From Opitutaceae bacterium (GTDB lineage: Bacteria; Verrucomicrobiota; Verrucomicrobiia; Opitutales; Opitutaceae): a stretch of DNA of 64,000 nt. Position numbers and translations under genes: made by a program. The stretch spans positions 1 to 64,000 of the forward strand of contig SXSC01000082.1 of NCBI GenBank assembly GCA_005792355.1. Direction: 5' to 3'. Positions within the stretch are counted from its first letter, which is position 1; every line of letters begins with the position of its first letter. This document shows, one piece after another, positions 1 to 64,000 of the stretch. The notes under the pieces are model-generated. The model searched no databases and was not told where the DNA came from. It was given only the letters and a program-made list of their open reading frames with translations.

Positions 1-128
1 ATCATTCGTCGCGACCTTTCACTGAGATGCGGCCACAAAACTCGCAGCTTCTTTCGAATATCACGGACATGCACCATCTACTCATAGGATTACAGCGGCT
101 TTCCAAAGATGTAAACCTTATTTATTGA
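1..128. other. AT-richer left-edge sequence ending at a stop in the giant gene's frame
   Basis: This stretch has visibly lower GC than the rest of the window. It has no resemblance to the NHL/Ig repeats that begin just after it. In the reading frame of the giant gene the last stop is TGA at 126-128. Frame 1 is open from base 1 to a TAG at 85-87 and could be the tail of an upstream gene, but I do not recognise its 28 residues. A 27-codon minus-strand ORF is also present and is too short to support. Confidence 0.5.
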
Positions 129-209
129 CGGGCACTTAGGAAAATAACTCCCGGCGGTGTCGTCACTACGCTGGCCGGTTTTGCCGGCACCTTTTTCGAT
201 TCGGACGGC

Positions 210-3200
210 ATGGGTAGCGCCGCGAGATTTTATTTTCCCCGCGCGCTGGCGGTGGATGGCCTTGGAAACGTATATGTGAATGAGCTGTATTATTCGACCA
301 TCCGCAAGATCACGGCGGGTGGAGTGGCGACTACGCTCGGCAGGGCCGGAACCGCGGGCGAATCACTCATTCCTTTTGGCGAGTCAACAATCCCGGACTT
401 TGGTGTGACGGTGGACACTGCTGGCAACCTGTATCTCTCGTATTACAACACCATCCGCAAGGGCGTCCCCTCCTACGCGGTGGCGCCGATCATCACCACC
501 CAGCCGGCGATCCAGTCGGTGGTCGTCGGTGGCACGGCGATCATCTCCGTGGTGGCGACCAGCAACGGGGCGGTGACCTATCAGTGGCGGTTTAACGGCA
601 ACCCGTTGACCGACGACGCGAAATACGCCGGAGCCACCACCGCGACCCTCACGGTTGCGAATCTGCAGACCGGCGATGCCGGGGCCTATTCGGTCGTCGC
701 GACCAACGGCTACGGTTCCACCCTCAGCGCGAGCGCGCCCTTGGTGTTCCGCGGCCAGGGTACGACCGGTCTGCAGTTCGTCGCGGTGGGGCAGGGCGGG
801 ACCCTGCTGACGAGCCCCGACGGGCTGGCGTGGACCAGTCGCACCTCCGGGTCGGTGAAACGGCTGCGGGCCGCCACGGCGAGCGCCAATCTCTTTGTCG
901 TGGTCGGCGAGACCGGCACCGTGCTCACCAGCCCTGACGGCGTCGCCTGGGCGACCCGAAACTCGGGCACGACGGACACGCTGCGGGGTGTGGTCGCCGG
1001 GCCGAACCGGTTTGTCGCGGTCGGCGGCGCGGCGGCTTCGCTCATTCTCTACAGCTCCGACGGCAACTCGTGGAGCCCGGCCCCCACCGTGCCCGCGCTC
1101 GGTACTTTGCGCGGGGTGGCGATTGGGGCCAGCGGTTTTGTCGCGGTCGGGAAAACCGGCACGATTCTGACCAGCCCCGACGGATTGTCCTGGACGACCC
1201 GCGTCTCGGGCACGAGCAGCCGGCTCGACGGCGTGATGTGGACCGGCAGTCAATTCGTGATTATCACTGAAACCGGCCGGGCGCTGACCAGCACTGACGG
1301 GATTGCATGGACATCGAACTCGGGCGGCTTCTCCTCGTGGGTGGAAGGGCTGGCGTGGGACAGCGGCAAATATATTGTGGTCGGTGCCAGCGGACAGATC
1401 GCCTCCAGCCCGGATGGAGTGCTGTGGACGTGGTCGACCACCGGCACCACGAATACGATTCACGGCGCCACGTGGAGCGGAAGCGCCAACACGCCCACCA
1501 CGAATCCGGTGGCGCTGCTGGACACGATCCAATCGCCGACCATCTCGGCTCAATCGCTGAATGTGGCGGTGGTCGCGGGACAAAACGCGGTCCTGAGTGT
1601 GACCGCGACGGGCTCCGGCTCGCTCACGTATCAATGGCGGCGCAACGGCTTCATCATCCCGGGCGCAAACGGGCCGAGTTACACGATCGCGGGGGCAAGC
1701 CAGAGCGATTCGGACACCTACGATGTCGTGATTCAAGACGGATTGACGGCGATCGTCTCCGCCCCGGCGCGGCTCGGTATCACGCCGGCACTTTATCCGC
1801 AGGCGCTGAAACTCGATCCCGCGTTCGATCTCCCCGTCGAGTCCGTCGCTGGCGGCATGATCGGCGTCGTCGTGCCGTATTCGGCGACCCAGTTTCTCGT
1901 CGCGGGCGATTTCATCCGCGTCAACGGCAGCACGTCCTATCGGCGCCTCGCGCGTTTCAACAGCGACGGCACGCTCGACACTGGCTTCGCGGTGAACTTC
2001 AACTACACCGTCAACTCCGTGCTCGTCCAGCCGGACGGCAAGATCGTGGTCGGCGGCAGTTTCACGATGGTGAATGGGCTTGCTCGCACCGGGCTTGTCC
2101 GCCTCAACGCCAACGGAACCGTCGACACCACTTTCACCACTGGCTCCGGCGCCTATGGGGTGTTCGCCATCGTCCGTCAGCCGGCCGACGGCAAGCTGAT
2201 CATCGGCGGTTCGTTCACTTTCTACAACGGTGCGGCGGCCAACCGCCTCGCGCGACTCAACGCCGATGGTACGCTCGACAGCGCCAATTTTTCCGTCGGC
2301 GCTACACAGGGGATTGCCGACACTCCCGACCCCTTCGATTTCATCGCGGTCAACGCCCTCGCCCTCGATCCCGTCACCGGCAAGGTGGTCGTTGGCGGTT
2401 CGTTCGTGGCGCATGCCAACGGGACCAGCGTCGGTCGTATCGCACGCTTCAATACAAACGGCACGCTGGACACGAGCTTCGCGACCGGCACGGGCTTCAA
2501 CGGCACCGTGAACGCCCTCGCGTTCGATGCGACCAGCAAGGTGCTGGTGGGCGGCGTCTTCACGGACTATAATGGCACCGCCGGGGTGAACCGCCTCGCG
2601 CGGCTGACCGAGACCGGGGCCGTGGACTCGACCTTCATCACCGGCACGGGTGCCAACAGCACGGTCAACGCCATCGCTTACGACGGCGCGAACGATCGCT
2701 GGCTGATCGGCGGTTCGTTCACGAGCTACAACGGCAGCGCGACCTTCAATCGCCTGCTGCGCCTCAATGCCGCGGGTGCTTTGGATACGGCGTTCAATCC
2801 GAACGTGAACAGTACGGTCAACAGCATCTTCGTGCAGGCCGCCGACAACGCCGTCGTCTTCGGCGGTTCGTTCGGCACGGTCGGCGGCACGGGATTCACC
2901 CGTTTGCTGGGCCGGGTGTCGGCGGCGGGTGCGCGCGATACCGCGGTCATGGGGAATTTCCGCGTCCCGGGCAGCGTTTCCCGGATCCTCCCGTTGCCGG
3001 GCGGCAAACTGCTCGTCGCCGGCTTTTTCACGCATCTCGGCAATACGGCGACGCTCAACCTGGCGCGGCTCAAGTCCGATCTTTCGCTCGATCTCGCCTT
3101 TTCTCCCGCGGGTGGCGATGGCTACACCTCGGCCCCCACGGTCGCCCTTTCAGGCGGCGGGTTCACCACCCCTGCCACTGCGGTGGCGGTGATCAATCCT

Positions 3201-6200
3201 TCGAATGGCCAGATCACGGGCTTCAGTGTCACGGCCGGCGGTGCGGGTTACACGTCGGCCCCGACGGTGACGCTTTCGGGCGGCGCCGGTTCGGGGGCAA
3301 CGGCGATTGCGACCGTTTCCGGCGGCGCGGTGACGGCGATCAATCTCGTTTCCAGTGCTTCCGGTCCAAATGGGTCGGTCGTCACGGCCGCGTTTCAGGG
3401 TGACGGCCGGATTCTCATCGGAGGCAACTTCACCAGTTACAATGGCGCGACCGCCAATCGCGTCGCCCGGTTGAATCCCGATCTTTCCTTCGATCCCTCC
3501 TTCAATGCCTTCGCCGGCCCCAACAGCACAGTCAACGCGCTGGCCGTCATTCCTGGCGGTGGCGTCTATGTCGGCGGAAATTTCAGCAATGTGAACAACA
3601 GCGGCGCGCCGCGCGCAGGTGTCGCGCGTCTGACGAACACCGGCGCGCTCGATCCGGACTTCAACGCGGGTTCCTCTGGTTTCCCCGTCTACGCCCTCGC
3701 GCTGCAACCCGACGGCAAGGTCCTCGCGGGTGGCCTCTTCACGAGTGTGAACGGCCAGGCGCGCAACAATCTCGTGCGCTTTACCGCCGCCGGGTCGTTC
3801 GACGACGCAATTCCCGCCGCCGGAGTGGATTGGATCGTCCGCACCATCACGTTGATCCCGGATGCGCTTCAGCCGAATGGGAAAATTCTCGTGAGCGGCG
3901 ATTTCCGGACCTACAACGGCGCGACCGTCAGGGGGCTGATCCGCTTGAATTCCGATAGCACGATCGACGGCACGTTCGCGATCGGAACATCGGTGGGCCC
4001 GGCCTACAGCGTCGTTCGGCAGCAGGACGATCGCATCCTGCTCTTCGGTTATTTGGACACGGGTGTTTCGGCCACGAGTACGTTGGCCCGGCTCAATGCC
4101 AACGGCACGTTCGATCTCTCGGCCACCCTCGCGAACGTAGATTTTCGCGCCATCAGCCAGCCCAGTTCGATGCACGTGTTGGACGATGGCACGATGCTGA
4201 TCGGCAGCGGACCGATGACCCTCTCCGGTCAGGAGCGCTTGGGGCTGTCCCATCTGATTCCCGCGGTGGCGCCCGTCATCGCCAGCGTATCGGCCTCGGT
4301 CGTACGCCCGGGCGCGTCGCTGACGATTACCGGCAGCGAATTCGTCGATGTGACCGCGGTGCGCTTCAATGGAGTCAATGGCTTTGCCGCTCCCAGCTAT
4401 ACCGTCAATTCGTCGACGCAGATCACCGTCACCGTGCCGCTCGGAGCGGTCAGCGGCCCCGTCACGGTGCAGTCGCTCTATGGCGCCGGCACGTCGGCGT
4501 CGTCACTCGCGGTCGCGCCCGATTTCCAGGTGCGCAATCCGCCGAATACCATCGCGGGCCTCCTCGGCATCGCGCGTGGCGCTGGGGTGTATGTGGCGGT
4601 CGGACAACCGGGCGATATCCTGAGTTCGTCGGACGCCATCACCTGGACCCAGCGTTACCATAGCGGCAGCACGAGCACCAATCCGCGGGCGGTGGTTTTC
4701 GCCGGTGGGCTCTTTGTCGCGGTGGGCGATTCCGGCCTCATCCTGACGTCGCCAGACGGCGTGGCTTGGACGCAACGCAGTGCCGGGGTGACCGCCAATT
4801 TCACCGGGGTGACTAATGGGGTGGGCAAGTTTGTGGCCGTGAGCACAGGCACCACAGTTGCCACCTCGCTCGACGGCATCAACTGGAGCACGAACACTGG
4901 CGGTGGTGGTTCCAACGCCGTCGCGTATGCCGGAGGCCAGTTTGTCGCCGTGGGCAACTCGGGGGCGGTTCGCACCTCACCCGATGGTGTCGCTTGGACG
5001 TCGCGCACCTCCGGCACCTCCAATGCGCTCAACGGTCTGGCGCATGATGGCATCCAATATCTGGCCGTTGGCAGTTCCAGCACACTCGTGACGTCGCCGG
5101 ATGCGGTGACATGGACCGTGCGCACGGCCCCGACTGGATTCACCGGCCTGACCTACAGCGCCGCGACTTACGCCTCTGGCAAGTTCGTCGTAGTCAACGC
5201 CAACGGTGGCGGCGTGATCACGTCCGTCGACGGTATCAACTGGACCGGGGCGAACAACGACGGGAACAGCGGTGGCATTGATATGCGCGCCGTGCTCCAT
5301 GACGGCACGCAATTCGTGGGCGCGGGCTTCCCGGGCGTCGTCTATACTTCGCTGGACGGTGTCGCCTGGACGATGCGCAACGAGCAGACGCGCTCGGCCT
5401 TTGCCGACATCATTTATGGCAACGGTCGCTATGTGGCCCTGGGGAATTCCAACTCCACGTTTGGCACTTCGGTCGATGGGGCGGCGTGGACGTTTGGCAA
5501 GATCATCCCGAACAGCGGCACGAGTTTCAACGACATCGCCTATGGCAACGGTCTCTTTGTGGCGGTTGGATCCGCGGTGATTTACTCGACGGCTGACGTG
5601 GTCAATTGGTCCAACCGCACGCCGGGCGGATCGTTCACGCTGAACGGCGTGGCCTATGGCGGCGGAGCATTTGTCGCCGTGGGCAATGCCGGTGTCGCGT
5701 ATCGCTCGACCGACGGCGCGATTTGGGCGTCCGCCGCCACCGGCGTGACCGCCAACCTGATCGGGATCGCCTACGGAGCGGGAAGCTTTGTCGCGGTCGG
5801 TGCCAGCGGCACGGTGCTCACCTCGCCGGATGGCAGCGTCTGGACCCCGGTCAGCTCCGGGACGGCCAGTCAGCTCAATGGTATCAACTACAGCGGTACA
5901 CAGTTCGTCGCCGTCGGCGCCAGCAGCACCGTCCTGACCTCCGCCACGGGTGGCGCGTGGATCGGGCAGAGTCTTGGCGCCACGGGCGTCAACCTCGTCG
6001 ACGTCGCGATCGGAGAAGGCTATTATCTGGCGACGAATTCGACCAACACCACCAGCCTGTATGCCTCGGCGGACGGCGTGGTTTGGGCGCGGCTTGATTT
6101 GACCGGCCACACGCTTTCGCAGAATTCCACTTCGGGAATCGGGTTTGGCAACGGTCGCTTCGTGGTGGGCGGCACCGCGGGAATCATCGTTTCCTCCAAC

Positions 6201-9200
6201 CCGTTCGCGGACACGACCGTTCTCACCACCCAACCGGTGGTCTCGACGGCTGTCGCTCCGAGCGGGACCGCCAGTCTCGCGGTTGCCGCCAGCGGTTCCG
6301 GCCTGACCTATCAATGGTATGCGGGGCGCTCGGGTGACATCTCGTCTCCGGTGGCTGGCGCGACGTCGGCGAGTTTCACGACGCCGGCAGTCACCCAGCT
6401 CAGCCGGTTCTGGGCGCGAGTGACGGGGGCGAACGGTACCGTCGATAGCGCGACCGCCACCGTCACGAGCACCTCCAGTGCGCCGGTGATCGCGTTGCAT
6501 CCGCTGGATACGAGCGTTACCGTCGGCCAGCCCGCGACCTTCACCGTCAGCGCCACGGGCACTGGCACGCTGACGTACCAGTGGCGGCGCAGGGGCTTTG
6601 CCATCGCCGGGGCGACCGGTACGGGCTACACGATCGCCACCGCGGCGCAGAGCGACGCGGACAATTATGACGTGGCCGTGTTCGACGGGTTCAACACGAC
6701 GGCCTCGAATCCGGCCCGGCTCGGAGTCGCGCCCACGGCCTATCCCACGGCGCTCAAACTCGACCCGTCGTTCAATCTCTCCGTCGAGACGGACGTCGGC
6801 GGTACGATCTCCGCCGTCGCGCCGTATTCCGCGACGCAATACATCGTCGCGGGTGATTTCATCCGCATCGGCGGCAATTCCTCCATCCGGCGCGTCGCGC
6901 GGATCAATTCGGCCGACGGCTCGGTCGACCCGACGTTTGCCGCGAATGTCAATGGCTTCGTGAGCGCGATCCTCGTCCAGCCGGATGGCAAGGTGGTGCT
7001 TGGTGGCTTCAATTTCACCACTGTCAATGGACTTGCCCGCACGAATCTCGTCCGGCTGAATTCCGACGGATCCGTGGACGTGGCGTTCAATGTGGGCGGA
7101 GCCGGCCCGAATGGCACACGCAGCGACGTGCTTGCCATCGCCCGGCAGCCGTCCGACGGCAAACTCATCATCGGTGGCGGATTTACCGCCTACAATGGAA
7201 CGACGCGAAACTATGTGGCTCGGCTGAACGCTGACGGCACGCTCGACACCACGTTCAATGCCTCAATCACCAGTGCGACCAACAACGTGGTCGATGCGAT
7301 CGTCGTCCAGCCGGACGGCAATATCTTAATTGGAGGGGCTTTCCTCACCGTCAACAGCGTCTCCAGCGCAAGGGTCGCCCGGCTGCTCGGCACGACGGGA
7401 GCGATCGACACGACGTTCGCCGTCGGCACGGGGGCCGGCAGCACCGTCAATGCCGTCGCGCTCGAGGCCTCGGGTAAGGTGATCATCGGTGGCGCATTCA
7501 CGACGTATAACGGCACCGCCATCAATCGTCTCGCGCGCCTGACCGCCACGGGCGGGCTAGATGCGACCTTTAACGCCGCGCCGGGCACGGGCTACACTTC
7601 GGCGCCTTCGGTCACGATTTCGGGCGGTGGTGGAACCGGGGCGACCGCCACGGCTACCGTTGCCGGCGGAGTGATTTCGGGCGTCACCATCGGTTCGGGC
7701 GGCTCCGGTTACACGACGGCGCCCACCGTCACGTTCTCCGGCGGCGGCGGCACCGGCGCGGTGGCCGCTGCGACGATCTCCGGCGGTGCAATCACCGCCA
7801 TCAATCTCATCGGTGCCGGTCCCAGCAGCACGGTCACCTCGATGGCGTTGGATGCAACCGGCAACCTCTTGATCGGCGGTTCGTTCACGTCCTATAATGG
7901 TATTACGCGGAACCGTCTCGCCCGATTGAGCACCTCGGGCGCTTTGGATGCGGCGTTCAACCCGAACCTTAACGGCACCGTCAACGGATTGGCCGTGCAA
8001 AGTGACGGGGCGGTCCTGTTTGGCGGTACGTTCACGACGGTGGGTGGTCAACCGGTCCGGTTGGTCTCACGCGTCAGCAGCAGCGGAACGTACGACGCGG
8101 CGATCAATATTCTGTTCCGCGCCGCGGGCTCGGTTAATCGCATTTTGCCGTTGTCCGGCGGCAAGCTCCTGATCGGTGGCGCCTTCACCCACCTCGGCAA
8201 CACCCCAACCCTGAATCTGGCCCGATTGAATACCGATCAGTCGATCGATACGACCTTTGCGCCGGCGGGTGGCGGCGGTTACACTGCCGCACCGACGGTC
8301 ACGATTTCCGGCGGTGGCGGCACCGGGGCGACGGCGACGGCTTCGGTTAATTTGTCGAACGGGCAGGTGAGCGCCTTCACGGTCACAGCCGGCGGCAGCG
8401 GTTATACCTCCGCCCCGACGGTGTCCATAGCCGGCGGTGGGGGCACGGGCGCGAGTGCCACGGCCACATTCTCCGCGGGAGCGGTGACCTCGGTTTCGCT
8501 TAACTCCAGTGCTGCCGGCCCGAATGCTTCCGTGACGGCCGCGGCTCTGCAGGGCGATGGAAAGATCGTCATTGGCGGTGCCTTCACTTCGTACCGGGGG
8601 ACGACCGCCACCCGGATTGCCCGCCTGAATTCGGACCTGACAATCGATTCCAGCTTCAACACCACCACCGGTGCCGATAACATCGTCTACGCGCTGGAGC
8701 TGATTTCCGGTGGTGGCCTGTATATCGGCGGTATCTTCACCTCGGTCAACGGGGTTGCCCGGGCCGGCGTGGCGCGGCTGGCGAGCAATGCTTCCGTGGA
8801 TACGGCGTTTAACGCCGGGTCGGCGGCGTTCACCGTCTACGCCCTCGGTCTGCAGCGTGATGGCAAGGTGGTCGCCGGCGGCAGCTTCACTTCGGTCAAC
8901 GGCCAGGCACGCAACAATGTCGTCCGCTTCCTCCCCGACGGCACTTTCGACAGTGCGTTCCCCGTCACGGGCGCGAACTCGACGGTCCGCGCCGTTGCGA
9001 TTCAACCGGATGGCCAAATCCTCATCGGTGGCGATTTTTCGAGCTACAACAGCACCCCGATCAATTCGCTCGCGCGGCTCAATTTCATCGACGGCTCGCT
9101 CGATCCCGCCTTCCCGTTGGGGACCAGTCTTGCCTCTGCGGTCTATAGCATCCTGCGACAGGAGGATGCGGGTGTGCTGGTTTTCGGTCACGTTTCGACG

Positions 9201-12200
9201 ACGGTGGCGGGAGCGCCCTCCACCCGCTATCTTGGTCGAGTCAATCCGAACGGGATCGTCGACCCCACGCTCGGTGTTCTGACTGGCACCAATCTGAGTC
9301 CAAGCCAGCCGAGTTCGCTTTTCGTCATGGACGACGGTCGGGTCTTGATTGGAACGAATTTTGTTACCCTGTCCGGCCAGGAGCGCACCGGCCTGATTCG
9401 CCTTATACCCGCCGCCCCTCCCGTCGTGATCGCCCTTTCGGCCACCGCCGTGCGGCCTGGCGCCAGTATCACAATCACGGGGACGGACTTCGTCGACGTC
9501 ACCGCCGTGCGCTTCAGCGGTCCTGGCGGCACGGCGGCGACGACGTATACGGTCAATTCCCCGACGCAAATCACCGTGACCGTGCCAATTGGCGCGGTCA
9601 CCGGTCCGGTCACGGTCCAGACGATGTATGGCACGGCGTCGAGCGCCGCGACGCTCACGGTCGCGCCGGATTTTCAGCTGCGGAATCCTTTTAACACGGT
9701 AGCCGCCTTCACCGGCATCGCCGTCGGCAACGGGGTGTATGTGGCGGTGGGGACTCCCGGCGATATCCTGAGTTCCACCGATGGCATCGCCTGGACCCAG
9801 CGCTATAACAGCGGGTCTGGCATCGCCACGTTTCGGGCGGTCACCTTTGCCAACGATCTGTTCGTCGCGGTAGGCGACAGCGGCCTGATCATGACGTCGC
9901 CCGACGGTGTGACCTGGACGCAGCGCGTACTCTTCACCGGCGCGAGCTTCTTCGGTGTTACGTACGGCGCCGGCAAATTTGTCGCGGTCAGCACAAGTTC
10001 AACGGTGGCGACGTCAGTTGACGGGCTGACTTGGAACATCTTTGTCAGCACCGGAGGCGGCAGTTCGAACGCGGTGTCGTTCGGCGGTGGCCAGTTTGTC
10101 GCAGTGGGGGCCTCGGGCGCCATTCGCACTTCGCCCGATGCCGTGACGTGGACGGCGCGTACGTCTGGCACGACGAATGCGCTCAACGGTGTCACTTATG
10201 GCGGTTCCCAGTACGTTGCGGTCGGGACCACGGGCACGGTGTTGACTTCGCCCGATGCGGTCACGTGGACGATTCGCTCCGCCACGGGCTTCACCAGCAC
10301 CAAGTTCGACGCGGTGGTTTTCGCCGGTGGCAAGTATGTGGTGGCAGGAGAGGGTGGGGTGCTCACCTCGACCGATGGCATCACTTGGGCCGGGATCAAC
10401 AATATCAATGGCGGAATCGATATGCGCGCCGTGCTCCATGACGGCGCACAGTACGTGGGCGCCGGTTTTTCGGGAATTTATACCTCACCGGATGCGGCGG
10501 CATGGACCCTGCGCAACCAGCAATCACGGGTCGGTCTGGGCGATGTCGTCTACGGCGACGGTCGTTTCGTTGCGGTGGGCACGGGAAACTCGACGTTCCT
10601 GACCTCGGCGGATGGCGTGACCTGGGCGGTCGGCCAGTTTGTCCCCGGCGGCGGCCAGGCGTTCAACGATGTCGCCTATGGCGCGGGCGCTTTTGTCGCC
10701 GTCGGCAGCTCGACGATATATACGTCCCGCGACGGCGCGGCGACCTGGGTCAATTATGGCCCGCCGGGTTCGTTTACGCTGAACGGTGTCGTGTGCGGTG
10801 GCGGTGTTTTTGTGGCCATCGGCAATTCCGGGGTGATCTACCGTTCGACCGATGCCGTGAACTGGACCGCGGCGACCTCCGGCACGACGAACAATCTGCT
10901 CTGCCTGTACTACGGAGCGGGGAACTTCGTCACCGTCGGGGCCAATGGAACGATTCTGACTTCGCCCGACGGCAACACCTGGACGTCGGTTAGCTCGGGC
11001 ACGGCCAATCAATTGAACGGAATCATATTCACGGGCACGCAGTTCGTCGCGGTCGGTGCCAGCAGTACGGTGCTGACTTCGCCGACCGGCGCGGTCTGGA
11101 CCACGCAGTCGCTCGGGACGACCGGCGTCAACCTGACGGACGTGGCCTTTGGCGATGGGTATTATGTCGCGACGAATTCCACGCTGAGCGGCACGTTGTT
11201 CGTCTCGACAGATGCGGTGACGTGGGGGCAGGCGGTTTTGACCAATCATCTGATCAATCAGTCGACGGCGGCGGGCGTCGGTTTCGGCAACGGGCGCTTT
11301 GTAGTCGTCACGCATGTCGGAAATCTCGTTTCGACGAATCCCGCGTCGGACACGGTTGTTTTGACGACGCAACCGATAGCGGCAGCCACGGTCACCCCGG
11401 GCCAGACAGTCGCGCTTTCAGTCGACGCGAGCGGTGCGGGAGTCACCTATCAATGGTATCAAGGATCCTCGGGCGACACGTCGGCGCTCATCCCGGGCGC
11501 GACGAACTCGAGCTACACGACCCCGCCGATTGCCCAGCCCACCAATTTCTGGGCGCGCGTCACCAGCGGCGGCGTGTCGGTCGACAGCCGGACTTCGCGC
11601 ATCACGGGCAACATCGCCGGGCCGGTCTTCGCCGTTCAGCCGGTGGACGTGCAGGTCAATGTCGGACAGACCGCCACGTTTACCGCCTCGGCCACCGGCA
11701 GCGGCGGCGCGGTGACGTATCAATGGCGGCGCAACGGCATCGCGTTGCCGGGGGCCACGACGACCAGTTACTCGGTTGTGGGGGCCAGCCGGATTGACAT
11801 GGATTATTATGACCTCGTGGCCAGCGATGCGTTCACCAGCACCGCTTCGGCCGCGGCGCGGCTCTCGGTCGTGCCCAACGCGTATCCGCAGGGAATGCGC
11901 ATGGATCCGGCGTTCGCGCATTTCTTCGAGCGACCGCTGGCCACGCTTAACAAGATCGTGGTGCAGACCGATGGGAAAATTCTCGTGGCGGGTGACTTCA
12001 CCGGCTTCGCCGGGGCCGCCCGCACACGGCTGGCGCGCTTCAACGCCGACGGCACACACGATACCACCTTTACGCCGCCATTCGTAAATATCGGCGTATC
12101 CACCCTCGCGGTGCAGGCTGACGGAAAGGTGCTTGTCGGCGGCGATTTCTTCAATGTCGGTGGCAACACCCAGCGCAACCGGCTGATCCGCCTCAATGCC

Positions 12201-15200
12201 GACGGTACGCTCGATTCGGGCTTCAACACCGTGGGGTCGGGGCCCAACAGCACCGTAACCAACATCATCGTACAACCCGATGCGCAGATCCTGATCGCGG
12301 GTTCGCTCAGCACCTATAACGGGGTCGCCGCCGCCGGCATCGCCCGGCTCAATGTCGACGGCTCGCTCGACCCCACCTTCAGCGCCACGGCGCAAAGTGT
12401 GAGCGATCTCGCGCTACAGACCGACGGCAAGATTGTGATTGGCGGAACGTTTACCTCCGTCAGCGGCATCAACCGTGTCCGGATCGCACGGCTGAACGCC
12501 AACGGTACGCTCGATGCCACGTTCGATCCTGGTACGGGCGCAAATGGCACGGTGAGCGCGGTGGCGCTCGATGCCTCCGGCCGGGTCGTCATCGGTGGCT
12601 CGTTCACGAATTTCAATGGCGGGACGATCAACCGCATCGCGCGGCTCCAGCCCACGGGCGCGCTCGATACCACGTTTGTTGTCGGAACCGCGATGAACAA
12701 TACAGTCTCGGACATCGTCGTGCAGAGCGACGGCGCCGTGATTGCGGGTGGCTCGTTCACCTCGTATAACGGGGCGACCAGCAACCGACTTGTGCGGCTT
12801 ACGACGGCGGGAGCGATCGACAGCACGTTTGCCATTGGAAGCGCTTTCACCTTCACGGTGAATACGCTGGCACTTCAGAGCGACGGCCAGGTGATTGTGG
12901 GGGCATCTTCCAACACCTTTAATGGAGTTTCTCGCAATTCCTGTATGGTCCGCCTTTCGGCCCTCGGTGTAGTAGACACCACACTTAATCCCACCTCTCT
13001 GCGCAATGGCACCGTCAACGCCATCATCCCGCTCAGCGGCGGGAAGACGTTCATCGCGGGCGAATTCAGTCAGATCGATGGCGTCGCCCGGGGTTATTTC
13101 GCCAAACTCAACGCCGACGGCACAATCGATCCGTCCTTCAATGCCGGTGCCGGCACGAATGGCGCGGTCACCGCCGCCTACCTCCGCGCGGATGGAAAAG
13201 TCATCATCCTCGGCAGCTTCACGACCGTCAATGGCGCCGCCGCGACGCGGATTGCGCGGCTGAATTCGGACGGAACCTTGGACCCGACCTTCAGCAGCGA
13301 CGGCGGGATCGGTAGCACACTGGGTTACATCGTGCCGCAGCCCGATGGGCGGCTTCTGATTGGAGGCAACGGAGTCACCTCGTTCACGTATGCCGGCGTG
13401 ACCCGCTCCAGTTTGGCGCGGATCAATGCCGACGGCACGCTGGACCCGACCTTCGTGCCGCCGACGTTCAACGGCGCGGTGACGTGGCCGGCGGTCCAAC
13501 GCGACGGCAAGATTGTCGCGGTGGGCGCGTTCACCACCGTGAATGGTGCCGCGCAAGTACGGGTCGCCCGCCTGAATGCCGACGGCACACCCGATGCGAG
13601 CTTCAACGCCACGGTCGGTACGGGTGCGGATCAGGATCTCTATTCGGTCAGCCTGCAACCGGACGGCCGAATCCTAATCGGCGGCGACATGACCGTGTTC
13701 AATGGGGTCTCACGCAACCGACTGTTGCGACTCAACCCTGACGGAACGTTGGACACGACAATCAGCACCGGATCCAGCGTGGGAGATGACGTGCGCCAAA
13801 TCCTCGTGCAGGAAAACGGTCAACTGCTGCTCCGCGGATTTTTCACCACTGTCGGTGCTGCGAACACGGTTTCGCTGGGTCGCGTCGCCGCTACCGGTGG
13901 GGTCGATTCGTCCTTTGCCGCGTATGGCTTGGCTGCGACCCCCAGTCAGGCGGGCTTCAACCCGCTCGTCCTCGCCGATGACGGCACAATCCTTACCGGC
14001 GGGTACTTATACGTGCTGGTCGAGGGCGTCGAGCGCACCGGCCTGCTCCGACTAATTCCTGCGACAGCGCCCGCCATCACCACGCAACCGTTGGCACAGA
14101 CGGCGGCGGTTGGAGACAGCGTGACGTTTAGCGTCACTGCCGGCGGATCGGGCCCGTTCACCTACCAGTGGACCAAGAATGGCGTGCCGATTTCAGGGGC
14201 GACCAACACCACCCTGACACTGAACAACATCCAATTCGGCGACCTTGCGAGCTATGTCGTGGTGGTCGGCAACGTCGTGTCGTCGGTCGCCAGTGCCGGC
14301 GCCACCCTCAATGGTTCGACGGCTCCGGTGATCACCTCTCCTCCGGCCACGGTCACGGTCACAGCGGGCACGCCGGCCACTCTCAGTGTCTCGGCCACCG
14401 GCGCGGGACTCACCTATCAGTGGCGGCGCAGCGGAATACCGATCACTGGTGCGACGAGCCCCTCGATGTCGATTCCATCGACGACCCGAACCGATGCCGA
14501 TGCCTACGATGTTGTTGTCGCGAACGGCAGCGGATTCACCACGTCATTGCCGGCGTGGATCAACGTGGCCCCGACGGTCTATCCGCAAGGCCTGCGGCTC
14601 GATGGCACCTACGTGCCAGTGATCGAATCTACCGCCACCAGCGCGGTGCTCATCAACCGGGTGGCCCCGGCACCGGACGGCAAATTCGTCGCGGTCGGGT
14701 ATTTCCGCAGCGTCGATGGCCATCAGGTTAATCGCGTCGCCCGCTTCACGGCGACGGGCGCAATCGATTCGACGTTTGTGCCGCCGAATACGGGACTGGG
14801 CGCGTTGCTTTCCGTCGCGGTTCAATCTGATGGCAAGGTTCTCATCGGCGGTGCCACGGGAATCCTCGGAGGAGTCGGCTCCACCAACCTGGGTTGCCTC
14901 GTTCGCCTCCAGAGCAATGGTACACTCGACACCGGATTCAATCTCGGAACGGGAATCCAGGGTGGCAACGTCAACGCGATTGTCGTCCAGCCCGATGGAA
15001 AGATTCTCATCGGTGGATCATTCACGACCTATAAAGACGACTCGACCCGGGCGCGACTGATTCGGCTGAACGCCGATGGGTCCATTGATGCCGCCTTTGC
15101 TCCAATTGTGGGCAGCACCGTGAGCGCCATCGCACTCCAGTCCGACGCGCGAATCCTCATCGGAGGCAGCTTCACCGCGGTGAACAACGTGGTCCGGACG

Positions 15201-18200
15201 CGCCTCGCGCGACTCAACGCGGACGGCTCGCTCGACTTCGGCTTCGACCCTGGCGCCGGGGCGGACAACACGGTGGCGGCCATCGGTGTGGCGGGTGATG
15301 GTTCGGGCCGGATCGTGATTGGCGGTTCCTTCCTCAACTACAATGGGGTGGCCGCCAATCAGTTGGTCGGCCTCACCTCGACCGGAGTGCGCGACGTTGC
15401 GTTTGCGGTCGGCACGAGTGCCTCCTCGACCGTCTCCGACATCGTGGCCCAGCCGGATGGAAAATTCGTCGTTGGCGGAGCGTTCACGTCGTTTAACGGC
15501 ACCACCGCGAACCGGATCGTGCGTCTCACGACGGCTGGCGCCGTCGATACCTCCTTTACCACCGGAGGCACTGGTCTGAGCAGCACGGTCAACTCCCTTC
15601 TCCTGCAGACCGATGGCAGCGTGGTGGCGGGTGGCGCGTTCACCACCATCAACACGCTTGCGCATTCCCCCATCGTTCGCTTCAGCGGGGCGGGGGCGGT
15701 CGATCCGGCGGTCAATCCGGTGGTCCTCGCCAACGTCTCCGTCTCCGCCATGGCGCCGCTGCCGGGCGGGAAGATCCTCGTCGGTGGTAGCTTCACGCAG
15801 GCCAACGGTGTCTCGAAATTCAATCTCGCCCGCTACAACGCCGATGGAGCCCTCGACGGTGGCTACAACGCCGCGGTGACGCCGGAAACCAGCATCCTGG
15901 GAACCGTCTCCAGAATTCTCGTACGCCAGGATGGCAAGAGTGTCATCGTGGGGACGTTCACTGCGGTCGGCGGGGTAACGGCCAATCGCATCGCACGGCT
16001 GAACCCGGATGGCACGCTCGATCCCGCGTTCAATCCGAATGGAGCCGGACTCAGCGCTTCGCCGACGATGGTCGTGGCGCAACCGGACGGCAAGCTGCTC
16101 GTCTTCGGCAGCATCACAGCCTCCACCTATAATGGCGTGGCGCGCAGTTCGCTGATTCGGCTCGATGCGGATGGCGCGCTCGATTTCGCCTTCAATCCGA
16201 TCCTGAATTCGTCGGTGGCCGCGGTCGCGCTGCAGCCGGACGGCAGAATTGTGATCGGCGGCGCCTTCACAGTGGTGAATGGTGTCTCGCAGATCAGGCT
16301 GGCGCGGCTTAACGCCGATGGCTCCCTGGACACCGGATTCAACGCGCTAAACGGGCCGAGCTCGGCCCCGACGTCACTGCTGCTGCAGCCGGACGGAAAG
16401 GTTGTCGTCGGCGGGAGTTTCACGACGTTCAACGGCCTGACCAAAAACCGCCTGGCCCGGGTTAACAGCAATGGCGCGCTGGATATGTCGTTCGATGCCG
16501 GCACGGGCCCGGCCAGCACGGTCAGCGGAATGATTCTCCAGGAAAACGGCCGGATTGTGCTGTTTGGGCCGTTTAACTCTGGTTTCGGGCTCCCCGCCCG
16601 GGCGACGATGGCGCGCGTGCTGCCAAACGGGTCCGTCGACCCGACGTTTGCGCTCTACGGATCAGTGGGTGGGAGCTCGGTGATTCCGGGTTCGACGGTC
16701 AGCGCGGCGTTGATCATGGACGATGGCTCCATGCTGGTGGCGGGAACCAACTTCACGGATGGCGCGATTTTCCGTCCGAGCGTGGCTCGCCTGGTCCCGG
16801 CGGTCGCACCGACCATCACCCTGCAACCCACCGACCAGATCGCGTCGCTCGGTGGCAGCGCGACGTTTACGGCGGCGGCGGCGGGCAGTGCTCCTCTGGC
16901 CTACCTGTGGCTGAAGAATGGAACAGCGATGCCCGGTGCTACGAATCCGACGCTCACCCTCACCAACCTGCAGTTGTCCGATGTCGCCGAATACACACTC
17001 AATGTCCGCAACGGCGCTGGCTTTGCCGAGACAAACGCGGTGGTGCTCACCGGCGGCACGGTGCCGACGATCGTTACCCAGCCGCAAGCCGCGACCGTGC
17101 TCGCCGGGCAGGGGCTGAACCTGTCGGTCAATGCCAGCGGTACGGGTCTCACCTACCAGTGGTCGAGAAATGGCGTGCCGATCCCCGGTGCGACCGTCTC
17201 GACCTTGAGCCTCGGTGCCGTGGGTTTTGACGCCGCCGGAAACTACAATGTCAACGTGGCGAGTGGCCTGGCCTTGACCTCGTCGGACTATGTGCGCGTG
17301 GAGGTCAATGCGGGGACCTATCCAAATTCGCTCCGCCCGCTCGCTTCGTTTGGGACGCGGGTGGAGACAGCCGCCAGTGTCGCCGTGATCGCAGCTCTCG
17401 GCGACGGCCGATTCTATGCCGCCGGAACGTTTACGTCCGTGGATGGCACTGCACGTTATGGCGTGGCACGGTTTCTGGCCAACGGGGCGCTGGATACGAC
17501 GTGGACGCCGGCACCGATCACCGGCAGCACGGTGACGACGATGGTCGCGCAGCCGGATGGGAAGATCATACTCGGTGGGGCGTTTTTATCGGTGGGAGGG
17601 GTGAGTTCCTCCCGGATTGTGCGGCTTAATGCCGATGGTTCGATGGATTCCGGATTTGCCACCGGCTCCGGCTTCTCGAGCACCGTCAATGCGCTGGCGC
17701 TTCAAGCGGACGGAAAGATCGTCGCGGGCGGTGCCTTCACCAGCATCAACAGTTTCGCCGCCCAGCGGATCGCCCGGCTAAACGTCGATGGTACCGTGGA
17801 CACGAGTTTCAACTCGATCCTTGGGTTCGACGGTACGGTGAGTGCCGTCGCGTTGCAGGCCGACGGAAAGATCGTCGCGGGCGGGTCATTCACCAGCTAC
17901 AATGGGGTGATCGCCACCCGGATTGCGCGGCTCAACGGCGATGGTACACTCGACAGCGGTTTCGTGACTGGCGCTGGCTTCGACAGCACCGTCTCCGCGC
18001 TGGCAGTACAAACGGACGCTCGGATTGTCGTTGGCGGCGCATTTGCGACCTACAATGGCGCTTCATCCAGCCGGATCGCCCGGCTTCACCCGAGCGGAGT
18101 CCGTGATTCCTCGCTACCGGTTGGCGCGGGCTTCAACAGCACCGTGTCGGCGCTCGCGGTGCAGGCTTCCGACGGGAAGATTCTGGCGGGCGGCAGTTTT

Positions 18201-21200
18201 ACGACTTACAATGGGGTCCCCGCCAACCGCCTTGCCCGGCTCGATGCCGTTGGAGGTGCGCTTGACGCTTCGTTTAACACGACGCTCGGAGCCGGCTTTA
18301 ACAACACCGTCAGCACGGTTGTCGTCCAGGCCGGGGGTGAGGTCCTGGCTGGTGGTTTGTTCACCCTTCTGAACAATCTCGACCGCGGCGGAATCGCGCG
18401 CCTTCAGGCCAACGGTTCGATTGATGCGAGCGTCGTCGCGGCTTGCCGCGCTCCGGGCACGGTGTTCGCGACGCAACCCGTCGCCGGTGGCAAGCTGGTG
18501 GTTGGCGGTGCGTTCACTCATGTGGACGGTGTTCCGCTGGCCAACCTCGCGCGCTTCAACGCCGACGGCTCGCTGGATGCGGTGTTCCACACGGCACTTG
18601 GTATTGGTTTTGGCGGTACCGTCCGCGCGCTGCTGAATCAGGCGGATGGAAAGCTGCTCGTGGGCGGCTCGTTTACGACGGTCAATGGCGCCGCCGCCAC
18701 GCGCATCGCGCGGCTCAACGTCGACGGTGGACTCGACACGGCGTTCACGGTCGCCACGGGTCTGGGTTTTAACAGCACGGTGCTGGCGCTGACCCCGTGG
18801 GCCGATGGCAAGGTTCTGGTTGGTGGTTCCTTCACGACCCTGAATGGCGGCTCCGCCAACTTCATCACGCGGCTGGCGGCCAGCGGGGCTCGTGATGAAT
18901 TTTTCAACACTTATCCCGGCACCGGCTTTAATTCCACCGTCAACGCGATCGCCGTGCAATTCGACGGTACGACCCACAAGATTGTGGTCGGCGGCACCTT
19001 CACCACGTTCAACGATGCGACGCTGACGAATCTTGTGGCGGGTGCGCTGGCCCGCCTCGACGGCGACGGGAAATTCGATCCGAGTTTCGCACTTGGCACC
19101 GGTTTCGAGATTGCGTCGCTTGCACCAAGCGTCACGGCCCTCGCAATTCAGCCGGACAACAAGATTATCGCCGTCGGAGGGTTTAGCAGTTACAACGGCT
19201 CGCCCGAGTTCAATCTCGCGCGGCTCAACGTCAACGGCACCCATGACCCGAGCTTTGCCACCGGCGATGGCGCGGATGGCACGTCGGTCAGCGCGGTCAC
19301 GCTGCAGGCGGATGGAAAGATCGTCGTGGCCGGCAATTTCCAAAACATCAACGGCCAGCGGCGCGGTGGCCTCGCGCGACTGCTCGCCACTGGTGAACTC
19401 GACCTGACCTTTGGGATCCAGTTCGGGGGCACCACGCCGGCCAGCACGATCAACAGCGTGCGCGCCCTGCCCGATGGCACGCTGCTGCTGGGCGCGGGAC
19501 GATTGGATTTCGTCGACCGGATCACGAGCGGTCTTTCTCGGCTCGAGTCGAACGCCTCGATCCTCGCCATCATCTCGCAGTCATTTGATGGCACTTTCCA
19601 GGCTGGCAGTTCGCGCACCCTGGTCGTGACGGCGACGGGAATCGCACCGCTGTCCTATCAATGGCGGCGCAGTGGCGTGGATATCACGGCCACGGCCGGC
19701 CGTTTCGACGGGACGACGACGGATACACTCAGCATCCTTAGCGCGCAGTCGGCAGATACCGGCGCCTATACGGTGACCGTGACCGACAGCACGGGCACTG
19801 TGACGAGCAAACCGTGGAACGTGGTGGTCTACGACGCGATCCCGGTGATAGGCACGCAGCCGAACGGCACCTTTGGTTTTGTGTTCCAGTCCGGGACGGT
19901 CGGCTCGATCAACGTCAGCGCTGGTGGCTCCGCACCGTTGGTGGCGCAGTGGCAGAAAAACGGGACGGACGTTCCCGGCGGCGTGGGTTTGTCCAATGCC
20001 TATTCGTTGCCGCTGCTGGGCGCCCAGGTCGGCGATGCCGGTCTTTTCGGCGTAACCCTGACCAATACCTTTGGTGTCGTCGCTGCCACGCCGGCCCGGT
20101 TCTGGGTGAACGAAGAAGCCGGATGGACCTGGCACAATCCCCTGCCCACGTCCCAGCCGCTCGGAATTTTATCCGTCATCAATGGCCAGTTTGTCGCGAC
20201 CGGTCAGCGCGGGGTCCGGCTGGCGTCGACCGACGGTTCGAGTTGGACGGCTTTGCCGGTGCTCAGTCAGAACAACGCCGCGGGCTATGCGTTTGGCAAC
20301 GGGCGGCACCTGTTGCTAGGGAGCCAAGGGTTCACGGCCGTTTCAACGGATGGCGTCGACTGGCAGCGCGGCAACGTCGGGGTCTTCGAATCGACCGTGG
20401 ATGTGACCTTCGGCAATGGATTGTTTGTCGCAATCAGCACGGTGGGCGCTGCGGTGTCTCCCGGCGGAAAAATTCTGACTTCGGCGGATGGAAAATCATG
20501 GACCGAGCGGCTGAATTTCGCCGCGGGTTCCTTGACCTCTGTGAAGTATGGCAATGGCGTGTTTGTGGTCCTGACCTCGACCAACGAGGTCTTGCGCAGC
20601 TCGGATGCCATCACTTGGAGCGCCCCAATCGGAGTGCCGTTGCAAAACGCGATGCTCCGCTTTGTCAATGGCCAGTACTTCCTGGGTGGAACGCAGGGTG
20701 AATTGTATGTGTCGTCTGACGGGGTGAACTGGACGCCGCGGTTCACGTCGACCAGCGACAGCGTGCGGGGACTGGCCTTTGGCGCCGGGCAGTACATCCT
20801 GACGGGCGACAACGGTCTGCTGCTGACCTCGCCCGATGCCGTGACTTGGACGTCCCGCGCCAGCGGGACCCGGCTGAATTTGCGCGATTCAGCCTATGCG
20901 AACGGGACATGGGTGGTGATTAGCAACCAGACCACGCCGCCGGTAATCCTGACCTCACCCGATGGTGTCACTTGGACGAATCGGATGAACACGGCGGTGG
21001 TCGCCGACCAAACTCTGAATGACTTCGCCAGCGACAGCAGCAGTCTCGTCGCCGTTGGCAACCTTGGGGTTATTGCGCGCTCGACCGATGGAAATTCGTG
21101 GGCGGCGATCCCGTCCAGCACGACCAACGCCCTCCTCGATGTGGTGTTTGCCAATGGCAGTTATCTCGCGGTGGGGGCAAGTGGCACCATGGTCAGTTCA

Positions 21201-23792
21201 TCGGATGGAGGAATTACCTGGAGTGCGTTGGCCTCTGGCACGACCACCACGCTTCGCTTTGTGAATCGACTCAACGGGACCTTCCTCGCCTTGGGCGACA
21301 GCGGGGTGCTACGCTCGTCCCCCGACGGAGTGGTGTGGAGTGCCGTGACCTCGGGCACCATCAACGGGCTTTTCGGTGCCGCTTACGGTGGCGGCAACTA
21401 CGTCGCGGTTGGCAGCCTGGGCACGATCCTGACGTCCCCGGATGCGACGATCTGGACGGCTCGCACTTCGGGTGTCGTCACCTCGTTGAACGAGGTGGCG
21501 TTTGGCAACGGCGTGTTTGTGGCCGTTGGCGCGACGGGCACAATTCTCAGCTCACCTGACGGCCTTACCTGGACCCCGCGCGGTTTCAATGGCATTGAAA
21601 CCTACCAGTCGGTCATTTTCTCCGGCGGGCGTTTCTATGTCGGAGGTGGCACCGAAACGCTTTACACGTCGACGGACGGTGTGGTTTGGGAGGGAAGACA
21701 TACCGGACGTTCCTCCGGTTTCAATGGCCTTGCCGAATTTAACGGCCGCATTTTCGGTCTCGGCACCGGAGGCACGATCGTGTCGGCCAGCTTGGTGCCC
21801 TCGATTGTGCAACCGCCCGCTTCGCAGCTGGCGTTCATCGGCCAGCCTGCGACCCTGCGGGTGGTCGGAGCCGGTTCGCCCGTCCCAGTGGCATATCAGT
21901 GGCGCAAGAATGGGGTGGCGGTTCCCGGCGCCACCACGGCTACTCTTACGATTGCCAGCCTCCAGGCCGAAGATACCGGTCCTTACGATGTCGTGCTCAC
22001 CACCGCCATTGGCAGCACGACGTCCCAGGTCGCCACCCTTGGAAGCGGCGCCCAGCCGTTCTTCACGTCCGTCCCGGCCACCACGCAGGTCGTTCAGCAA
22101 GGCGGCTCCATTACTCTCAGTGTCACCGCGACTGGAACTCCGGCTCCAACGTTTCAATGGCAGCGCAACGGGGCGAATCTCCCCGGCGCCACGGGATCAT
22201 CCCTTCCGATCATCAATGCCGTGCAGGGCAATGCCGGAACTTACCATGTTATTGCCACCAACGCCGGTGGCAGCATACCCAGTACACCCACCGCGCTCGA
22301 CGTCATTGATCGAAGTCTCCTCAACCTGCTTTCGCAGGTAACGGTGCCCGCCAAGGGATCGGTGAGCGTCAGCTTTACGATCGAAGGTGGCCCCAAGAAC
22401 ATCTTTGTCCGGGGCGTGGGCCCCGCGCTCACCGCCCTACCGGGCCTGCTGGCAGATCCCCGGCTCACGCTCGTGAACAGCTCCCTTGCCACGATCGCGA
22501 CCAACGACGATTGGGGCGCGCCGCAGACCGTGGCCGGTGGCCCGACGCCCGCCTCCGCCGGCGCGATCACCGCCGCCTCCGCCGCAGTTACCCCCAGCCC
22601 TGGTTTGATCATCGGCAGCAAGGACGCCGCGATCCTTGTGGCACTCACCCCCGGCACCTACACCGTCGTGCTCGACGGCGTGGGTGGAACCGGCGGCCTC
22701 GCTCAACTCGAAGTGATCGACGCCGACACCGGCCTCTGGCCGCGCTTGGCCATGTTCGCCCTGCGCGGTCCGGTCACCGGCGACAAGAACCTGAACGTCG
22801 GCGTCAACCTCTCCGGTACGGTCAGGCGAAAATACCTCATCCGCGTTCTCGGCCAGTCGCTCGGCGTCAATGCCAACCTTGACAACGGTGTGCTCATCGA
22901 CCCCGTCATCACTTTTTACAAAGGGGCGAGCGTGATCGCCAGCAATGACGATTCCGAATCGAACAGTGTCCTCGATGCCGCGACGGTGACCGCCGGAGCG
23001 CAGCCGCGTGTCGGTATCAGCTCGGAGGATTCCTCCACGTTCGACTCGACCCTCTTCCTCGAACTCGAGCCTGGTTCGTACACGGCCGACATCCGCTCGT
23101 ATTATGCACCGATCGAATCGGGTGACGCGTTGTTTGAAATCTTCGCGGTCGATGATCTGCGACCGGCCGCCATCGCCCCGGCGATCACCTACTTCTCGGC
23201 GCACCAGCAGGCGGTGAACAACGGTGACGCCGTGCTGGCCGTCGTCACCGTCGCGAAACCGGCGGCGACGTTCCAGTGGCGGCGGTATGTGAACGGTGTT
23301 CCCACCGCCATCCCCGGTGCCACAACGTCGGTCCTTCGGCTCACCGGCCTCCTGCCGTCTGATTCCGGCAGCAGCTTTGATGTCGTGATTTCCAGTGGCG
23401 CCAACACCATCACGAGTCCGTCGCGGACGGTCACGGTCCTGCCTGATTTCCACTCGGCCGACATCAACCGCGATCAACAGATCAGCATCTACGAGCTCCT
23501 TCGTGTAATCCAACTTCGCAACTACACTACCTCCGCCTCCGTCATCACCGGCGAGTATCACACGGAGTCCGGCACGGAGGACGGCTTTACCGTGGGCCCC
23601 GGCGCGCTGACGAGCTTCCATTCGGCCGACTCCAACCGCGACGGCCGGATCAGCGCCAACGAACTCACCCGCGTCGTCGTGCTTTACTTTGCCGACTACC
23701 TTACCAATCGCCCCGGCCGGTATCACGCGCGCGTCGGCACCGAGGATGGCTTCGCGCCTGGCCCGTCCCCGAGCCCGTCACTTCAACCCTGA
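210..23792 (+). CDS. Giant multi-domain repeat protein (NHL / Ig-like / Asp-box / delta-60 / IPT-TIG / EF-hand tail), 5'-truncated
   Basis: 7,860 codons with no internal stop. Approximate residue layout: NHL repeats 1-90; Ig-like 93-181; Asp-box-like block (FVAVG...SPDGxxWT units, BNR/Ycf48-like) 188-428; Ig 441-527; delta-60 block 532-1350; IPT/TIG 1354-1437; Asp-box block 1441-2000; two Ig 2004-2171; delta-60 2181-3064; IPT/TIG 3071-3154; Asp-box 3161-3711; two Ig 3714-3887; three further delta-60 blocks, each separated by two Ig domains, to 6451; two Ig 6451-6634; Asp-box 6637-7194; two Ig 7194-7367; a pair of FVRGVGPAL-type beta domains 7371-7657; Ig 7658-7744; two EF-hand loops near the C-terminus. 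The Ig domains carry the YQWRRNG core. Delta-60 units read like LARLNxDGTLDxxF...VxxQPDGKIxxGGxF. There is no signal peptide: the frame stays open upstream to 129 and already encodes NHL sequence (RKITPGGVVTTLAG), so the true N-terminus is missing. The role is probably surface or secreted adhesion/carbohydrate contact (inference). Translation from ATG 210 is uncertain. Confidence 0.85.
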   Translation: MGSAARFYFPRALAVDGLGNVYVNELYYSTIRKITAGGVATTLGRAGTAGESLIPFGESTIPDFGVTVDTAGNLYLSYYNTIRKGVPSYAVAPIITTQPAIQSVVVGGTAIISVVATSNGAVTYQWRFNGNPLTDDAKYAGATTATLTVANLQTGDAGAYSVVATNGYGSTLSASAPLVFRGQGTTGLQFVAVGQGGTLLTSPDGLAWTSRTSGSVKRLRAATASANLFVVVGETGTVLTSPDGVAWATRNSGTTDTLRGVVAGPNRFVAVGGAAASLILYSSDGNSWSPAPTVPALGTLRGVAIGASGFVAVGKTGTILTSPDGLSWTTRVSGTSSRLDGVMWTGSQFVIITETGRALTSTDGIAWTSNSGGFSSWVEGLAWDSGKYIVVGASGQIASSPDGVLWTWSTTGTTNTIHGATWSGSANTPTTNPVALLDTIQSPTISAQSLNVAVVAGQNAVLSVTATGSGSLTYQWRRNGFIIPGANGPSYTIAGASQSDSDTYDVVIQDGLTAIVSAPARLGITPALYPQALKLDPAFDLPVESVAGGMIGVVVPYSATQFLVAGDFIRVNGSTSYRRLARFNSDGTLDTGFAVNFNYTVNSVLVQPDGKIVVGGSFTMVNGLARTGLVRLNANGTVDTTFTTGSGAYGVFAIVRQPADGKLIIGGSFTFYNGAAANRLARLNADGTLDSANFSVGATQGIADTPDPFDFIAVNALALDPVTGKVVVGGSFVAHANGTSVGRIARFNTNGTLDTSFATGTGFNGTVNALAFDATSKVLVGGVFTDYNGTAGVNRLARLTETGAVDSTFITGTGANSTVNAIAYDGANDRWLIGGSFTSYNGSATFNRLLRLNAAGALDTAFNPNVNSTVNSIFVQAADNAVVFGGSFGTVGGTGFTRLLGRVSAAGARDTAVMGNFRVPGSVSRILPLPGGKLLVAGFFTHLGNTATLNLARLKSDLSLDLAFSPAGGDGYTSAPTVALSGGGFTTPATAVAVINPSNGQITGFSVTAGGAGYTSAPTVTLSGGAGSGATAIATVSGGAVTAINLVSSASGPNGSVVTAAFQGDGRILIGGNFTSYNGATANRVARLNPDLSFDPSFNAFAGPNSTVNALAVIPGGGVYVGGNFSNVNNSGAPRAGVARLTNTGALDPDFNAGSSGFPVYALALQPDGKVLAGGLFTSVNGQARNNLVRFTAAGSFDDAIPAAGVDWIVRTITLIPDALQPNGKILVSGDFRTYNGATVRGLIRLNSDSTIDGTFAIGTSVGPAYSVVRQQDDRILLFGYLDTGVSATSTLARLNANGTFDLSATLANVDFRAISQPSSMHVLDDGTMLIGSGPMTLSGQERLGLSHLIPAVAPVIASVSASVVRPGASLTITGSEFVDVTAVRFNGVNGFAAPSYTVNSSTQITVTVPLGAVSGPVTVQSLYGAGTSASSLAVAPDFQVRNPPNTIAGLLGIARGAGVYVAVGQPGDILSSSDAITWTQRYHSGSTSTNPRAVVFAGGLFVAVGDSGLILTSPDGVAWTQRSAGVTANFTGVTNGVGKFVAVSTGTTVATSLDGINWSTNTGGGGSNAVAYAGGQFVAVGNSGAVRTSPDGVAWTSRTSGTSNALNGLAHDGIQYLAVGSSSTLVTSPDAVTWTVRTAPTGFTGLTYSAATYASGKFVVVNANGGGVITSVDGINWTGANNDGNSGGIDMRAVLHDGTQFVGAGFPGVVYTSLDGVAWTMRNEQTRSAFADIIYGNGRYVALGNSNSTFGTSVDGAAWTFGKIIPNSGTSFNDIAYGNGLFVAVGSAVIYSTADVVNWSNRTPGGSFTLNGVAYGGGAFVAVGNAGVAYRSTDGAIWASAATGVTANLIGIAYGAGSFVAVGASGTVLTSPDGSVWTPVSSGTASQLNGINYSGTQFVAVGASSTVLTSATGGAWIGQSLGATGVNLVDVAIGEGYYLATNSTNTTSLYASADGVVWARLDLTGHTLSQNSTSGIGFGNGRFVVGGTAGIIVSSNPFADTTVLTTQPVVSTAVAPSGTASLAVAASGSGLTYQWYAGRSGDISSPVAGATSASFTTPAVTQLSRFWARVTGANGTVDSATATVTSTSSAPVIALHPLDTSVTVGQPATFTVSATGTGTLTYQWRRRGFAIAGATGTGYTIATAAQSDADNYDVAVFDGFNTTASNPARLGVAPTAYPTALKLDPSFNLSVETDVGGTISAVAPYSATQYIVAGDFIRIGGNSSIRRVARINSADGSVDPTFAANVNGFVSAILVQPDGKVVLGGFNFTTVNGLARTNLVRLNSDGSVDVAFNVGGAGPNGTRSDVLAIARQPSDGKLIIGGGFTAYNGTTRNYVARLNADGTLDTTFNASITSATNNVVDAIVVQPDGNILIGGAFLTVNSVSSARVARLLGTTGAIDTTFAVGTGAGSTVNAVALEASGKVIIGGAFTTYNGTAINRLARLTATGGLDATFNAAPGTGYTSAPSVTISGGGGTGATATATVAGGVISGVTIGSGGSGYTTAPTVTFSGGGGTGAVAAATISGGAITAINLIGAGPSSTVTSMALDATGNLLIGGSFTSYNGITRNRLARLSTSGALDAAFNPNLNGTVNGLAVQSDGAVLFGGTFTTVGGQPVRLVSRVSSSGTYDAAINILFRAAGSVNRILPLSGGKLLIGGAFTHLGNTPTLNLARLNTDQSIDTTFAPAGGGGYTAAPTVTISGGGGTGATATASVNLSNGQVSAFTVTAGGSGYTSAPTVSIAGGGGTGASATATFSAGAVTSVSLNSSAAGPNASVTAAALQGDGKIVIGGAFTSYRGTTATRIARLNSDLTIDSSFNTTTGADNIVYALELISGGGLYIGGIFTSVNGVARAGVARLASNASVDTAFNAGSAAFTVYALGLQRDGKVVAGGSFTSVNGQARNNVVRFLPDGTFDSAFPVTGANSTVRAVAIQPDGQILIGGDFSSYNSTPINSLARLNFIDGSLDPAFPLGTSLASAVYSILRQEDAGVLVFGHVSTTVAGAPSTRYLGRVNPNGIVDPTLGVLTGTNLSPSQPSSLFVMDDGRVLIGTNFVTLSGQERTGLIRLIPAAPPVVIALSATAVRPGASITITGTDFVDVTAVRFSGPGGTAATTYTVNSPTQITVTVPIGAVTGPVTVQTMYGTASSAATLTVAPDFQLRNPFNTVAAFTGIAVGNGVYVAVGTPGDILSSTDGIAWTQRYNSGSGIATFRAVTFANDLFVAVGDSGLIMTSPDGVTWTQRVLFTGASFFGVTYGAGKFVAVSTSSTVATSVDGLTWNIFVSTGGGSSNAVSFGGGQFVAVGASGAIRTSPDAVTWTARTSGTTNALNGVTYGGSQYVAVGTTGTVLTSPDAVTWTIRSATGFTSTKFDAVVFAGGKYVVAGEGGVLTSTDGITWAGINNINGGIDMRAVLHDGAQYVGAGFSGIYTSPDAAAWTLRNQQSRVGLGDVVYGDGRFVAVGTGNSTFLTSADGVTWAVGQFVPGGGQAFNDVAYGAGAFVAVGSSTIYTSRDGAATWVNYGPPGSFTLNGVVCGGGVFVAIGNSGVIYRSTDAVNWTAATSGTTNNLLCLYYGAGNFVTVGANGTILTSPDGNTWTSVSSGTANQLNGIIFTGTQFVAVGASSTVLTSPTGAVWTTQSLGTTGVNLTDVAFGDGYYVATNSTLSGTLFVSTDAVTWGQAVLTNHLINQSTAAGVGFGNGRFVVVTHVGNLVSTNPASDTVVLTTQPIAAATVTPGQTVALSVDASGAGVTYQWYQGSSGDTSALIPGATNSSYTTPPIAQPTNFWARVTSGGVSVDSRTSRITGNIAGPVFAVQPVDVQVNVGQTATFTASATGSGGAVTYQWRRNGIALPGATTTSYSVVGASRIDMDYYDLVASDAFTSTASAAARLSVVPNAYPQGMRMDPAFAHFFERPLATLNKIVVQTDGKILVAGDFTGFAGAARTRLARFNADGTHDTTFTPPFVNIGVSTLAVQADGKVLVGGDFFNVGGNTQRNRLIRLNADGTLDSGFNTVGSGPNSTVTNIIVQPDAQILIAGSLSTYNGVAAAGIARLNVDGSLDPTFSATAQSVSDLALQTDGKIVIGGTFTSVSGINRVRIARLNANGTLDATFDPGTGANGTVSAVALDASGRVVIGGSFTNFNGGTINRIARLQPTGALDTTFVVGTAMNNTVSDIVVQSDGAVIAGGSFTSYNGATSNRLVRLTTAGAIDSTFAIGSAFTFTVNTLALQSDGQVIVGASSNTFNGVSRNSCMVRLSALGVVDTTLNPTSLRNGTVNAIIPLSGGKTFIAGEFSQIDGVARGYFAKLNADGTIDPSFNAGAGTNGAVTAAYLRADGKVIILGSFTTVNGAAATRIARLNSDGTLDPTFSSDGGIGSTLGYIVPQPDGRLLIGGNGVTSFTYAGVTRSSLARINADGTLDPTFVPPTFNGAVTWPAVQRDGKIVAVGAFTTVNGAAQVRVARLNADGTPDASFNATVGTGADQDLYSVSLQPDGRILIGGDMTVFNGVSRNRLLRLNPDGTLDTTISTGSSVGDDVRQILVQENGQLLLRGFFTTVGAANTVSLGRVAATGGVDSSFAAYGLAATPSQAGFNPLVLADDGTILTGGYLYVLVEGVERTGLLRLIPATAPAITTQPLAQTAAVGDSVTFSVTAGGSGPFTYQWTKNGVPISGATNTTLTLNNIQFGDLASYVVVVGNVVSSVASAGATLNGSTAPVITSPPATVTVTAGTPATLSVSATGAGLTYQWRRSGIPITGATSPSMSIPSTTRTDADAYDVVVANGSGFTTSLPAWINVAPTVYPQGLRLDGTYVPVIESTATSAVLINRVAPAPDGKFVAVGYFRSVDGHQVNRVARFTATGAIDSTFVPPNTGLGALLSVAVQSDGKVLIGGATGILGGVGSTNLGCLVRLQSNGTLDTGFNLGTGIQGGNVNAIVVQPDGKILIGGSFTTYKDDSTRARLIRLNADGSIDAAFAPIVGSTVSAIALQSDARILIGGSFTAVNNVVRTRLARLNADGSLDFGFDPGAGADNTVAAIGVAGDGSGRIVIGGSFLNYNGVAANQLVGLTSTGVRDVAFAVGTSASSTVSDIVAQPDGKFVVGGAFTSFNGTTANRIVRLTTAGAVDTSFTTGGTGLSSTVNSLLLQTDGSVVAGGAFTTINTLAHSPIVRFSGAGAVDPAVNPVVLANVSVSAMAPLPGGKILVGGSFTQANGVSKFNLARYNADGALDGGYNAAVTPETSILGTVSRILVRQDGKSVIVGTFTAVGGVTANRIARLNPDGTLDPAFNPNGAGLSASPTMVVAQPDGKLLVFGSITASTYNGVARSSLIRLDADGALDFAFNPILNSSVAAVALQPDGRIVIGGAFTVVNGVSQIRLARLNADGSLDTGFNALNGPSSAPTSLLLQPDGKVVVGGSFTTFNGLTKNRLARVNSNGALDMSFDAGTGPASTVSGMILQENGRIVLFGPFNSGFGLPARATMARVLPNGSVDPTFALYGSVGGSSVIPGSTVSAALIMDDGSMLVAGTNFTDGAIFRPSVARLVPAVAPTITLQPTDQIASLGGSATFTAAAAGSAPLAYLWLKNGTAMPGATNPTLTLTNLQLSDVAEYTLNVRNGAGFAETNAVVLTGGTVPTIVTQPQAATVLAGQGLNLSVNASGTGLTYQWSRNGVPIPGATVSTLSLGAVGFDAAGNYNVNVASGLALTSSDYVRVEVNAGTYPNSLRPLASFGTRVETAASVAVIAALGDGRFYAAGTFTSVDGTARYGVARFLANGALDTTWTPAPITGSTVTTMVAQPDGKIILGGAFLSVGGVSSSRIVRLNADGSMDSGFATGSGFSSTVNALALQADGKIVAGGAFTSINSFAAQRIARLNVDGTVDTSFNSILGFDGTVSAVALQADGKIVAGGSFTSYNGVIATRIARLNGDGTLDSGFVTGAGFDSTVSALAVQTDARIVVGGAFATYNGASSSRIARLHPSGVRDSSLPVGAGFNSTVSALAVQASDGKILAGGSFTTYNGVPANRLARLDAVGGALDASFNTTLGAGFNNTVSTVVVQAGGEVLAGGLFTLLNNLDRGGIARLQANGSIDASVVAACRAPGTVFATQPVAGGKLVVGGAFTHVDGVPLANLARFNADGSLDAVFHTALGIGFGGTVRALLNQADGKLLVGGSFTTVNGAAATRIARLNVDGGLDTAFTVATGLGFNSTVLALTPWADGKVLVGGSFTTLNGGSANFITRLAASGARDEFFNTYPGTGFNSTVNAIAVQFDGTTHKIVVGGTFTTFNDATLTNLVAGALARLDGDGKFDPSFALGTGFEIASLAPSVTALAIQPDNKIIAVGGFSSYNGSPEFNLARLNVNGTHDPSFATGDGADGTSVSAVTLQADGKIVVAGNFQNINGQRRGGLARLLATGELDLTFGIQFGGTTPASTINSVRALPDGTLLLGAGRLDFVDRITSGLSRLESNASILAIISQSFDGTFQAGSSRTLVVTATGIAPLSYQWRRSGVDITATAGRFDGTTTDTLSILSAQSADTGAYTVTVTDSTGTVTSKPWNVVVYDAIPVIGTQPNGTFGFVFQSGTVGSINVSAGGSAPLVAQWQKNGTDVPGGVGLSNAYSLPLLGAQVGDAGLFGVTLTNTFGVVAATPARFWVNEEAGWTWHNPLPTSQPLGILSVINGQFVATGQRGVRLASTDGSSWTALPVLSQNNAAGYAFGNGRHLLLGSQGFTAVSTDGVDWQRGNVGVFESTVDVTFGNGLFVAISTVGAAVSPGGKILTSADGKSWTERLNFAAGSLTSVKYGNGVFVVLTSTNEVLRSSDAITWSAPIGVPLQNAMLRFVNGQYFLGGTQGELYVSSDGVNWTPRFTSTSDSVRGLAFGAGQYILTGDNGLLLTSPDAVTWTSRASGTRLNLRDSAYANGTWVVISNQTTPPVILTSPDGVTWTNRMNTAVVADQTLNDFASDSSSLVAVGNLGVIARSTDGNSWAAIPSSTTNALLDVVFANGSYLAVGASGTMVSSSDGGITWSALASGTTTTLRFVNRLNGTFLALGDSGVLRSSPDGVVWSAVTSGTINGLFGAAYGGGNYVAVGSLGTILTSPDATIWTARTSGVVTSLNEVAFGNGVFVAVGATGTILSSPDGLTWTPRGFNGIETYQSVIFSGGRFYVGGGTETLYTSTDGVVWEGRHTGRSSGFNGLAEFNGRIFGLGTGGTIVSASLVPSIVQPPASQLAFIGQPATLRVVGAGSPVPVAYQWRKNGVAVPGATTATLTIASLQAEDTGPYDVVLTTAIGSTTSQVATLGSGAQPFFTSVPATTQVVQQGGSITLSVTATGTPAPTFQWQRNGANLPGATGSSLPIINAVQGNAGTYHVIATNAGGSIPSTPTALDVIDRSLLNLLSQVTVPAKGSVSVSFTIEGGPKNIFVRGVGPALTALPGLLADPRLTLVNSSLATIATNDDWGAPQTVAGGPTPASAGAITAASAAVTPSPGLIIGSKDAAILVALTPGTYTVVLDGVGGTGGLAQLEVIDADTGLWPRLAMFALRGPVTGDKNLNVGVNLSGTVRRKYLIRVLGQSLGVNANLDNGVLIDPVITFYKGASVIASNDDSESNSVLDAATVTAGAQPRVGISSEDSSTFDSTLFLELEPGSYTADIRSYYAPIESGDALFEIFAVDDLRPAAIAPAITYFSAHQQAVNNGDAVLAVVTVAKPAATFQWRRYVNGVPTAIPGATTSVLRLTGLLPSDSGSSFDVVISSGANTITSPSRTVTVLPDFHSADINRDQQISIYELLRVIQLRNYTTSASVITGEYHTESGTEDGFTVGPGALTSFHSADSNRDGRISANELTRVVVLYFADYLTNRPGRYHARVGTEDGFAPGPSPSPSLQP
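3111..3362 (+). repeat. Glycine-rich GYTSAPTV insert 1 within a delta-60 repeat
   Basis: 84 codons made of two tandem units of the form GxGYTSAPTVxxSGG followed by a GATAxAxV-like strand. It interrupts one delta-60 unit between the LDLAFSPA end and the GPNGSV continuation, both of which are contiguous in ordinary units of this protein. Confidence 0.75.
7584..7817 (+). repeat. Glycine-rich GYTSAPSV insert 2 within a delta-60 repeat
   Basis: 78 codons, again two tandem GYT(S/T)AP(S/T)VT units with GGGGTGA cores. It lies between LDATFNAAP and GPSSTV of a delta-60 unit, the same structural position as insert 1. Confidence 0.75.
8268..8516 (+). repeat. Glycine-rich GYTAAPTV insert 3 within a delta-60 repeat
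   Basis: 83 codons with two tandem units (GYTAAPTVTISGGGGTG and GYTSAPTVSIAGGGGTG). It sits between IDTTFAPA and GPNASV, the same loop as inserts 1 and 2. Its closest relative is insert 1, which has the same NLSNGQ/NPSNGQ spacer, as expected from the module duplication. Confidence 0.75.
11621..19560 (+). repeat. Three shorter ~2.7 kb modules inside the giant gene (Ig - delta-60 - Ig)
   Basis: After the two long modules the pattern continues without the IPT/TIG and Asp-box parts. Ig domains start near 11621, 14320 and 17060, each followed by a hinge (YPQGMRMDP, YPQGLRLDG, YPNSLRPLA) and a delta-60 block, then by a second Ig with a KNG core. The spacing of about 2.7 kb is regular. The shorter modules look like derivatives of the longer ones that lack the TIG-propeller segment, or the ancestral form before it was inserted. 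Confidence 0.7.
23448..23789 (+). other. C-terminal duplicated EF-hand/dockerin-like tail of the giant protein
   Basis: Two copies of a roughly 55-residue unit begin FHSAD and each holds a canonical 12-residue EF-hand loop: D-I-N-R-D with I and terminal E (loop starts at residue 7751), and D-S-N-R-D with I and terminal E (loop starts at residue 7807). Each loop is followed by a helix-like EL(L)RVV/IQL stretch and a (G)xYHxxxGTEDGFxxGPG signature. This resembles a dockerin-type calcium-binding pair. It may serve in Ca-dependent folding, surface retention or partner docking (inference). Confidence 0.7.
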
Positions 23793-26700
23793 TGCTACGC
23801 CGCACCGTCCTCGCCGTTCTCACGGTATTCCTGGGCGCGGTCGCTGCTCTCGCGCAGTCGGCCGCCCTTTCTGCCAGTTCCACGGCGCTCGCGCCCGGTG
23901 GCGGCCAAATTACGTTTTCCTTCAGCACGTCGTTCAGTGGCAACCCCGCGATTTTTTCGCTCGAGGTTGCCGCGCCGGCTGATTGGTCCTACGTTTCGGG
24001 TGCCGGCGAACCAACCATCAAACCCGCGGCCGGCACCCGTACCGCACCCGGCAGCCCGTTCGGTTGGACCGATATCTCGCTGCGGACCAGCCCGGTGCAA
24101 TTCACCTTCGTGCTCGCCTATCCCGCTGGCACGACGGCGGCGACCATCCCATCCGCGGTCACGTTGCGCCAGACGGTTCAGGTCACCGTCGTCGACAAGA
24201 CCACCGGGGCGCAGACCATCGAAAATCGCGCCGTGCGCACCGACCTCACGCCCGCCGCGCTCATCTTCGGCACGCCACCGGGAATCACGACCCAGCCTGC
24301 CAATGCCACCGTGGCCGTCGGTGCCGCCACCACCGTCCGGGTGGCGGCCAGCGGCAGTGCGCCGCTCAGCTATCAATGGTACAAGAATGGAACGGCCATC
24401 CCGGGTGCGACCAATGCCACGCTGTCGTTTGCCAGCGCGCAGACCTCCGACGCCGGTAGTTACGCTGTCATAGTCACGAATGCCGCCGGGACGATCGTCA
24501 GTTCTGCCGGAACGCTTACCGTCACCGCCGCGACTACCGGTGGCGGCGGTGCCGTTGGCGGCGGCGGCTCCAGCGGCGGCGGGGGAGGGTCGGTTGGTGG
24601 TGGCGGCGGAGCCATCGGAGGTGGCGGCTCCAGCGGAGGTGGCGGCTCCAGCGGAGGTGGCGGAGGGGGCACGCCTGTTTCGCTGCCCACTATCTCGGCG
24701 GCACCAGCCAGCCAGACCATCGCGCCCGGGAGCACGGCCACCTTCCGGGTCGGAGCGACCGGCACCGAGCCTCTCGCCTATCAATGGCGGAAGAACGGTG
24801 CCACGATTCTCGGCGCGACCGGCGCAACGCTCACTCTCACCAACGTCCAGGCCACCGACGCCGCGGGCTACTCCGCCACGGTCACCAATGTCGCCGGCTC
24901 GATCACGAGTGCTCCCGGTACCCTCACGATCACGGTCGTCGCGCCTCCGCCGGAAGTCCCGTCGACGCCTCCCTCCATCGTCGCCCAATCTTCCGGTGCG
25001 ACCATCGCCGAGGGCGCCGCCACCAGCTTCTCCGTCACCGCGACGGGCACCGCTCCTCTTACCTACCAGTGGCGGCGCAACGGCGAACTTGTCGCCAGCG
25101 CGAACGCGGCGACCCTCGCCATCGCAAACGCGACCCTCGCCGACGCCGGCAATTACACCGCGGTCGTCACGAACCGGGTCGGCTCCGTCACCACGCTGGC
25201 CATCGCGCTGGGCGTGACGCCAGCCGCGACGCGGCCGACGATCGTCTCTCAGCCGCAAAACCTTTCCGCGCTGGCGGCGGCGAACGTCAGCGTCTCGGTC
25301 GTCGCGCAAGGCACCTTGCCGCTCACCTACCAGTGGAGCAAGAACGGCGCGGCGATCCCGGGTGCCACCAGTGCGATGCTTGCGCTCGCCAATGTGCAGG
25401 CCGCCGACGCGACGATTTACACCGTCGTCGTCACCAACGCCCTTGGCTCGGCCACCAGCAACGCCGCCACGCTCACGTTGGCCGCCACGGCGGTTGCGCC
25501 CCGCATTGCCGCGGAACCCGCCGGCCAGACGCTCGCCCCGGGTGCGAATCTCACATTCAGCGTCGTTGCCGATGGCACCGCACCGTTCAGCTACCAATGG
25601 CGCCGGAACGGCGCGCTGCTCACTGGCGCGACGTCTGCGACCTATTCGCTGGCGAATCTCCGCCTCGCCGATGCCGGGAGCTATTCCGTCGCCGTCACCA
25701 ACAGCGTCGGCACGGTCACGAGCAGCACCGCCACGCTTACGGTCGCGCCGCCCGCCGGAGCGCCGTCCATTCTCATCCAACCGGCCGATGTCACCATCGG
25801 CGCCGGCGCCCGCGTCTCGTTTCGCGTCGCCGCGAGTGGCACCGGGACGCTCACCTACGAGTGGCGCAAGAACGGAACAGCCATCGCCGGTGGCCCCGGG
25901 CTCTCGCTGCCGGCCGTCTCGGCCGCCGACGCCGGAGTTTACACCGTCGTCGTCACCAACGCCCTCGGCTCCGCCACCAGCCGCGCCGCCACGCTCACGC
26001 TCCGCGGGCGCAGCTACACCGGCAGTTATTTCGGCTCCTTCGGCAATGGCGGCTCCTTCGCGCTCTCGGTGCGCGACGACAACACCGGCGTCTTCCTGGG
26101 CTACGCCACCGGCTCCCGCACGGCGTTCGTGAGTCGCGATATCACCGTCGGCGACGACGGCCGCTTCCGCATCCTCACCGTCGCTTCCGCTTCGACCACG
26201 GCCAACACTGCGGCCGCCGCCATTGAATTTACCATCGACGGCGCCATCGGCTTCGACGGCACTCTCGCCGGCTCCGTCTCCGGTCTTAACACGACGATCA
26301 CCGCCACCCGCTCGGCCGCCACGGGCACCGCCGAAGCCGTCGCCGGCTTTTACCAGGCGGGCGCAACCGGCTCCTCCGCGACCACCTATACCATCGTGAG
26401 CCCCACCGGCCAGGCGTTCGTTCTCGCGGTCACCCCGACCACGACCGATGGCGGCACCGGCACGGTTGACGCCACCGGCCGGGTTGCCGTCACCACCGCA
26501 AATAATGCCAGCGTCGCCGGCACGGTGTCGGCCGCGAGCGCGACCCTCACCGCCACGGTCACGACGGCCGCCGGTGCGAAACTTGATTTCATCGGGGGCA
26601 ACGACGCTCGCGTCACCACCGAGAAATTGGTCAACATCGCCACCCGCGGTCCCGTCGGCGGCAACGCCGGATCGCTCATCGCGGGCTTTGTCGTGACCGG

Positions 26701-27433
26701 GGACGCCCCCAAGCCGGTGCTCATCCGTGCCATCGGTCCGACCCTGGGCGCGTTTGGCGTCGCCGGCGCGCTGAGCGCCGCGCGGCTCGAACTCTTCAAC
26801 GGGCCGTCGTCCGTCGCCACCAACACCGCGTGGGGCCGATCGTCCAACGCCGCCGCGATCACGGCGGCCGGCGGCCGGGTCGGCGCCTTCCCGCTCGATT
26901 CCGCGAGTGCGGACGCCGTGCTGCTCGTCACGCTCGAACCCGGGGCGTACACCGCCGTGGTCTCCGGCGAAAACCAAGCCGTCGGGGTCGCCCTCGTCGA
27001 GGTTTACGACGTCTCGGAAAACGCGACCAACAACCAGAAGGTCGTCAACATCGCCTCCCGCGCCTTTGCTGGCAGCGGCGACAGCACGCTCACCGCCGGC
27101 TTCGTGATCAACGGCACGGTGCCCAAGCGCGTGCTGGTGCGCGGCGTCGGGCCGACGCTCGCGGCCTTTGGCGTCGCCGGTGCGCTCGCCGACCCCCGGC
27201 TCACATTGTTCAAGAGTGCCACCGCGGTGGTGACGAATGACAATTGGGGCGACACGGTCGACGCTGCGGGGATCGCGGACGCGGCTGCAAGTGTCGGCGC
27301 GTTTGCCTTGAATCCGGGCAGCAAAGACGCCGCCATCCTGCTCAGTCTCGAACCCGGCGCCTATACCGTGCAGTTGAGCGGCGCCGGCACCGATACCGGC
27401 ACCGCCCTGATCGAAGTCTACGAGGTGCGGTGA
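23792..27433 (+). CDS. Secreted Ig-repeat protein with glycine-rich linker and C-terminal beta-domain pair
   Basis: 1,213 residues. The start ATG shares its A with the TGA stop of the giant gene, so translation is probably coupled. Residues 1-22 form a clear signal peptide ending ALAQ. Residues 23-160 are an unrecognised beta-rich domain. Ig-like domains follow at about 164-249, 300-384, 393-477, 480-567, 570-652 and 657-738, each with a YQW(R/Y/S)(R/K)NG core and a DAGxYxVxVTN strand. A glycine/serine linker separates the first Ig from the rest. Residues 740-940 are a beta region of unknown family. Residues 943-1213 are two copies of a domain with PKxVL(I/V)RxxGPTL, FGVAGAL, TNxxWG and LEPGxYT motifs, also found as a pair near the end of the giant protein. 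Likely an extracellular partner of the giant protein; function unknown. Confidence 0.85.
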   Translation: MLRRTVLAVLTVFLGAVAALAQSAALSASSTALAPGGGQITFSFSTSFSGNPAIFSLEVAAPADWSYVSGAGEPTIKPAAGTRTAPGSPFGWTDISLRTSPVQFTFVLAYPAGTTAATIPSAVTLRQTVQVTVVDKTTGAQTIENRAVRTDLTPAALIFGTPPGITTQPANATVAVGAATTVRVAASGSAPLSYQWYKNGTAIPGATNATLSFASAQTSDAGSYAVIVTNAAGTIVSSAGTLTVTAATTGGGGAVGGGGSSGGGGGSVGGGGGAIGGGGSSGGGGSSGGGGGGTPVSLPTISAAPASQTIAPGSTATFRVGATGTEPLAYQWRKNGATILGATGATLTLTNVQATDAAGYSATVTNVAGSITSAPGTLTITVVAPPPEVPSTPPSIVAQSSGATIAEGAATSFSVTATGTAPLTYQWRRNGELVASANAATLAIANATLADAGNYTAVVTNRVGSVTTLAIALGVTPAATRPTIVSQPQNLSALAAANVSVSVVAQGTLPLTYQWSKNGAAIPGATSAMLALANVQAADATIYTVVVTNALGSATSNAATLTLAATAVAPRIAAEPAGQTLAPGANLTFSVVADGTAPFSYQWRRNGALLTGATSATYSLANLRLADAGSYSVAVTNSVGTVTSSTATLTVAPPAGAPSILIQPADVTIGAGARVSFRVAASGTGTLTYEWRKNGTAIAGGPGLSLPAVSAADAGVYTVVVTNALGSATSRAATLTLRGRSYTGSYFGSFGNGGSFALSVRDDNTGVFLGYATGSRTAFVSRDITVGDDGRFRILTVASASTTANTAAAAIEFTIDGAIGFDGTLAGSVSGLNTTITATRSAATGTAEAVAGFYQAGATGSSATTYTIVSPTGQAFVLAVTPTTTDGGTGTVDATGRVAVTTANNASVAGTVSAASATLTATVTTAAGAKLDFIGGNDARVTTEKLVNIATRGPVGGNAGSLIAGFVVTGDAPKPVLIRAIGPTLGAFGVAGALSAARLELFNGPSSVATNTAWGRSSNAAAITAAGGRVGAFPLDSASADAVLLVTLEPGAYTAVVSGENQAVGVALVEVYDVSENATNNQKVVNIASRAFAGSGDSTLTAGFVINGTVPKRVLVRGVGPTLAAFGVAGALADPRLTLFKSATAVVTNDNWGDTVDAAGIADAAASVGAFALNPGSKDAAILLSLEPGAYTVQLSGAGTDTGTALIEVYEVR
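24538..24670 (+). repeat. Low-complexity Gly/Ser linker repeat
   Basis: DNA built from imperfect repeats of a ggtggcggctccagcgga-type unit, encoding about 44 residues of almost pure Gly with Ser (residues 250-293 of the Ig-repeat protein). It is a flexible spacer between the first Ig domain and the following Ig array, and a likely site of length variation by slippage. Confidence 0.8.
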
Positions 27434-27475
27434 CCGGGCGAATCGTCGCCTCGACGGGTCCGTCTCCTTGCCCCG

Positions 27476-29716
27476 TCATGGCTGCAGCAGCGCCCGCGCT
27501 GGCGCATGGGCCGGATCGATCTCGAGCGTGCGGCGGGCGGCGGCGGTGGCGGCGGCGCGATCGCCGCGCTGCCATAGAATTGTCGCCCGGGCATACGGAT
27601 AATCCGCGACGCCCGGCGCGATCTTCTCCGCGGTTTCCAGCGCGGTGATCGCCTCGGCGGCGCGATTGCTCTGGGCGCACAGCAGGCCGAGGTTGTACCA
27701 CGCGCGATCGAATCGCGGATTGCGCCGCACCGTCTCCCGCAGCGCGAGTTCCGCGTCCGGGATCTTGCGGGCCCCGGCGAAGGCGAGGGCGGCGTTGAAG
27801 GCGGATTGGGCGTCAGTTGGGTTGAGCTGGGCTGCCCGCCAGAGAGCCGCCGCCGCCTCACCCGGTTTGCCCAGCTCGTTCAACACAATCCCAAGCGTGT
27901 CGTGCAGCCCCGGGGAGTAGGGATCCCATTCCGTCGCTTTCCGCAGCGCGGCTTCCGCCTCCGCCCCCCGGCCGCGGTTGAAGTGGTCCTGCCCGATCCG
28001 CATGCGGCCCGCGGGTTGATCCGCGCTCGCCGCCAGATAGACGTCCAGTTCCTGGCGCACGCTGGAATTGGCGGGCAGCTCCGCCGAGAGCGGCCAGGCC
28101 GCGTCGAGCCGCACGAGGCGCGCGGGATCGTTGAGCATCGGGCGGATGGTGGCGGCTTCGCCCGGCAGCCCCGCGAGCACCTGGACCGCCGCGGACCGCA
28201 CCAGCGCATCGGCGTGCTTCAAACCTTCGCGCGCCGCCGCCACCACCCGGGGGTCGCCCGCGGCATAGTTGCGCGACAGGAGCAGCAGCGTGGCGCGCCA
28301 CGCCGGCACTTCCTCGCTGGCGATGAACTCGAGAAGCTTGGCCGCGGCGTCCGCCGCACCCGCCTGCGCCGCCGCCACCACGCGGGTGCGCTGGCGCTGC
28401 CGCGACTCCATCTTGGCGCCATACCAGCTGTTGGTGTGCGCAATCGCCCAGTCGGTCGTCTGGTCGGAATGACAACGATTGCACGCGTTCGGAATGCCCA
28501 GATCTTTCGTCAACAGCGGATCCGGCTTGGTGAAGCCATGATCGTGCCGCGGGTCGCGCTGCATGTACACCGTGGTGGGCATGTGGCAGGTCACACATTG
28601 GTTGCCCGTGCTGTCAGCCTTGTGATGCGAATGCGCGAGGGGATCGATGATGGGCGCATTGTCGCGCGGTGACGGCCCGTGGCATTGCAGGCAAATCATG
28701 TTGTCGCTCGCCGGCAGGCGGGTTTTCCCGCTGTGCGAATCGTGGCAGTCGAGACAGGTGACGCCCGCCTTGCCACCCATCCGGCTGGTCAGGAGCGACG
28801 TGTAGTTGAAATCCTCGTCGCGGACCTGACCATCCTGATAGAAGACCGAGGCCTCCGTCGGCAACGTCAGCCGATAGTGGTCATGGTAGTTGGCGCCGGG
28901 CTGCAGGCCGCCGGTCAGCAGTTCGTTGCGGGCGTGGCAGGGCGCGCACGTTTCCGCGGCGCGCTTGAGGTCGGCGGCGGTCAGCGAGGCTTTCGCGGCG
29001 GCCGGCTTGCGGTTCGGATCCAGATGGCTGGCCGGCAGGTTCGCGTGGCATTGCGAGCAGCCCACGCCGTGTTCCTGCCAGGTCGTGGCGTAAATGTCGG
29101 CGACCGGATCGTAATTCTTGCGGAAGTCCGTCATGTGGCAGTGGGCGCACATCGAGTTCCAGTTCATGCCGCGACCGCGCCAGTGTCCCCATTCCCCCGG
29201 CTGCCGGCGTTCATCGCCAAACACATTGAACCACTCCTTCCGAATGGGATCAAACGCGAGCTCCGCCGCCTGGTAGCGGCCCCCGCCAATCGGCACGATG
29301 TACTGCCGGAGCGGCGTGTGCCCGAGCACAAAGTCCGCAACATAGTTTTCCGCCGGAGAGGCCGCGACGCGTTTCTCTCCGAACAGCGGCCGGTCGTCCT
29401 TCCACTCGGCCCGATAGTCCACCCCATGCGCCGCGAAATTCCGGGGAATCCTCAGCGCATCCTCGTCCGCCTTCGCGTCCACCGGCCGGTGCGCCAAAGC
29501 GTGATGCGAGACAGACCAGGCCTTGTAGATGTCTTCGTGACACGAGCGGCACTCGCCCGATTTGAACGAGGAAGGCACCGCGGCCGCCTGGACGGTCGCC
29601 GGCCCGTCGCGCCGGCAGCCGCTCGCGAGGCCGCCGAACAACCCGACGAGGGCCGCGGTCGCGCCGGCCCGGCCGACGAACCGGGCGGCCCGGGAAGAAG
29701 TGCGAACGCGGATCAT
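27476..29716 (-). CDS. Octaheme c-type cytochrome with HEAT-like and TPR C-terminus
   Basis: 746 residues from the chosen start. Eight CxxCH heme sites are visible: CRSCH at 56-60, then CAHCH, CSQCH, CAPCH, CLDCH, CLQCH, CVTCH and CNRCH between about 189 and 417. The N-terminus has basic residues, a hydrophobic stretch and LASGC (Cys34), which resembles a lipobox, so an exported, possibly lipid-anchored protein is likely. Residues about 445-560 look HEAT-like and about 580-746 are TPR repeats (LDxAxxxYNLG-type helices). The family is the multiheme 'cytochrome c/TPR' proteins seen in Planctomycetes and Verrucomicrobia, probably periplasmic electron transfer; the substrate is unknown. The start at 29716 is chosen because its ATG overlaps the stop of the upstream epimerase gene (ATGA). 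A 38-codon upstream extension is open but has no signal-like features. Confidence 0.85.
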   Translation of the reverse strand: MIRVRTSSRAARFVGRAGATAALVGLFGGLASGCRRDGPATVQAAAVPSSFKSGECRSCHEDIYKAWSVSHHALAHRPVDAKADEDALRIPRNFAAHGVDYRAEWKDDRPLFGEKRVAASPAENYVADFVLGHTPLRQYIVPIGGGRYQAAELAFDPIRKEWFNVFGDERRQPGEWGHWRGRGMNWNSMCAHCHMTDFRKNYDPVADIYATTWQEHGVGCSQCHANLPASHLDPNRKPAAAKASLTAADLKRAAETCAPCHARNELLTGGLQPGANYHDHYRLTLPTEASVFYQDGQVRDEDFNYTSLLTSRMGGKAGVTCLDCHDSHSGKTRLPASDNMICLQCHGPSPRDNAPIIDPLAHSHHKADSTGNQCVTCHMPTTVYMQRDPRHDHGFTKPDPLLTKDLGIPNACNRCHSDQTTDWAIAHTNSWYGAKMESRQRQRTRVVAAAQAGAADAAAKLLEFIASEEVPAWRATLLLLSRNYAAGDPRVVAAAREGLKHADALVRSAAVQVLAGLPGEAATIRPMLNDPARLVRLDAAWPLSAELPANSSVRQELDVYLAASADQPAGRMRIGQDHFNRGRGAEAEAALRKATEWDPYSPGLHDTLGIVLNELGKPGEAAAALWRAAQLNPTDAQSAFNAALAFAGARKIPDAELALRETVRRNPRFDRAWYNLGLLCAQSNRAAEAITALETAEKIAPGVADYPYARATILWQRGDRAAATAAARRTLEIDPAHAPARALLQP

Positions 29717-30783
29717 CGGGTGGAAAAACGATAAATGGTCGTGGAGCGCAAGGTCGCGCCGGGACGCAGGATGGTGGAGGGAAACGCGGGCTGGTTTGGC
29801 GAGTCGGGGAAATGCTGGGTCTCCAGGCAAAACCCATGGCGCTGGCGGTAGACCTGGCCGCGTTTCGCCGCGAACGAGCCATCGAGAAAATTGCCGGTGT
29901 AGAATTGCACGCCGGGCTCGGTCGTGAGCACCTCCATGACGCGCCCCGACTTCGGCTCGTGCACGGTTGCGGCGAGCACCGGCTCGTCGTCCGGCGCCGC
30001 ACCGCGATCGATCGCGAAGTTGTGATCGTAGCCGACCCCGAACTGCAACTGCTCGTGCGGCTGGTCGATGCGTTCGCCAATCGGGTGGGGGAGGGTGAAG
30101 TCGAGCGGTGTGCCCGCGACTGGAGCCAGATGCCCGAGCGGAATCATCCCGGCATTGACGGGAGTGTAACGGCTCGCCTGCAAGCTGACCACGTGGCCGC
30201 CGATCGGACCCGCGCCTTCGCCGGCGAGATTGAAATACGAGTGGTTGGTGAGATTGACCGGCGTGGCGCGATCGGTCGTCGCCACGTAGTCGATCCGGAG
30301 GGCGTTGTCCGCCGTCACCGTGTAGCTGACTGTTACGTCGAGATTACCCGGGAATCCCTCCTCACCGTCGGGGCTGCGGTAGGTGAGTTGCAGGGCCGGT
30401 CCCGGCGACGAGGCCACGGGCGTCGCCCGCCACACCTTTTTGTGAAAGCCCTCAATCCCGCCGTGCAGGCAGCAGGGGAGGCCGGCGGGCGAATTGTTTT
30501 GGGCGAGAATGTAGTCGCGACCGTCGAGCGAAAAGCGTCCGCCGGCGATCCGGTTGCCCACCCGGCCGACGATGCAGCCAAAGTAGGGTGAATGCGCGGC
30601 GTAGTCCGCCACGCCCTCAAAGCCGAGCACCACGTCGGCGAGTTGGCCGTGCCGGTCGGGCGCGAAGAGCTTCACCACGGTGCCGCCGTAGTCCGCGATG
30701 TCGGCCCGGAAGCCCCGCGCGTTTTGCAGGGTGTGGAGGTGGGTGGCGCCGCCGTCGGGTGTCTGGCCGAAGGAAATTTTCAT
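29713..30783 (-). CDS. galM: Aldose 1-epimerase (mutarotase)
   Basis: 356 residues, the usual family length. It interconverts alpha and beta anomers of aldoses such as galactose and glucose. Signature segments are GRVGNRIAGGRF near the N-terminal third, LHGG, the catalytic-His strand NLTNHSYFNLAG, and the C-terminal TTEPGVQFYTGN that carries the catalytic Glu. ATG 30783 is preferred; a TTG at 30825 would add 14 residues unlike the family. No signal peptide, so cytoplasmic. It ends in an ATGA overlap with the cytochrome gene and lies 70 bases downstream of the LacI-type regulator on the same strand, which suggests a small operon for sugar use. Confidence 0.9.
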   Translation of the reverse strand: MKISFGQTPDGGATHLHTLQNARGFRADIADYGGTVVKLFAPDRHGQLADVVLGFEGVADYAAHSPYFGCIVGRVGNRIAGGRFSLDGRDYILAQNNSPAGLPCCLHGGIEGFHKKVWRATPVASSPGPALQLTYRSPDGEEGFPGNLDVTVSYTVTADNALRIDYVATTDRATPVNLTNHSYFNLAGEGAGPIGGHVVSLQASRYTPVNAGMIPLGHLAPVAGTPLDFTLPHPIGERIDQPHEQLQFGVGYDHNFAIDRGAAPDDEPVLAATVHEPKSGRVMEVLTTEPGVQFYTGNFLDGSFAAKRGQVYRQRHGFCLETQHFPDSPNQPAFPSTILRPGATLRSTTIYRFSTR

Positions 30784-30853
30784 CACGGTTGAATTCAGGT
30801 GAAGCGAACCGCGCGCCGTTGACAACGCCGCCGTGGGCGAAACGCGCGTGACC

Positions 30854-31924
30854 TCACGCCCCTGCCTGGACCGTGCGTTCTGGAAAGCGGGGCTCCACCC
30901 ACCGCCCGGGAAACAACATCATGCGCGGCAGGTCGGGCGCGCCAGTCTCGTTGGCGTTGAGCTGCGCCGCCACGAGATCGACCGCGTGCCCGGCAACGCG
31001 GTCCTGACACTGGTCGATGCCGCCGATCCCGCGCGGCGTATCTTTGCTCCAATAAAGCGTAACCCGCGGCCCGCGTAGTTCCTTCGCCGCCTTGCTGACT
31101 CCGGGTAGATCGACGAGATCGGCATGGCTGAGGATCAACGCATCCGGCCGCGCGGCCCGCAGCCACGGCCCCAAGTCGGTGGTGTCCCCACGCGTGACCA
31201 ACCGCACCAGGCCGCGCGCCGACGCCGCTTGCGGACGGTGCGCCAGAAAAGCCGCCACGTAGGCGTGTTTGTTTCGCTCGTGCACCGTCGCCTCAATCAG
31301 CGCCACCGGCCGCCGGCAGCCGAGTTTCGCGAGTTTCAGCAGCGCCAGACGCATCGCGAGGAAATGATGGTGTCCCGCATGATGCAGTTCCGGCGTCCAG
31401 GTGACATTGCCAATCACCGCCGGCGCAAAATGCCGCCAGTTCCACCCGAGCGTCACCGCCGCCTCCGCCGTCGTCACCGGAGAAAGCACCACGCCGATAA
31501 TGCCGCGCGCCCGGAGGATTTGCTCGAGGCGCTGGTCCGTCATCCCGGGATCGGCCGTCCAAAATTCCTCCAGCGCAAAACCCATCTGCGTCGCGCGTTC
31601 CCGCGCACCGGCAAAGACCAGTTTCAGAAACGAGTTCTGGCGTGCTTCGGCGCGGCTCGTGTGCACCCACACAAATGCCAGCCGCTCCCGGTACGAACGC
31701 GAGTGCGCGCCGCGGATGTGGGCCATGAGACTGGCGACGCGCGGATTCGGCCGATAACCGAGCTCGCGCGCCGCCGTCGCGATGAGTTCGCGGGTTGCGA
31801 CCGGAATCTTCGGATGCTGGCGCAGTGCGTAGGACACCGTGGCCAGCGAGACCTTCGCCCGCGCGGCGACGTCCTTGAGGGTGACTACGGGTTTGGGGGT
31901 ACCTGGCACGGTGAACGATTTCAC
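30854..31924 (-). CDS. LacI-family transcriptional regulator
   Basis: 356 residues. Residues about 14-60 form the LacI helix-turn-helix and hinge (VTLKDVAARAKVSLATVSYAL, then GYRPNPRVASLMAHIR). The rest is a periplasmic-binding-like effector domain with the family's RLEQILRARGIIGVV strand. It probably senses a sugar or sugar acid and controls both its own strand (galM and cytochrome) and the divergent lyase-transporter-dehydratase-kinase operon. No operator palindrome could be picked out with confidence in the 187-base divergent spacer. Confidence 0.88.
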   Translation of the reverse strand: MKSFTVPGTPKPVVTLKDVAARAKVSLATVSYALRQHPKIPVATRELIATAARELGYRPNPRVASLMAHIRGAHSRSYRERLAFVWVHTSRAEARQNSFLKLVFAGARERATQMGFALEEFWTADPGMTDQRLEQILRARGIIGVVLSPVTTAEAAVTLGWNWRHFAPAVIGNVTWTPELHHAGHHHFLAMRLALLKLAKLGCRRPVALIEATVHERNKHAYVAAFLAHRPQAASARGLVRLVTRGDTTDLGPWLRAARPDALILSHADLVDLPGVSKAAKELRGPRVTLYWSKDTPRGIGGIDQCQDRVAGHAVDLVAAQLNANETGAPDLPRMMLFPGRWVEPRFPERTVQAGA

Positions 31925-32111
31925 CGACTTCGCGATTGCCAGGCAACCCTCAACTTCGTCTTGGTTATGTCGTGAGTGCCCCTTCGCGCTGCGTTTCCTG
32001 CTACTTCCAATATCATTTCTCCCCGCGGAAATTCGCCCTCACCACCAGCGTCACGCTCTGAATCGGTCCGCCCCTCACCGCCGACCGCGTGCCGCCCAAC
32101 CTGTTTTCACC
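31925..32111. promoter_or_regulatory. Divergent promoter region between the regulator and the sugar-acid operon
   Basis: 187 bases separate the LacI-type gene (minus) from the DHDPS-family gene (plus). By position it should hold both promoters and the regulator's operator. I see a TTGCCA at 31936-31941 but no properly spaced -10 element, and no strong symmetric operator. Confidence 0.4.
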
Positions 32112-33011
32112 GTGCTCCAAGGTATCTATCCCGTCATTCCGACGCTCTTCACCGATCACAACACGCTCGATCTCGCGGCGCAGCGCCGTGTGCTCCGCTT
32201 CGCCCTCGAGGCGGGAGCGCATGGGCTCGTGTTTCCGGGGGTGGCGAGCGAATACAGCCACCTCTCGCTGCCGGAGCGCGAGCAACTGCTGGCGATGGTG
32301 GCGGAGGAGGCGGGCGGAAAGGTGCCGCTCGTCGGCGGGGCCAGCGCGCCCACGGCTGCGGAGGTCGTCGCCGCCGGCACCATCGCCCTGAAGCACGGCA
32401 TCCGGCACCTCATGATCATGGCGCCCGTGGGCTTGGGGTCGGACGTCACGGCGCATCGGACTTTCTTTCGGCACGTCGCGGCCGGTTTGCCGGGAGCGGA
32501 GATCATTTTGCAGAACGCCCCCGTGCCAACCGGCGCAGGCTTGGGCGCGAAGGCCATCATCGAAATCGCGGCGAATATTCCGGCCATCACCTACATCAAG
32601 GAGGAAACTCTGCCCTCGGGTCCGGCCATCACGGCGCTGCGGGGGGCGGGCATCCCGAGCGTGCGGGGCGTTTTTGGCGGCGGCGGGGCGCGCTACATCA
32701 TCGACGAGTTGGCTCGCGGCGCGTGTGGCGCGATGCCGGCGGTGGAGCTGACGGATCTGCACGTGGCGCTGTGGCGCGCGTATGCGGCCGGCGAGCAGGC
32801 GCAGGCGCGACGGCTCTATCGACTGAGCCTGCCGCTCCTTGTGGCGCAGACGATTTATCGCATGCGGCTCACCAAGCATGTGCTCGCGCGACGCGGCATC
32901 GCCGACGCGCGGCACGTGCGCGCACCTTTGCCGGAGATGGATGCGTTCACGGAGCGTGACGTGGACACGATGCTCGGCGATCTCCTGGCGGAATTTCCGG
33001 TCCGGAAATGA
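32112..33011 (+). CDS. DHDPS/N-acetylneuraminate-lyase family (DapA-like) lyase or dehydratase
   Basis: 299 residues from GTG 32112, where the family's GIYPVIPTLF start begins; the longer open frame upstream has no family similarity. The Schiff-base Lys is Lys163 in TYIKEE, at the usual place. The phosphate/keto-acid loop usually GTTGE reads GVASE here, and the position normally Tyr133 is Gln134 (LQNAPVPTG). Two of the three residues of the classical proton relay are therefore changed, so this is not a standard dihydrodipicolinate synthase. A 2-keto-3-deoxy-sugar-acid dehydratase or aldolase fits the neighbours (transporter, enolase-type dehydratase, DgoK). It ends in an ATGA overlap with the MFS gene. 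Substrate unknown. Confidence 0.8.
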   Translation: MLQGIYPVIPTLFTDHNTLDLAAQRRVLRFALEAGAHGLVFPGVASEYSHLSLPEREQLLAMVAEEAGGKVPLVGGASAPTAAEVVAAGTIALKHGIRHLMIMAPVGLGSDVTAHRTFFRHVAAGLPGAEIILQNAPVPTGAGLGAKAIIEIAANIPAITYIKEETLPSGPAITALRGAGIPSVRGVFGGGGARYIIDELARGACGAMPAVELTDLHVALWRAYAAGEQAQARRLYRLSLPLLVAQTIYRMRLTKHVLARRGIADARHVRAPLPEMDAFTERDVDTMLGDLLAEFPVRK

Positions 33012-34255
33012 TCACGAAGATTCCTCATCTGCGCTGGGGAATCGCCGCGTTCCTGTTTTTTTCCACGGTCATCAACTACGTCGACCGGCAGACGCTGTCG
33101 GTGCTCGCGCCCGTGCTGACCAAGGAGCTCGGCATTTCCGACGTGGAGTATTCGAACATCCTCACGGCGTTTCTGGCGGCGTACACGGTGATGTATGTCG
33201 GGTCCGGTTTTCTCGTGGACCGCTGGGGCGCGCGGCTGGCGCTGAGCGTTTTCATCGTCTGGTGGTCCCTCGCCAACATGTCGCACGCGCTCGCGGTGGG
33301 CGTGTGGTCGCTGGGCGTGCTGCGTTTCCTGCTCGGCTTGGGCGAGTCGGGCAACTTCATGGCGGCCTTTCGCGTGGTGAGCGAATGGTATCCGGCGAAG
33401 GAGCGCGCGCTGGTGCACGGGCTGATCCAGGGCGGCGCGGCCATCGGCGCGATCATCACCCCGCCGCTCGTCACCTGGATTTACTCCCACTACGGCTGGC
33501 GGCCCGCGTTTGCGCTGACGGGGGCGCTCGGGTTCGTCTGGCTGCTCTTCTGGCTCCTGCTGTATCACTCGCCGGACAAACACCCGCGCATCACCGACGC
33601 CGAGCGGGCGCTCGTGCTGGCGGAGACGGCGCCAACGGCCAAGGCGGGCAGCGTGTCGTGGCGGGAGCTCGCCCGGTATCCGCAGATGTGGGGCCTGATG
33701 GCCGCGCGCTTCTTCTCGGATCCGGTGTGGTGGTTCTATCTCTTCTGGCTGCCCAAGTATCTCGTGGAGCAGCGCGGCTTCACGATGGTCGAGATGGGGA
33801 TGCTCGCGTGGATTCCGTATCTGTCGGCTGATCTCGGTGCGCTTTCCGGCGGGTGGCTCAGTGGCCGCCTGGTGGCCCGCGGCAAACCGGTGTTGTCGGC
33901 GCGCCTGAGTGTGATGTTGCCGTGCGCCTTGCTCATGCCGGTGTCATTGGCGATTCATCACGCGCCGTCCCGCGCGGTGACCATCGGGCTGATCTGCGTG
34001 GTGACCTTCGCGCACATGGCGTGGAAGACGAATCAGAACACACTCACCAACGATCTCTTTCCCAAGCACCTCATCGGCGCCACCTCAGGTCTGCTCGCCT
34101 TCGGCACGGGGCTCGGCGGCACGCTCTTCGTCTGGATGACCGGTCACGTGGTGCAGGGGTTTGGCTACGGCGCCATCTTCGTCATCATGGGCCTGCTGCA
34201 TCCCGTTTCCTATCTCCTCACCCGTCGCTTCGTCCGTCAGCCCATCGCCGCCTAG
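33008..34255 (+). CDS. MFS transporter, hexuronate/anion-cation symporter type
   Basis: 415 residues with about 12 hydrophobic segments. The first helix carries NYVDRQTLSVLAPVL, the hallmark of the ExuT/anion:cation symporter group, followed by the DRWGAR loop after TM2 and the LGLGESGNFMAAFRVVSEWYP segment in TM4-5 typical of hexuronate and galactonate transporters. It likely imports a sugar acid for the enzymes encoded next to it. Start ATG overlaps the stop of the lyase gene (ATGA), and the next gene starts 4 bases after its stop. Confidence 0.87.
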   Translation: MITKIPHLRWGIAAFLFFSTVINYVDRQTLSVLAPVLTKELGISDVEYSNILTAFLAAYTVMYVGSGFLVDRWGARLALSVFIVWWSLANMSHALAVGVWSLGVLRFLLGLGESGNFMAAFRVVSEWYPAKERALVHGLIQGGAAIGAIITPPLVTWIYSHYGWRPAFALTGALGFVWLLFWLLLYHSPDKHPRITDAERALVLAETAPTAKAGSVSWRELARYPQMWGLMAARFFSDPVWWFYLFWLPKYLVEQRGFTMVEMGMLAWIPYLSADLGALSGGWLSGRLVARGKPVLSARLSVMLPCALLMPVSLAIHHAPSRAVTIGLICVVTFAHMAWKTNQNTLTNDLFPKHLIGATSGLLAFGTGLGGTLFVWMTGHVVQGFGYGAIFVIMGLLHPVSYLLTRRFVRQPIAA

Positions 34256-34259
34256 CGCC

Positions 34260-35408
34260 ATGCGTATCAAATCCGTCCAAGCCATCCCGGTTCGTCTGCC
34301 GCGTGATATCGCGCGTTCACGCGGCACCGCGGGTTCGCCTACGTCGCTCAGCGGTGAGTGCGCCTACCGCTGGTCGACCGCCTATCCGGTGCTCTACTCG
34401 GAGAACTTCGAAACGGCGCTCGTGCGCATGGAGCTGGAGAATGGCCTCGTCGGCTGGGGCGAGGCGCAGGCGCCGCTGGCGCCGGAGGTCGCGTGCAGCA
34501 TCGTCGCGCACCTGCTGCGTCCGGCGCTCGAGCGCGAGGAATTCGACGGCACCGTCGAGCGGATCGCCGCGCTCTGGGACCGCATGTATGCCACCATGCG
34601 CGTGCGCGGCCAGAACGGTGGCTTCATGCTCGATGCGATTAGCGGCGTGGACCTCGCGCTCTGGGATCTCGCCGGCAAGATCGCGGGGAAACCCGTCTGC
34701 GCGCTGCTGTGCGCCCAGCCGAAATTCCGCATTCCCGTCTACCTCAGCGGCACCTCCGGCCAAGGCCCGCAGGAACGCGCCGCCTTTGCCGCCCGCTACG
34801 CCGACGAGGGCATCTCGATCGTGAAGCTCTACTACGAGAGCGAGTGGCGGGACCTCCTCGCCATCGCCGATCGTCTGCCCGCCACGATGCGGTTCGCCGT
34901 CGACGCGCTCTGGCATCTTCCGCCCGATCGCGCCATCTCGATGGGGCGCGAGCTCGATGCGCGCCACGCCCGCTGGCTGGAGTGCCCGCTCTATCCCGAG
35001 GAGGTCGAAGCCCACGCCGCCCTCGCGGCCGCCCTTCGCACTCCGCTCGCGCTCGGCGAGAGTTACCGCAGCCTGCGGGAGCTGCGCCCGTTTCTTCCTT
35101 TCGTCGGTGTGCTCCAGCCCGATCTCGGTCGCTGCGGCATCACCGGTTCGTGGCGCATCGCCGCCGCGTTCTCCGGGGAAATCGTTCCGCACCTCAGCAT
35201 CGCGATGGGGCCGCAGATCGCGGCCGCGCTGCATTACGCCGCCGCCGCGAAGAACTGTTCGCTCTGCGAGTTCAACCCGCACGTCTTTGACACCGCGAAC
35301 AGTTTTCTGCATACCCCGCTCATGCGAAAGGGGGGCGAGTATCACATCTCCGAGGCGCCCGGCCTCGGCATCGAATGGAACGCGCGCTTCGACGCCAACT
35401 TCGCATGA
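34260..35408 (+). CDS. Mandelate racemase/muconate lactonizing enzyme-type (enolase superfamily) sugar-acid dehydratase
   Basis: 382 residues from ATG 34260, immediately after the MFS stop; an in-frame extension upstream overlaps the MFS gene and is rejected. The three metal ligands are clear: Asp215 (VDALW), Glu241 (LECPL) and Glu267 (LGES). Asp288 (PDLGRCG) and His311 (PHLSIAMG) form the usual Asp-His acid/base pair. At the second-strand KxK position it has Lys189-Leu-Tyr191, so the second Lys is Tyr. The family abstracts the alpha proton of a carboxylate; here it probably dehydrates an aldonic or uronic-derived acid to a 2-keto-3-deoxy acid for DgoK. The 3' end overlaps dgoK by ATGA. Confidence 0.85.
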   Translation: MRIKSVQAIPVRLPRDIARSRGTAGSPTSLSGECAYRWSTAYPVLYSENFETALVRMELENGLVGWGEAQAPLAPEVACSIVAHLLRPALEREEFDGTVERIAALWDRMYATMRVRGQNGGFMLDAISGVDLALWDLAGKIAGKPVCALLCAQPKFRIPVYLSGTSGQGPQERAAFAARYADEGISIVKLYYESEWRDLLAIADRLPATMRFAVDALWHLPPDRAISMGRELDARHARWLECPLYPEEVEAHAALAAALRTPLALGESYRSLRELRPFLPFVGVLQPDLGRCGITGSWRIAAAFSGEIVPHLSIAMGPQIAAALHYAAAAKNCSLCEFNPHVFDTANSFLHTPLMRKGGEYHISEAPGLGIEWNARFDANFA

Positions 35409-36409
35409 ACGCACTGGCATCCCCACCCACCCGGCGGTTCCTGAGCTGCGACTGGGGCACCTCCGCGTTTCGCCTGCGACTGGTCGAGGAGGAAACTCGT
35501 CGGATCCTCGCCGCAAGCCGGGGTGAGCAAGGCATCGCGGCTACCTTTGCCGCGTGGAAGGCCGCCGGCGGGAAGCCGGAGGATCGCTGGAGTCATTTCT
35601 CGCGCGTCATCGAACATCACCTCGCCCGGATGGCCGACGAGACCGCTGCCTCGCTGGCGGACATCCCGCTGGTGATTTCCGGCATGGCCTCGTCGTCGAT
35701 CGGCATGCGCGAGCTCCCTTACGGCGATCTGCCACTGGCCATCGACGGCTCGGGTCTGGCCGTGGAACGCGTCGCCGCGCGTGAGGATTTTCCCCATCCG
35801 GTCGTCCTCATCTCCGGTGTGCGGAGCCGCGACGATGTCATGCGCGGCGAAGAGACGCAATTCATCGGCGCGTGCGCCCTGGGCGCCGCCCACGACGCTG
35901 CGCCCGAGCGCAGCCGTTGGTTTGTCTTTCCCGGCACCCATTCGAAACACGTGGAAGTGCGCGGCGCCCACGCGGTCGGTTTTCGGACCTATATGACAGG
36001 CGAGTTCTTCGACCTGCTGTCGGGCAAAAGCGTTTTGGCGAACTCGGTGGCGGCGGGCTCCGATCTCCGCCGGCCGGAAAATCTCACCGGCTTCGCGACG
36101 GGCGTGCGGGCCGGTGCCGCGGGCAACCTGCTTCACGCCGCCTTCCGCGTGCGCACGCGCGCGCTGCTCGAAAATGCGACAGCAACGGAGAACTATCACT
36201 ATTTGAGCGGACTGCTGATCGGCGCGGAGCTGCGGGATCTCGCCGCGCCCGACGCGCCCATCACGCTCGTTGGCGCCGGACCGCTGCTGGCCGCCTGCCA
36301 ACATGCGCTTCATGTCTTGGGAACCCGCGCACCGCTGGCGGCGCTGGACGCCGACGACTGTTTGATCGCCGGGCAACTCACGATCGCGACCCGGCTCGGA
36401 CTGCTTTGA
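35405..36409 (+). CDS. dgoK: 2-dehydro-3-deoxygalactonokinase
   Basis: 334 residues. It matches the DgoK family: N-terminal phosphate-binding CDWGTSAFRLRLV, GEQGI, then GMASSSIGMRELPY, GVRSRDDVMRGEETQ, FPGTHSKHVEV and TGEFFDLLSGKSVL, ending with the GAGPLL segment. The reaction is ATP-dependent 6-phosphorylation of 2-keto-3-deoxygalactonate (or a related acid) in the DeLey-Doudoroff-type route. ATG 35405 is chosen because it overlaps the preceding stop (ATGA). The next ORF, a KDPG-aldolase remnant, begins 4 bases after its stop, as expected for the kinase-aldolase pair. Confidence 0.92.
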   Translation: MNALASPPTRRFLSCDWGTSAFRLRLVEEETRRILAASRGEQGIAATFAAWKAAGGKPEDRWSHFSRVIEHHLARMADETAASLADIPLVISGMASSSIGMRELPYGDLPLAIDGSGLAVERVAAREDFPHPVVLISGVRSRDDVMRGEETQFIGACALGAAHDAAPERSRWFVFPGTHSKHVEVRGAHAVGFRTYMTGEFFDLLSGKSVLANSVAAGSDLRRPENLTGFATGVRAGAAGNLLHAAFRVRTRALLENATATENYHYLSGLLIGAELRDLAAPDAPITLVGAGPLLAACQHALHVLGTRAPLAALDADDCLIAGQLTIATRLGLL

Positions 36410-36413
36410 CGCC

Positions 36414-36665
36414 ATGACCACGGGATCGATGTTGCCCGTTTCAGATGCCGGTCGCCTGGCTCGCTCGGGTGTGGTGGCCGTCGTGACCGTGAAGAATCCG
36501 GACGATGCGGGGCCGATTGCCCGCGCGCGGCTCGACGGTGGCGTCGGCGCGATCGAGCTGACGTTTCGCACCGCGCGCGGGGCGCTTTGGCGTCGGTCCG
36601 TCAGTCTTCCGCCGGCAAGCAGTGCGGGTGAGATCGCGCCGACCGGCCGGTGCCACCGGAGGTGA
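36414..36665 (+). pseudogene. Truncated KDPG/KDPGal aldolase remnant (Eda/DgoA-like)
   Basis: 83 codons. Residues about 15-52 match the N-terminal strand-helix-strand of 2-keto-3-deoxy-6-phosphogluconate aldolases (SGVVAVVTVKNPDDAG, then GGVGAIELTFRT). After FRTARGAL the sequence loses all similarity. The family is about 210 residues, and the part with the catalytic Lys and the VGAGTV strand is absent from all frames of the following 90 bases. It is in the correct operon position directly after dgoK, so a deletion removed most of an aldolase that once completed the pathway. Confidence 0.65.
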
Positions 36666-36751
36666 ACGAGCTCACCGTCAATCGCATTGCCCCGCGATCG
36701 CAGTCGCATTGACTGGCACCTGCCCGCCCTGACCGCCCCAATCATTACCCG

Positions 36752-38290
36752 ATGAAGCTGCTCCCGCTCCTCCTCGCGACCACTCTCCCGTTCGCCGCCA
36801 CCAACCGGCCGATGCGGCTCACGCTCGAGGCGCCCATCGAGAAATGGGACGAGGCCATCCCGCTCGGCAACGGCCTCCTCGGCGGCCTGCTCTGGGGCCA
36901 GGGCAAAGAGCTCCACCTCTCGCTTGACCGCGGCGACCGGTGGACCCTGCGGCAGCGTCCGATCCACGCGCGTCCGGAATTCAACTACGCCACCGCCGCT
37001 CAGGAACCGCGCCTCGCCGATCCTTTCGCCGGTCGCGACCACGGCGCCTCCCTTCCGCTCGAACCCGTGGCCGGGGAGCTCCGCGGCCGGCTCCGCGCCG
37101 GCCAGACTCTCGAGCTCCGCGAGCGCTCCGCCGCGCGCACGCTCAGCTACGACCCCGCCGCGCTGCCGCAGGGTCGCGAGTATTTCACGCTCCGCTCCGG
37201 GCTCGGCAACGCCCGCGCGAAATTCGAGCGCGCCAAGACCGGCCGCGTCGCCTTCCTCGGTGGCTCGATCACGGCCATGTCCGGCTGGCGCGACCTCGTG
37301 ATGCAGGATCTGCGGCGGCGATTTCCGGAGACCAAGTTCGACTTCATCGGCGCCGGCATCGGGTCGCTCGGCTCCGTGCCGCACGCCTTCCGCCTCGGGC
37401 GCGACGTGCTTTCCCGCGGCCCGATCGATCTGCTTTTTGTCGAGGCCGCCGTCAACGACGCGAGCAACATTCCCGACCAACCCGAGCGGATGCTGCGCGG
37501 TCTGGAGGGCGTGGTGCGCCATGCGCGCACGGTCAACCCCCTCAGCGACATCGTGCAGATGCACTTCGTGATGCCGGAGCACATGGAGGCCTACCGCCAT
37601 GGCCGGGTGCCGGTCGCGATCGCCCAGCACGAAAAAGTCGCCGCCGCTTACGGCCACCCCTCGATCGATCTCGCCCGCGAGGTCACCGAGCGCATCGCCG
37701 CCAACCAGTTCACCTGGGCCGACGACTTCAAAAACCTCCACCCGTCGCCTTTCGGCCATCAGGTCTACGCCCACAGCATCGCGCGAATGCTTGACGCCGC
37801 TTTCGCCGGCCCGCCGTCTCCCCGGTCAGTTCCGCATCCGCTTCCCGCCTCACCGCTCGATCCAAACAGCTACTTCCGCGGCCGCTTCGGACCGCTCTCC
37901 GACATCCGGCTCGTCAGCGGTTTCACCCGCGAAACGGCCTGGCGCCCAGCCGACGGCAAGGCCACCCGCGCGGGCTTCGTCGATGTGCCCGCGGTCGTCG
38001 GTACTCAGGCGGGTGCCGAATTCGAGTTCACCTTCGAGGGCACGGGCGCCGGCCTGTTTGTCACCTCCGGACCCGACGCCGGCGTGATCGAATTCAGCGT
38101 CGACGGAGGCGAGACCCGGACGGTCGACACCTTCACCCGTTGGAGCCGCAGCCTGCACCTTCCTTGGTCCGTCATCCTCGACGACCAGCTCGCGCCAGGA
38201 CGCCACACCGTTCGCGTCCGCCTCGCCGGCGCCCGCAACCCCGCCAGCATCGGTACCGCCTTGCGCGTCTTCCACCTGCTGCTGAACTGA
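36752..38290 (+). CDS. Chimeric secreted protein: GH95-type N-terminal fragment fused to SGNH/GDSL hydrolase and C-terminal beta domain
   Basis: 512 residues with a short signal-like N-terminus (LLPLLLATTLPFAA). Residues about 20-65 resemble the start of the N-terminal domain of GH95-type glycoside hydrolases (PIEKWDEAIPLGNGLLGG, then LSLDRGDRW). From about residue 140 it is a complete SGNH hydrolase of the type that opens LPxGREYFTLRSGL: nucleophile Ser172 in FLGGSIT, GAGIGS, Asn235 in EAAVND, and His330 in NLHPSPFG. Residues about 370-512 are a beta-sandwich-like, possibly carbohydrate-binding, region. Probably an esterase acting on acylated polysaccharide (inference). The GH95 part lacks the catalytic barrel, so it cannot be a glycosidase. 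The fusion may be a deletion product; the same deletion-prone stretch holds the aldolase remnant. Confidence 0.75.
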   Translation: MKLLPLLLATTLPFAATNRPMRLTLEAPIEKWDEAIPLGNGLLGGLLWGQGKELHLSLDRGDRWTLRQRPIHARPEFNYATAAQEPRLADPFAGRDHGASLPLEPVAGELRGRLRAGQTLELRERSAARTLSYDPAALPQGREYFTLRSGLGNARAKFERAKTGRVAFLGGSITAMSGWRDLVMQDLRRRFPETKFDFIGAGIGSLGSVPHAFRLGRDVLSRGPIDLLFVEAAVNDASNIPDQPERMLRGLEGVVRHARTVNPLSDIVQMHFVMPEHMEAYRHGRVPVAIAQHEKVAAAYGHPSIDLAREVTERIAANQFTWADDFKNLHPSPFGHQVYAHSIARMLDAAFAGPPSPRSVPHPLPASPLDPNSYFRGRFGPLSDIRLVSGFTRETAWRPADGKATRAGFVDVPAVVGTQAGAEFEFTFEGTGAGLFVTSGPDAGVIEFSVDGGETRTVDTFTRWSRSLHLPWSVILDDQLAPGRHTVRVRLAGARNPASIGTALRVFHLLLN

Positions 38291-38382
38291 GGCGGCGCCC
38301 ACCCGGGGTTCCCTCCTTGGCGGCCCATTTTAGCCCGGAAATTTCCTAACGCGTCAACCGCAACCGAAGGAATCAAACCGCT

Positions 38383-38492
38383 GGTCACAGAGGTCACTGA
38401 GGCCCGGCAGGAGGTCACAGAGAATACCACCGGAAAAGAACGCCGCTCCTCCGCTCTGTGGCCTCTCTTTTCCCTCCGTGATCTCTGTAGCC
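38383..38492. repeat. Inverted-repeat element (cacagaggtcactgagg / cctccgtgatctctgtag)
   Basis: The outer arms 38383-38402 and 38473-38492 are imperfect reverse complements over about 20 bases. Inner arms ggtcacagag (38413-38422) and ctctgtggcctc (about 38455-38466) pair as well. The whole could fold into a hairpin of about 110 bases. It resembles non-autonomous, dispersed intergenic repeats. It lies just after the SGNH hydrolase gene and might also slow transcription. Confidence 0.55.
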
Positions 38493-38635
38493 GATCCGCC
38501 GGGGTCAGTCCGCTAGTCGCTAGTTTTTGAATTCCAGAATTTGGGTGCCGCGGGAGAGCCCGTCAGCCGCAAGTTTCCTCCGCACCGACGACCCGCCGGC
38601 GAAGTAGCAACTATCGGCCTGACCCCCTTGCCACC

Positions 38636-38784
38636 CGCAGAGGAAAAAATCCGCCGACGTGTCATTCCCTTGCCACCCATTCCTTTGCCAAGAGTCCCTG
38701 TCGACCGCGAGATTTGCCATCGTAACAGCAATCGCCACCCGCCAAAAACTTAAGCGCCATTCCGGACTGTCCCCCTTGGATCGG
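38636..38784. repeat. Direct repeat copy 1 (~149 bases)
   Basis: Nearly identical to 38887-39035, offset 250-251 bases. Shared landmarks are ccgacgt, ttgccacccattcctttgcc, gtccctgtcgaccgcgaga, ttgccatcgtaacagc and ccgccaaaaactta, ending in ccttggatcgg. Confidence 0.8.
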
Positions 38785-38886
38785 ACGATTGCGCCCGGGA
38801 GGCGGCGAGGCTCACGGTCGTTCCCTGGAGGTTGCGGGTCCGCTTTCGGCGGTGGGCGGTGGGGCAGGATGGCAAAGGAATCGGTG

Positions 38887-39035
38887 GCAGAGGAATAATT
38901 CCACCGACGTTTCATTCCCCTTGCCACCCATTCCTTTGCCAAAAGTCCCTGTCGACCGCGAGAATTGCCATCGTAACAGCTATCGCCGCCCGCCAAAAAC
39001 TTATGCGCCATTCCGGACTGACCCCCTTGGATCGG
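38887..39035. repeat. Direct repeat copy 2 (~149 bases)
   Basis: Second copy of the element at 38636-38784, with a handful of substitutions and one single-base length change. Both copies end in the reverse form of the GGGGTCAG motif followed by ccttggatcgg. Confidence 0.8.
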
Positions 39036-39107
39036 CCCCAGCCGTCAATTCCGGTGGTCCACGGCGGCCTCGCGTCGCGGCCGGCGGCGCATCTACGTTG
39101 AGGCATC

Positions 39108-40079
39108 ATGATTCCATTGCGCCATGTCTTCGGTCTGCTGCTGGCAGGTGTGACGGGTTGCCTGACAGCGGCCGGGGCGGATGCGATCGTCACCCACCCG
39201 TTCCGCGGCATCACCCTCATTGCGCGATCCGAAACCTCGCCGCGCAACGTCCGGATGCACGTGGTGCTGGTGGATTTGTCGGCACCGGGCCTCTCGTTCA
39301 AACTCACCCCACCGGGCGGCGGCCGTGACACCGTGCGGCAGACGACCATGGATTTTTTGCTGCAGGAGAAAGCCCAGCTCGCCGTCAACGTTCACTTCTT
39401 CGTGCCGTTTCCGTCCGACGAAACCGACGTCGAGGTCGTGGGCCTGGCCGCGTCGCAAGGGAAGGTCTATTCGCCGTTCGAGCCGCAGCCGGTCGGGCGC
39501 GCGTACGCGGACCAGAGCTACGCGATCGTCGCCTATGCCCCGGCGCTCAACATCGACGCCGCCAACCGCGTCACCCTCGTGCGTCGCGATCCGGCCCATC
39601 CAGGCAACCGGCAGACACTGCCCCGCGTGCCACTCTGGAATGCCCTCTCGGGCGGCGCTCAGATTGTCACCGACGGCGCCAAGACGATCCCTTCCTACTC
39701 CGGCGTCGCGGGCGGCCTGAATCCCTCGACGGCCTATTCGGACACGAACTCGTGGTATGCCCTGCCCCGCGCGCGCACGGCCGCGGGAGTGACGGCGAAT
39801 CTGAAAACGTTGGTGCTGTTCACCGCCGATCAGGCCGCCGGTTCGGGCGGGATGACGGTGGCGGAAGTCGCGGATCGGTTGATCAACGACTATCACGTGG
39901 CGCAGGCCCTGAATCTCGACGGCGGCGGCTCCACCACCCTCGCGATGCAGGATCCCGCCACGCTCAAGGGCCGCCTCGTCAACACCTCTTCCGACAATCC
40001 ACGGGGTCGCGCGGTCGGCAGCAGCCTGGCGATTTTTGCCGCACGGTTGCCGGCACCTGACAAATCCCCGCCGCGGTGA
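39108..40079 (+). CDS. Secreted phosphodiester glycosidase-family (NAGPA-like) protein
   Basis: 323 residues. Residues 1-25 are a signal peptide ending TAAGA. The body matches the phosphodiester glycosidase family (related to mammalian uncovering enzyme): an early VRMHVVLVDLSAPG strand, an AVNVHFF segment, GGAQIVTDG, and the C-terminal signature LNLDGGGSTTLA followed by GRAVGSSLAIF. The family hydrolyses sugar phosphodiesters, or in bacteria acts on surface polysaccharide; the substrate here is unknown. ATG 39108 follows a tgagg ribosome-binding-like stretch at a good distance. It stands alone after a repeat-rich spacer and is convergent with the next gene. Confidence 0.85.
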   Translation: MIPLRHVFGLLLAGVTGCLTAAGADAIVTHPFRGITLIARSETSPRNVRMHVVLVDLSAPGLSFKLTPPGGGRDTVRQTTMDFLLQEKAQLAVNVHFFVPFPSDETDVEVVGLAASQGKVYSPFEPQPVGRAYADQSYAIVAYAPALNIDAANRVTLVRRDPAHPGNRQTLPRVPLWNALSGGAQIVTDGAKTIPSYSGVAGGLNPSTAYSDTNSWYALPRARTAAGVTANLKTLVLFTADQAAGSGGMTVAEVADRLINDYHVAQALNLDGGGSTTLAMQDPATLKGRLVNTSSDNPRGRAVGSSLAIFAARLPAPDKSPPR

Positions 40080-40145
40080 GGAGTGCAGCCGCCGGTGAGT
40101 GGGGCACTCACGTCGCGCACGCCGTGACGGTCGGCGAGACCGCTC

Positions 40146-40208
40146 CGACGGGGTCAGTCGATTGTTGATCGGGGCCGATCCGACGTGGTCAGGCCGATCG
40201 TCGATCGG
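40146..40208. repeat. Two tandem ~27-base units between convergent genes
   Basis: Units 40146-40172 and 40181-40208 share cgacg(g/t)ggtcag and end in (g/c)gatcgg. Each carries a GGTCAG core like the motif in the 38.3-39.1 kb repeats. The region 40080-40253 contains no gene. It lies between the convergent phosphodiester glycosidase and beta-helix genes. Confidence 0.55.
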
Positions 40209-40253
40209 AAAATCGGGAAACGTGTCCGCGGGTGAAGTGGACCGGGCCCATTT

Positions 40254-41831
40254 TCAGTTCGTCTCGATCACGCGCACGCGCAGGGCGAAATCGGGGTCCG
40301 GGGACTTCCGGAGTTTTCGCCCGCTGGAGATCGTCAGGTTGCGGAGCGTCACCTGTTCGGTCAGCTGGTAGCGGAACGGCCGATTTGCCTCCGGCGCGCT
40401 CGCACCGTCCGGGTCCGTGAAGAGGTAGGGCCCTTGGTAATCCTTGGGCACATTTCGGTCGTCGATCACCAGCCCGTCGATGGTGATTTCCCGCGGCATG
40501 AAGCAGGGATAGCCGAAGTCGTGCTGCCCGTCGTTGCTGGCGGAGAGGAGGGTGGGCTGGACCGTCGCGCCGCAGGCGGGAATCCAGCGGCTGTTGCGGA
40601 TCACCACGGCGCCCTCCCACGTGCTGCCGTAGTCGCCGCGGAGACTGATGAAGGACCGGCCGTTCAGCGTGGAATTCTCCACCGTCAACGTGCCCCGGCC
40701 GATCGCGTTCAGTCCCGCGTGACCCAACGTGCAGCCGCGCAGGGTGTAGGTCCCGGAGACCCCCTGGTGCGTGTCCATGCGGGACAGCACGCAGTTCTCC
40801 AGCAGGATGTTTTTGCAGAAGTTGGTCCCGATCACGCCCCAGCGCGTGGGGTCGCAGATGTTGTCCATGCGGCACCCCACCATCGTGAAGTTGACCACCT
40901 CGTTCGCGCTCAAGTCGTAGGTGCCCATGCTCACCGGCTTGCCGGCGGCGCCGATGGTCGAGTAGGTCTTGTGGCCCGTGACAAAGCAGTCGCGCAGCGT
41001 GACATTGGCGCAACTGCTGACCGCGAGAAACCCACTGTACGGATGGCCGACTTCCGTCTCGCCCACGACATGATGGGTCAAGCCCTCCACGGTCGTGTTC
41101 GAGCGGGTGATGGCGATATTGCGCAACCAGTAATTGTAACCTTTGTCCTGCTTCATGCGGTTGGCCGTGGTCGTGAAAATCCCGCCCTTGAGGACCAGCG
41201 GTCGCTCATCGATCGGCTGGGCCTCAACTCGCGTGATCGTGTCGTAGTCCCAGTCAATGGCGCCTTCGATCGTTCCGTCGCGGCGCAAGATGAAGCAATC
41301 GCGCTGGGGTGCGCCGTTGTTTTGGTTCAGGCCCTTTCGAATGTAGACCCGCTTGCGACCGTTCTCCACCCGCACCCAGCAGTCGCGGGGCGGTTGGACG
41401 TCGAGGAGCCGCTGATCCCGCGTCAGGCGCTGAATTGGCAGCACCACGGGCTTCAGCAGCGAACGCACGGCGAAGAGTGATACGCGGTGATTTTCGACGT
41501 CCGTATCATTGATGACAAACCGCGACACGCTCCAGTCGGTGTCGGTGGCGATGATCGCGGTGAGGGCCCGGCGACCGAGGTGATAGGTGGCGTCGGGCTT
41601 TGTCTTGACCGACAAGCCGTGAGCGTTGGCGAAGGCGTGCGCCGCGACGATGGCCGGCAGGTCGTCCGCCAACCCGTCGCCCACCGCGCCGAACGCCTCG
41701 TAACTGACCGGCCGATCCGTGGACACCCCGCGCTTGGCCTCCGTCGCAGCGGAGGCCGGCGCCGCGTCCGGCGCAGACCCAAGCAGAATGATCGCCAGCA
41801 CCCGAAGAGCGGAGCCTCTGGGTTTGTTCAT
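40254..41831 (-). CDS. Secreted right-handed beta-helix (pectate-lyase-like) protein
   Basis: 525 residues from the ATG at 41831, which gives a signal peptide (RVLAIILLGSAPDAAPASA); the 34-codon extension upstream is rejected. After the signal comes the typical opening VSYEAFGAVGDGLADDLPAI of pectate-lyase-superfamily/polygalacturonase-like proteins. The rest is repeated short strands of the beta-helix type (VTLRDCFVTGHKTYS, ILLENCVLSRMDTHQG, LTVENSTLNG). It may bind or cleave a polysaccharide. No clear polygalacturonase catalytic set (NTD...DD...GHG...RIK) is visible, so the enzyme activity is uncertain. Downstream it faces the phosphodiester glycosidase gene. A GTGGAG about a dozen bases before the start could be a ribosome-binding site. 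Confidence 0.8.
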   Translation of the reverse strand: MNKPRGSALRVLAIILLGSAPDAAPASAATEAKRGVSTDRPVSYEAFGAVGDGLADDLPAIVAAHAFANAHGLSVKTKPDATYHLGRRALTAIIATDTDWSVSRFVINDTDVENHRVSLFAVRSLLKPVVLPIQRLTRDQRLLDVQPPRDCWVRVENGRKRVYIRKGLNQNNGAPQRDCFILRRDGTIEGAIDWDYDTITRVEAQPIDERPLVLKGGIFTTTANRMKQDKGYNYWLRNIAITRSNTTVEGLTHHVVGETEVGHPYSGFLAVSSCANVTLRDCFVTGHKTYSTIGAAGKPVSMGTYDLSANEVVNFTMVGCRMDNICDPTRWGVIGTNFCKNILLENCVLSRMDTHQGVSGTYTLRGCTLGHAGLNAIGRGTLTVENSTLNGRSFISLRGDYGSTWEGAVVIRNSRWIPACGATVQPTLLSASNDGQHDFGYPCFMPREITIDGLVIDDRNVPKDYQGPYLFTDPDGASAPEANRPFRYQLTEQVTLRNLTISSGRKLRKSPDPDFALRVRVIETN

Positions 41832-42116
41832 TGGGCGGACTCCACTCGTGGACCGCGCCGGGAGAAAAAAGCAGGATGGATTGAACCAACTAATCGCGGA
41901 GTGCATGAGCGAGGAGACGTGCGGGCGTATCAAAGGTCACGGGCTCGCGCCGGTTATCAACCCATCCGCGTGCAGGCCCGCACCGGCTGCAACGCGAAGT
42001 TCTTCAGCAGGCCGGACTCCTCCAACCTCCTCGTCGTGAATCGCAGGTGGGTCCATTCCCCGTGGCCTGCCACGTTCTGGCCGGCGATTCCACGAGCCCG
42101 ATCCGCGCAGCGGTCG

Positions 42117-42158
42117 CTTGGCCATGATGCCCCGAGGCTTGCCTCGGGATGGCCAAGC
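42117..42158. repeat. Hairpin with cttggccat / atggccaag arms
   Basis: Left arm cttggccat...ccccgagg and right arm cctcggg-atggccaag are reverse complements apart from a small bulge, with a three- to four-base loop. No T-run follows on either strand, so it looks like a dispersed palindromic repeat and not a standard terminator. Confidence 0.55.
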
Positions 42159-42195
42159 GCAGGGCGAGTGTTCACTCCGCTCTCCCCGTTGCCAT

Positions 42196-42235
42196 CCCCG
42201 GAGAAAGCTTACCCGTCTTTTAGCGGGCTCCGGGG
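42196..42235 (-). terminator. Possible hairpin terminator downstream of the TIR gene
   Basis: ccccggag at 42196-42203 pairs with ctccgggg at 42228-42235, with an inner cccg/cggg pairing. It lies about 60 bases past the stop of the minus-strand TIR gene. There is no T-tract in that direction, so intrinsic termination is doubtful. Confidence 0.3.
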
Positions 42236-42296
42236 CATTGACCAAACCGCCCATCATGTCCTCAGGCAGAGAGAAGGACGCTGCTTTCCGCCGAAT

Positions 42297-45200
42297 TCAT
42301 TTCTTCGCCGCCGCCTCCCTGGTCATCCGCGCGAGCGTTTCGCGGGCGACCTTGTATTCCGCGGCGCAGCCGAGCTTCACCAGGAGTTGCTGGAAACGCG
42401 GGTCCTCGCGCCGTGGGTCCCACATTGAATCCCAATATAAACGGCGCCAGATCACTAGTGGCGTCCGCTCAAGATAAGGCAGCGCTTCGTCGAAACGGCC
42501 CAACGCACCGAGCACGAAACCCCGCTGCGGGCTCGTCTCCGGGAGGACCTTGAGGTATTCATCCGCGTGGGCGACCGCTTCCTCGCGAAGCCCCGCCTGG
42601 CACAGCACCCAAATCGCCGAGCTGTCCGCATCGCGCCGCGGGTTTTTGTCGCGATGCTGCCGAACCAGTCGCGCCGTCTCGACGGCTTCAGTTTTTCGAC
42701 CGAGTGCGAACAGCACCCGTGCTTGCTGACCCAGGATGGGCATATAGTCCGACCGCAGGGACTTCGCGCGATCCGAGATGTTCAGCGCGTCGTCGAAGCG
42801 CTGGGCGTAGAAGTTGGCTTCAGCGTAGGTGGTGAGGTTCACGGCAGCCAAGGGATCGAGCTTCGTCGCTGTGACATATTCCAAGATGCCCCGGTCGAGC
42901 TGACCTTGGCTCAGCAGCAGGATCGCGTGCCAGGCGTGAGCCACCGCGTTGGTGGGACTTAACGTCAAGGCCTTCTGAAACTGCTGCCCGGATTCCGCGA
43001 AGCGCTTTTCGAGAAATAGGCAGTAGGCCAGCGCGGGATAAGCATCGGGCAACGCGGGATCGAGGTCGATGGCGCGCTGCGCCTCAGCCCTGGCCCGCGC
43101 AATGTCGTCCGGCGCGACTCGATCTATCTGCCCGTCTTGAAGGGCATAGGTGTTGCGCATCACGAGCAGGTCCGCCATTGCGGCGTGGGCTTGGGCAAAT
43201 TCCGGGGCGAGCGCGATGGCCTTCTTGATCGCGGCCTCCGCCTGCGCGAAGCCATCCTTGGTGCGCAGATTCCAAAAAAACCGGCCTTCCAAGAAAAGCC
43301 GATACGCCTCCGGATTCACTTCCTTCGCCGCGCGCGCCGCGCCGACGAGCTTGAGCTTCAGGTTCTCCGCAATCCCGCCGGCAATGTCATCCTGCAAGGC
43401 GAAGATGTTCTTCAGCTCACCATCGAACTTTTTGCTCCAGACCAAATCGCCCGTATCCGCCCGGCTGAGCCGCGCCGTCACGCGCGCCATGGTACCGACA
43501 CTTTGCACGCTACCGTCGACGAGGTAGGCGACGTTGAGCTGCCGGCCCATGTCCTGAGTGGTCGCATTCTTGTCCTTGAAGTAGAACGCCGAGGCCCGCG
43601 CCGCCACGCGCAGCCCCGGCACCGTGGCGAGCAGATTGAGCAACTCCTCACTGATGCCCTCGGAAAACCCCTCGCTTTCCTTGTCGCCACCGATGGCCTT
43701 GAACGCGAGCACGGCGATGGATTTCGGGTCGGAAGCGGTCGCCGCCGCAGCAGGCTTCGGTGCACGGGCAACGAGTTGCTTGAATCGCTCGTCTTCACGG
43801 AGCGAATCGAAGAGCGGATTGAGCTCGAGCACCTTGGCCGTGAGCGGGTAGTTCACCCAATAGTTCTTGAATAACATCTCGGACTTGTCAGGCAACTGGA
43901 CGGCCTTTTCCAAGATGGCGAGTGCTTGGTCGCGATGCCCCAACAGCAGGGCCAGTCCGGCCAGCCCGCCCTCCGGCGAGAAGTAGGTCCCCGGCGTCCA
44001 GCCACGCTGTTCCAATTGCAGGCGGATAGTTTCGGCTGCTGCCATCTGCCCGTTCTTGCCGAGCGCCCAAGCGCGCCAATAGAGAGCATGGCCGTCAGCT
44101 GGATTGGCGGCGATCTCGTGATCCGCGGCCTGCAGCGCGGCCTGCCAGTCAGCCTGTGCAGCCTCGCGGTGGCCGGCGGCCTCGTGAGCGAAGGCCGTTA
44201 GTACGGCACGGGGTCCCGAAAATACAAACGAATGGAGGTAGGTGCGAGGCATGCGTTGGTAGATGGCGAGAGCCCTGCCCGGATCTCGCAGCATGAGCGC
44301 CGCAAAACCGGCGATCGCGCCGCCACGGTCCTCGAGAAAATTCCACGCCGGCCATTTGGCGAGCGCCGCACTAGCGCCGGCCAGATCGCCGCGCCAGAAT
44401 AAGCGCACGATCAATTCCCACCCGAGGGCACGCCCGGTAGGCTGGCGGGCAAGCGAGCGGGCAAGCAAGTCCTCGGCCTCGATAAACCGGCCGGCGGCGA
44501 GCAGATAGGCGACCGAGTCGCACCAGGCTGAGCCATCGTTTGGCGCCAAGGCAGCAGCGCGGTCGAACATGGCTGACGCCTCATCGACCTTGCCGGAGCG
44601 GCCTAATTTGCGTCCGAGCACACGAAGCACTTGATAGTTTCTCGGTGCCTGCTGCGCGAGGGCGCGCAGGTCGCGTTCGGTAATAGCCTGATCAAGCCCG
44701 ATGTAGTCCGCTGCCGAGGCCTGGGCCACCCGCGCATCGATTGAATCCGGATCGAGTCGCATGGCGCGCTCGACTTGCATGCGCATCGAGGCAAGGCGGG
44801 ATGCGGTGCGGTCGAACGCCATCCGATACATGTCGGCCGACAACTGGCCGTAAACGGCCCAAGCTTCAGCGTTGGCGACATCGAGAGCGACGGCCTTCTT
44901 GAGGAGTTCCTCGGCCGTGGAGAAACTTTCGCTCATCGCGTCGTCCCCCTCCTGAAAAATGAAGCGGGCCTTGACGATGAGCTGGCGGGCTTCGGAGAGC
45001 GGTGCGGAGGCGCTCGCGGAGGTGGGCGTGCGCGTCCCTGCGCCCGCATTTGGCGTTGGGCGCAACGCCACGAAGCCGGCAACTCCGAGCCCGACGACCA
45101 CCGCCGCGATCCATACCGGCGCGGGGACGCGGCGCACCGTCGAAGTGGCACGGGGCTCCTGACCCGTGTTTGCTGAAACCTCGGGTCGGGAGACCCGTGC

Positions 45201-45641
45201 CCCGTCCGGACCTCCCAACAACGCCTTCACCCGCGCGCAAAACGCCGCGCTCGTCTCGCCGGCGGGCAGGCGCGTCCATTGCACGGCGAGAAACGAGTCG
45301 GGCACGTCGGCGCCGCTGTCGCGCGTGTCGTCGATGGTGATGGGGACGATAAATGATTTTGATTTCCCCATCGCCTCGGTGCGCCGGTCGGCGAGCCGCC
45401 ATTCGATCCGGAAATATCCCTCGGGCCGCGCCTGCGTGTTGGCGGAGATGATCGGCAGGAAGAGCGCGCACTCCTTGATTTGCTGGCGGATTTTCCCGTC
45501 CCACGCGTCGCCGCCGACAAGCTCGCTCTGGTCGAACCACACCTCGATGCCGGCCGCGCGCAGCGCCTCGCAGATGCGACGCGCGGCGTCGGCGTCCTGC
45601 GAGGCATACGACAAGAAAACCGCCTTGTTGGATTCACTCAT
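42297..45641 (-). CDS. TIR domain - transmembrane - TPR - FlgO/TolB-like - TPR signalling protein
   Basis: 1,114 residues from ATG 45641, just before the TIR start KAVFLSYASQDADAARRI; an upstream extension of 26 codons is rejected. TIR domain about 8-130, with GIEVWFDQSEL, PIISAN and a conserved Glu in FRIEWRLADRR, the position of the catalytic Glu in NAD-cleaving TIRs. One TM helix at about 171-193 (PVWIAAVVVGLGVAGFVAL). TPR-like array about 220-620. Residues about 640-770 resemble the FlgO/TolB-like domain common in CadC/adenylate-cyclase-type proteins (SIAVLAFKAIGGDKESEGFS, YLVDGSVQSVG, GDLVWSKKFDGEL, IFALQDDIAGGI). A second TPR array covers about 775-1075. Probably an inner-membrane protein with a cytoplasmic TIR and a large outer sensor part. 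Function unknown; no defence partner genes adjoin it. Confidence 0.82.
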   Translation of the reverse strand: MSESNKAVFLSYASQDADAARRICEALRAAGIEVWFDQSELVGGDAWDGKIRQQIKECALFLPIISANTQARPEGYFRIEWRLADRRTEAMGKSKSFIVPITIDDTRDSGADVPDSFLAVQWTRLPAGETSAAFCARVKALLGGPDGARVSRPEVSANTGQEPRATSTVRRVPAPVWIAAVVVGLGVAGFVALRPTPNAGAGTRTPTSASASAPLSEARQLIVKARFIFQEGDDAMSESFSTAEELLKKAVALDVANAEAWAVYGQLSADMYRMAFDRTASRLASMRMQVERAMRLDPDSIDARVAQASAADYIGLDQAITERDLRALAQQAPRNYQVLRVLGRKLGRSGKVDEASAMFDRAAALAPNDGSAWCDSVAYLLAAGRFIEAEDLLARSLARQPTGRALGWELIVRLFWRGDLAGASAALAKWPAWNFLEDRGGAIAGFAALMLRDPGRALAIYQRMPRTYLHSFVFSGPRAVLTAFAHEAAGHREAAQADWQAALQAADHEIAANPADGHALYWRAWALGKNGQMAAAETIRLQLEQRGWTPGTYFSPEGGLAGLALLLGHRDQALAILEKAVQLPDKSEMLFKNYWVNYPLTAKVLELNPLFDSLREDERFKQLVARAPKPAAAATASDPKSIAVLAFKAIGGDKESEGFSEGISEELLNLLATVPGLRVAARASAFYFKDKNATTQDMGRQLNVAYLVDGSVQSVGTMARVTARLSRADTGDLVWSKKFDGELKNIFALQDDIAGGIAENLKLKLVGAARAAKEVNPEAYRLFLEGRFFWNLRTKDGFAQAEAAIKKAIALAPEFAQAHAAMADLLVMRNTYALQDGQIDRVAPDDIARARAEAQRAIDLDPALPDAYPALAYCLFLEKRFAESGQQFQKALTLSPTNAVAHAWHAILLLSQGQLDRGILEYVTATKLDPLAAVNLTTYAEANFYAQRFDDALNISDRAKSLRSDYMPILGQQARVLFALGRKTEAVETARLVRQHRDKNPRRDADSSAIWVLCQAGLREEAVAHADEYLKVLPETSPQRGFVLGALGRFDEALPYLERTPLVIWRRLYWDSMWDPRREDPRFQQLLVKLGCAAEYKVARETLARMTREAAAKK

Positions 45642-46267
45642 ACCTATGCTGAAACCCGGGGCTGTCCGTTCGCCAAGGCCGCGGCCACATGAGCGAAGAG
45701 AAGATGGCCCACGGAACACACGGAAGAGAATTCAGGTTTCGTGTGTTCCCTGGGCCAAAGGACTGAACGGCGTGGAAATATTTTTTCTGTCTTCCCTGTC
45801 TTTTGATCCGGACACTCCGGACAGAAAGATTCCGGACAGAAAAATTTCCAACCGCCGCGCCGCACCTGGATCTTGCAACGCGGAGCTCGCGGAGGGCGCG
45901 GAGAAGAAACCCGCCGCAGGACGGGCGGGCGCTGGCTCGCCTTGGGCGAGTGGAGCGTTGGGCGTTATTCCGGGGCTGACGGGGCATGGTAACGGCCCGG
46001 AGAGTTGGCACCGCGCGAGGACGCGTCGAGGCCAGAAACGCCCGGTGACGAAGGAAGGGCGCATGCCAGGCGCCCATCGCGCGGCGCGGCGGAGAGAAAC
46101 CGCCGAGCCGTGAAGAAACCGAAGTCGATTCCCCGGGTTGGGTTTCGCCGCGCGCGCCTCGCGGGTTGGGGGCACCCCGCCTCCAAGAGGGGCGTCCTCC
46201 CATTCGAAGCGGCTCAGAATTCAAAGGAGTATTACCAGACCTCCCGCAGCGGTCAGAAGGATCGCCG
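45642..46267. other. 626-base spacer, repeat-derived, no supported gene
   Basis: Contains the inverted repeat at 45705-45757 and a short region (about 45783-45845) where ctgtc/gacag and tccgga-type words recur in both orientations. From about 45880 to 46215 the sequence is GC-rich without a protein-like frame. The promoter of the TIR gene should lie near 45650-45700. Confidence 0.55.
45705..45757. repeat. 18-base inverted repeat upstream of the TIR gene
   Basis: Left arm 45705-45722 and right arm 45740-45757 are reverse complements at 17 of 18 positions (tggccca(c/g)ggaacacacg), with a 17-base loop. It looks like a dispersed palindromic element; a regulatory role for the TIR gene is possible by position. 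Confidence 0.6.
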
Positions 46268-47518
46268 TCAGTCGAGCCGGAAGAAATCGCGGGCGTTGTC
46301 GTGGAGGATTCGCCGCGCGAGCCGCTCGGCCGTGGCGCGGCTGAAATACCCCGCGGCCAATTTTTCCTCCAGCACCTCGGCAATCAGTTGCCGCGCCGTC
46401 TGCATCGCGCCGTAGGTTTCCTCCACGTGCCAGTTGTCGCCACCCAGCATCATGCGGGATTCGTTGGGCAGCACCTCAATCGCCTCGTGCAGCGCCAGCT
46501 TGAAGTGCGACGGACTCAGCAGGAACGACCAGGTCAAATCCAACCAGATATTGCGATAGACGAAGGCCATCCCGAGCAGGTCGCGGCTCCAGGGGTAGGC
46601 GAGGTGCATCAGGAGGAAGCGGGTGCGGGGATGCCGTTCAACCAGCCCGGCGACGCCGAGGGGGTGCGAACTGCGAATGATCCCCGTGCCGAGATGCATC
46701 TGCACCGGAACATCCCGCGTGGCGGCGATCCGGCACAGATGATCCACGATGAAATCACCAAACGCCTTCCGTTCGGCTGGCGGCGGCGCGGCGCGGCCCC
46801 AGGCGGCGCGGGCCAGGCCTTCGTCCGGCTCGTCGAAATGGATGTCGCGGTCGTAGGCGAGTGCGTTCTTCAGCGCGACCTGGCCGCGCGCGGCCAGGCC
46901 GGCCACGAGTTGGTCGAGGGCGACCAGATATTCGTCGAAGGAATCCGCTTTCAGGCCCGCGCGTTGCAGGAGTTCGTGCGCACTGTTGCCGTTGTGATCG
47001 CGCGAAACGGGATGCCAGCCCAGCGCGAGCGAGTTGATGCGCATGACTGAACGGTAGTTCGCCCCCAGCGCGGGCCGGGGATCGAGCAGCGGGTCGTTGT
47101 AGGCGTCGGTGATGACGGTCGTGACGCGCGCGCGGTGCAGGACCTCGCGCTGCCAGTCGGGCCGGCGATGGGCCGCGCGCACGGCGGCATCGAGTGCCGG
47201 CCAGTTGTCGCGCGTGATCTCCGCAGAGCCATCGCCGTGCAACTCGACGACGGCGCGCACGAGATTCCGGACGAAGAAATTTGAGCCGCTGTGATCCAAA
47301 AACGGCGCGAGCGATTCCCAGGTCGTGGGGCCGGCCCCCGCGAGCATCGGGTCGGAATCGCGCGATTCGGACGGCAGGCAATACGGCCGGGCCTGCGCCC
47401 AGCCGGCATAGCTCTGCTGGAACAGTTGCAGCAGGTTGACTTCGCGCTGGAGGATGACCTCGGGCAGATGATGCTCATGCACGTCAACGATGGGGAGTTG
47501 TTCGATGAATTTGTGCAT
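46268..47518 (-). CDS. Amidohydrolase-family metal-dependent hydrolase (TIM barrel)
   Basis: 416 residues. It has the amidohydrolase signatures in order: an N-terminal metal site H14-E-H16 (IVDVHEHHLPEV), QMHLGTGI in the middle, LMHLAYPW, and a C-terminal GGDNWH with the metal-binding Asp. The family is the 'amidohydrolase 2' group, which includes decarboxylases and lactonases and is distantly related to uronate isomerase. No signal peptide, so cytoplasmic. It stands alone between long spacers; the substrate cannot be deduced. Confidence 0.8.
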   Translation of the reverse strand: MHKFIEQLPIVDVHEHHLPEVILQREVNLLQLFQQSYAGWAQARPYCLPSESRDSDPMLAGAGPTTWESLAPFLDHSGSNFFVRNLVRAVVELHGDGSAEITRDNWPALDAAVRAAHRRPDWQREVLHRARVTTVITDAYNDPLLDPRPALGANYRSVMRINSLALGWHPVSRDHNGNSAHELLQRAGLKADSFDEYLVALDQLVAGLAARGQVALKNALAYDRDIHFDEPDEGLARAAWGRAAPPPAERKAFGDFIVDHLCRIAATRDVPVQMHLGTGIIRSSHPLGVAGLVERHPRTRFLLMHLAYPWSRDLLGMAFVYRNIWLDLTWSFLLSPSHFKLALHEAIEVLPNESRMMLGGDNWHVEETYGAMQTARQLIAEVLEEKLAAGYFSRATAERLARRILHDNARDFFRLD

Positions 47519-47885
47519 AGGGTCGGATCAGGTTTTATTGGATTCCAGATCAGCCGGAACGATTTGGTGGTGGGTCGGGGCGTCGCTGGGCGACGCGAAA
47601 TTACGCTGCGAATGAATCGAGATTTTTCGGAAGAAAGTCCAGTTTCACCCGGCGGGAGTCGGCACGATGGGCGCATCTGCCGGTTGACGGTTCGCGCGGA
47701 CGGCGGTTTTCCAGCCGCCCAAATACGGCGACAAGAGTGTCGCCGATCCGTCGGATTCACGAGCTCTCCGAAGACCGACAATCGGGAGATGCACCCGTTG
47801 GTTGCGCCCGCCATAACGAGATCTTGCCAGCGCAACCGCTCCACCCGACCATTGTGTTCCGCCCCGCACCCCACGATTCACCGCA
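47519..47885. other. 367-base divergent spacer with two short hairpins
   Basis: No gene seen. Perfect or near-perfect hairpins lie at 47702-47719 (ggcggttttccagccgcc) and 47727-47744 (ggcgaca-agag-tgtcgcc). The spacer separates the minus-strand amidohydrolase from the plus-strand hydrolase cluster and should hold both promoters. Confidence 0.6.
47702..47744. repeat. Paired small palindromes
   Basis: Two adjacent stem-loops: a 6-7 bp stem with the loop tttcca-like at 47702-47719, and a perfect 7-bp stem with the loop agag at 47727-47744. They resemble REP-like clustered palindromes. Confidence 0.5.
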
Positions 47886-48785
47886 ATGCAACGCGTCGTC
47901 CTCGCCCTCCTTGTTTGCGCAACCTTGATTGGGTCCGAGGTCCGCGGGGCGGCGCAAGATCGGGCCGCCGTTTCCCGCACGGAGGACGTCGTCTACGGCC
48001 GAAAGTTTGGCACGGCGCTGACCCTCGACGTGTTCCAGCCGGCCAAGCCGAATGGTCACGGTCTGCTGTTCATGGCGAGCGGCGGGTGGATTTCTAGCCA
48101 CGATGCCGTTAACGCCGGTTGGTTTCAGCCAGCCCTCGATCGCGGCTACACCGTTTTCGCCGTCGTGCACGGATCGCAGCCGCGGTTTATCATTCCCGAA
48201 ATCGTCGAGGACATTCATCGGGCTGTTCGCTTTGTCCGCCATCATGCGGCCAAATATGGAATTCGCCCCGATGCGCTCGGCATCATGGGCGGCAGTGCCG
48301 GCGGGCATCTCTCCCTCACGCTGGGCACCCAGGGTGGGCCGGGCAGGGCGGACGCCAAGGATCCGGTCGACCGGGAAAGCAGCGCGGTGCAGGCCGTCGC
48401 TTGTTTTTTCCCACCCACGGATTTTCTCAATTACGGTCAGCCGGGCGAGGACGCCGTGGGCGTCGGGGTGCTGAAGAAATTCCAGCCCGCGTTCGGCGCT
48501 CGCTCGGGCACCGCGGACAGCCGGCAGATCTTCGGCCGGGAAATCTCCCCGGTCAATTTCGTCACGGCCAGTCTTCCTCCCACCTTGATCATTCACGGCG
48601 ACGCCGACCGGCTCGTGCCCATCCAACAATCGGAAATATTCCTGCAGAAGGCGCGCGACGCCGGGGTCAGCCAGGTGCAGCTCGTCCGCCGGCCCGGGAA
48701 GGAGCATGGCTGGAAGGAACTGCCGGAGGACCTTCCGCTGCTGGCGGATTGGTTCGATCGACACCTGCGCGGGATCACAAAGTAA
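47886..48785 (+). CDS. Secreted alpha/beta hydrolase (esterase/lipase, BD-FAE-like)
   Basis: 299 residues with a signal peptide (RVVLALLVCATLIGSEVRGAA). Catalytic residues are visible: Ser137 in GIMGGSAGGHLS, Asp241 in HGDADRLVP and His274 in KEHGW. An early DVFQPAK...ASGGW segment forms the oxyanion side. It probably de-esterifies carbohydrate or a related ester outside the cytoplasm. The sulfatase gene begins 6 bases after its stop, so the two are likely co-transcribed. Confidence 0.85.
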   Translation: MQRVVLALLVCATLIGSEVRGAAQDRAAVSRTEDVVYGRKFGTALTLDVFQPAKPNGHGLLFMASGGWISSHDAVNAGWFQPALDRGYTVFAVVHGSQPRFIIPEIVEDIHRAVRFVRHHAAKYGIRPDALGIMGGSAGGHLSLTLGTQGGPGRADAKDPVDRESSAVQAVACFFPPTDFLNYGQPGEDAVGVGVLKKFQPAFGARSGTADSRQIFGREISPVNFVTASLPPTLIIHGDADRLVPIQQSEIFLQKARDAGVSQVQLVRRPGKEHGWKELPEDLPLLADWFDRHLRGITK

Positions 48786-48791
48786 CGGCCG

Positions 48792-50414
48792 ATGCGGAAC
48801 GATTTATTCAGCTTCGGTCACGTGGGCTGGCAACGAATGCTCCGCCCGTATTTCCGTTTGCTGGCCGGGGCCGCGCTCATGCTGCCGTCTCCGAGTTTCG
48901 CCGCCGCGGAAACGCGGCAGCCCAACATTGTGCTCCTCCTCGCCGACGACATGGGCTTCTCCGACCTGGGGGTTTATGGCAGCGAGATTAAGACGCCGAA
49001 CCTGGATACGCTGGCCGCGGGCGGGCTGCGTTTTTCGCAGTTCTACAACTGTGCCCTGTGCGGCCCGTCGCGCGCGGCACTGATGACGGGGTTGCACCCG
49101 CACCAGGTTGGAATCTTCAACTGGACGGGGTTGCTCAACGATCGCTGCGTGACGGCGTTCGAGTTGTTCAAACGGGCGGGCTACGCGACGTGCGCGGTGG
49201 GCCGGCTCGACATGGTGACGGCGGAAAACTGGCACGACCCCGCGATGATCGCGCGCCACGTGGACCGCTTCCTCGGCAGCACGGGGCACACGGGGCCGGG
49301 AAATTATTTCAAGGCGGTGCGCACGACGCCCTTCCACCGCGACGGCGAGCCTTTCACGTTGCCGCCCGAAGGCAGCTACAAGACCGACTTCATCACGGAC
49401 TTCGCGGTGGATTTCATCCGCGGCGCCGCGGCGCAAGCTCGGCCGTTTTTTCTGTATATGGCGCATTATGCGCCGCACTGGCCGCTGCACGCAAAACCGG
49501 AGGACATCGCGAAGTATCGCGAGCTTTACCGCACGCTCGGCTGGGATGAACTGCGCGTGCGCCGGCACCGGCGGTTGATCGAGCAGGGGCTGATTTCCGC
49601 CAACACCAAACTCTCGCCCCGCGACTCGCGCGTGCCCGCCTGGGCGGACGCGACGGACCAGGACTGGGAGGCCGAGCGCATGGCCGTCTACGCCGCGCAG
49701 GTGGATACGCTCGATCAAAGCGTGGGCCGCGTGATGGCGGCGCTGCGGAGCACCGGCGCGGACAAAAATACCCTCGTGCTTTTCCTCTCGGACAACGGTG
49801 CGTCCGACCAGTCGAGGACGGCGGAGCTGGACAAGCCGGGTGAAACCTGGCGCGTCGACGGGACCAAGACGAGGGTCGGCAACCAACCGGGCATCCAGCC
49901 GGGCCCCGCCGACAACTTCGTGACCGGAGGCCCGCCGTGGGCCAACGTCTCGAACACGCCGTTTCGGCAGAACAAGCAAACGAATCACGAGGGCGGCATC
50001 GCGTCGCCGCTGATCGCTTGGTGGCCGGGCGTGGTGGCGAAGCCCGGCGCCATTTCAGCGGAATTGGCGCATATCACCGACATCATGGCCACGTGTCTCG
50101 AGGTGGGCGGCGTCGAATATCCGAAGCACTTCGGCGAGCGCAGCGTGCTGCCGTTGGCGGGCCGGAGCCTGCTGCCGGTGTTGCGGAGCGGCCAGCGGGC
50201 CGGGCATGCGTCGCTCTGCTGGGCGACAGCGGGCAATCGGGCCGTGCGCGTGGGCCGGTGGAAACTGGTCTCGCTCAAAGACGGGCCGTGGGAACTTTAC
50301 GACCTCGCCGTGGACCGCACCGAGTTGAATGATCTCTCCCGGCAGCTGCCGGAGCGCGCCCAGGCGATGGCGGCGATCTTCGAAGCGTGGCAGAAAGCCG
50401 ACGGCACAGAATAG
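48792..50414 (+). CDS. Secreted sulfatase (type I, formylglycine-dependent) with altered GKWHLG motif
   Basis: 540 residues. The signal-like N-terminus runs to PSPSFAAAE; ATG 48837 could be the real start. The metal site ADDMGFSD and the formylglycine motif Cys90-G-P-S-R (CxPSR) are intact, as are LSDNGA and the C-terminal FRQNKQTNHEGG with Lys and His. The usual GKWHLG, which supplies an active-site Lys and His, reads G137-R-L-D-M here, followed by an unusual segment rich in NWHDP and GSTGHTGPGNY. This suggests a divergent subfamily with a different substrate, or lowered activity. Co-transcribed with the hydrolase and followed by a TonB receptor, it fits a locus for sulfated polysaccharide or ester use. 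Confidence 0.87.
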   Translation: MRNDLFSFGHVGWQRMLRPYFRLLAGAALMLPSPSFAAAETRQPNIVLLLADDMGFSDLGVYGSEIKTPNLDTLAAGGLRFSQFYNCALCGPSRAALMTGLHPHQVGIFNWTGLLNDRCVTAFELFKRAGYATCAVGRLDMVTAENWHDPAMIARHVDRFLGSTGHTGPGNYFKAVRTTPFHRDGEPFTLPPEGSYKTDFITDFAVDFIRGAAAQARPFFLYMAHYAPHWPLHAKPEDIAKYRELYRTLGWDELRVRRHRRLIEQGLISANTKLSPRDSRVPAWADATDQDWEAERMAVYAAQVDTLDQSVGRVMAALRSTGADKNTLVLFLSDNGASDQSRTAELDKPGETWRVDGTKTRVGNQPGIQPGPADNFVTGGPPWANVSNTPFRQNKQTNHEGGIASPLIAWWPGVVAKPGAISAELAHITDIMATCLEVGGVEYPKHFGERSVLPLAGRSLLPVLRSGQRAGHASLCWATAGNRAVRVGRWKLVSLKDGPWELYDLAVDRTELNDLSRQLPERAQAMAAIFEAWQKADGTE

Positions 50415-50561
50415 CCGTCGGATCGCGTGTCGCACTCCCTGAAGACTTGCCCCCATGCGCATCAACCCAATGGAGCGGCTGCCGGCCGCAATCTTGTCAG
50501 AAAAATGAAGTCAAAAGAATCTCTTCAGAATCAGGCTCATGCCCAAACGCCCCCGCTCCAA

Positions 50562-53500
50562 ATGAAATCCGTCCACCTGACTCTTCCCCTGGGGCTTCGC
50601 CGCTGTCTCGCCCTCGGGCTCCTCGCCGGCGCCGTCGTGGCGCTGCCTTGTTCCCCTGCCGCCCAAACCGTCGCGACGGGCGGCATCGACGGGCGGGTCT
50701 TCAATTCCCGCACCGATCAGAATCTCGAAAAAGCGCGGATCACGATCACGGGAACGCAGCTCGAGACGTTCACCAACGCCGGGGGCGAATACCGCTTCTA
50801 TAATGTCCCCGCCGGACCGGTGACCGTGCGGGCGTATTTCACCGGCTTGGACGTGCAGGAGGAGGCCGTGGTCGTCATCGCCGGCCGGAGCGCGCGGCGC
50901 GACATCGATCTGGCGGCGCGTTTGGAAAAATCCGGCCCGGGTGCGGGCCCGATCAAGCTGGATAAATTTGTCGTCAACACCTCGAAGGAGATGGATGCCG
51001 CCGCGCTGGCGATCAACGAGCAGCGTTTTGCCCGGAACATCAAGACGGTTGTCGCCGCCGATGAGTTCGGATCGATCGTGGAAAATGACCCCGGCGAGGT
51101 GCTGAAATTCATTCCCGGCATCACGATGGATTACAACGGCGGGGAGGCGCGCCGGGTGTCGATGGACGGCGTGTCGTCCGATTACGTGCCGGTGACGATG
51201 GGCGGATTCAACATCGCCAACACCAACCAGCAGGGCACCAACCGCGCGGCGGCGCTCGACCAAGTTTCCCTCAACAACGTTTCGCGGATCGAGGTGAACC
51301 AGTCGCCCACGCCGGAGTCGCCCGGGGCGGCGCTCGCGGGTTCGGTCAATTTTGTGCCGCGCAGCGCTTTCGAACGGTCGAAACCGCTCTTCTCCTTCAG
51401 CACCTTCCTCGCGATGCGCGACAACGCCCGCGATTTCCACCGGTCCGTGGGGCCGCGCTCGAGTCCGACCCGCAAGGTGCTCCCGGGAGTTGACGTCGCC
51501 TACGTCGCGCCGGTCAACGAGCGGTTTGGCTACAGCTTCTCCGCCAGTGCCTCGAAATCGCTGAGCCCGCGCGATTTCATGACGAACACCTGGAGCGGGA
51601 CCGGCGCGGCGACAGGCGGAAACTTGCCCGACACCACGCCCGGTCAGCCGTACCTGAGCAACTACCTGGTCCGCGACGGTTTCATCGGCCGGACCCGCAC
51701 GTCGGCCGGGCTGACGCTTGACTACAAGTTTTCGCGCCACGACCAGGCGTCCTTTTCCCTCCAACGCACCGCCTATGGGAGCGAATTCGACAACCGGTTG
51801 ATGAACTTCATCGTCAACCGTGTGCTGCCGGGAAATTTCACGACGACGTCTACAAATGGATTCGCCGGTGCCGGCGAGGTGAGAGTGACGCTACAGACGC
51901 GTTCGCGCGACGCCGCCACTTACTCGCCGACCTTGGTGTATCGGCACAACGGGCCGATCTGGGCGGCGCAGGCGGGCGTGGGCTACTCCCAGTCGCGCGA
52001 CGGTTTTCATGATGTCGACAAGGGTTATTTCAGCCAGTCGCTCGGGCGCCGCACCGGGGTCACCGTTTCGTTCGCCGACATCAACTACCTGCGACCCGGC
52101 CGGATCACGGTCACCGATGGCGTCACCGGCGCGCCGGTCGATCCGTATGACATCCGCTCGTACGCCCTGGCCGATCCGCAAAGCCAGTACATCCTGTCGG
52201 TCGACGTCCAGCGCAGCGCCTACGCCAACCTGGCCCGCGATTTCAAATGGGGCCGTCTCGCCGGTTCGATCAAGGGCGGCCTGGACGTGAGCAATTCCAT
52301 CCGCGACATTCGCAGCACTCCCCTGATCCTGACCTACCTCGGAGCGGATGGCCGCGTGAGCACGACGCCCGTCGGCAATGACGATTTGGCGGCGCAGTTT
52401 TTCGATGCGGGCATCGCCAACCGGCCATCGTCCCTCGGCTTTCCGCCCGCGCCGGTGGTGAGCCATCCGCAGCTCTGGGACTACTACCGCGCGAACCCGG
52501 GCCGTTTTGCCGTCAACGGAAACCAATCCTACCTCAACGCGGTCGCCCAGTCGCGGATCGCGGAGGAGGTGGTTTCCTCCGCCTACCTTCGCGGCGATCT
52601 CGCCCTGTTCGAGCATCGGCTCAGGTTGGTGGGCGGAGTCCGGGCCGAGCAGACCAATGTCGAGGCCGAGGGTCCGCGCAACGATCCGACCCGCAACTAT
52701 CAGCGCGATGCGGCCGGCAATATCATTCGCGGCGCCAATGGCCGGGCGCTGCTGATCACGACGGATGCGCTGGCGGCCTCGCAGCGCACCAGCATCGACC
52801 GCGGCGCGCACGTGACCAAGGAATACCTCCGGTGGTTTCCCAGCCTCAACGCCTCCTACAACCTCCGGGAGAATTTCATCGCGCGGGCCGCCTACTATCA
52901 TTCGATCGGCCGCCCCGATTTGTTGCAGTACACCGGAGGAATCACGCTGCCCAATACCGACAACGAGTCGGTGGCGATCCGCACGATCACGGTCAACAAC
53001 GCCGGGATCAAGCCGTGGCGCGCCCGGACGGTGAAGCTCTCGCTCGAATACTATTTCCCCGGGGTGGGCCTGCTCTCCGCGGGCGCCTTCCGGCGGGAGT
53101 TCAAGAATTTCTTTGGCAACACGATCTTTCCGGCCACACCCGAGTTTTTGGCGCTGTACGACCTCGATCCGGCGACCTACGGCAACGACCAGGTTTCGAC
53201 GCAGTTTAACATCGCCAGCTCGGTGCGCATGGACGGCTTCAATGTGAGCTACAAGCAGGCGCTGACGTTTCTTCCCTCGTGGGCGCGTGGCGCCCAGGTC
53301 TTCGCCAATGGCAATATCCAGCGCGCGACCGGGGCCGCGACGAGCAATTTTAATTACAGCCCGAAGTTTGCCAACTGGGGCGCTCGCTTCACCCGGAACA
53401 AATACCAATTGAGTGCCAACTGGAACTACCGGGGTCGCCAACGTCTGGCTGCCGTGACTGGGAGGAGCATCGAGCCCGGCACCTTTACCTATTCCGTGGC

Positions 53501-53693
53501 GCGGACGTACCTCGACCTCTCGGGCGAATACTCGCTGGGAAAAAAATTCGCGATCTTCGCCAAATTCCGGAACGTGGGTGACACGACGGAGGACGTCGAA
53601 ATTTACGGCCCAAGCACTCCTGCGGTCGCCCGCTTCCGGCAACGCGAGGACTTCGCCGGCATCTGGACATTTGGCCTCAAGGGGAGCTTTTAG
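50562..53693 (+). CDS. TonB-dependent outer-membrane receptor with carboxypeptidase-regulatory-like N-terminal domain
   Basis: 1,043 residues from ATG 50562, which gives a signal peptide ending PAAQ; upstream in-frame Met codons only add non-signal residues. Residues about 38-120 form the regulatory-like domain (GGIDGRVFNSRTDQNLEKA, GGEYRFYNVPAGPVTV). IKLDKFVVN precedes the plug and may act as a TonB-box. The plug (about 150-270) has EVLKFIPGI, RRVSMDGV and SRIEVNQSPTPESPG. The rest is a 22-strand-type barrel ending in aromatic Phe. It probably imports oligosaccharides or other large ligands released by the neighbouring hydrolases. A 147-base spacer separates it from the sulfatase gene. Confidence 0.9.
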   Translation: MKSVHLTLPLGLRRCLALGLLAGAVVALPCSPAAQTVATGGIDGRVFNSRTDQNLEKARITITGTQLETFTNAGGEYRFYNVPAGPVTVRAYFTGLDVQEEAVVVIAGRSARRDIDLAARLEKSGPGAGPIKLDKFVVNTSKEMDAAALAINEQRFARNIKTVVAADEFGSIVENDPGEVLKFIPGITMDYNGGEARRVSMDGVSSDYVPVTMGGFNIANTNQQGTNRAAALDQVSLNNVSRIEVNQSPTPESPGAALAGSVNFVPRSAFERSKPLFSFSTFLAMRDNARDFHRSVGPRSSPTRKVLPGVDVAYVAPVNERFGYSFSASASKSLSPRDFMTNTWSGTGAATGGNLPDTTPGQPYLSNYLVRDGFIGRTRTSAGLTLDYKFSRHDQASFSLQRTAYGSEFDNRLMNFIVNRVLPGNFTTTSTNGFAGAGEVRVTLQTRSRDAATYSPTLVYRHNGPIWAAQAGVGYSQSRDGFHDVDKGYFSQSLGRRTGVTVSFADINYLRPGRITVTDGVTGAPVDPYDIRSYALADPQSQYILSVDVQRSAYANLARDFKWGRLAGSIKGGLDVSNSIRDIRSTPLILTYLGADGRVSTTPVGNDDLAAQFFDAGIANRPSSLGFPPAPVVSHPQLWDYYRANPGRFAVNGNQSYLNAVAQSRIAEEVVSSAYLRGDLALFEHRLRLVGGVRAEQTNVEAEGPRNDPTRNYQRDAAGNIIRGANGRALLITTDALAASQRTSIDRGAHVTKEYLRWFPSLNASYNLRENFIARAAYYHSIGRPDLLQYTGGITLPNTDNESVAIRTITVNNAGIKPWRARTVKLSLEYYFPGVGLLSAGAFRREFKNFFGNTIFPATPEFLALYDLDPATYGNDQVSTQFNIASSVRMDGFNVSYKQALTFLPSWARGAQVFANGNIQRATGAATSNFNYSPKFANWGARFTRNKYQLSANWNYRGRQRLAAVTGRSIEPGTFTYSVARTYLDLSGEYSLGKKFAIFAKFRNVGDTTEDVEIYGPSTPAVARFRQREDFAGIWTFGLKGSF

Positions 53694-53846
53694 TCCGCCT
53701 GCATCACGCGCAACCTGCCTTTGGCCCATGATTTCCCGCGCAGATGCTCCCGTTCCGCCGTGGCTCTTGAGTTCAGGCGGGCTCAGCCGTTTCCATTCAG
53801 CCCCAACCGCAAAAGCGACTTTTGCCCGTGACCGGAGGAAACCGAC

Positions 53847-53918
53847 TGTCGGAGCGGGTTTATCCCGCGAACCTTCGTTCGGACTGACTTTTGTTCGCGG
53901 CATAAAGCCGCTCCTACA
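53847..53918. repeat. Long palindromic element (ggagcgg(g/c)tttat arms)
   Basis: Arms 53847-53872 and 53893-53918 are reverse complements with a few mismatches, each carrying the word gagcgg(g/c)tttat(c/g)ccgcgaac. About 20 bases of loop. Typical of a dispersed intergenic repeat family. Confidence 0.65.
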
Positions 53919-53988
53919 ACCGGTCCACGGACGCTGTTTCCGGGGAGTCCAACCACGTTTGACGAATGAAGAGACGAAAATTAATTGG

Positions 53989-54074
53989 TGCAGGGCTGGA
54001 CCTTGGTCCCTGCCTCGAAAAACGCACCGGTTTTCACTCGGTATTTTCGGCGCGCACCAAGGAGCGGCCCTACA
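53989..54074. repeat. Second palindromic element (tgcagggc...ggccctaca)
   Basis: Outer arms 53989-54014 and 54048-54074 pair imperfectly (tg(c/t)agggc, ccttggt). Inner cgaaaa/ttttcg and accg/cggt pairs extend the stem, giving an 86-base hairpin. Confidence 0.55.
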
Positions 54075-54160
54075 TTTCACTGAATCGTTACGGCTCAGCC
54101 TGCGCTTGGCCCACAATTCCTTTCTGACAAATGCGGTCCAGAGAGGGCGGGTCGAAGGAG

Positions 54161-54232
54161 GGGCGCTCTGCTGGCCAGCAGAACGCCCAAAACAGGGTCG
54201 CCGATCGTATTTCGGCGGTTGGGCAACCGCCG
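54161..54232. repeat. Two short palindromes before the CocE-type gene
   Basis: 54161-54188: gggcg(c)tctgctgg and ccagcagaacgccc pair at 13 of 14 positions with no loop to spare. 54213-54232: cggcggtt-gggc-aaccgccg is a perfect 8-bp stem. They end about 25 bases before the proposed start codon and may affect translation or termination from upstream. Confidence 0.55.
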
Positions 54233-54255
54233 CTCCAGCGGAGCGACCGGCCGAT

Positions 54256-56058
54256 ATGCTGAATTGGAATTGCGGGCCAAGTGCAGGGCGAGGTGTAAAA
54301 CCGCCCGGCGGTTTTCTCCGCACGCGGTGCCGCCACCTCATCGGTCTGGCCGCGGCCTTGTCCGGCGCCGCAATCGCCGCGGTCCAGGTCGAGCAGGATG
54401 TGCCGGTGCCGATGCGGGACGGGGTGATCCTGCGCGCCAATGTTTTTCGCCCCGAGGTCTCCGGCCCGTATCCCGTGCTGGTGTTGCGCACACCCTACGG
54501 CAAGGGCACCAACGCCGATGCGTATGTGAAGGCCGGTTACATCGTGGTTATGCAGGATGCGCGGGGCCGGTATGCCTCCGATGGAACCTACGAATCCTTC
54601 TATCGCTTCGACACGCATGACGCGACCGACGGTTACGACACGGTGGAATGGGCCGCGAAGCTGCGCGACTCCACGGGCAAGGTCGGCACGTTCGGCATTT
54701 CCTACGATGCGTTTTTGCAGTGGCGGCTCGCGCCGCTGCGCCCGCCGTCGCTCGTCGCGATGGCCGCGAGCTCCATCCCGCCGCGGCTCACCGACTTGGA
54801 GGGACCGGGGACGATCCGTCCGGGGCGCCGGCTGAACTGGTTTTTTTCCGGGATGAGTCCGGACATGCGGCTTCGGTCGAAGTCTCCCGGCACGAATACC
54901 AGGCCCGAGGCGGCGAAACTTTGGGAGGCGGGAGAAGGCCGGCGGCTGATCCATTTCCTGCCGTGGTTGGATCTGCCCGACGATGTCTTCGCGGCTGAGG
55001 CCGGCTTCGTCAAAGCCTGGCTGCGGCAACCGCACCTCGAACCGTGGAAATTGCTCGAAGGCTGTCGTGAAGTGGCGGTGCCCAATCTCAACGTCGTGGG
55101 TTGGTATGATCACTGCAACGACTCGATCGAGCTGCATCAGGCGATCGTGCGGGAAGGCAAAACGGCCACCGCGCGCCAGGGGTCGCAGTTGATTATCGGG
55201 CCCTGGAGTCATGTGCCGCACGGCAGCCGAAAGCAGGGCGAGGTGGACTTCGGCCCCGCCGGGTCCCTCGATCTGGTGCAGGCGAAGATCCGCTGGTTCG
55301 ATTACTGGCTCAAGGGCCGCGCGAACGGCGTGAACCAAAATGCGGCGGTCAAAATTTTTGTGATGGGCGCGAACCGGTGGCGCGACGAAACCGAGTGGCC
55401 GCTGTTGCGGGCCCGGCCGCACACGCTCTACCTCGACAGCGCCGGGCACGCGAACACGCCCGCGGGCGATGGCCAACTGGTGGAACACGCCCCCGCGGCG
55501 GCGACGGATCAGTTCCGCTACGATCCGGTCGATCCGGTCCCCACCCTGTGGTCGACGGCCATGTTTACGCAGCCGGCCGATCAGCAACCGCTCGCGGGCC
55601 GGCAAGACATTCTCGTCTATCAGACCGCCGCGCTCACCGCGCCGATGGAAGTCACGGGCTACGCCGAGGTCGTTCTGTTCGCGGCTTCGTCCGCCCCGGA
55701 CACCGACTTTTTTGTCCGCCTCATCGACGTCGCGCCCGATGGCACCAGCCGCGATGTGGCGATGGGGATGGTGCGGGCGCGTTTCCGCGCCGGGTTGGAC
55801 CGACCCGCGCTGCTCGAGCCCGGGGCGGTGGCCGAGTTGAGGATCCGGCTGCGCCCGACGTCGAACGAGTTCCAGACCGGCCACCGGATCCGGCTCGACA
55901 TCACGAGCTCCGATTTTCCGAATTACGATCGCAACCACAACACGGCCGCCGATCAGAATGCCGACGCGCAGCTCGTGGTCGCCCGGCAAACCGTGCATCA
56001 TGGCGCGGCGAGGCCTTCGCGGCTCATCCTCCCGGTCATTCCGCGCCCAACCTCGTGA
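54256..56058 (+). CDS. CocE/NonD-type (X-Pro dipeptidyl-peptidase S15 family) secreted hydrolase
   Basis: 600 residues from ATG 54256; earlier codons of the open frame are repeat DNA. A hydrophobic signal-like stretch (LIGLAAALSGAAIAA) lies at about 27-41. The S15/CocE domain follows: VPMRDGVILRANVFRP, TPYGKG, the nucleophile Ser149 in FGISYDA, Asp285 in VVGWYDHCND and His319 in GPWSHVPH. The C-terminal jelly-roll domain (about 430-600) has VTGYAEVVLFAASSAPDTDFF and DITSSDFPNYDRN typical of the family. It probably cleaves an ester or amide outside the cytoplasm. The following phosphoesterase starts two bases after its stop, so the pair is likely an operon. Confidence 0.85.
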   Translation: MLNWNCGPSAGRGVKPPGGFLRTRCRHLIGLAAALSGAAIAAVQVEQDVPVPMRDGVILRANVFRPEVSGPYPVLVLRTPYGKGTNADAYVKAGYIVVMQDARGRYASDGTYESFYRFDTHDATDGYDTVEWAAKLRDSTGKVGTFGISYDAFLQWRLAPLRPPSLVAMAASSIPPRLTDLEGPGTIRPGRRLNWFFSGMSPDMRLRSKSPGTNTRPEAAKLWEAGEGRRLIHFLPWLDLPDDVFAAEAGFVKAWLRQPHLEPWKLLEGCREVAVPNLNVVGWYDHCNDSIELHQAIVREGKTATARQGSQLIIGPWSHVPHGSRKQGEVDFGPAGSLDLVQAKIRWFDYWLKGRANGVNQNAAVKIFVMGANRWRDETEWPLLRARPHTLYLDSAGHANTPAGDGQLVEHAPAAATDQFRYDPVDPVPTLWSTAMFTQPADQQPLAGRQDILVYQTAALTAPMEVTGYAEVVLFAASSAPDTDFFVRLIDVAPDGTSRDVAMGMVRARFRAGLDRPALLEPGAVAELRIRLRPTSNEFQTGHRIRLDITSSDFPNYDRNHNTAADQNADAQLVVARQTVHHGAARPSRLILPVIPRPTS

Positions 56059-56060
56059 AC

Positions 56061-57266
56061 ATGAAATCCGAACCGTGCCATCCCCCGCCACCCACCTCCC
56101 CGACCACCCGCCGGCGCTTTGTGCGCACTGCCACGGCGGGAATTACCCTCGCCAACCTCCCCCGCTGCCTCACGGCCCAGGTGCCGGCCGCGAAGGTGTT
56201 TCGACTCTGGGCGATGGGCGACGCGCACGTGGGGGCGGACCTCAAACACAAGCGCGAGTCGCTGGCCGACGCGATCCGACAATCCGAGCACGGAGGCAAG
56301 AACGGCGCGCCGGGGTTTGACTGGGACATCGCCTTGAACGTCGGCGATCTTTCCGCCGCGCAGGTGCCGCCTGAAGAGGACGAGGGCCGTGAGGCCGTGC
56401 GCCAATACGCCGCCGCCACGAAGCATCGGCGCGAGGATTTTTACGACATCGCCGGCAATCACGACGCCAGCGGCCAGGGCGAGCCGACGCAGGGCTGGTT
56501 CCGCAAATGGGCCGACCCGCTCGGGGAGAACACGCAATTCTCCGGCGTCGATCCCCAGCGGCGGCGGTATCCCGTCACCGGCACGTGGGAGCGTTATGAG
56601 TTTCGGGTGGGCAATCTCGTGCTGCTCATGATGAGCGACCGCAACGATCTGCCGCCGCCGATGGGTCGGGGCAAGCGGGGCGGCTACCCGGCGGGTGCGG
56701 TTTCCCGGGCGACTTTCGACTGGTGGCGGCAGCGCGTGGAGGCGAATCGCGAGTCGATCGTCATTTCCGCCCATCATCACATGCTGCGTGAAACCACGGT
56801 GGGTTCGGGTGACTGGGAGGGTTTGATCAAACAGCCCGATGGGAGCTACAAGCCGCGTTATCATGGTCAGCCCGCCGATGCGGGCAACGCCGGCGAAGGG
56901 GCTTCGTATCTGTATTTCATGGACGACCAGCCCAAGGCGATGGCGTTTGAAAACTACCTCGCCGCCCACCCGGGCGCGATCGATCTCTGGTTCGGCGGCC
57001 ACACGCACACGAACCCCGACGACAATTTCAACGGACGGACGCACGTCGAACGCAAGTGGGGCGCCAACTTCATCAACTGCTGTGCGCTCACGCGTTACCA
57101 CGGCGTGGAGCACTCGCGCCCGATGAGCCGCCTGCTCACGTTCACCGAGGGCAGCACGGCGGTGCGCGTGCAGTGTTATCTGCACGACAATTCCCACGCC
57201 GCGCAGGGTTGGTATCCAAAAGCCGAGCGCACGATCCGCCTCGGCAAGCCGTTTCGAATGGGGTGA
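56061..57266 (+). CDS. Tat-exported calcineurin-like metallophosphoesterase
   Basis: 401 residues. The N-terminus has RRRF followed by a hydrophobic stretch (VRTATAGITLANL), consistent with twin-arginine export. Metal-binding motifs appear in family order: D54-x-H56 (GDAHVG), D96 (NVGDLS), N133-H134-D135 (GNHDAS), H238-H239 (SAHHHM) and H314-x-H316 (GHTHTN). It hydrolyses a phosphomono- or phosphodiester; the substrate is unknown. ATG 56061 is chosen because it directly follows the upstream stop and gives the Tat signal. The larger open frame starting upstream overlaps the CocE-type gene and is not used. Confidence 0.87.
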   Translation: MKSEPCHPPPPTSPTTRRRFVRTATAGITLANLPRCLTAQVPAAKVFRLWAMGDAHVGADLKHKRESLADAIRQSEHGGKNGAPGFDWDIALNVGDLSAAQVPPEEDEGREAVRQYAAATKHRREDFYDIAGNHDASGQGEPTQGWFRKWADPLGENTQFSGVDPQRRRYPVTGTWERYEFRVGNLVLLMMSDRNDLPPPMGRGKRGGYPAGAVSRATFDWWRQRVEANRESIVISAHHHMLRETTVGSGDWEGLIKQPDGSYKPRYHGQPADAGNAGEGASYLYFMDDQPKAMAFENYLAAHPGAIDLWFGGHTHTNPDDNFNGRTHVERKWGANFINCCALTRYHGVEHSRPMSRLLTFTEGSTAVRVQCYLHDNSHAAQGWYPKAERTIRLGKPFRMG

Positions 57267-57413
57267 CGCCGTCCGGAGCGTTCGCGCCCAACGGACGAGC
57301 GGGCCTGGCTTTTTCCGCGAACTTCAGCCTGAGACTCAGGCCGGCTCGGAGAACCGGCCCCACCTCGGAAAGGCCAAGGTGTCACCAGTCGGTTGTGAGG
57401 CGCGGTGTCGCGC
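57267..57413. terminator. Convergent spacer with two small hairpins
   Basis: Between the converging phosphoesterase and PHP-like genes. cctgagactcagg (57328-57340) and ggccggctcggagaaccggcc (57339-57359) can each form a stem. They are candidates for a bidirectional terminator, but neither has a clear T-run. Confidence 0.3.
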
Positions 57414-59507
57414 TCACCGCAGCGCGAGCGGCTGCGAGAAGGCGCCGTTGCCGGCGACGTCCCAGACCGCGAGGCGCACCCAGCGCAGGCCGCGTTCGGC
57501 GGGAACCGGCGCGGTGAACGCGCGTTGCCCGAAGGCGCGTGTATCGGAGAGATCGATGCGCTGGCGCACCACCCGCGTGCCGTCACCAGCGACGATTTCG
57601 GCGAAGGCAAGGGGGAGCGTCCAGGCGAGCTGCGCGCTGAGGCTCGGGGTGGGGCCGGAGCCGCGCACGACCTTCGTGTCGGAGGCGAGGATTTCACCGG
57701 TGGTGACGAAGAACTCGCCGCTCCGCAGGACGTCGAGCACGGGCTGCCAGCCGTCGCCGAAACGCGGGAGGCGGTCGAGCTTGAGGTAGTTCACGTTCAT
57801 GTGGCCGTAGAGTTCGTAGTGCGGCTCAATCTTGAAAACGTCGACCTCGCCGAGCGCGCGTTTGTCGGCGCCCCAGTTGTTCATGTCGTCGAGGAGATCG
57901 AGCACCCGCCAGCCAAGGGTGTCGCGCGAGTAGTCGGCGGGCATCGCCTTCCACGCGGCGCCGAGATAATTCGGCGATTTGAAAAACGCCGTGTCGCGGT
58001 AGGCGTCCGGGTAGCCAATGGTGCTCTTGATGCGGGCGTGGGCGGCCCACATCAGGCCGCGTTCGCGTTGCATGAGCTCGAGCACATCGGCGGGGCTGCC
58101 GACGTGATAGATCGTCTCACCGGCGGGCGTGGTCTCGACGAAGGGTTTTTCGGCGGGACGATTGAGCACCCACAGCACGGGCTTGGGAAAGAAGCTGATC
58201 CAATGGCCGCCGAGGTGGACGTTGGGTTCCTCGCCGGGCAGGAGGAGAAATTTGTCGTCGGAAAGGCGCGCGCACTCGGTGTGCATGAGCCGGAGCTGCG
58301 CGAGTCGCTCAGCGGTGGCGAGTTTCGGCGTCTGGCCGTTGTGGAATTCCGCGAGGTGCACGAGATCGACGCCGGCGGCGCGAAACGCCCGCACGAATCC
58401 GGGTTGGCGCAAATCGGCGGGCAGCGCGTCGGAGGCCGCGGCCTTGCGGCGCTGCAGCAGATCGAGCGTGTGCTCGACGTGGTAATGGCTGGTGAAAACC
58501 TTGTAGCCGGGCAGGGGAGCGAAGCGGTCGTCGTTCGTGTAGCGGGCGACAGCGGAGATTTCGGCCGCGCTGTTGCCGACGCCGAAGCGGAAGAAGATCG
58601 GCAGGCGTTGCTCGGTGCCGGGCGGGGCGTTGACCCAGGGAACGTAGCGGTTGTCGCCGGCGGGAGGCTGTCGCACGCCGATGCCGTCACCGGGAATAGT
58701 ATGTTCATAGTGGCGGCCGATCCAGTTGAAGCCGAAGTTGTCCGCAAAATCCAAGGGGTACAGGTAACGATGCGGCGGCGGAAAAACCGTCACGTTGCCG
58801 CCGGGGAGTTCCATCACGGCGGTGCGATAACGGGCGGCGCGCACGCTGGCCGGCGTATCGGCGGGAGCGGTGTGCGGCCCATCCCGCGGGTCGAGCCACG
58901 TGTAGCGGCTCGCGCGGCCGGTGGGGATCACGAGGCCGGCGTCGTAGAGAAGCGCGCGGCTTTCCAGGGTGGTGCTGAGCACGGCTTCGGCCTGCACGAG
59001 CGCGCTGCCGGCGAAGAACGTGAGTTCGAAGCGGCCGGAAAACGGGCCGGCGACGAGCCCCTCGATCGCGACGCGGGCGCGGGTGGCGGTGGACGTGGCG
59101 CGCACCGAGGCGGGCGTGAGTTTGGCGGGGAAGCGTTGCGAGGGGCGCGTGTGGACCTTGTCGAAAAAAACCATCCAGCCGTTACGGACGAGATTGCGTT
59201 CGCCGACGGTCAGGATGGTGAGCGGGGTGAGATTCTCGGCAATGGTCGTGCGCGGCGTATCCGGTCCAGCCTGCCATGCGATCCGCTCAAGCAGCGGTTT
59301 GTCGCGGGCCAGGTTGAGTGTGACCGAGGCGCGCGGGCCGGATGCGGACGTGGAGGCTGGCCAGTCGACGGTCACGAGATCGGTGGCGACGTCGCGGGTG
59401 ACGCGTAGCTCGCTGTCGGGTGCGAGGCCGGTGAGGTCGACGGGCACCGCGGCGAGGGAGGCGAGGGGTGAGGCGCAGGCGAGGAGGAAGAAACGGACGG
59501 GGTTCAT
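57414..59507 (-). CDS. Secreted PHP-like domain protein of unknown function
   Basis: 697 residues from the ATG at 59507, which gives a signal peptide (NPVRFFLLACASPLASLAA); a 45-codon extension upstream is rejected. Residues about 25-320 form a beta-rich region with no recognised family. The centre has H341-Y-H343-V-E-H346, then VDLVHLAEFHNG and LLPGEEPNVHLGGHW, a pattern like PHP-type metallohydrolases (HxH, then D/E and H ligands). Further on, WAAHARIKSTIGYPD and a MNNWGADK segment are strongly patterned but unknown to me. Possibly a metal-dependent phosphoesterase or carbohydrate-modifying enzyme. It is divergent from the TonB receptor gene. Confidence 0.75.
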   Translation of the reverse strand: MNPVRFFLLACASPLASLAAVPVDLTGLAPDSELRVTRDVATDLVTVDWPASTSASGPRASVTLNLARDKPLLERIAWQAGPDTPRTTIAENLTPLTILTVGERNLVRNGWMVFFDKVHTRPSQRFPAKLTPASVRATSTATRARVAIEGLVAGPFSGRFELTFFAGSALVQAEAVLSTTLESRALLYDAGLVIPTGRASRYTWLDPRDGPHTAPADTPASVRAARYRTAVMELPGGNVTVFPPPHRYLYPLDFADNFGFNWIGRHYEHTIPGDGIGVRQPPAGDNRYVPWVNAPPGTEQRLPIFFRFGVGNSAAEISAVARYTNDDRFAPLPGYKVFTSHYHVEHTLDLLQRRKAAASDALPADLRQPGFVRAFRAAGVDLVHLAEFHNGQTPKLATAERLAQLRLMHTECARLSDDKFLLLPGEEPNVHLGGHWISFFPKPVLWVLNRPAEKPFVETTPAGETIYHVGSPADVLELMQRERGLMWAAHARIKSTIGYPDAYRDTAFFKSPNYLGAAWKAMPADYSRDTLGWRVLDLLDDMNNWGADKRALGEVDVFKIEPHYELYGHMNVNYLKLDRLPRFGDGWQPVLDVLRSGEFFVTTGEILASDTKVVRGSGPTPSLSAQLAWTLPLAFAEIVAGDGTRVVRQRIDLSDTRAFGQRAFTAPVPAERGLRWVRLAVWDVAGNGAFSQPLALR

Positions 59508-59860
59508 GGCGCGGGGGAATCGCGGGAAGTCATGCCCGCTCCGCGAGCGGCACGGAAGCATGATTTCACGCGGTCGGCGGGAATGGCGCGACGCATCTTC
59601 CGGCAGACGCTGGTCCAGCCGATGGAGTGCGGGTGCCCTCACCCGCCACTCGACGGAACGCGTGGTTCCACCTTCGCCACGGCTTCGGCGGACACGGAGG
59701 GCGCCGCGCCCCGATCAATCCGCTGTCGTCCGTGGGATGCGCGATCGCCGCTGCGGCCGCATCAATTGAGTTGTGCCGCGCGGGCCAACCCGATTGACCG
59801 GTGTTTGCAGGGGTGCCCGCACAACCGGTCCCTGTGTTTGCTTCCAACACCCTGAAAACT
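59508..59860. other. 353-base divergent spacer
   Basis: Lies between the PHP-like gene and the second TonB receptor gene and should hold both promoters. I see no convincing -35/-10 pair, operator or gene. Confidence 0.5.
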
Positions 59861-62809
59861 ATGAATACTCGTTCCCCGGGTACGGTCCGCGCTTTGCGCG
59901 TGCCCGTTTCCCACCTGACACTGACATCGATGTTAATGCGTGGCGTCGCTGCGGCGACGCTCACCGTGGCGGTGCTCACCAGCACCTCCGTAATCGTAAA
60001 GGCTCAAACCAATGCCGACGGAGCCATCGTGGGCAAAGTCTCTGGCGACACGAAGGGTTCGCTCACGGTTGAGAGTCTCTCGACCGGCCTAACACGAACC
60101 GCGACCGTCGCGTCCGACGGCTCGTATCGCATGGGTTCGCTCCCGCCTGGCCGTTACAAGGTGACGTTTGCGCCAGCCTCCGGGGCGGCGTCGGTGCAGG
60201 AGGTTGACGTCAATGTCGGTTCGAGCACGGCGGCGGATTTCGGCGGATCCGTCACGAAGCTGGAGAAATTCGTCGTCACCGGCGGCCTCATCAGCCCGAT
60301 CGATTTCAACAAGACGGAGTCGTCCACGCAGTTCACCGCTGCGCTCGTCCGGGAGCTGCCCATCGGCCGCAACACCACCGCGGTCGCGCTGCTCACGCCG
60401 GGCACCACCCAGGGTGACGCCTCGTTCGGGCTCGTGTCGTTCAGCGGCTCCTCCGTCGCCGAGAACGCCTACTACGTGAACGGTTTTAACATCAGCAATT
60501 TTCGCAACGGCCTCTCGCCCAGCTCGGTGCCGTTCGAGTTCTATGAACAGCTCGAGATCAAGAATGAGGCCTACACCGCCGACTATGGGCGATCCACGGG
60601 CGGTGTCATCAACGGCACCACCAAGAGCGGCACCAACCAGTTCAAGGCCGGCGTGAACGTTTTCGTCAGTCCCGACCGCCTCTCGTGGAAAAACGCGGAC
60701 GTCAACTACCGAGACTCCGCCGGCGCCACGCAGGTGTATCGCTACACCGGTCACAGCTGGGCCCAGTCGGCCGACGCCAACGTTTACGCCAGCGGCCCCA
60801 TCGTGAAGAACAAGCTGTTCTACTACGGCCTTTATCAACTGCGCGACTCGCGCAGCAAGAGCGCCGGCTCCACCACCTACGGCGAAAGCCGCAACGACTC
60901 GCCTTTCTGGGGCGGCAAGATCGATTTCTATCCCTTCAAGGGCCACCACCTCGAGTTCACCGGTTTTTCCGACACGCAGAAGAGCGTCTCGGACACCTAC
61001 GGTTTCACTTTTGCGACCAAGACCAAGGGCGCGCTCCAGAACACCGTCACCTCCAACTCCGGCGGCACCAACCGCGTCTATCGCTACACGGGCAATCTCG
61101 CCGAGGGCCTGACGTTCACGGGGCTCTTCGGCCGCAATAAGTTTAACCGCACCTCCTCCAGCATCGTCGATGACAAGCCCCTCATCGTCGATGCGCGCGT
61201 CGGCGCCCCGACGGTCACTCGGTCGGGCAACGGCTCCCTGATCACCACCGGCCTGGATCAGCGCGAGGCGCTCCGCGCAGATCTCGAGTATGCGTTCAGC
61301 TTCCGTGGCACACACCGTCTGCGCGGCGGGTTCGACCGCGAGTCCAACACCGAGAACAATCTCCAGGCGTACTCCGGCGGCATCAGTTGGCGCTACGTCA
61401 GCACCATCCCCGGCTACACCCTTCCGGCCGGCGGCTACGGCGTGCGTGAGCGCTTTTACCGAAACGGTGGCGCCTTCAACGTGAAGAACAACGCCTATTA
61501 CCTCGAGAACAACTGGACGCTCCCCGGCGAGCGCCTCCTTCTCCGGTTCGGCCTGCGCGACGAAGGCTTCGAGAATTTCAACGGCCGCAAGGAATCCATC
61601 ATCCAGATCGCCCACCAATGGGCACCGCGTTTCGGCGCCTCCTACGATCTCAATGGCGACCGCCGCACCAAGCTCTTCGCCAACTACGGCCGCTATATGC
61701 TGCCCATCGCCGCGAACACCAACTACCGCCTCGCCGGTGGCGAACTCTACACGCAGGATTACTACCTGGTGAACTCGATCGGCTCCGATTTTGTGCCGAG
61801 CAAGGGCGCCAAGGTCGGCACCAGCACCGTGTTCTCCGACGGCTCCGTGCCCGACCCTGCGACCGTCGTCGACCAAAACGTCAAGTCGATGTATCAGGAC
61901 GAGTTCGTGCTCGGCGTGCAGCGTTCGCTCAATAAATCGTGGAACGTCGGCCTCAAGGGCATCTACCGCAACCTCGCCACCTCCATCGACGACGCCATCA
62001 TGGACTACGGCCTCGCCGCCTGGGCCCGGAAGAACAACATGACGCTCCGTCCCGGCGCGCATGCCTACGTGCTCGGCAACCCCGGGCGGCCCTTCAAGTT
62101 CAAGTTCGACGTCAATGGCGACGGCCGAATGGAAGACATCACCCTCAGCGCCGCCGACGTCGGCCTGCCCGCCGCCATCCGCAAATACTACGCCATCGAA
62201 CTCAGCGCCTAGCGCGTGTGGGACAACAAGTGGCGCGCCCAATTCTCCTACACCTGGTCGCACAGCTACGGCAACAGCGAGGGCCTCGTGAGGTCCGACA
62301 ACGGCCAGAGCGATGCCGGGCTGACCTCCACCTTCGACTCGGTGGGCCTCATGGATGGCTCCTACGGCAACCTCCCCAACGACCGGCGCCACCATTTCAA
62401 GGCCTTCGGCGCCTACGCCGTCACGCGCGAACTCTCGGTCGGCCTCAACCTCCGCTACGGCTCGGGTCGCCCGAAAAACATTTTCAGCTACCATCCCACC
62501 GAGGTCATCGCGCAGGGCTACGGGGCGGAGTCGTTCTACACGCCCACCGGCCAGCTTGTCCCGCGCGGCAGCCTCGGCTTCACGAAATGGGTTTTCTACA
62601 ACGACCTCAGCGGCACCTGGCGCCCAAAGTGGGGCCGCGAAAAACTCGGCTTCAATGTGAGCATCACCAACGTGATGAACTTCCACACCACCACCGAGAT
62701 CAACGAGCAGGCCACCGGCAGCGGCCAGACGCCCACCGGCGCCTACGGCCTGCCGGCGGCGCTCCAAACCCCGCGCAACGTGCGGCTGAGCGTGAGCTAC
62801 GATTACTGA
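59861..62809 (+). pseudogene. TonB-dependent receptor interrupted by an in-frame amber codon
   Basis: ATG 59861 gives a signal peptide (VAAATLTVAVLTSTSVIVKAQ). A carboxypeptidase-regulatory-like domain follows (GAIVGKVSGDTKGSL, DGSYRMGSLPPGRYKVTF), then TKLEKFVVTGG before the plug, a plug with GRNTTAVALLTPG and NGFNISNF, and a long barrel. At codon 784 (62210-62212) there is TAG. The same frame continues without shift for another 198 codons (VWDNKWRAQFSYTWSHSYGN, then a barrel end VRLSVSYDY with the expected aromatic C-terminus). Both halves belong to one protein of about 980 residues. CAG to TAG (Gln to amber) is the simplest origin. It may be a true nonsense mutation, suppressor read-through, or a sequencing error. 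Confidence 0.8.
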
Positions 62810-62840
62810 GCGCCGCACCTGACGCGCGTATGCCCAGCGA

Positions 62841-62872
62841 CGGCCGGGGACGTTTTCCCCGGCCGTTTTCTT
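62841..62872 (+). terminator. Rho-independent terminator after the TonB receptor
   Basis: acggccgggga and ttccccggccgt form an 11-bp GC-rich stem with a very small loop, followed directly by a T-rich stretch (ttttctt). It begins 32 bases past the receptor stop in the right orientation. Confidence 0.75.
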
Positions 62873-62891
62873 CGCTCCGCAGGCCGGTGAT

Positions 62892-63050
62892 GAGGGCGCA
62901 TCTCTGTTTCTTGCTCATCGCGAAGTGCCGCTGGTGGGCCGGGCGCTCCGCGCGCGGCTGGGCGGGCCTCGTGCCCGCTCTCGATCCGTCGCCCCCGGAG
63001 CGGTCGGCCCACCTCTGACCGCATTTGCAGAAAACTGAGATGCGCCCGGG
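62892..63050. repeat. MITE-like element with inverted ends
   Basis: The ends 62892-62914 (ggcgcatctctgtttcttgc type) and 63027-63050 (gcagaaaactgagatgcgcc type) are imperfect reverse complements over about 20 bases. The interior has a second imperfect pairing (gaagtgcc / gggcacttt). About 160 bases, no coding capacity. Confidence 0.45.
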
Positions 63051-63165
63051 TGGGCGTCGGGCACTTTGAAGCTGGAACCGGACGGGTGAATTCCGAATTG
63101 TGTCCGCGCCCCTCAACCAATCCCCACGCTCGTTTCTCCCCGTTTTTGGTCGGTCCCCATTTCCC

Positions 63166-63744
63166 ATGAAAACACGCACTCCCTCGCTCGTGCTGCTCGC
63201 CTCGGTGGCGATCGCATTAAAGTCAGTTCTCGCCGCCGACTTCAAACCGGAGCCCGGTTTCGTCTCGCTCTTCAACGGCAGGGATCTCTCCGGCTGGTGC
63301 TACTCGGCCACGGAGAAATTCGATGGCAAGATCGCCGCGTCCGACGGGCGTTTTTCCGCGAAGGACGGCGTGTTTATCGTGCACCCCAAGGATCCGCGCC
63401 TGGCCCAGAAGATCTGGACGACCCGCGAGTTTCCGCAGGACTTCGTGCTCAGGCTCGAATTTCGCGCCGCGGTGAACGCCGACAGCGGCATCTTCATCCG
63501 CAAGTCGCAGCTGCAGTGCCGCAACTACCTCGTCGCCGGACCGGATGCCTACAAGTCATTGAAAAAATACCGGCCGCAGGACTGGAATGAGATCGAAATC
63601 GTGGTGAAGAACGGCGTCGCGCGCTGCACGTGCAACGGCGAACTGCTGACCGACTCGCTCAAGGTGCCGGAGACCGGGCCGATCGGGCTCGAAGCCGATC
63701 GCGGGCTGATGGAGTACCGGCGGATCCGGCTCAAGGAGCTGTGA
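63166..63744 (+). CDS. Secreted DUF1080 / 3-keto-disaccharide hydrolase-family protein
   Basis: 192 residues from ATG 63166 with a signal peptide (SLVLLASVAIALKSVLAA); an upstream in-frame Met adds 22 residues before the signal and is rejected. It matches DUF1080: GFVSLFNGRDLSGW at the N-terminus, DFVLRLEFRAAVNADSGIF in the middle, YRPQDWNEIEIVVKNGVARCTCNGEL, and IGLEADRGLMEYRRIRLKEL at the C-terminus. The family has a concanavalin-like fold and includes 3-keto-glycoside hydrolases. It follows the broken TonB receptor after a terminator and spacer, so it is a separate unit. Confidence 0.88.
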   Translation: MKTRTPSLVLLASVAIALKSVLAADFKPEPGFVSLFNGRDLSGWCYSATEKFDGKIAASDGRFSAKDGVFIVHPKDPRLAQKIWTTREFPQDFVLRLEFRAAVNADSGIFIRKSQLQCRNYLVAGPDAYKSLKKYRPQDWNEIEIVVKNGVARCTCNGELLTDSLKVPETGPIGLEADRGLMEYRRIRLKEL

Positions 63745-63816
63745 GGCGGCCAATCCCCGCGCAGTCTTGGCCAACGGATGCGATGCGCCCGGTGCGGGGT
63801 CCGGTACACTGGCAGC

Positions 63817-64000
63817 ATGAACCTCCCCCTAACGTTCAACATCGCCCAGTATCCCCCGTCGGTGCGTCGTTTCATGGGAATTGCCTGGGTCGTCATCGCA
63901 ATAAAGTGTGTGGTCATCTGGTGGGCCATGGTCCACTGGCACGTGCCACTGCACCCAATGTGGATTGTCGGACCCACTCTCGTCTTTGCGTCGCTCGCCT
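63817..64000 (+). CDS. Start of a small membrane protein (cut by window edge)
   Basis: 61 codons open to the end of the window, beginning MNLPLTFNIAQYPPSVRRF. Residues about 20-38 (GIAWVVIAIKCVVIWWAM) form a transmembrane helix and a second hydrophobic segment begins near residue 50 (WIVGPTLVFASLA). The codon pattern and hydrophobicity suggest a real gene, but no family is recognised. Confidence 0.5.
   Translation, partial: MNLPLTFNIAQYPPSVRRFMGIAWVVIAIKCVVIWWAMVHWHVPLHPMWIVGPTLVFASLA

Follow-up and report, generated by a model that had tools for sequence, protein, structure and literature searches.

According to the available sections of two reports, several phyla of the PVC group show a high tendency toward huge proteins (PMC11573180), and giant genes are predicted in many PVC lineages (PMC12057145). 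The accessible part of a third source describes propellers that are highly repetitive and, in a protein from Verrucomicrobia, one that is disrupted (PMC9218822). In the bee symbiont Apilactobacillus kunkeei the consecutive genes Giant1-5 encode extracellular proteins of 3,000-8,000 aa, as stated in the sections at hand (PMC12863079). Literature searches retrieved no paper on the delta-60 repeat and, among the matches listed, no published description of the propeller-chain family considered here.

The locus studied lies in the window, i.e. the whole stretch of DNA that was analysed, which comprises bases 1-64000 of the 101,940-bp contig C25 in an assembly (G000) of 8.4 Mb, 416 contigs, 98% completeness and 5.06% contamination. 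Very probably it represents the 3′ four fifths of a gene for a giant exported propeller-chain protein of the surface or matrix, split by an ISAzo13-like element, with its front on another contig of the same assembly, C53.

Extent and modular organization of the giant frame

On the + strand an open reading frame extends over 7,860 codons from an ATG at 210 to 23792, inside a stop-free stretch of 7,887 codons (129-23789), and the uninterrupted 23.6 kb frame reported by the first-pass annotation is thereby borne out. Base composition alone would give a chance stop about once per 38 codons, and the openness of the frame corresponds to a log10 P of about -90. The third-position GC content is 0.74-0.82 over the whole length. 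Judged from the sequence, the ATG at 210 is not the true start of the gene: it lies inside an NHL blade, where a signal-peptide-like stretch is absent, and the in-frame stop upstream of the frame (126-128) is part of an insertion-sequence end that is repeated on seven contigs. The window frame probably amounts to no more than about the last four fifths of a larger gene, with the 5′ part probably on C53, and the earlier reading of the frame as a whole gene is not supported. The 3′ part occupies 139..23792 (+ strand; ~7,884 of 9,986 codons), with the stop codon at 23790-23792.

Own profiles, built from these very sequences and applied at a score of at least 6 bits, reveal 63 delta-60, 40 Asp-box, 15 Ig, two NHL and two "VRG" modules (a name given here) and two tail motifs in the window part, with the features below all on the + strand. 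Two NHL blades (141..368; own HMM), the end of an array begun on C53, are followed by five Asp-box (SPDGxxW) repeats (762..1469; own HMM) and by the 13 repeats of delta-60/DUF5122 array 1 (1893..4127; Pfam and own HMM). Next come an IPT/TIG domain (4305..4601; PF01833, 23.8 bits, cutoff 20.9), an Asp-box array of 12 repeats (4575..5987) and delta-60 array 2 with 12 repeats (6960..9413), and then a second IPT/TIG domain (9450..9749; PF01833, 25.5 bits against the same cutoff), a further Asp-box array of 12 repeats (9723..11144) and delta-60 array 3 with 13 repeats (11946..13922). Delta-60 arrays 4 (12 repeats, 14652..16499) and 5 (13 repeats, 17379..19415), both detected with the own HMM, precede an Asp-box array of 11 repeats (20175..21731; own HMM), which has Ycf48 and glycosylhydrolase-type NCBIfam matches below cutoff. 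The 3′ end encodes paired VRG domains (22335..23105; own HMM), partly DVUA0089-like (NF038127, 32.4 bits, cutoff 29), and a tail with two HSAD..D...TEDGF-type motifs (23445..23699), EF-hand/dockerin-like in alignment and below the Pfam cutoffs.

Membership of the delta-60/DUF5122 family is supported above the curated cutoffs: TIGR02608 scores 344.3 bits (cutoff 76.5), with 13 stretches in delta-60 array 3, and, with the frame taken in thirds, PF17164 scores 554, 903 and 565 bits. Pfam and NCBIfam also support Ig (Ig_3), TIG and NHL modules and, weakly, EF-hand; a Pfam NHL scan of the genome gave no C25 match among the matches listed. The window contains only two NHL blades because its frame begins inside the NHL array. 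The five repeat families and EF-hand tail proposed earlier thus stand as far as delta-60, Ig, TIG and Asp-box are concerned, with NHL reduced to two blades and EF-hand weak. The paired VRG domain can be taken as an additional module type beyond those five families.

The start of the next gene (23792..27433, + strand) overlaps the stop codon of the giant gene as TGATG, and the two genes are possibly translationally coupled. Its product contains six Ig-like stretches and, judged by eye, a signal-peptide-like N-terminus. Also beside the giant gene lies a minus-strand frame (27479-29830) with TPR and multihaem cytochrome-like matches.

An insertion sequence at the contig start

The first bases of the window (1..135, - strand) form the right end of an ISAzo13-like insertion sequence, with an imperfect terminal inverted repeat at ~110-135 and a start-like transposase ORF of 25 aa (77 to 3, - strand) without significant family match. 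They are followed by TTA (136..138), taken as a 3-bp target-site duplication, and an identical TTA closes the gene part on C53. Bases 1-136 are identical on seven contigs (C25, C22, C87, C157, C167, C299 and C317), in every case at a contig end, and the sequence beyond this 136-bp copy differs on each of them. The opposite (left) end of the element, with a related terminal repeat, is found at the ends of nine further contigs, and C160 carries a 93% copy. This left end probably encodes the C-terminus of an ISAzo13 transposase (PF07592, E 8.5e-6; NF033519, E 3.7e-7), the NF033519 match covering the C-terminal 30 residues with 29.5 bits against a full-length cutoff of 200. End-to-end comparison reveals an imperfect terminal inverted repeat at both ends of the element, and the imperfect left repeat is present on C53. 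Counted over the nine left and seven right ends, the C160 copy being left out, the 3-bp flank repeats are TTA at five left and three right ends, TTG at one and one, and TAA at three and three. Terminal inverted repeats and a short target duplication, which are general features of insertion sequences, are thus both found for the interrupting element.

Only the two ends of the element were seen in the assembly; its middle was not found there. The right end has no match in 56 related genomes besides its own, the element has none in plasmid records, and an exact 31-base element pattern has none in the genome collection. A search for the right terminal repeat at further contig ends, with at most three mismatches, returned the same seven ends alone.

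The same element also splits a second NHL gene, at the starts of C289 and C299, with TTA flanks and in-frame continuation. An RNA element at the contig start, e.g. a group II intron, was rejected, as positions 1-1000 gave no Rfam match up to E 1.

The front part of the gene

On C53 the left end of the element coincides with the end of an NHL-type ORF that spans 2,149 codons of the minus strand. With the ATG at C53:6443 chosen as the start codon because of the signal-peptide-like stretch recognized there by eye, 2,102 codons and 1 nt lead up to the element; behind the TTA, the window takes up coding at the second codon position, in a phase that fits C53. The joined gene would comprise 2,102 + 1 + 7,883 = 9,986 codons, corresponding to ~1.0 MDa, and six Cys are present in 9,984 residues. 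Behind the signal-peptide-like N-terminus the C53 part contains Ig, TIG and NHL modules, with own profiles counting 22 NHL blades, three Ig and two VRG.

An uninterrupted giant frame is present in a relative, contig C6 of genome G025 (G025:C6, 46572-67139; Opitutae MAG RH-23may17-1042, CANJIU010000006.1). Here the order VRG2-Ig-NHL12-Ig-Asp-box6-Ig-delta60 is found in one frame, and the same order is observed across the C53/window join. At the corresponding site G025:C6 has 12 NHL blades versus 10 on C53 plus two in the window, a count that may include a junction blade twice. Three upstream genes on C53 match upstream genes on G025:C6 in the same order, with 59, 88 and 92% identity and with extra genes intervening among them on C53; on the downstream side, the frames in C25 23790-40000 gave no match to the 4.9 kb examined 3′ of the G025:C6 gene. 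The TTA is carried by five left ends and is by itself insufficient to pick C53. In swapped pairings, judged by hand for two of the five TTA left ends (C53 and C289, the others being C238, C332 and C72), joining C289 to C25 gives a stop codon, and joining C53 to C299 gives a frame that loses the NHL pattern. On the basis of the common TTA, the codon phase, the module order of G025:C6 and the kept upstream neighbours, we strongly infer that C53 carries the front part of the window gene, which would lie on a separate assembly piece because a mobile element jumped into the gene.

Perhaps only a fraction of the population carries the insertion, in which case many cells would have the intact gene and the assembler would have kept the disrupted path. 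We entertain this tentatively, and it would be compatible with a gene split between C53 and the window. The frames are undecayed on both sides of the element, and contigs of mixed populations break at multicopy elements anyway; however, a search with the first 600 bases of the window revealed no contig on which the site is unbroken and returned the window itself, element ends, and otherwise only matches of 67-74% and two short words.

Relatives and distribution of the split gene

The relative on G025:C6 is similar to the split gene in module order, tail and upstream neighbours, but is unsplit and shorter (6,856 codons), with 42-59% identity in the stretches compared and with fewer repeats (38 vs 63 delta-60 and 28 vs 40 Asp-box). 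This single frame with the same module order is the opposite of the several small ORFs in relatives that, according to the first-pass annotation, would have spoken against the giant frame. Matched frames of more than 5,000 codons occur in at least G000, G010, G023, G024 and G025, and the size limit used for giant proteins, a single frame of over 5,000 residues (PMC11573180), is exceeded here (7,887) as well as in two relatives (6,856 and 5,754). With more giant frames in the same genus, the frame does not stand alone as an object of extreme size. The relative on G024:C11 has a signal-peptide-like N-terminus, as judged by eye.

The last 529 residues match 38 of 57 genomes (own included), many of them via the VRG region only, and the last 113 residues match 11 of the 27 genus genomes. 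A tail scan of named genomes gave 35 loci, with titles of Opitutaceae, Opitutae, Opitutia, Opitutus or Verrucomicrobia MAGs and one of Taylorbacteria. G024 and G025 are represented among these loci, and the genus of the window is thereby placed with Opitutae. A motif-bearing frame was read in 33 of these loci; in 30 of the 33, no more than 45 residues separate a loosely defined motif from the frame end, with at least one of the 30 (L106) looking spurious, and six of the 33 reach 3,400 codons or more within the DNA examined.

The contig labelled Candidatus Taylorbacteria (L088, JAPLZI010000038.1) bears the tail motif, which may reflect either transfer or misbinning. In the genome studied here, another delta-60 frame of 1,976 codons is located on C306 (14,408 bp). 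The tail of a 2,633-codon frame neighbouring the front part (C53:8293-16191, minus strand) is 62% identical, and this frame and the adjacent one (16235-18109) look like a local duplication.

Selection and growth of the arrays

By the Nei-Gojobori method, dN/dS is 0.257 when the two internal superblocks are compared, and comparison with G025:C6 gives 0.204 and 0.382; these values reflect the past and mostly the time before the insertion, with synonymous changes near saturation (pS 0.60-0.66). For the other two forward frames the ratios are 1.29/2.03, 1.37/2.57 and 1.10/1.45. One reverse frame also has ratios below 1 (0.41, 0.37 and 0.59), probably because the free third positions are in phase with its codons, and the remaining reverse frames range from 1.07 to 2.19. 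These ratios indicate that purifying selection acted in the giant frame in the past.

The first-pass annotation had attributed the openness of the frame to continuing selection or to recent loss of its start, and had named dN/dS as a check. Both explanations turn out to apply in part: ratios of 0.20-0.38, versus 1.1-2.6 in the other forward frames, speak for past constraint, and the split by the ISAzo13-like element accounts for the loss of the start, which we infer to be recent because no decay is seen on either side of the insertion. That the frame is a decaying pseudogene, open only through its GC-rich composition, is improbable. The 5′ end is indeed cut off by the element and an antisense frame of up to 883 aa exists, but the constraint is specific to the giant frame and its openness is far beyond chance.

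The two Asp-box arrays that flank delta-60 array 2 share 64% identity, versus 47-49% with the G025:C6 arrays, and a duplication of the superblock in this lineage is therefore probable. For delta-60 arrays 1 and 2 the identity with the G025:C6 arrays is 50 and 57%, and between themselves it is 55% over one 299-residue stretch, giving a mixed picture as to whether the duplication preceded or followed the split from G025. Overall, propeller-chain proteins appear to grow by duplication of whole superblocks.

Predicted folds of the repeat arrays

The model of delta-60 array 3 (11841-14060 modelled) is all-beta and propeller-like, with a pLDDT of 83.4 and a pTM of 0.78. Its best match in the PDB is to chains of BT4663 (E 8e-17), which we take to be a double propeller, and lower matches include AIP1, titled as two seven-bladed propellers, and EML1, titled as a tandem propeller. 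The Asp-box array at 9723..11144 (9660-11220 modelled; pLDDT 79.8, pTM 0.59) has a predicted beta-propeller fold and matches repetitive propeller, GH74, tandem WD and LRP structures; an Asp-box array profile matches Ycf48 structures with an E-value of 1.5e-14. Whole-array TM-scores are low, ~0.2-0.6 among the matches listed, and the alignments behind the models are shallow (7 rows for delta-60 and 5 for Asp-box), such that rigid propeller counts are unreadable from them. The delta-60 and Asp-box arrays are thus predicted to form beta-propellers linked by Ig-like domains.

The fold predicted for the Asp-box array resembles that of GH74 xyloglucanases (TMq ~0.6 in several rows), and dockerin-like tails occur on enzymes in other systems. 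It is nevertheless unlikely that the protein is a polysaccharide-degrading enzyme instead of an adhesin or matrix protein, as no glycosidase family exceeded its cutoff in Pfam and NCBIfam scans of the pieces, with NF045728 coming closest at 44.7 bits against 175.

The C-terminal tail and cohesin-type domains

The tail motifs score 25.6 bits with EF-hand_5, against a cutoff of 25.9. A classical dockerin type I tail was rejected, with 18.5 bits for PF00404 (Dockerin_1) under a cutoff of 22.9, and the available sections of a paper on cellulosome-displaying bacteria mention the PVC group once and contain nothing on this tail (PMC11557425). The genome itself has four cohesin matches (C268:34343-34675; C70:794-1132 and 9666-9998; C232:314-625), the best with 38.5 bits against a cutoff of 24.1. 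Behind three of these four cohesin-type domains lies a dockerin-like C-terminus of another type.

Among the 27 genus genomes cohesin matches occur in three, G000, G024 and G025, which are those found with tail-bearing giant frames. Cohesin gave no match in eight of the 11 tail-bearing genus genomes, nor in G010 and G023, whose giant frames matched outside the tail. The co-occurrence has a Fisher p of 0.0003 with this post hoc grouping and of 0.056 when the 11 tail-bearing genomes are compared with the others. Given the post hoc p-value, the value of 0.056 otherwise, the position of G000, G024 and G025 among the largest genomes and the eight cohesin-free tail bearers, docking of the tail onto cohesin-bearing proteins is kept as a lead. 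We give little credence to the wider proposal that in the three genus members with tail-bearing giant frames the proteins constitute a non-enzymatic, Ca-dependent scaffold at the cell surface, in which the double TEDGF tails of megadalton propeller strings dock onto cohesin-bearing surface proteins, with chains that grow by superblock duplication and are turned off via transposition.

Proposed model and comparison with known systems

In the proposed model, the intact gene would encode a protein of ~9,986 residues and ~1.0 MDa with an N-terminal signal peptide. The NHL, Asp-box and delta-60 arrays would fold into beta-propellers joined by Ig-like and TIG domains, followed by the paired VRG domains and two calcium-binding-like motifs at the C-terminus. 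The protein would be exported as an elongated component of the surface or matrix, in which the many propeller faces may bind polymers or neighbouring cells and the C-terminal tail may hold the protein at the cell surface. In the assembled genome the ISAzo13-like element would have inserted into the NHL array, after which the exported product would end at ~2,100 residues and a 7,884-codon remainder would be left with neither a recognisable start nor a signal peptide. Export, propeller number, binding, anchoring and loss of function are predictions of this model. That the window part is instead an independent gene starting at or near 210, never joined to the C53 part, is very improbable, since that ATG, in spite of the intact frame behind it, falls within a blade and has no signal-peptide-like stretch, the upstream stop belongs to the insertion sequence, and G025:C6 is unbroken across the corresponding point.

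For the split gene, the analysis illustrates how a transposon junction can be taken for the gene start when a giant gene is read from one contig, and how such a misreading can be corrected from target repeats, codon phase and synteny with no need for reads. A further outcome is a family of propeller-chain proteins of ~5,700 to 10,000 residues in uncultivated Opitutae, of which uninterrupted relatives exist.

The interrupting element resembles the ISAzo13 family in a putative transposase C-terminus that matches NF033519 and PF07592, in inverted repeats and in 3-bp flank repeats. Like the giant proteins of the PVC group, the gene product is a very large protein encoded in a single frame of an environmental bacterium, with a proposed surface role; unlike in those proteins, beta-propeller arrays dominate, an architecture that the available sections of the two reports do not describe (PMC11573180, PMC12057145). 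The Giant1-5 proteins of Apilactobacillus kunkeei have beta-solenoid N-terminal domains, and the sections at hand make no mention of propellers (PMC12863079), whereas propeller arrays dominate in the present gene. In the best reading, giant surface or matrix proteins of this sort are a known kind, and the split by an insertion sequence is the main correction.
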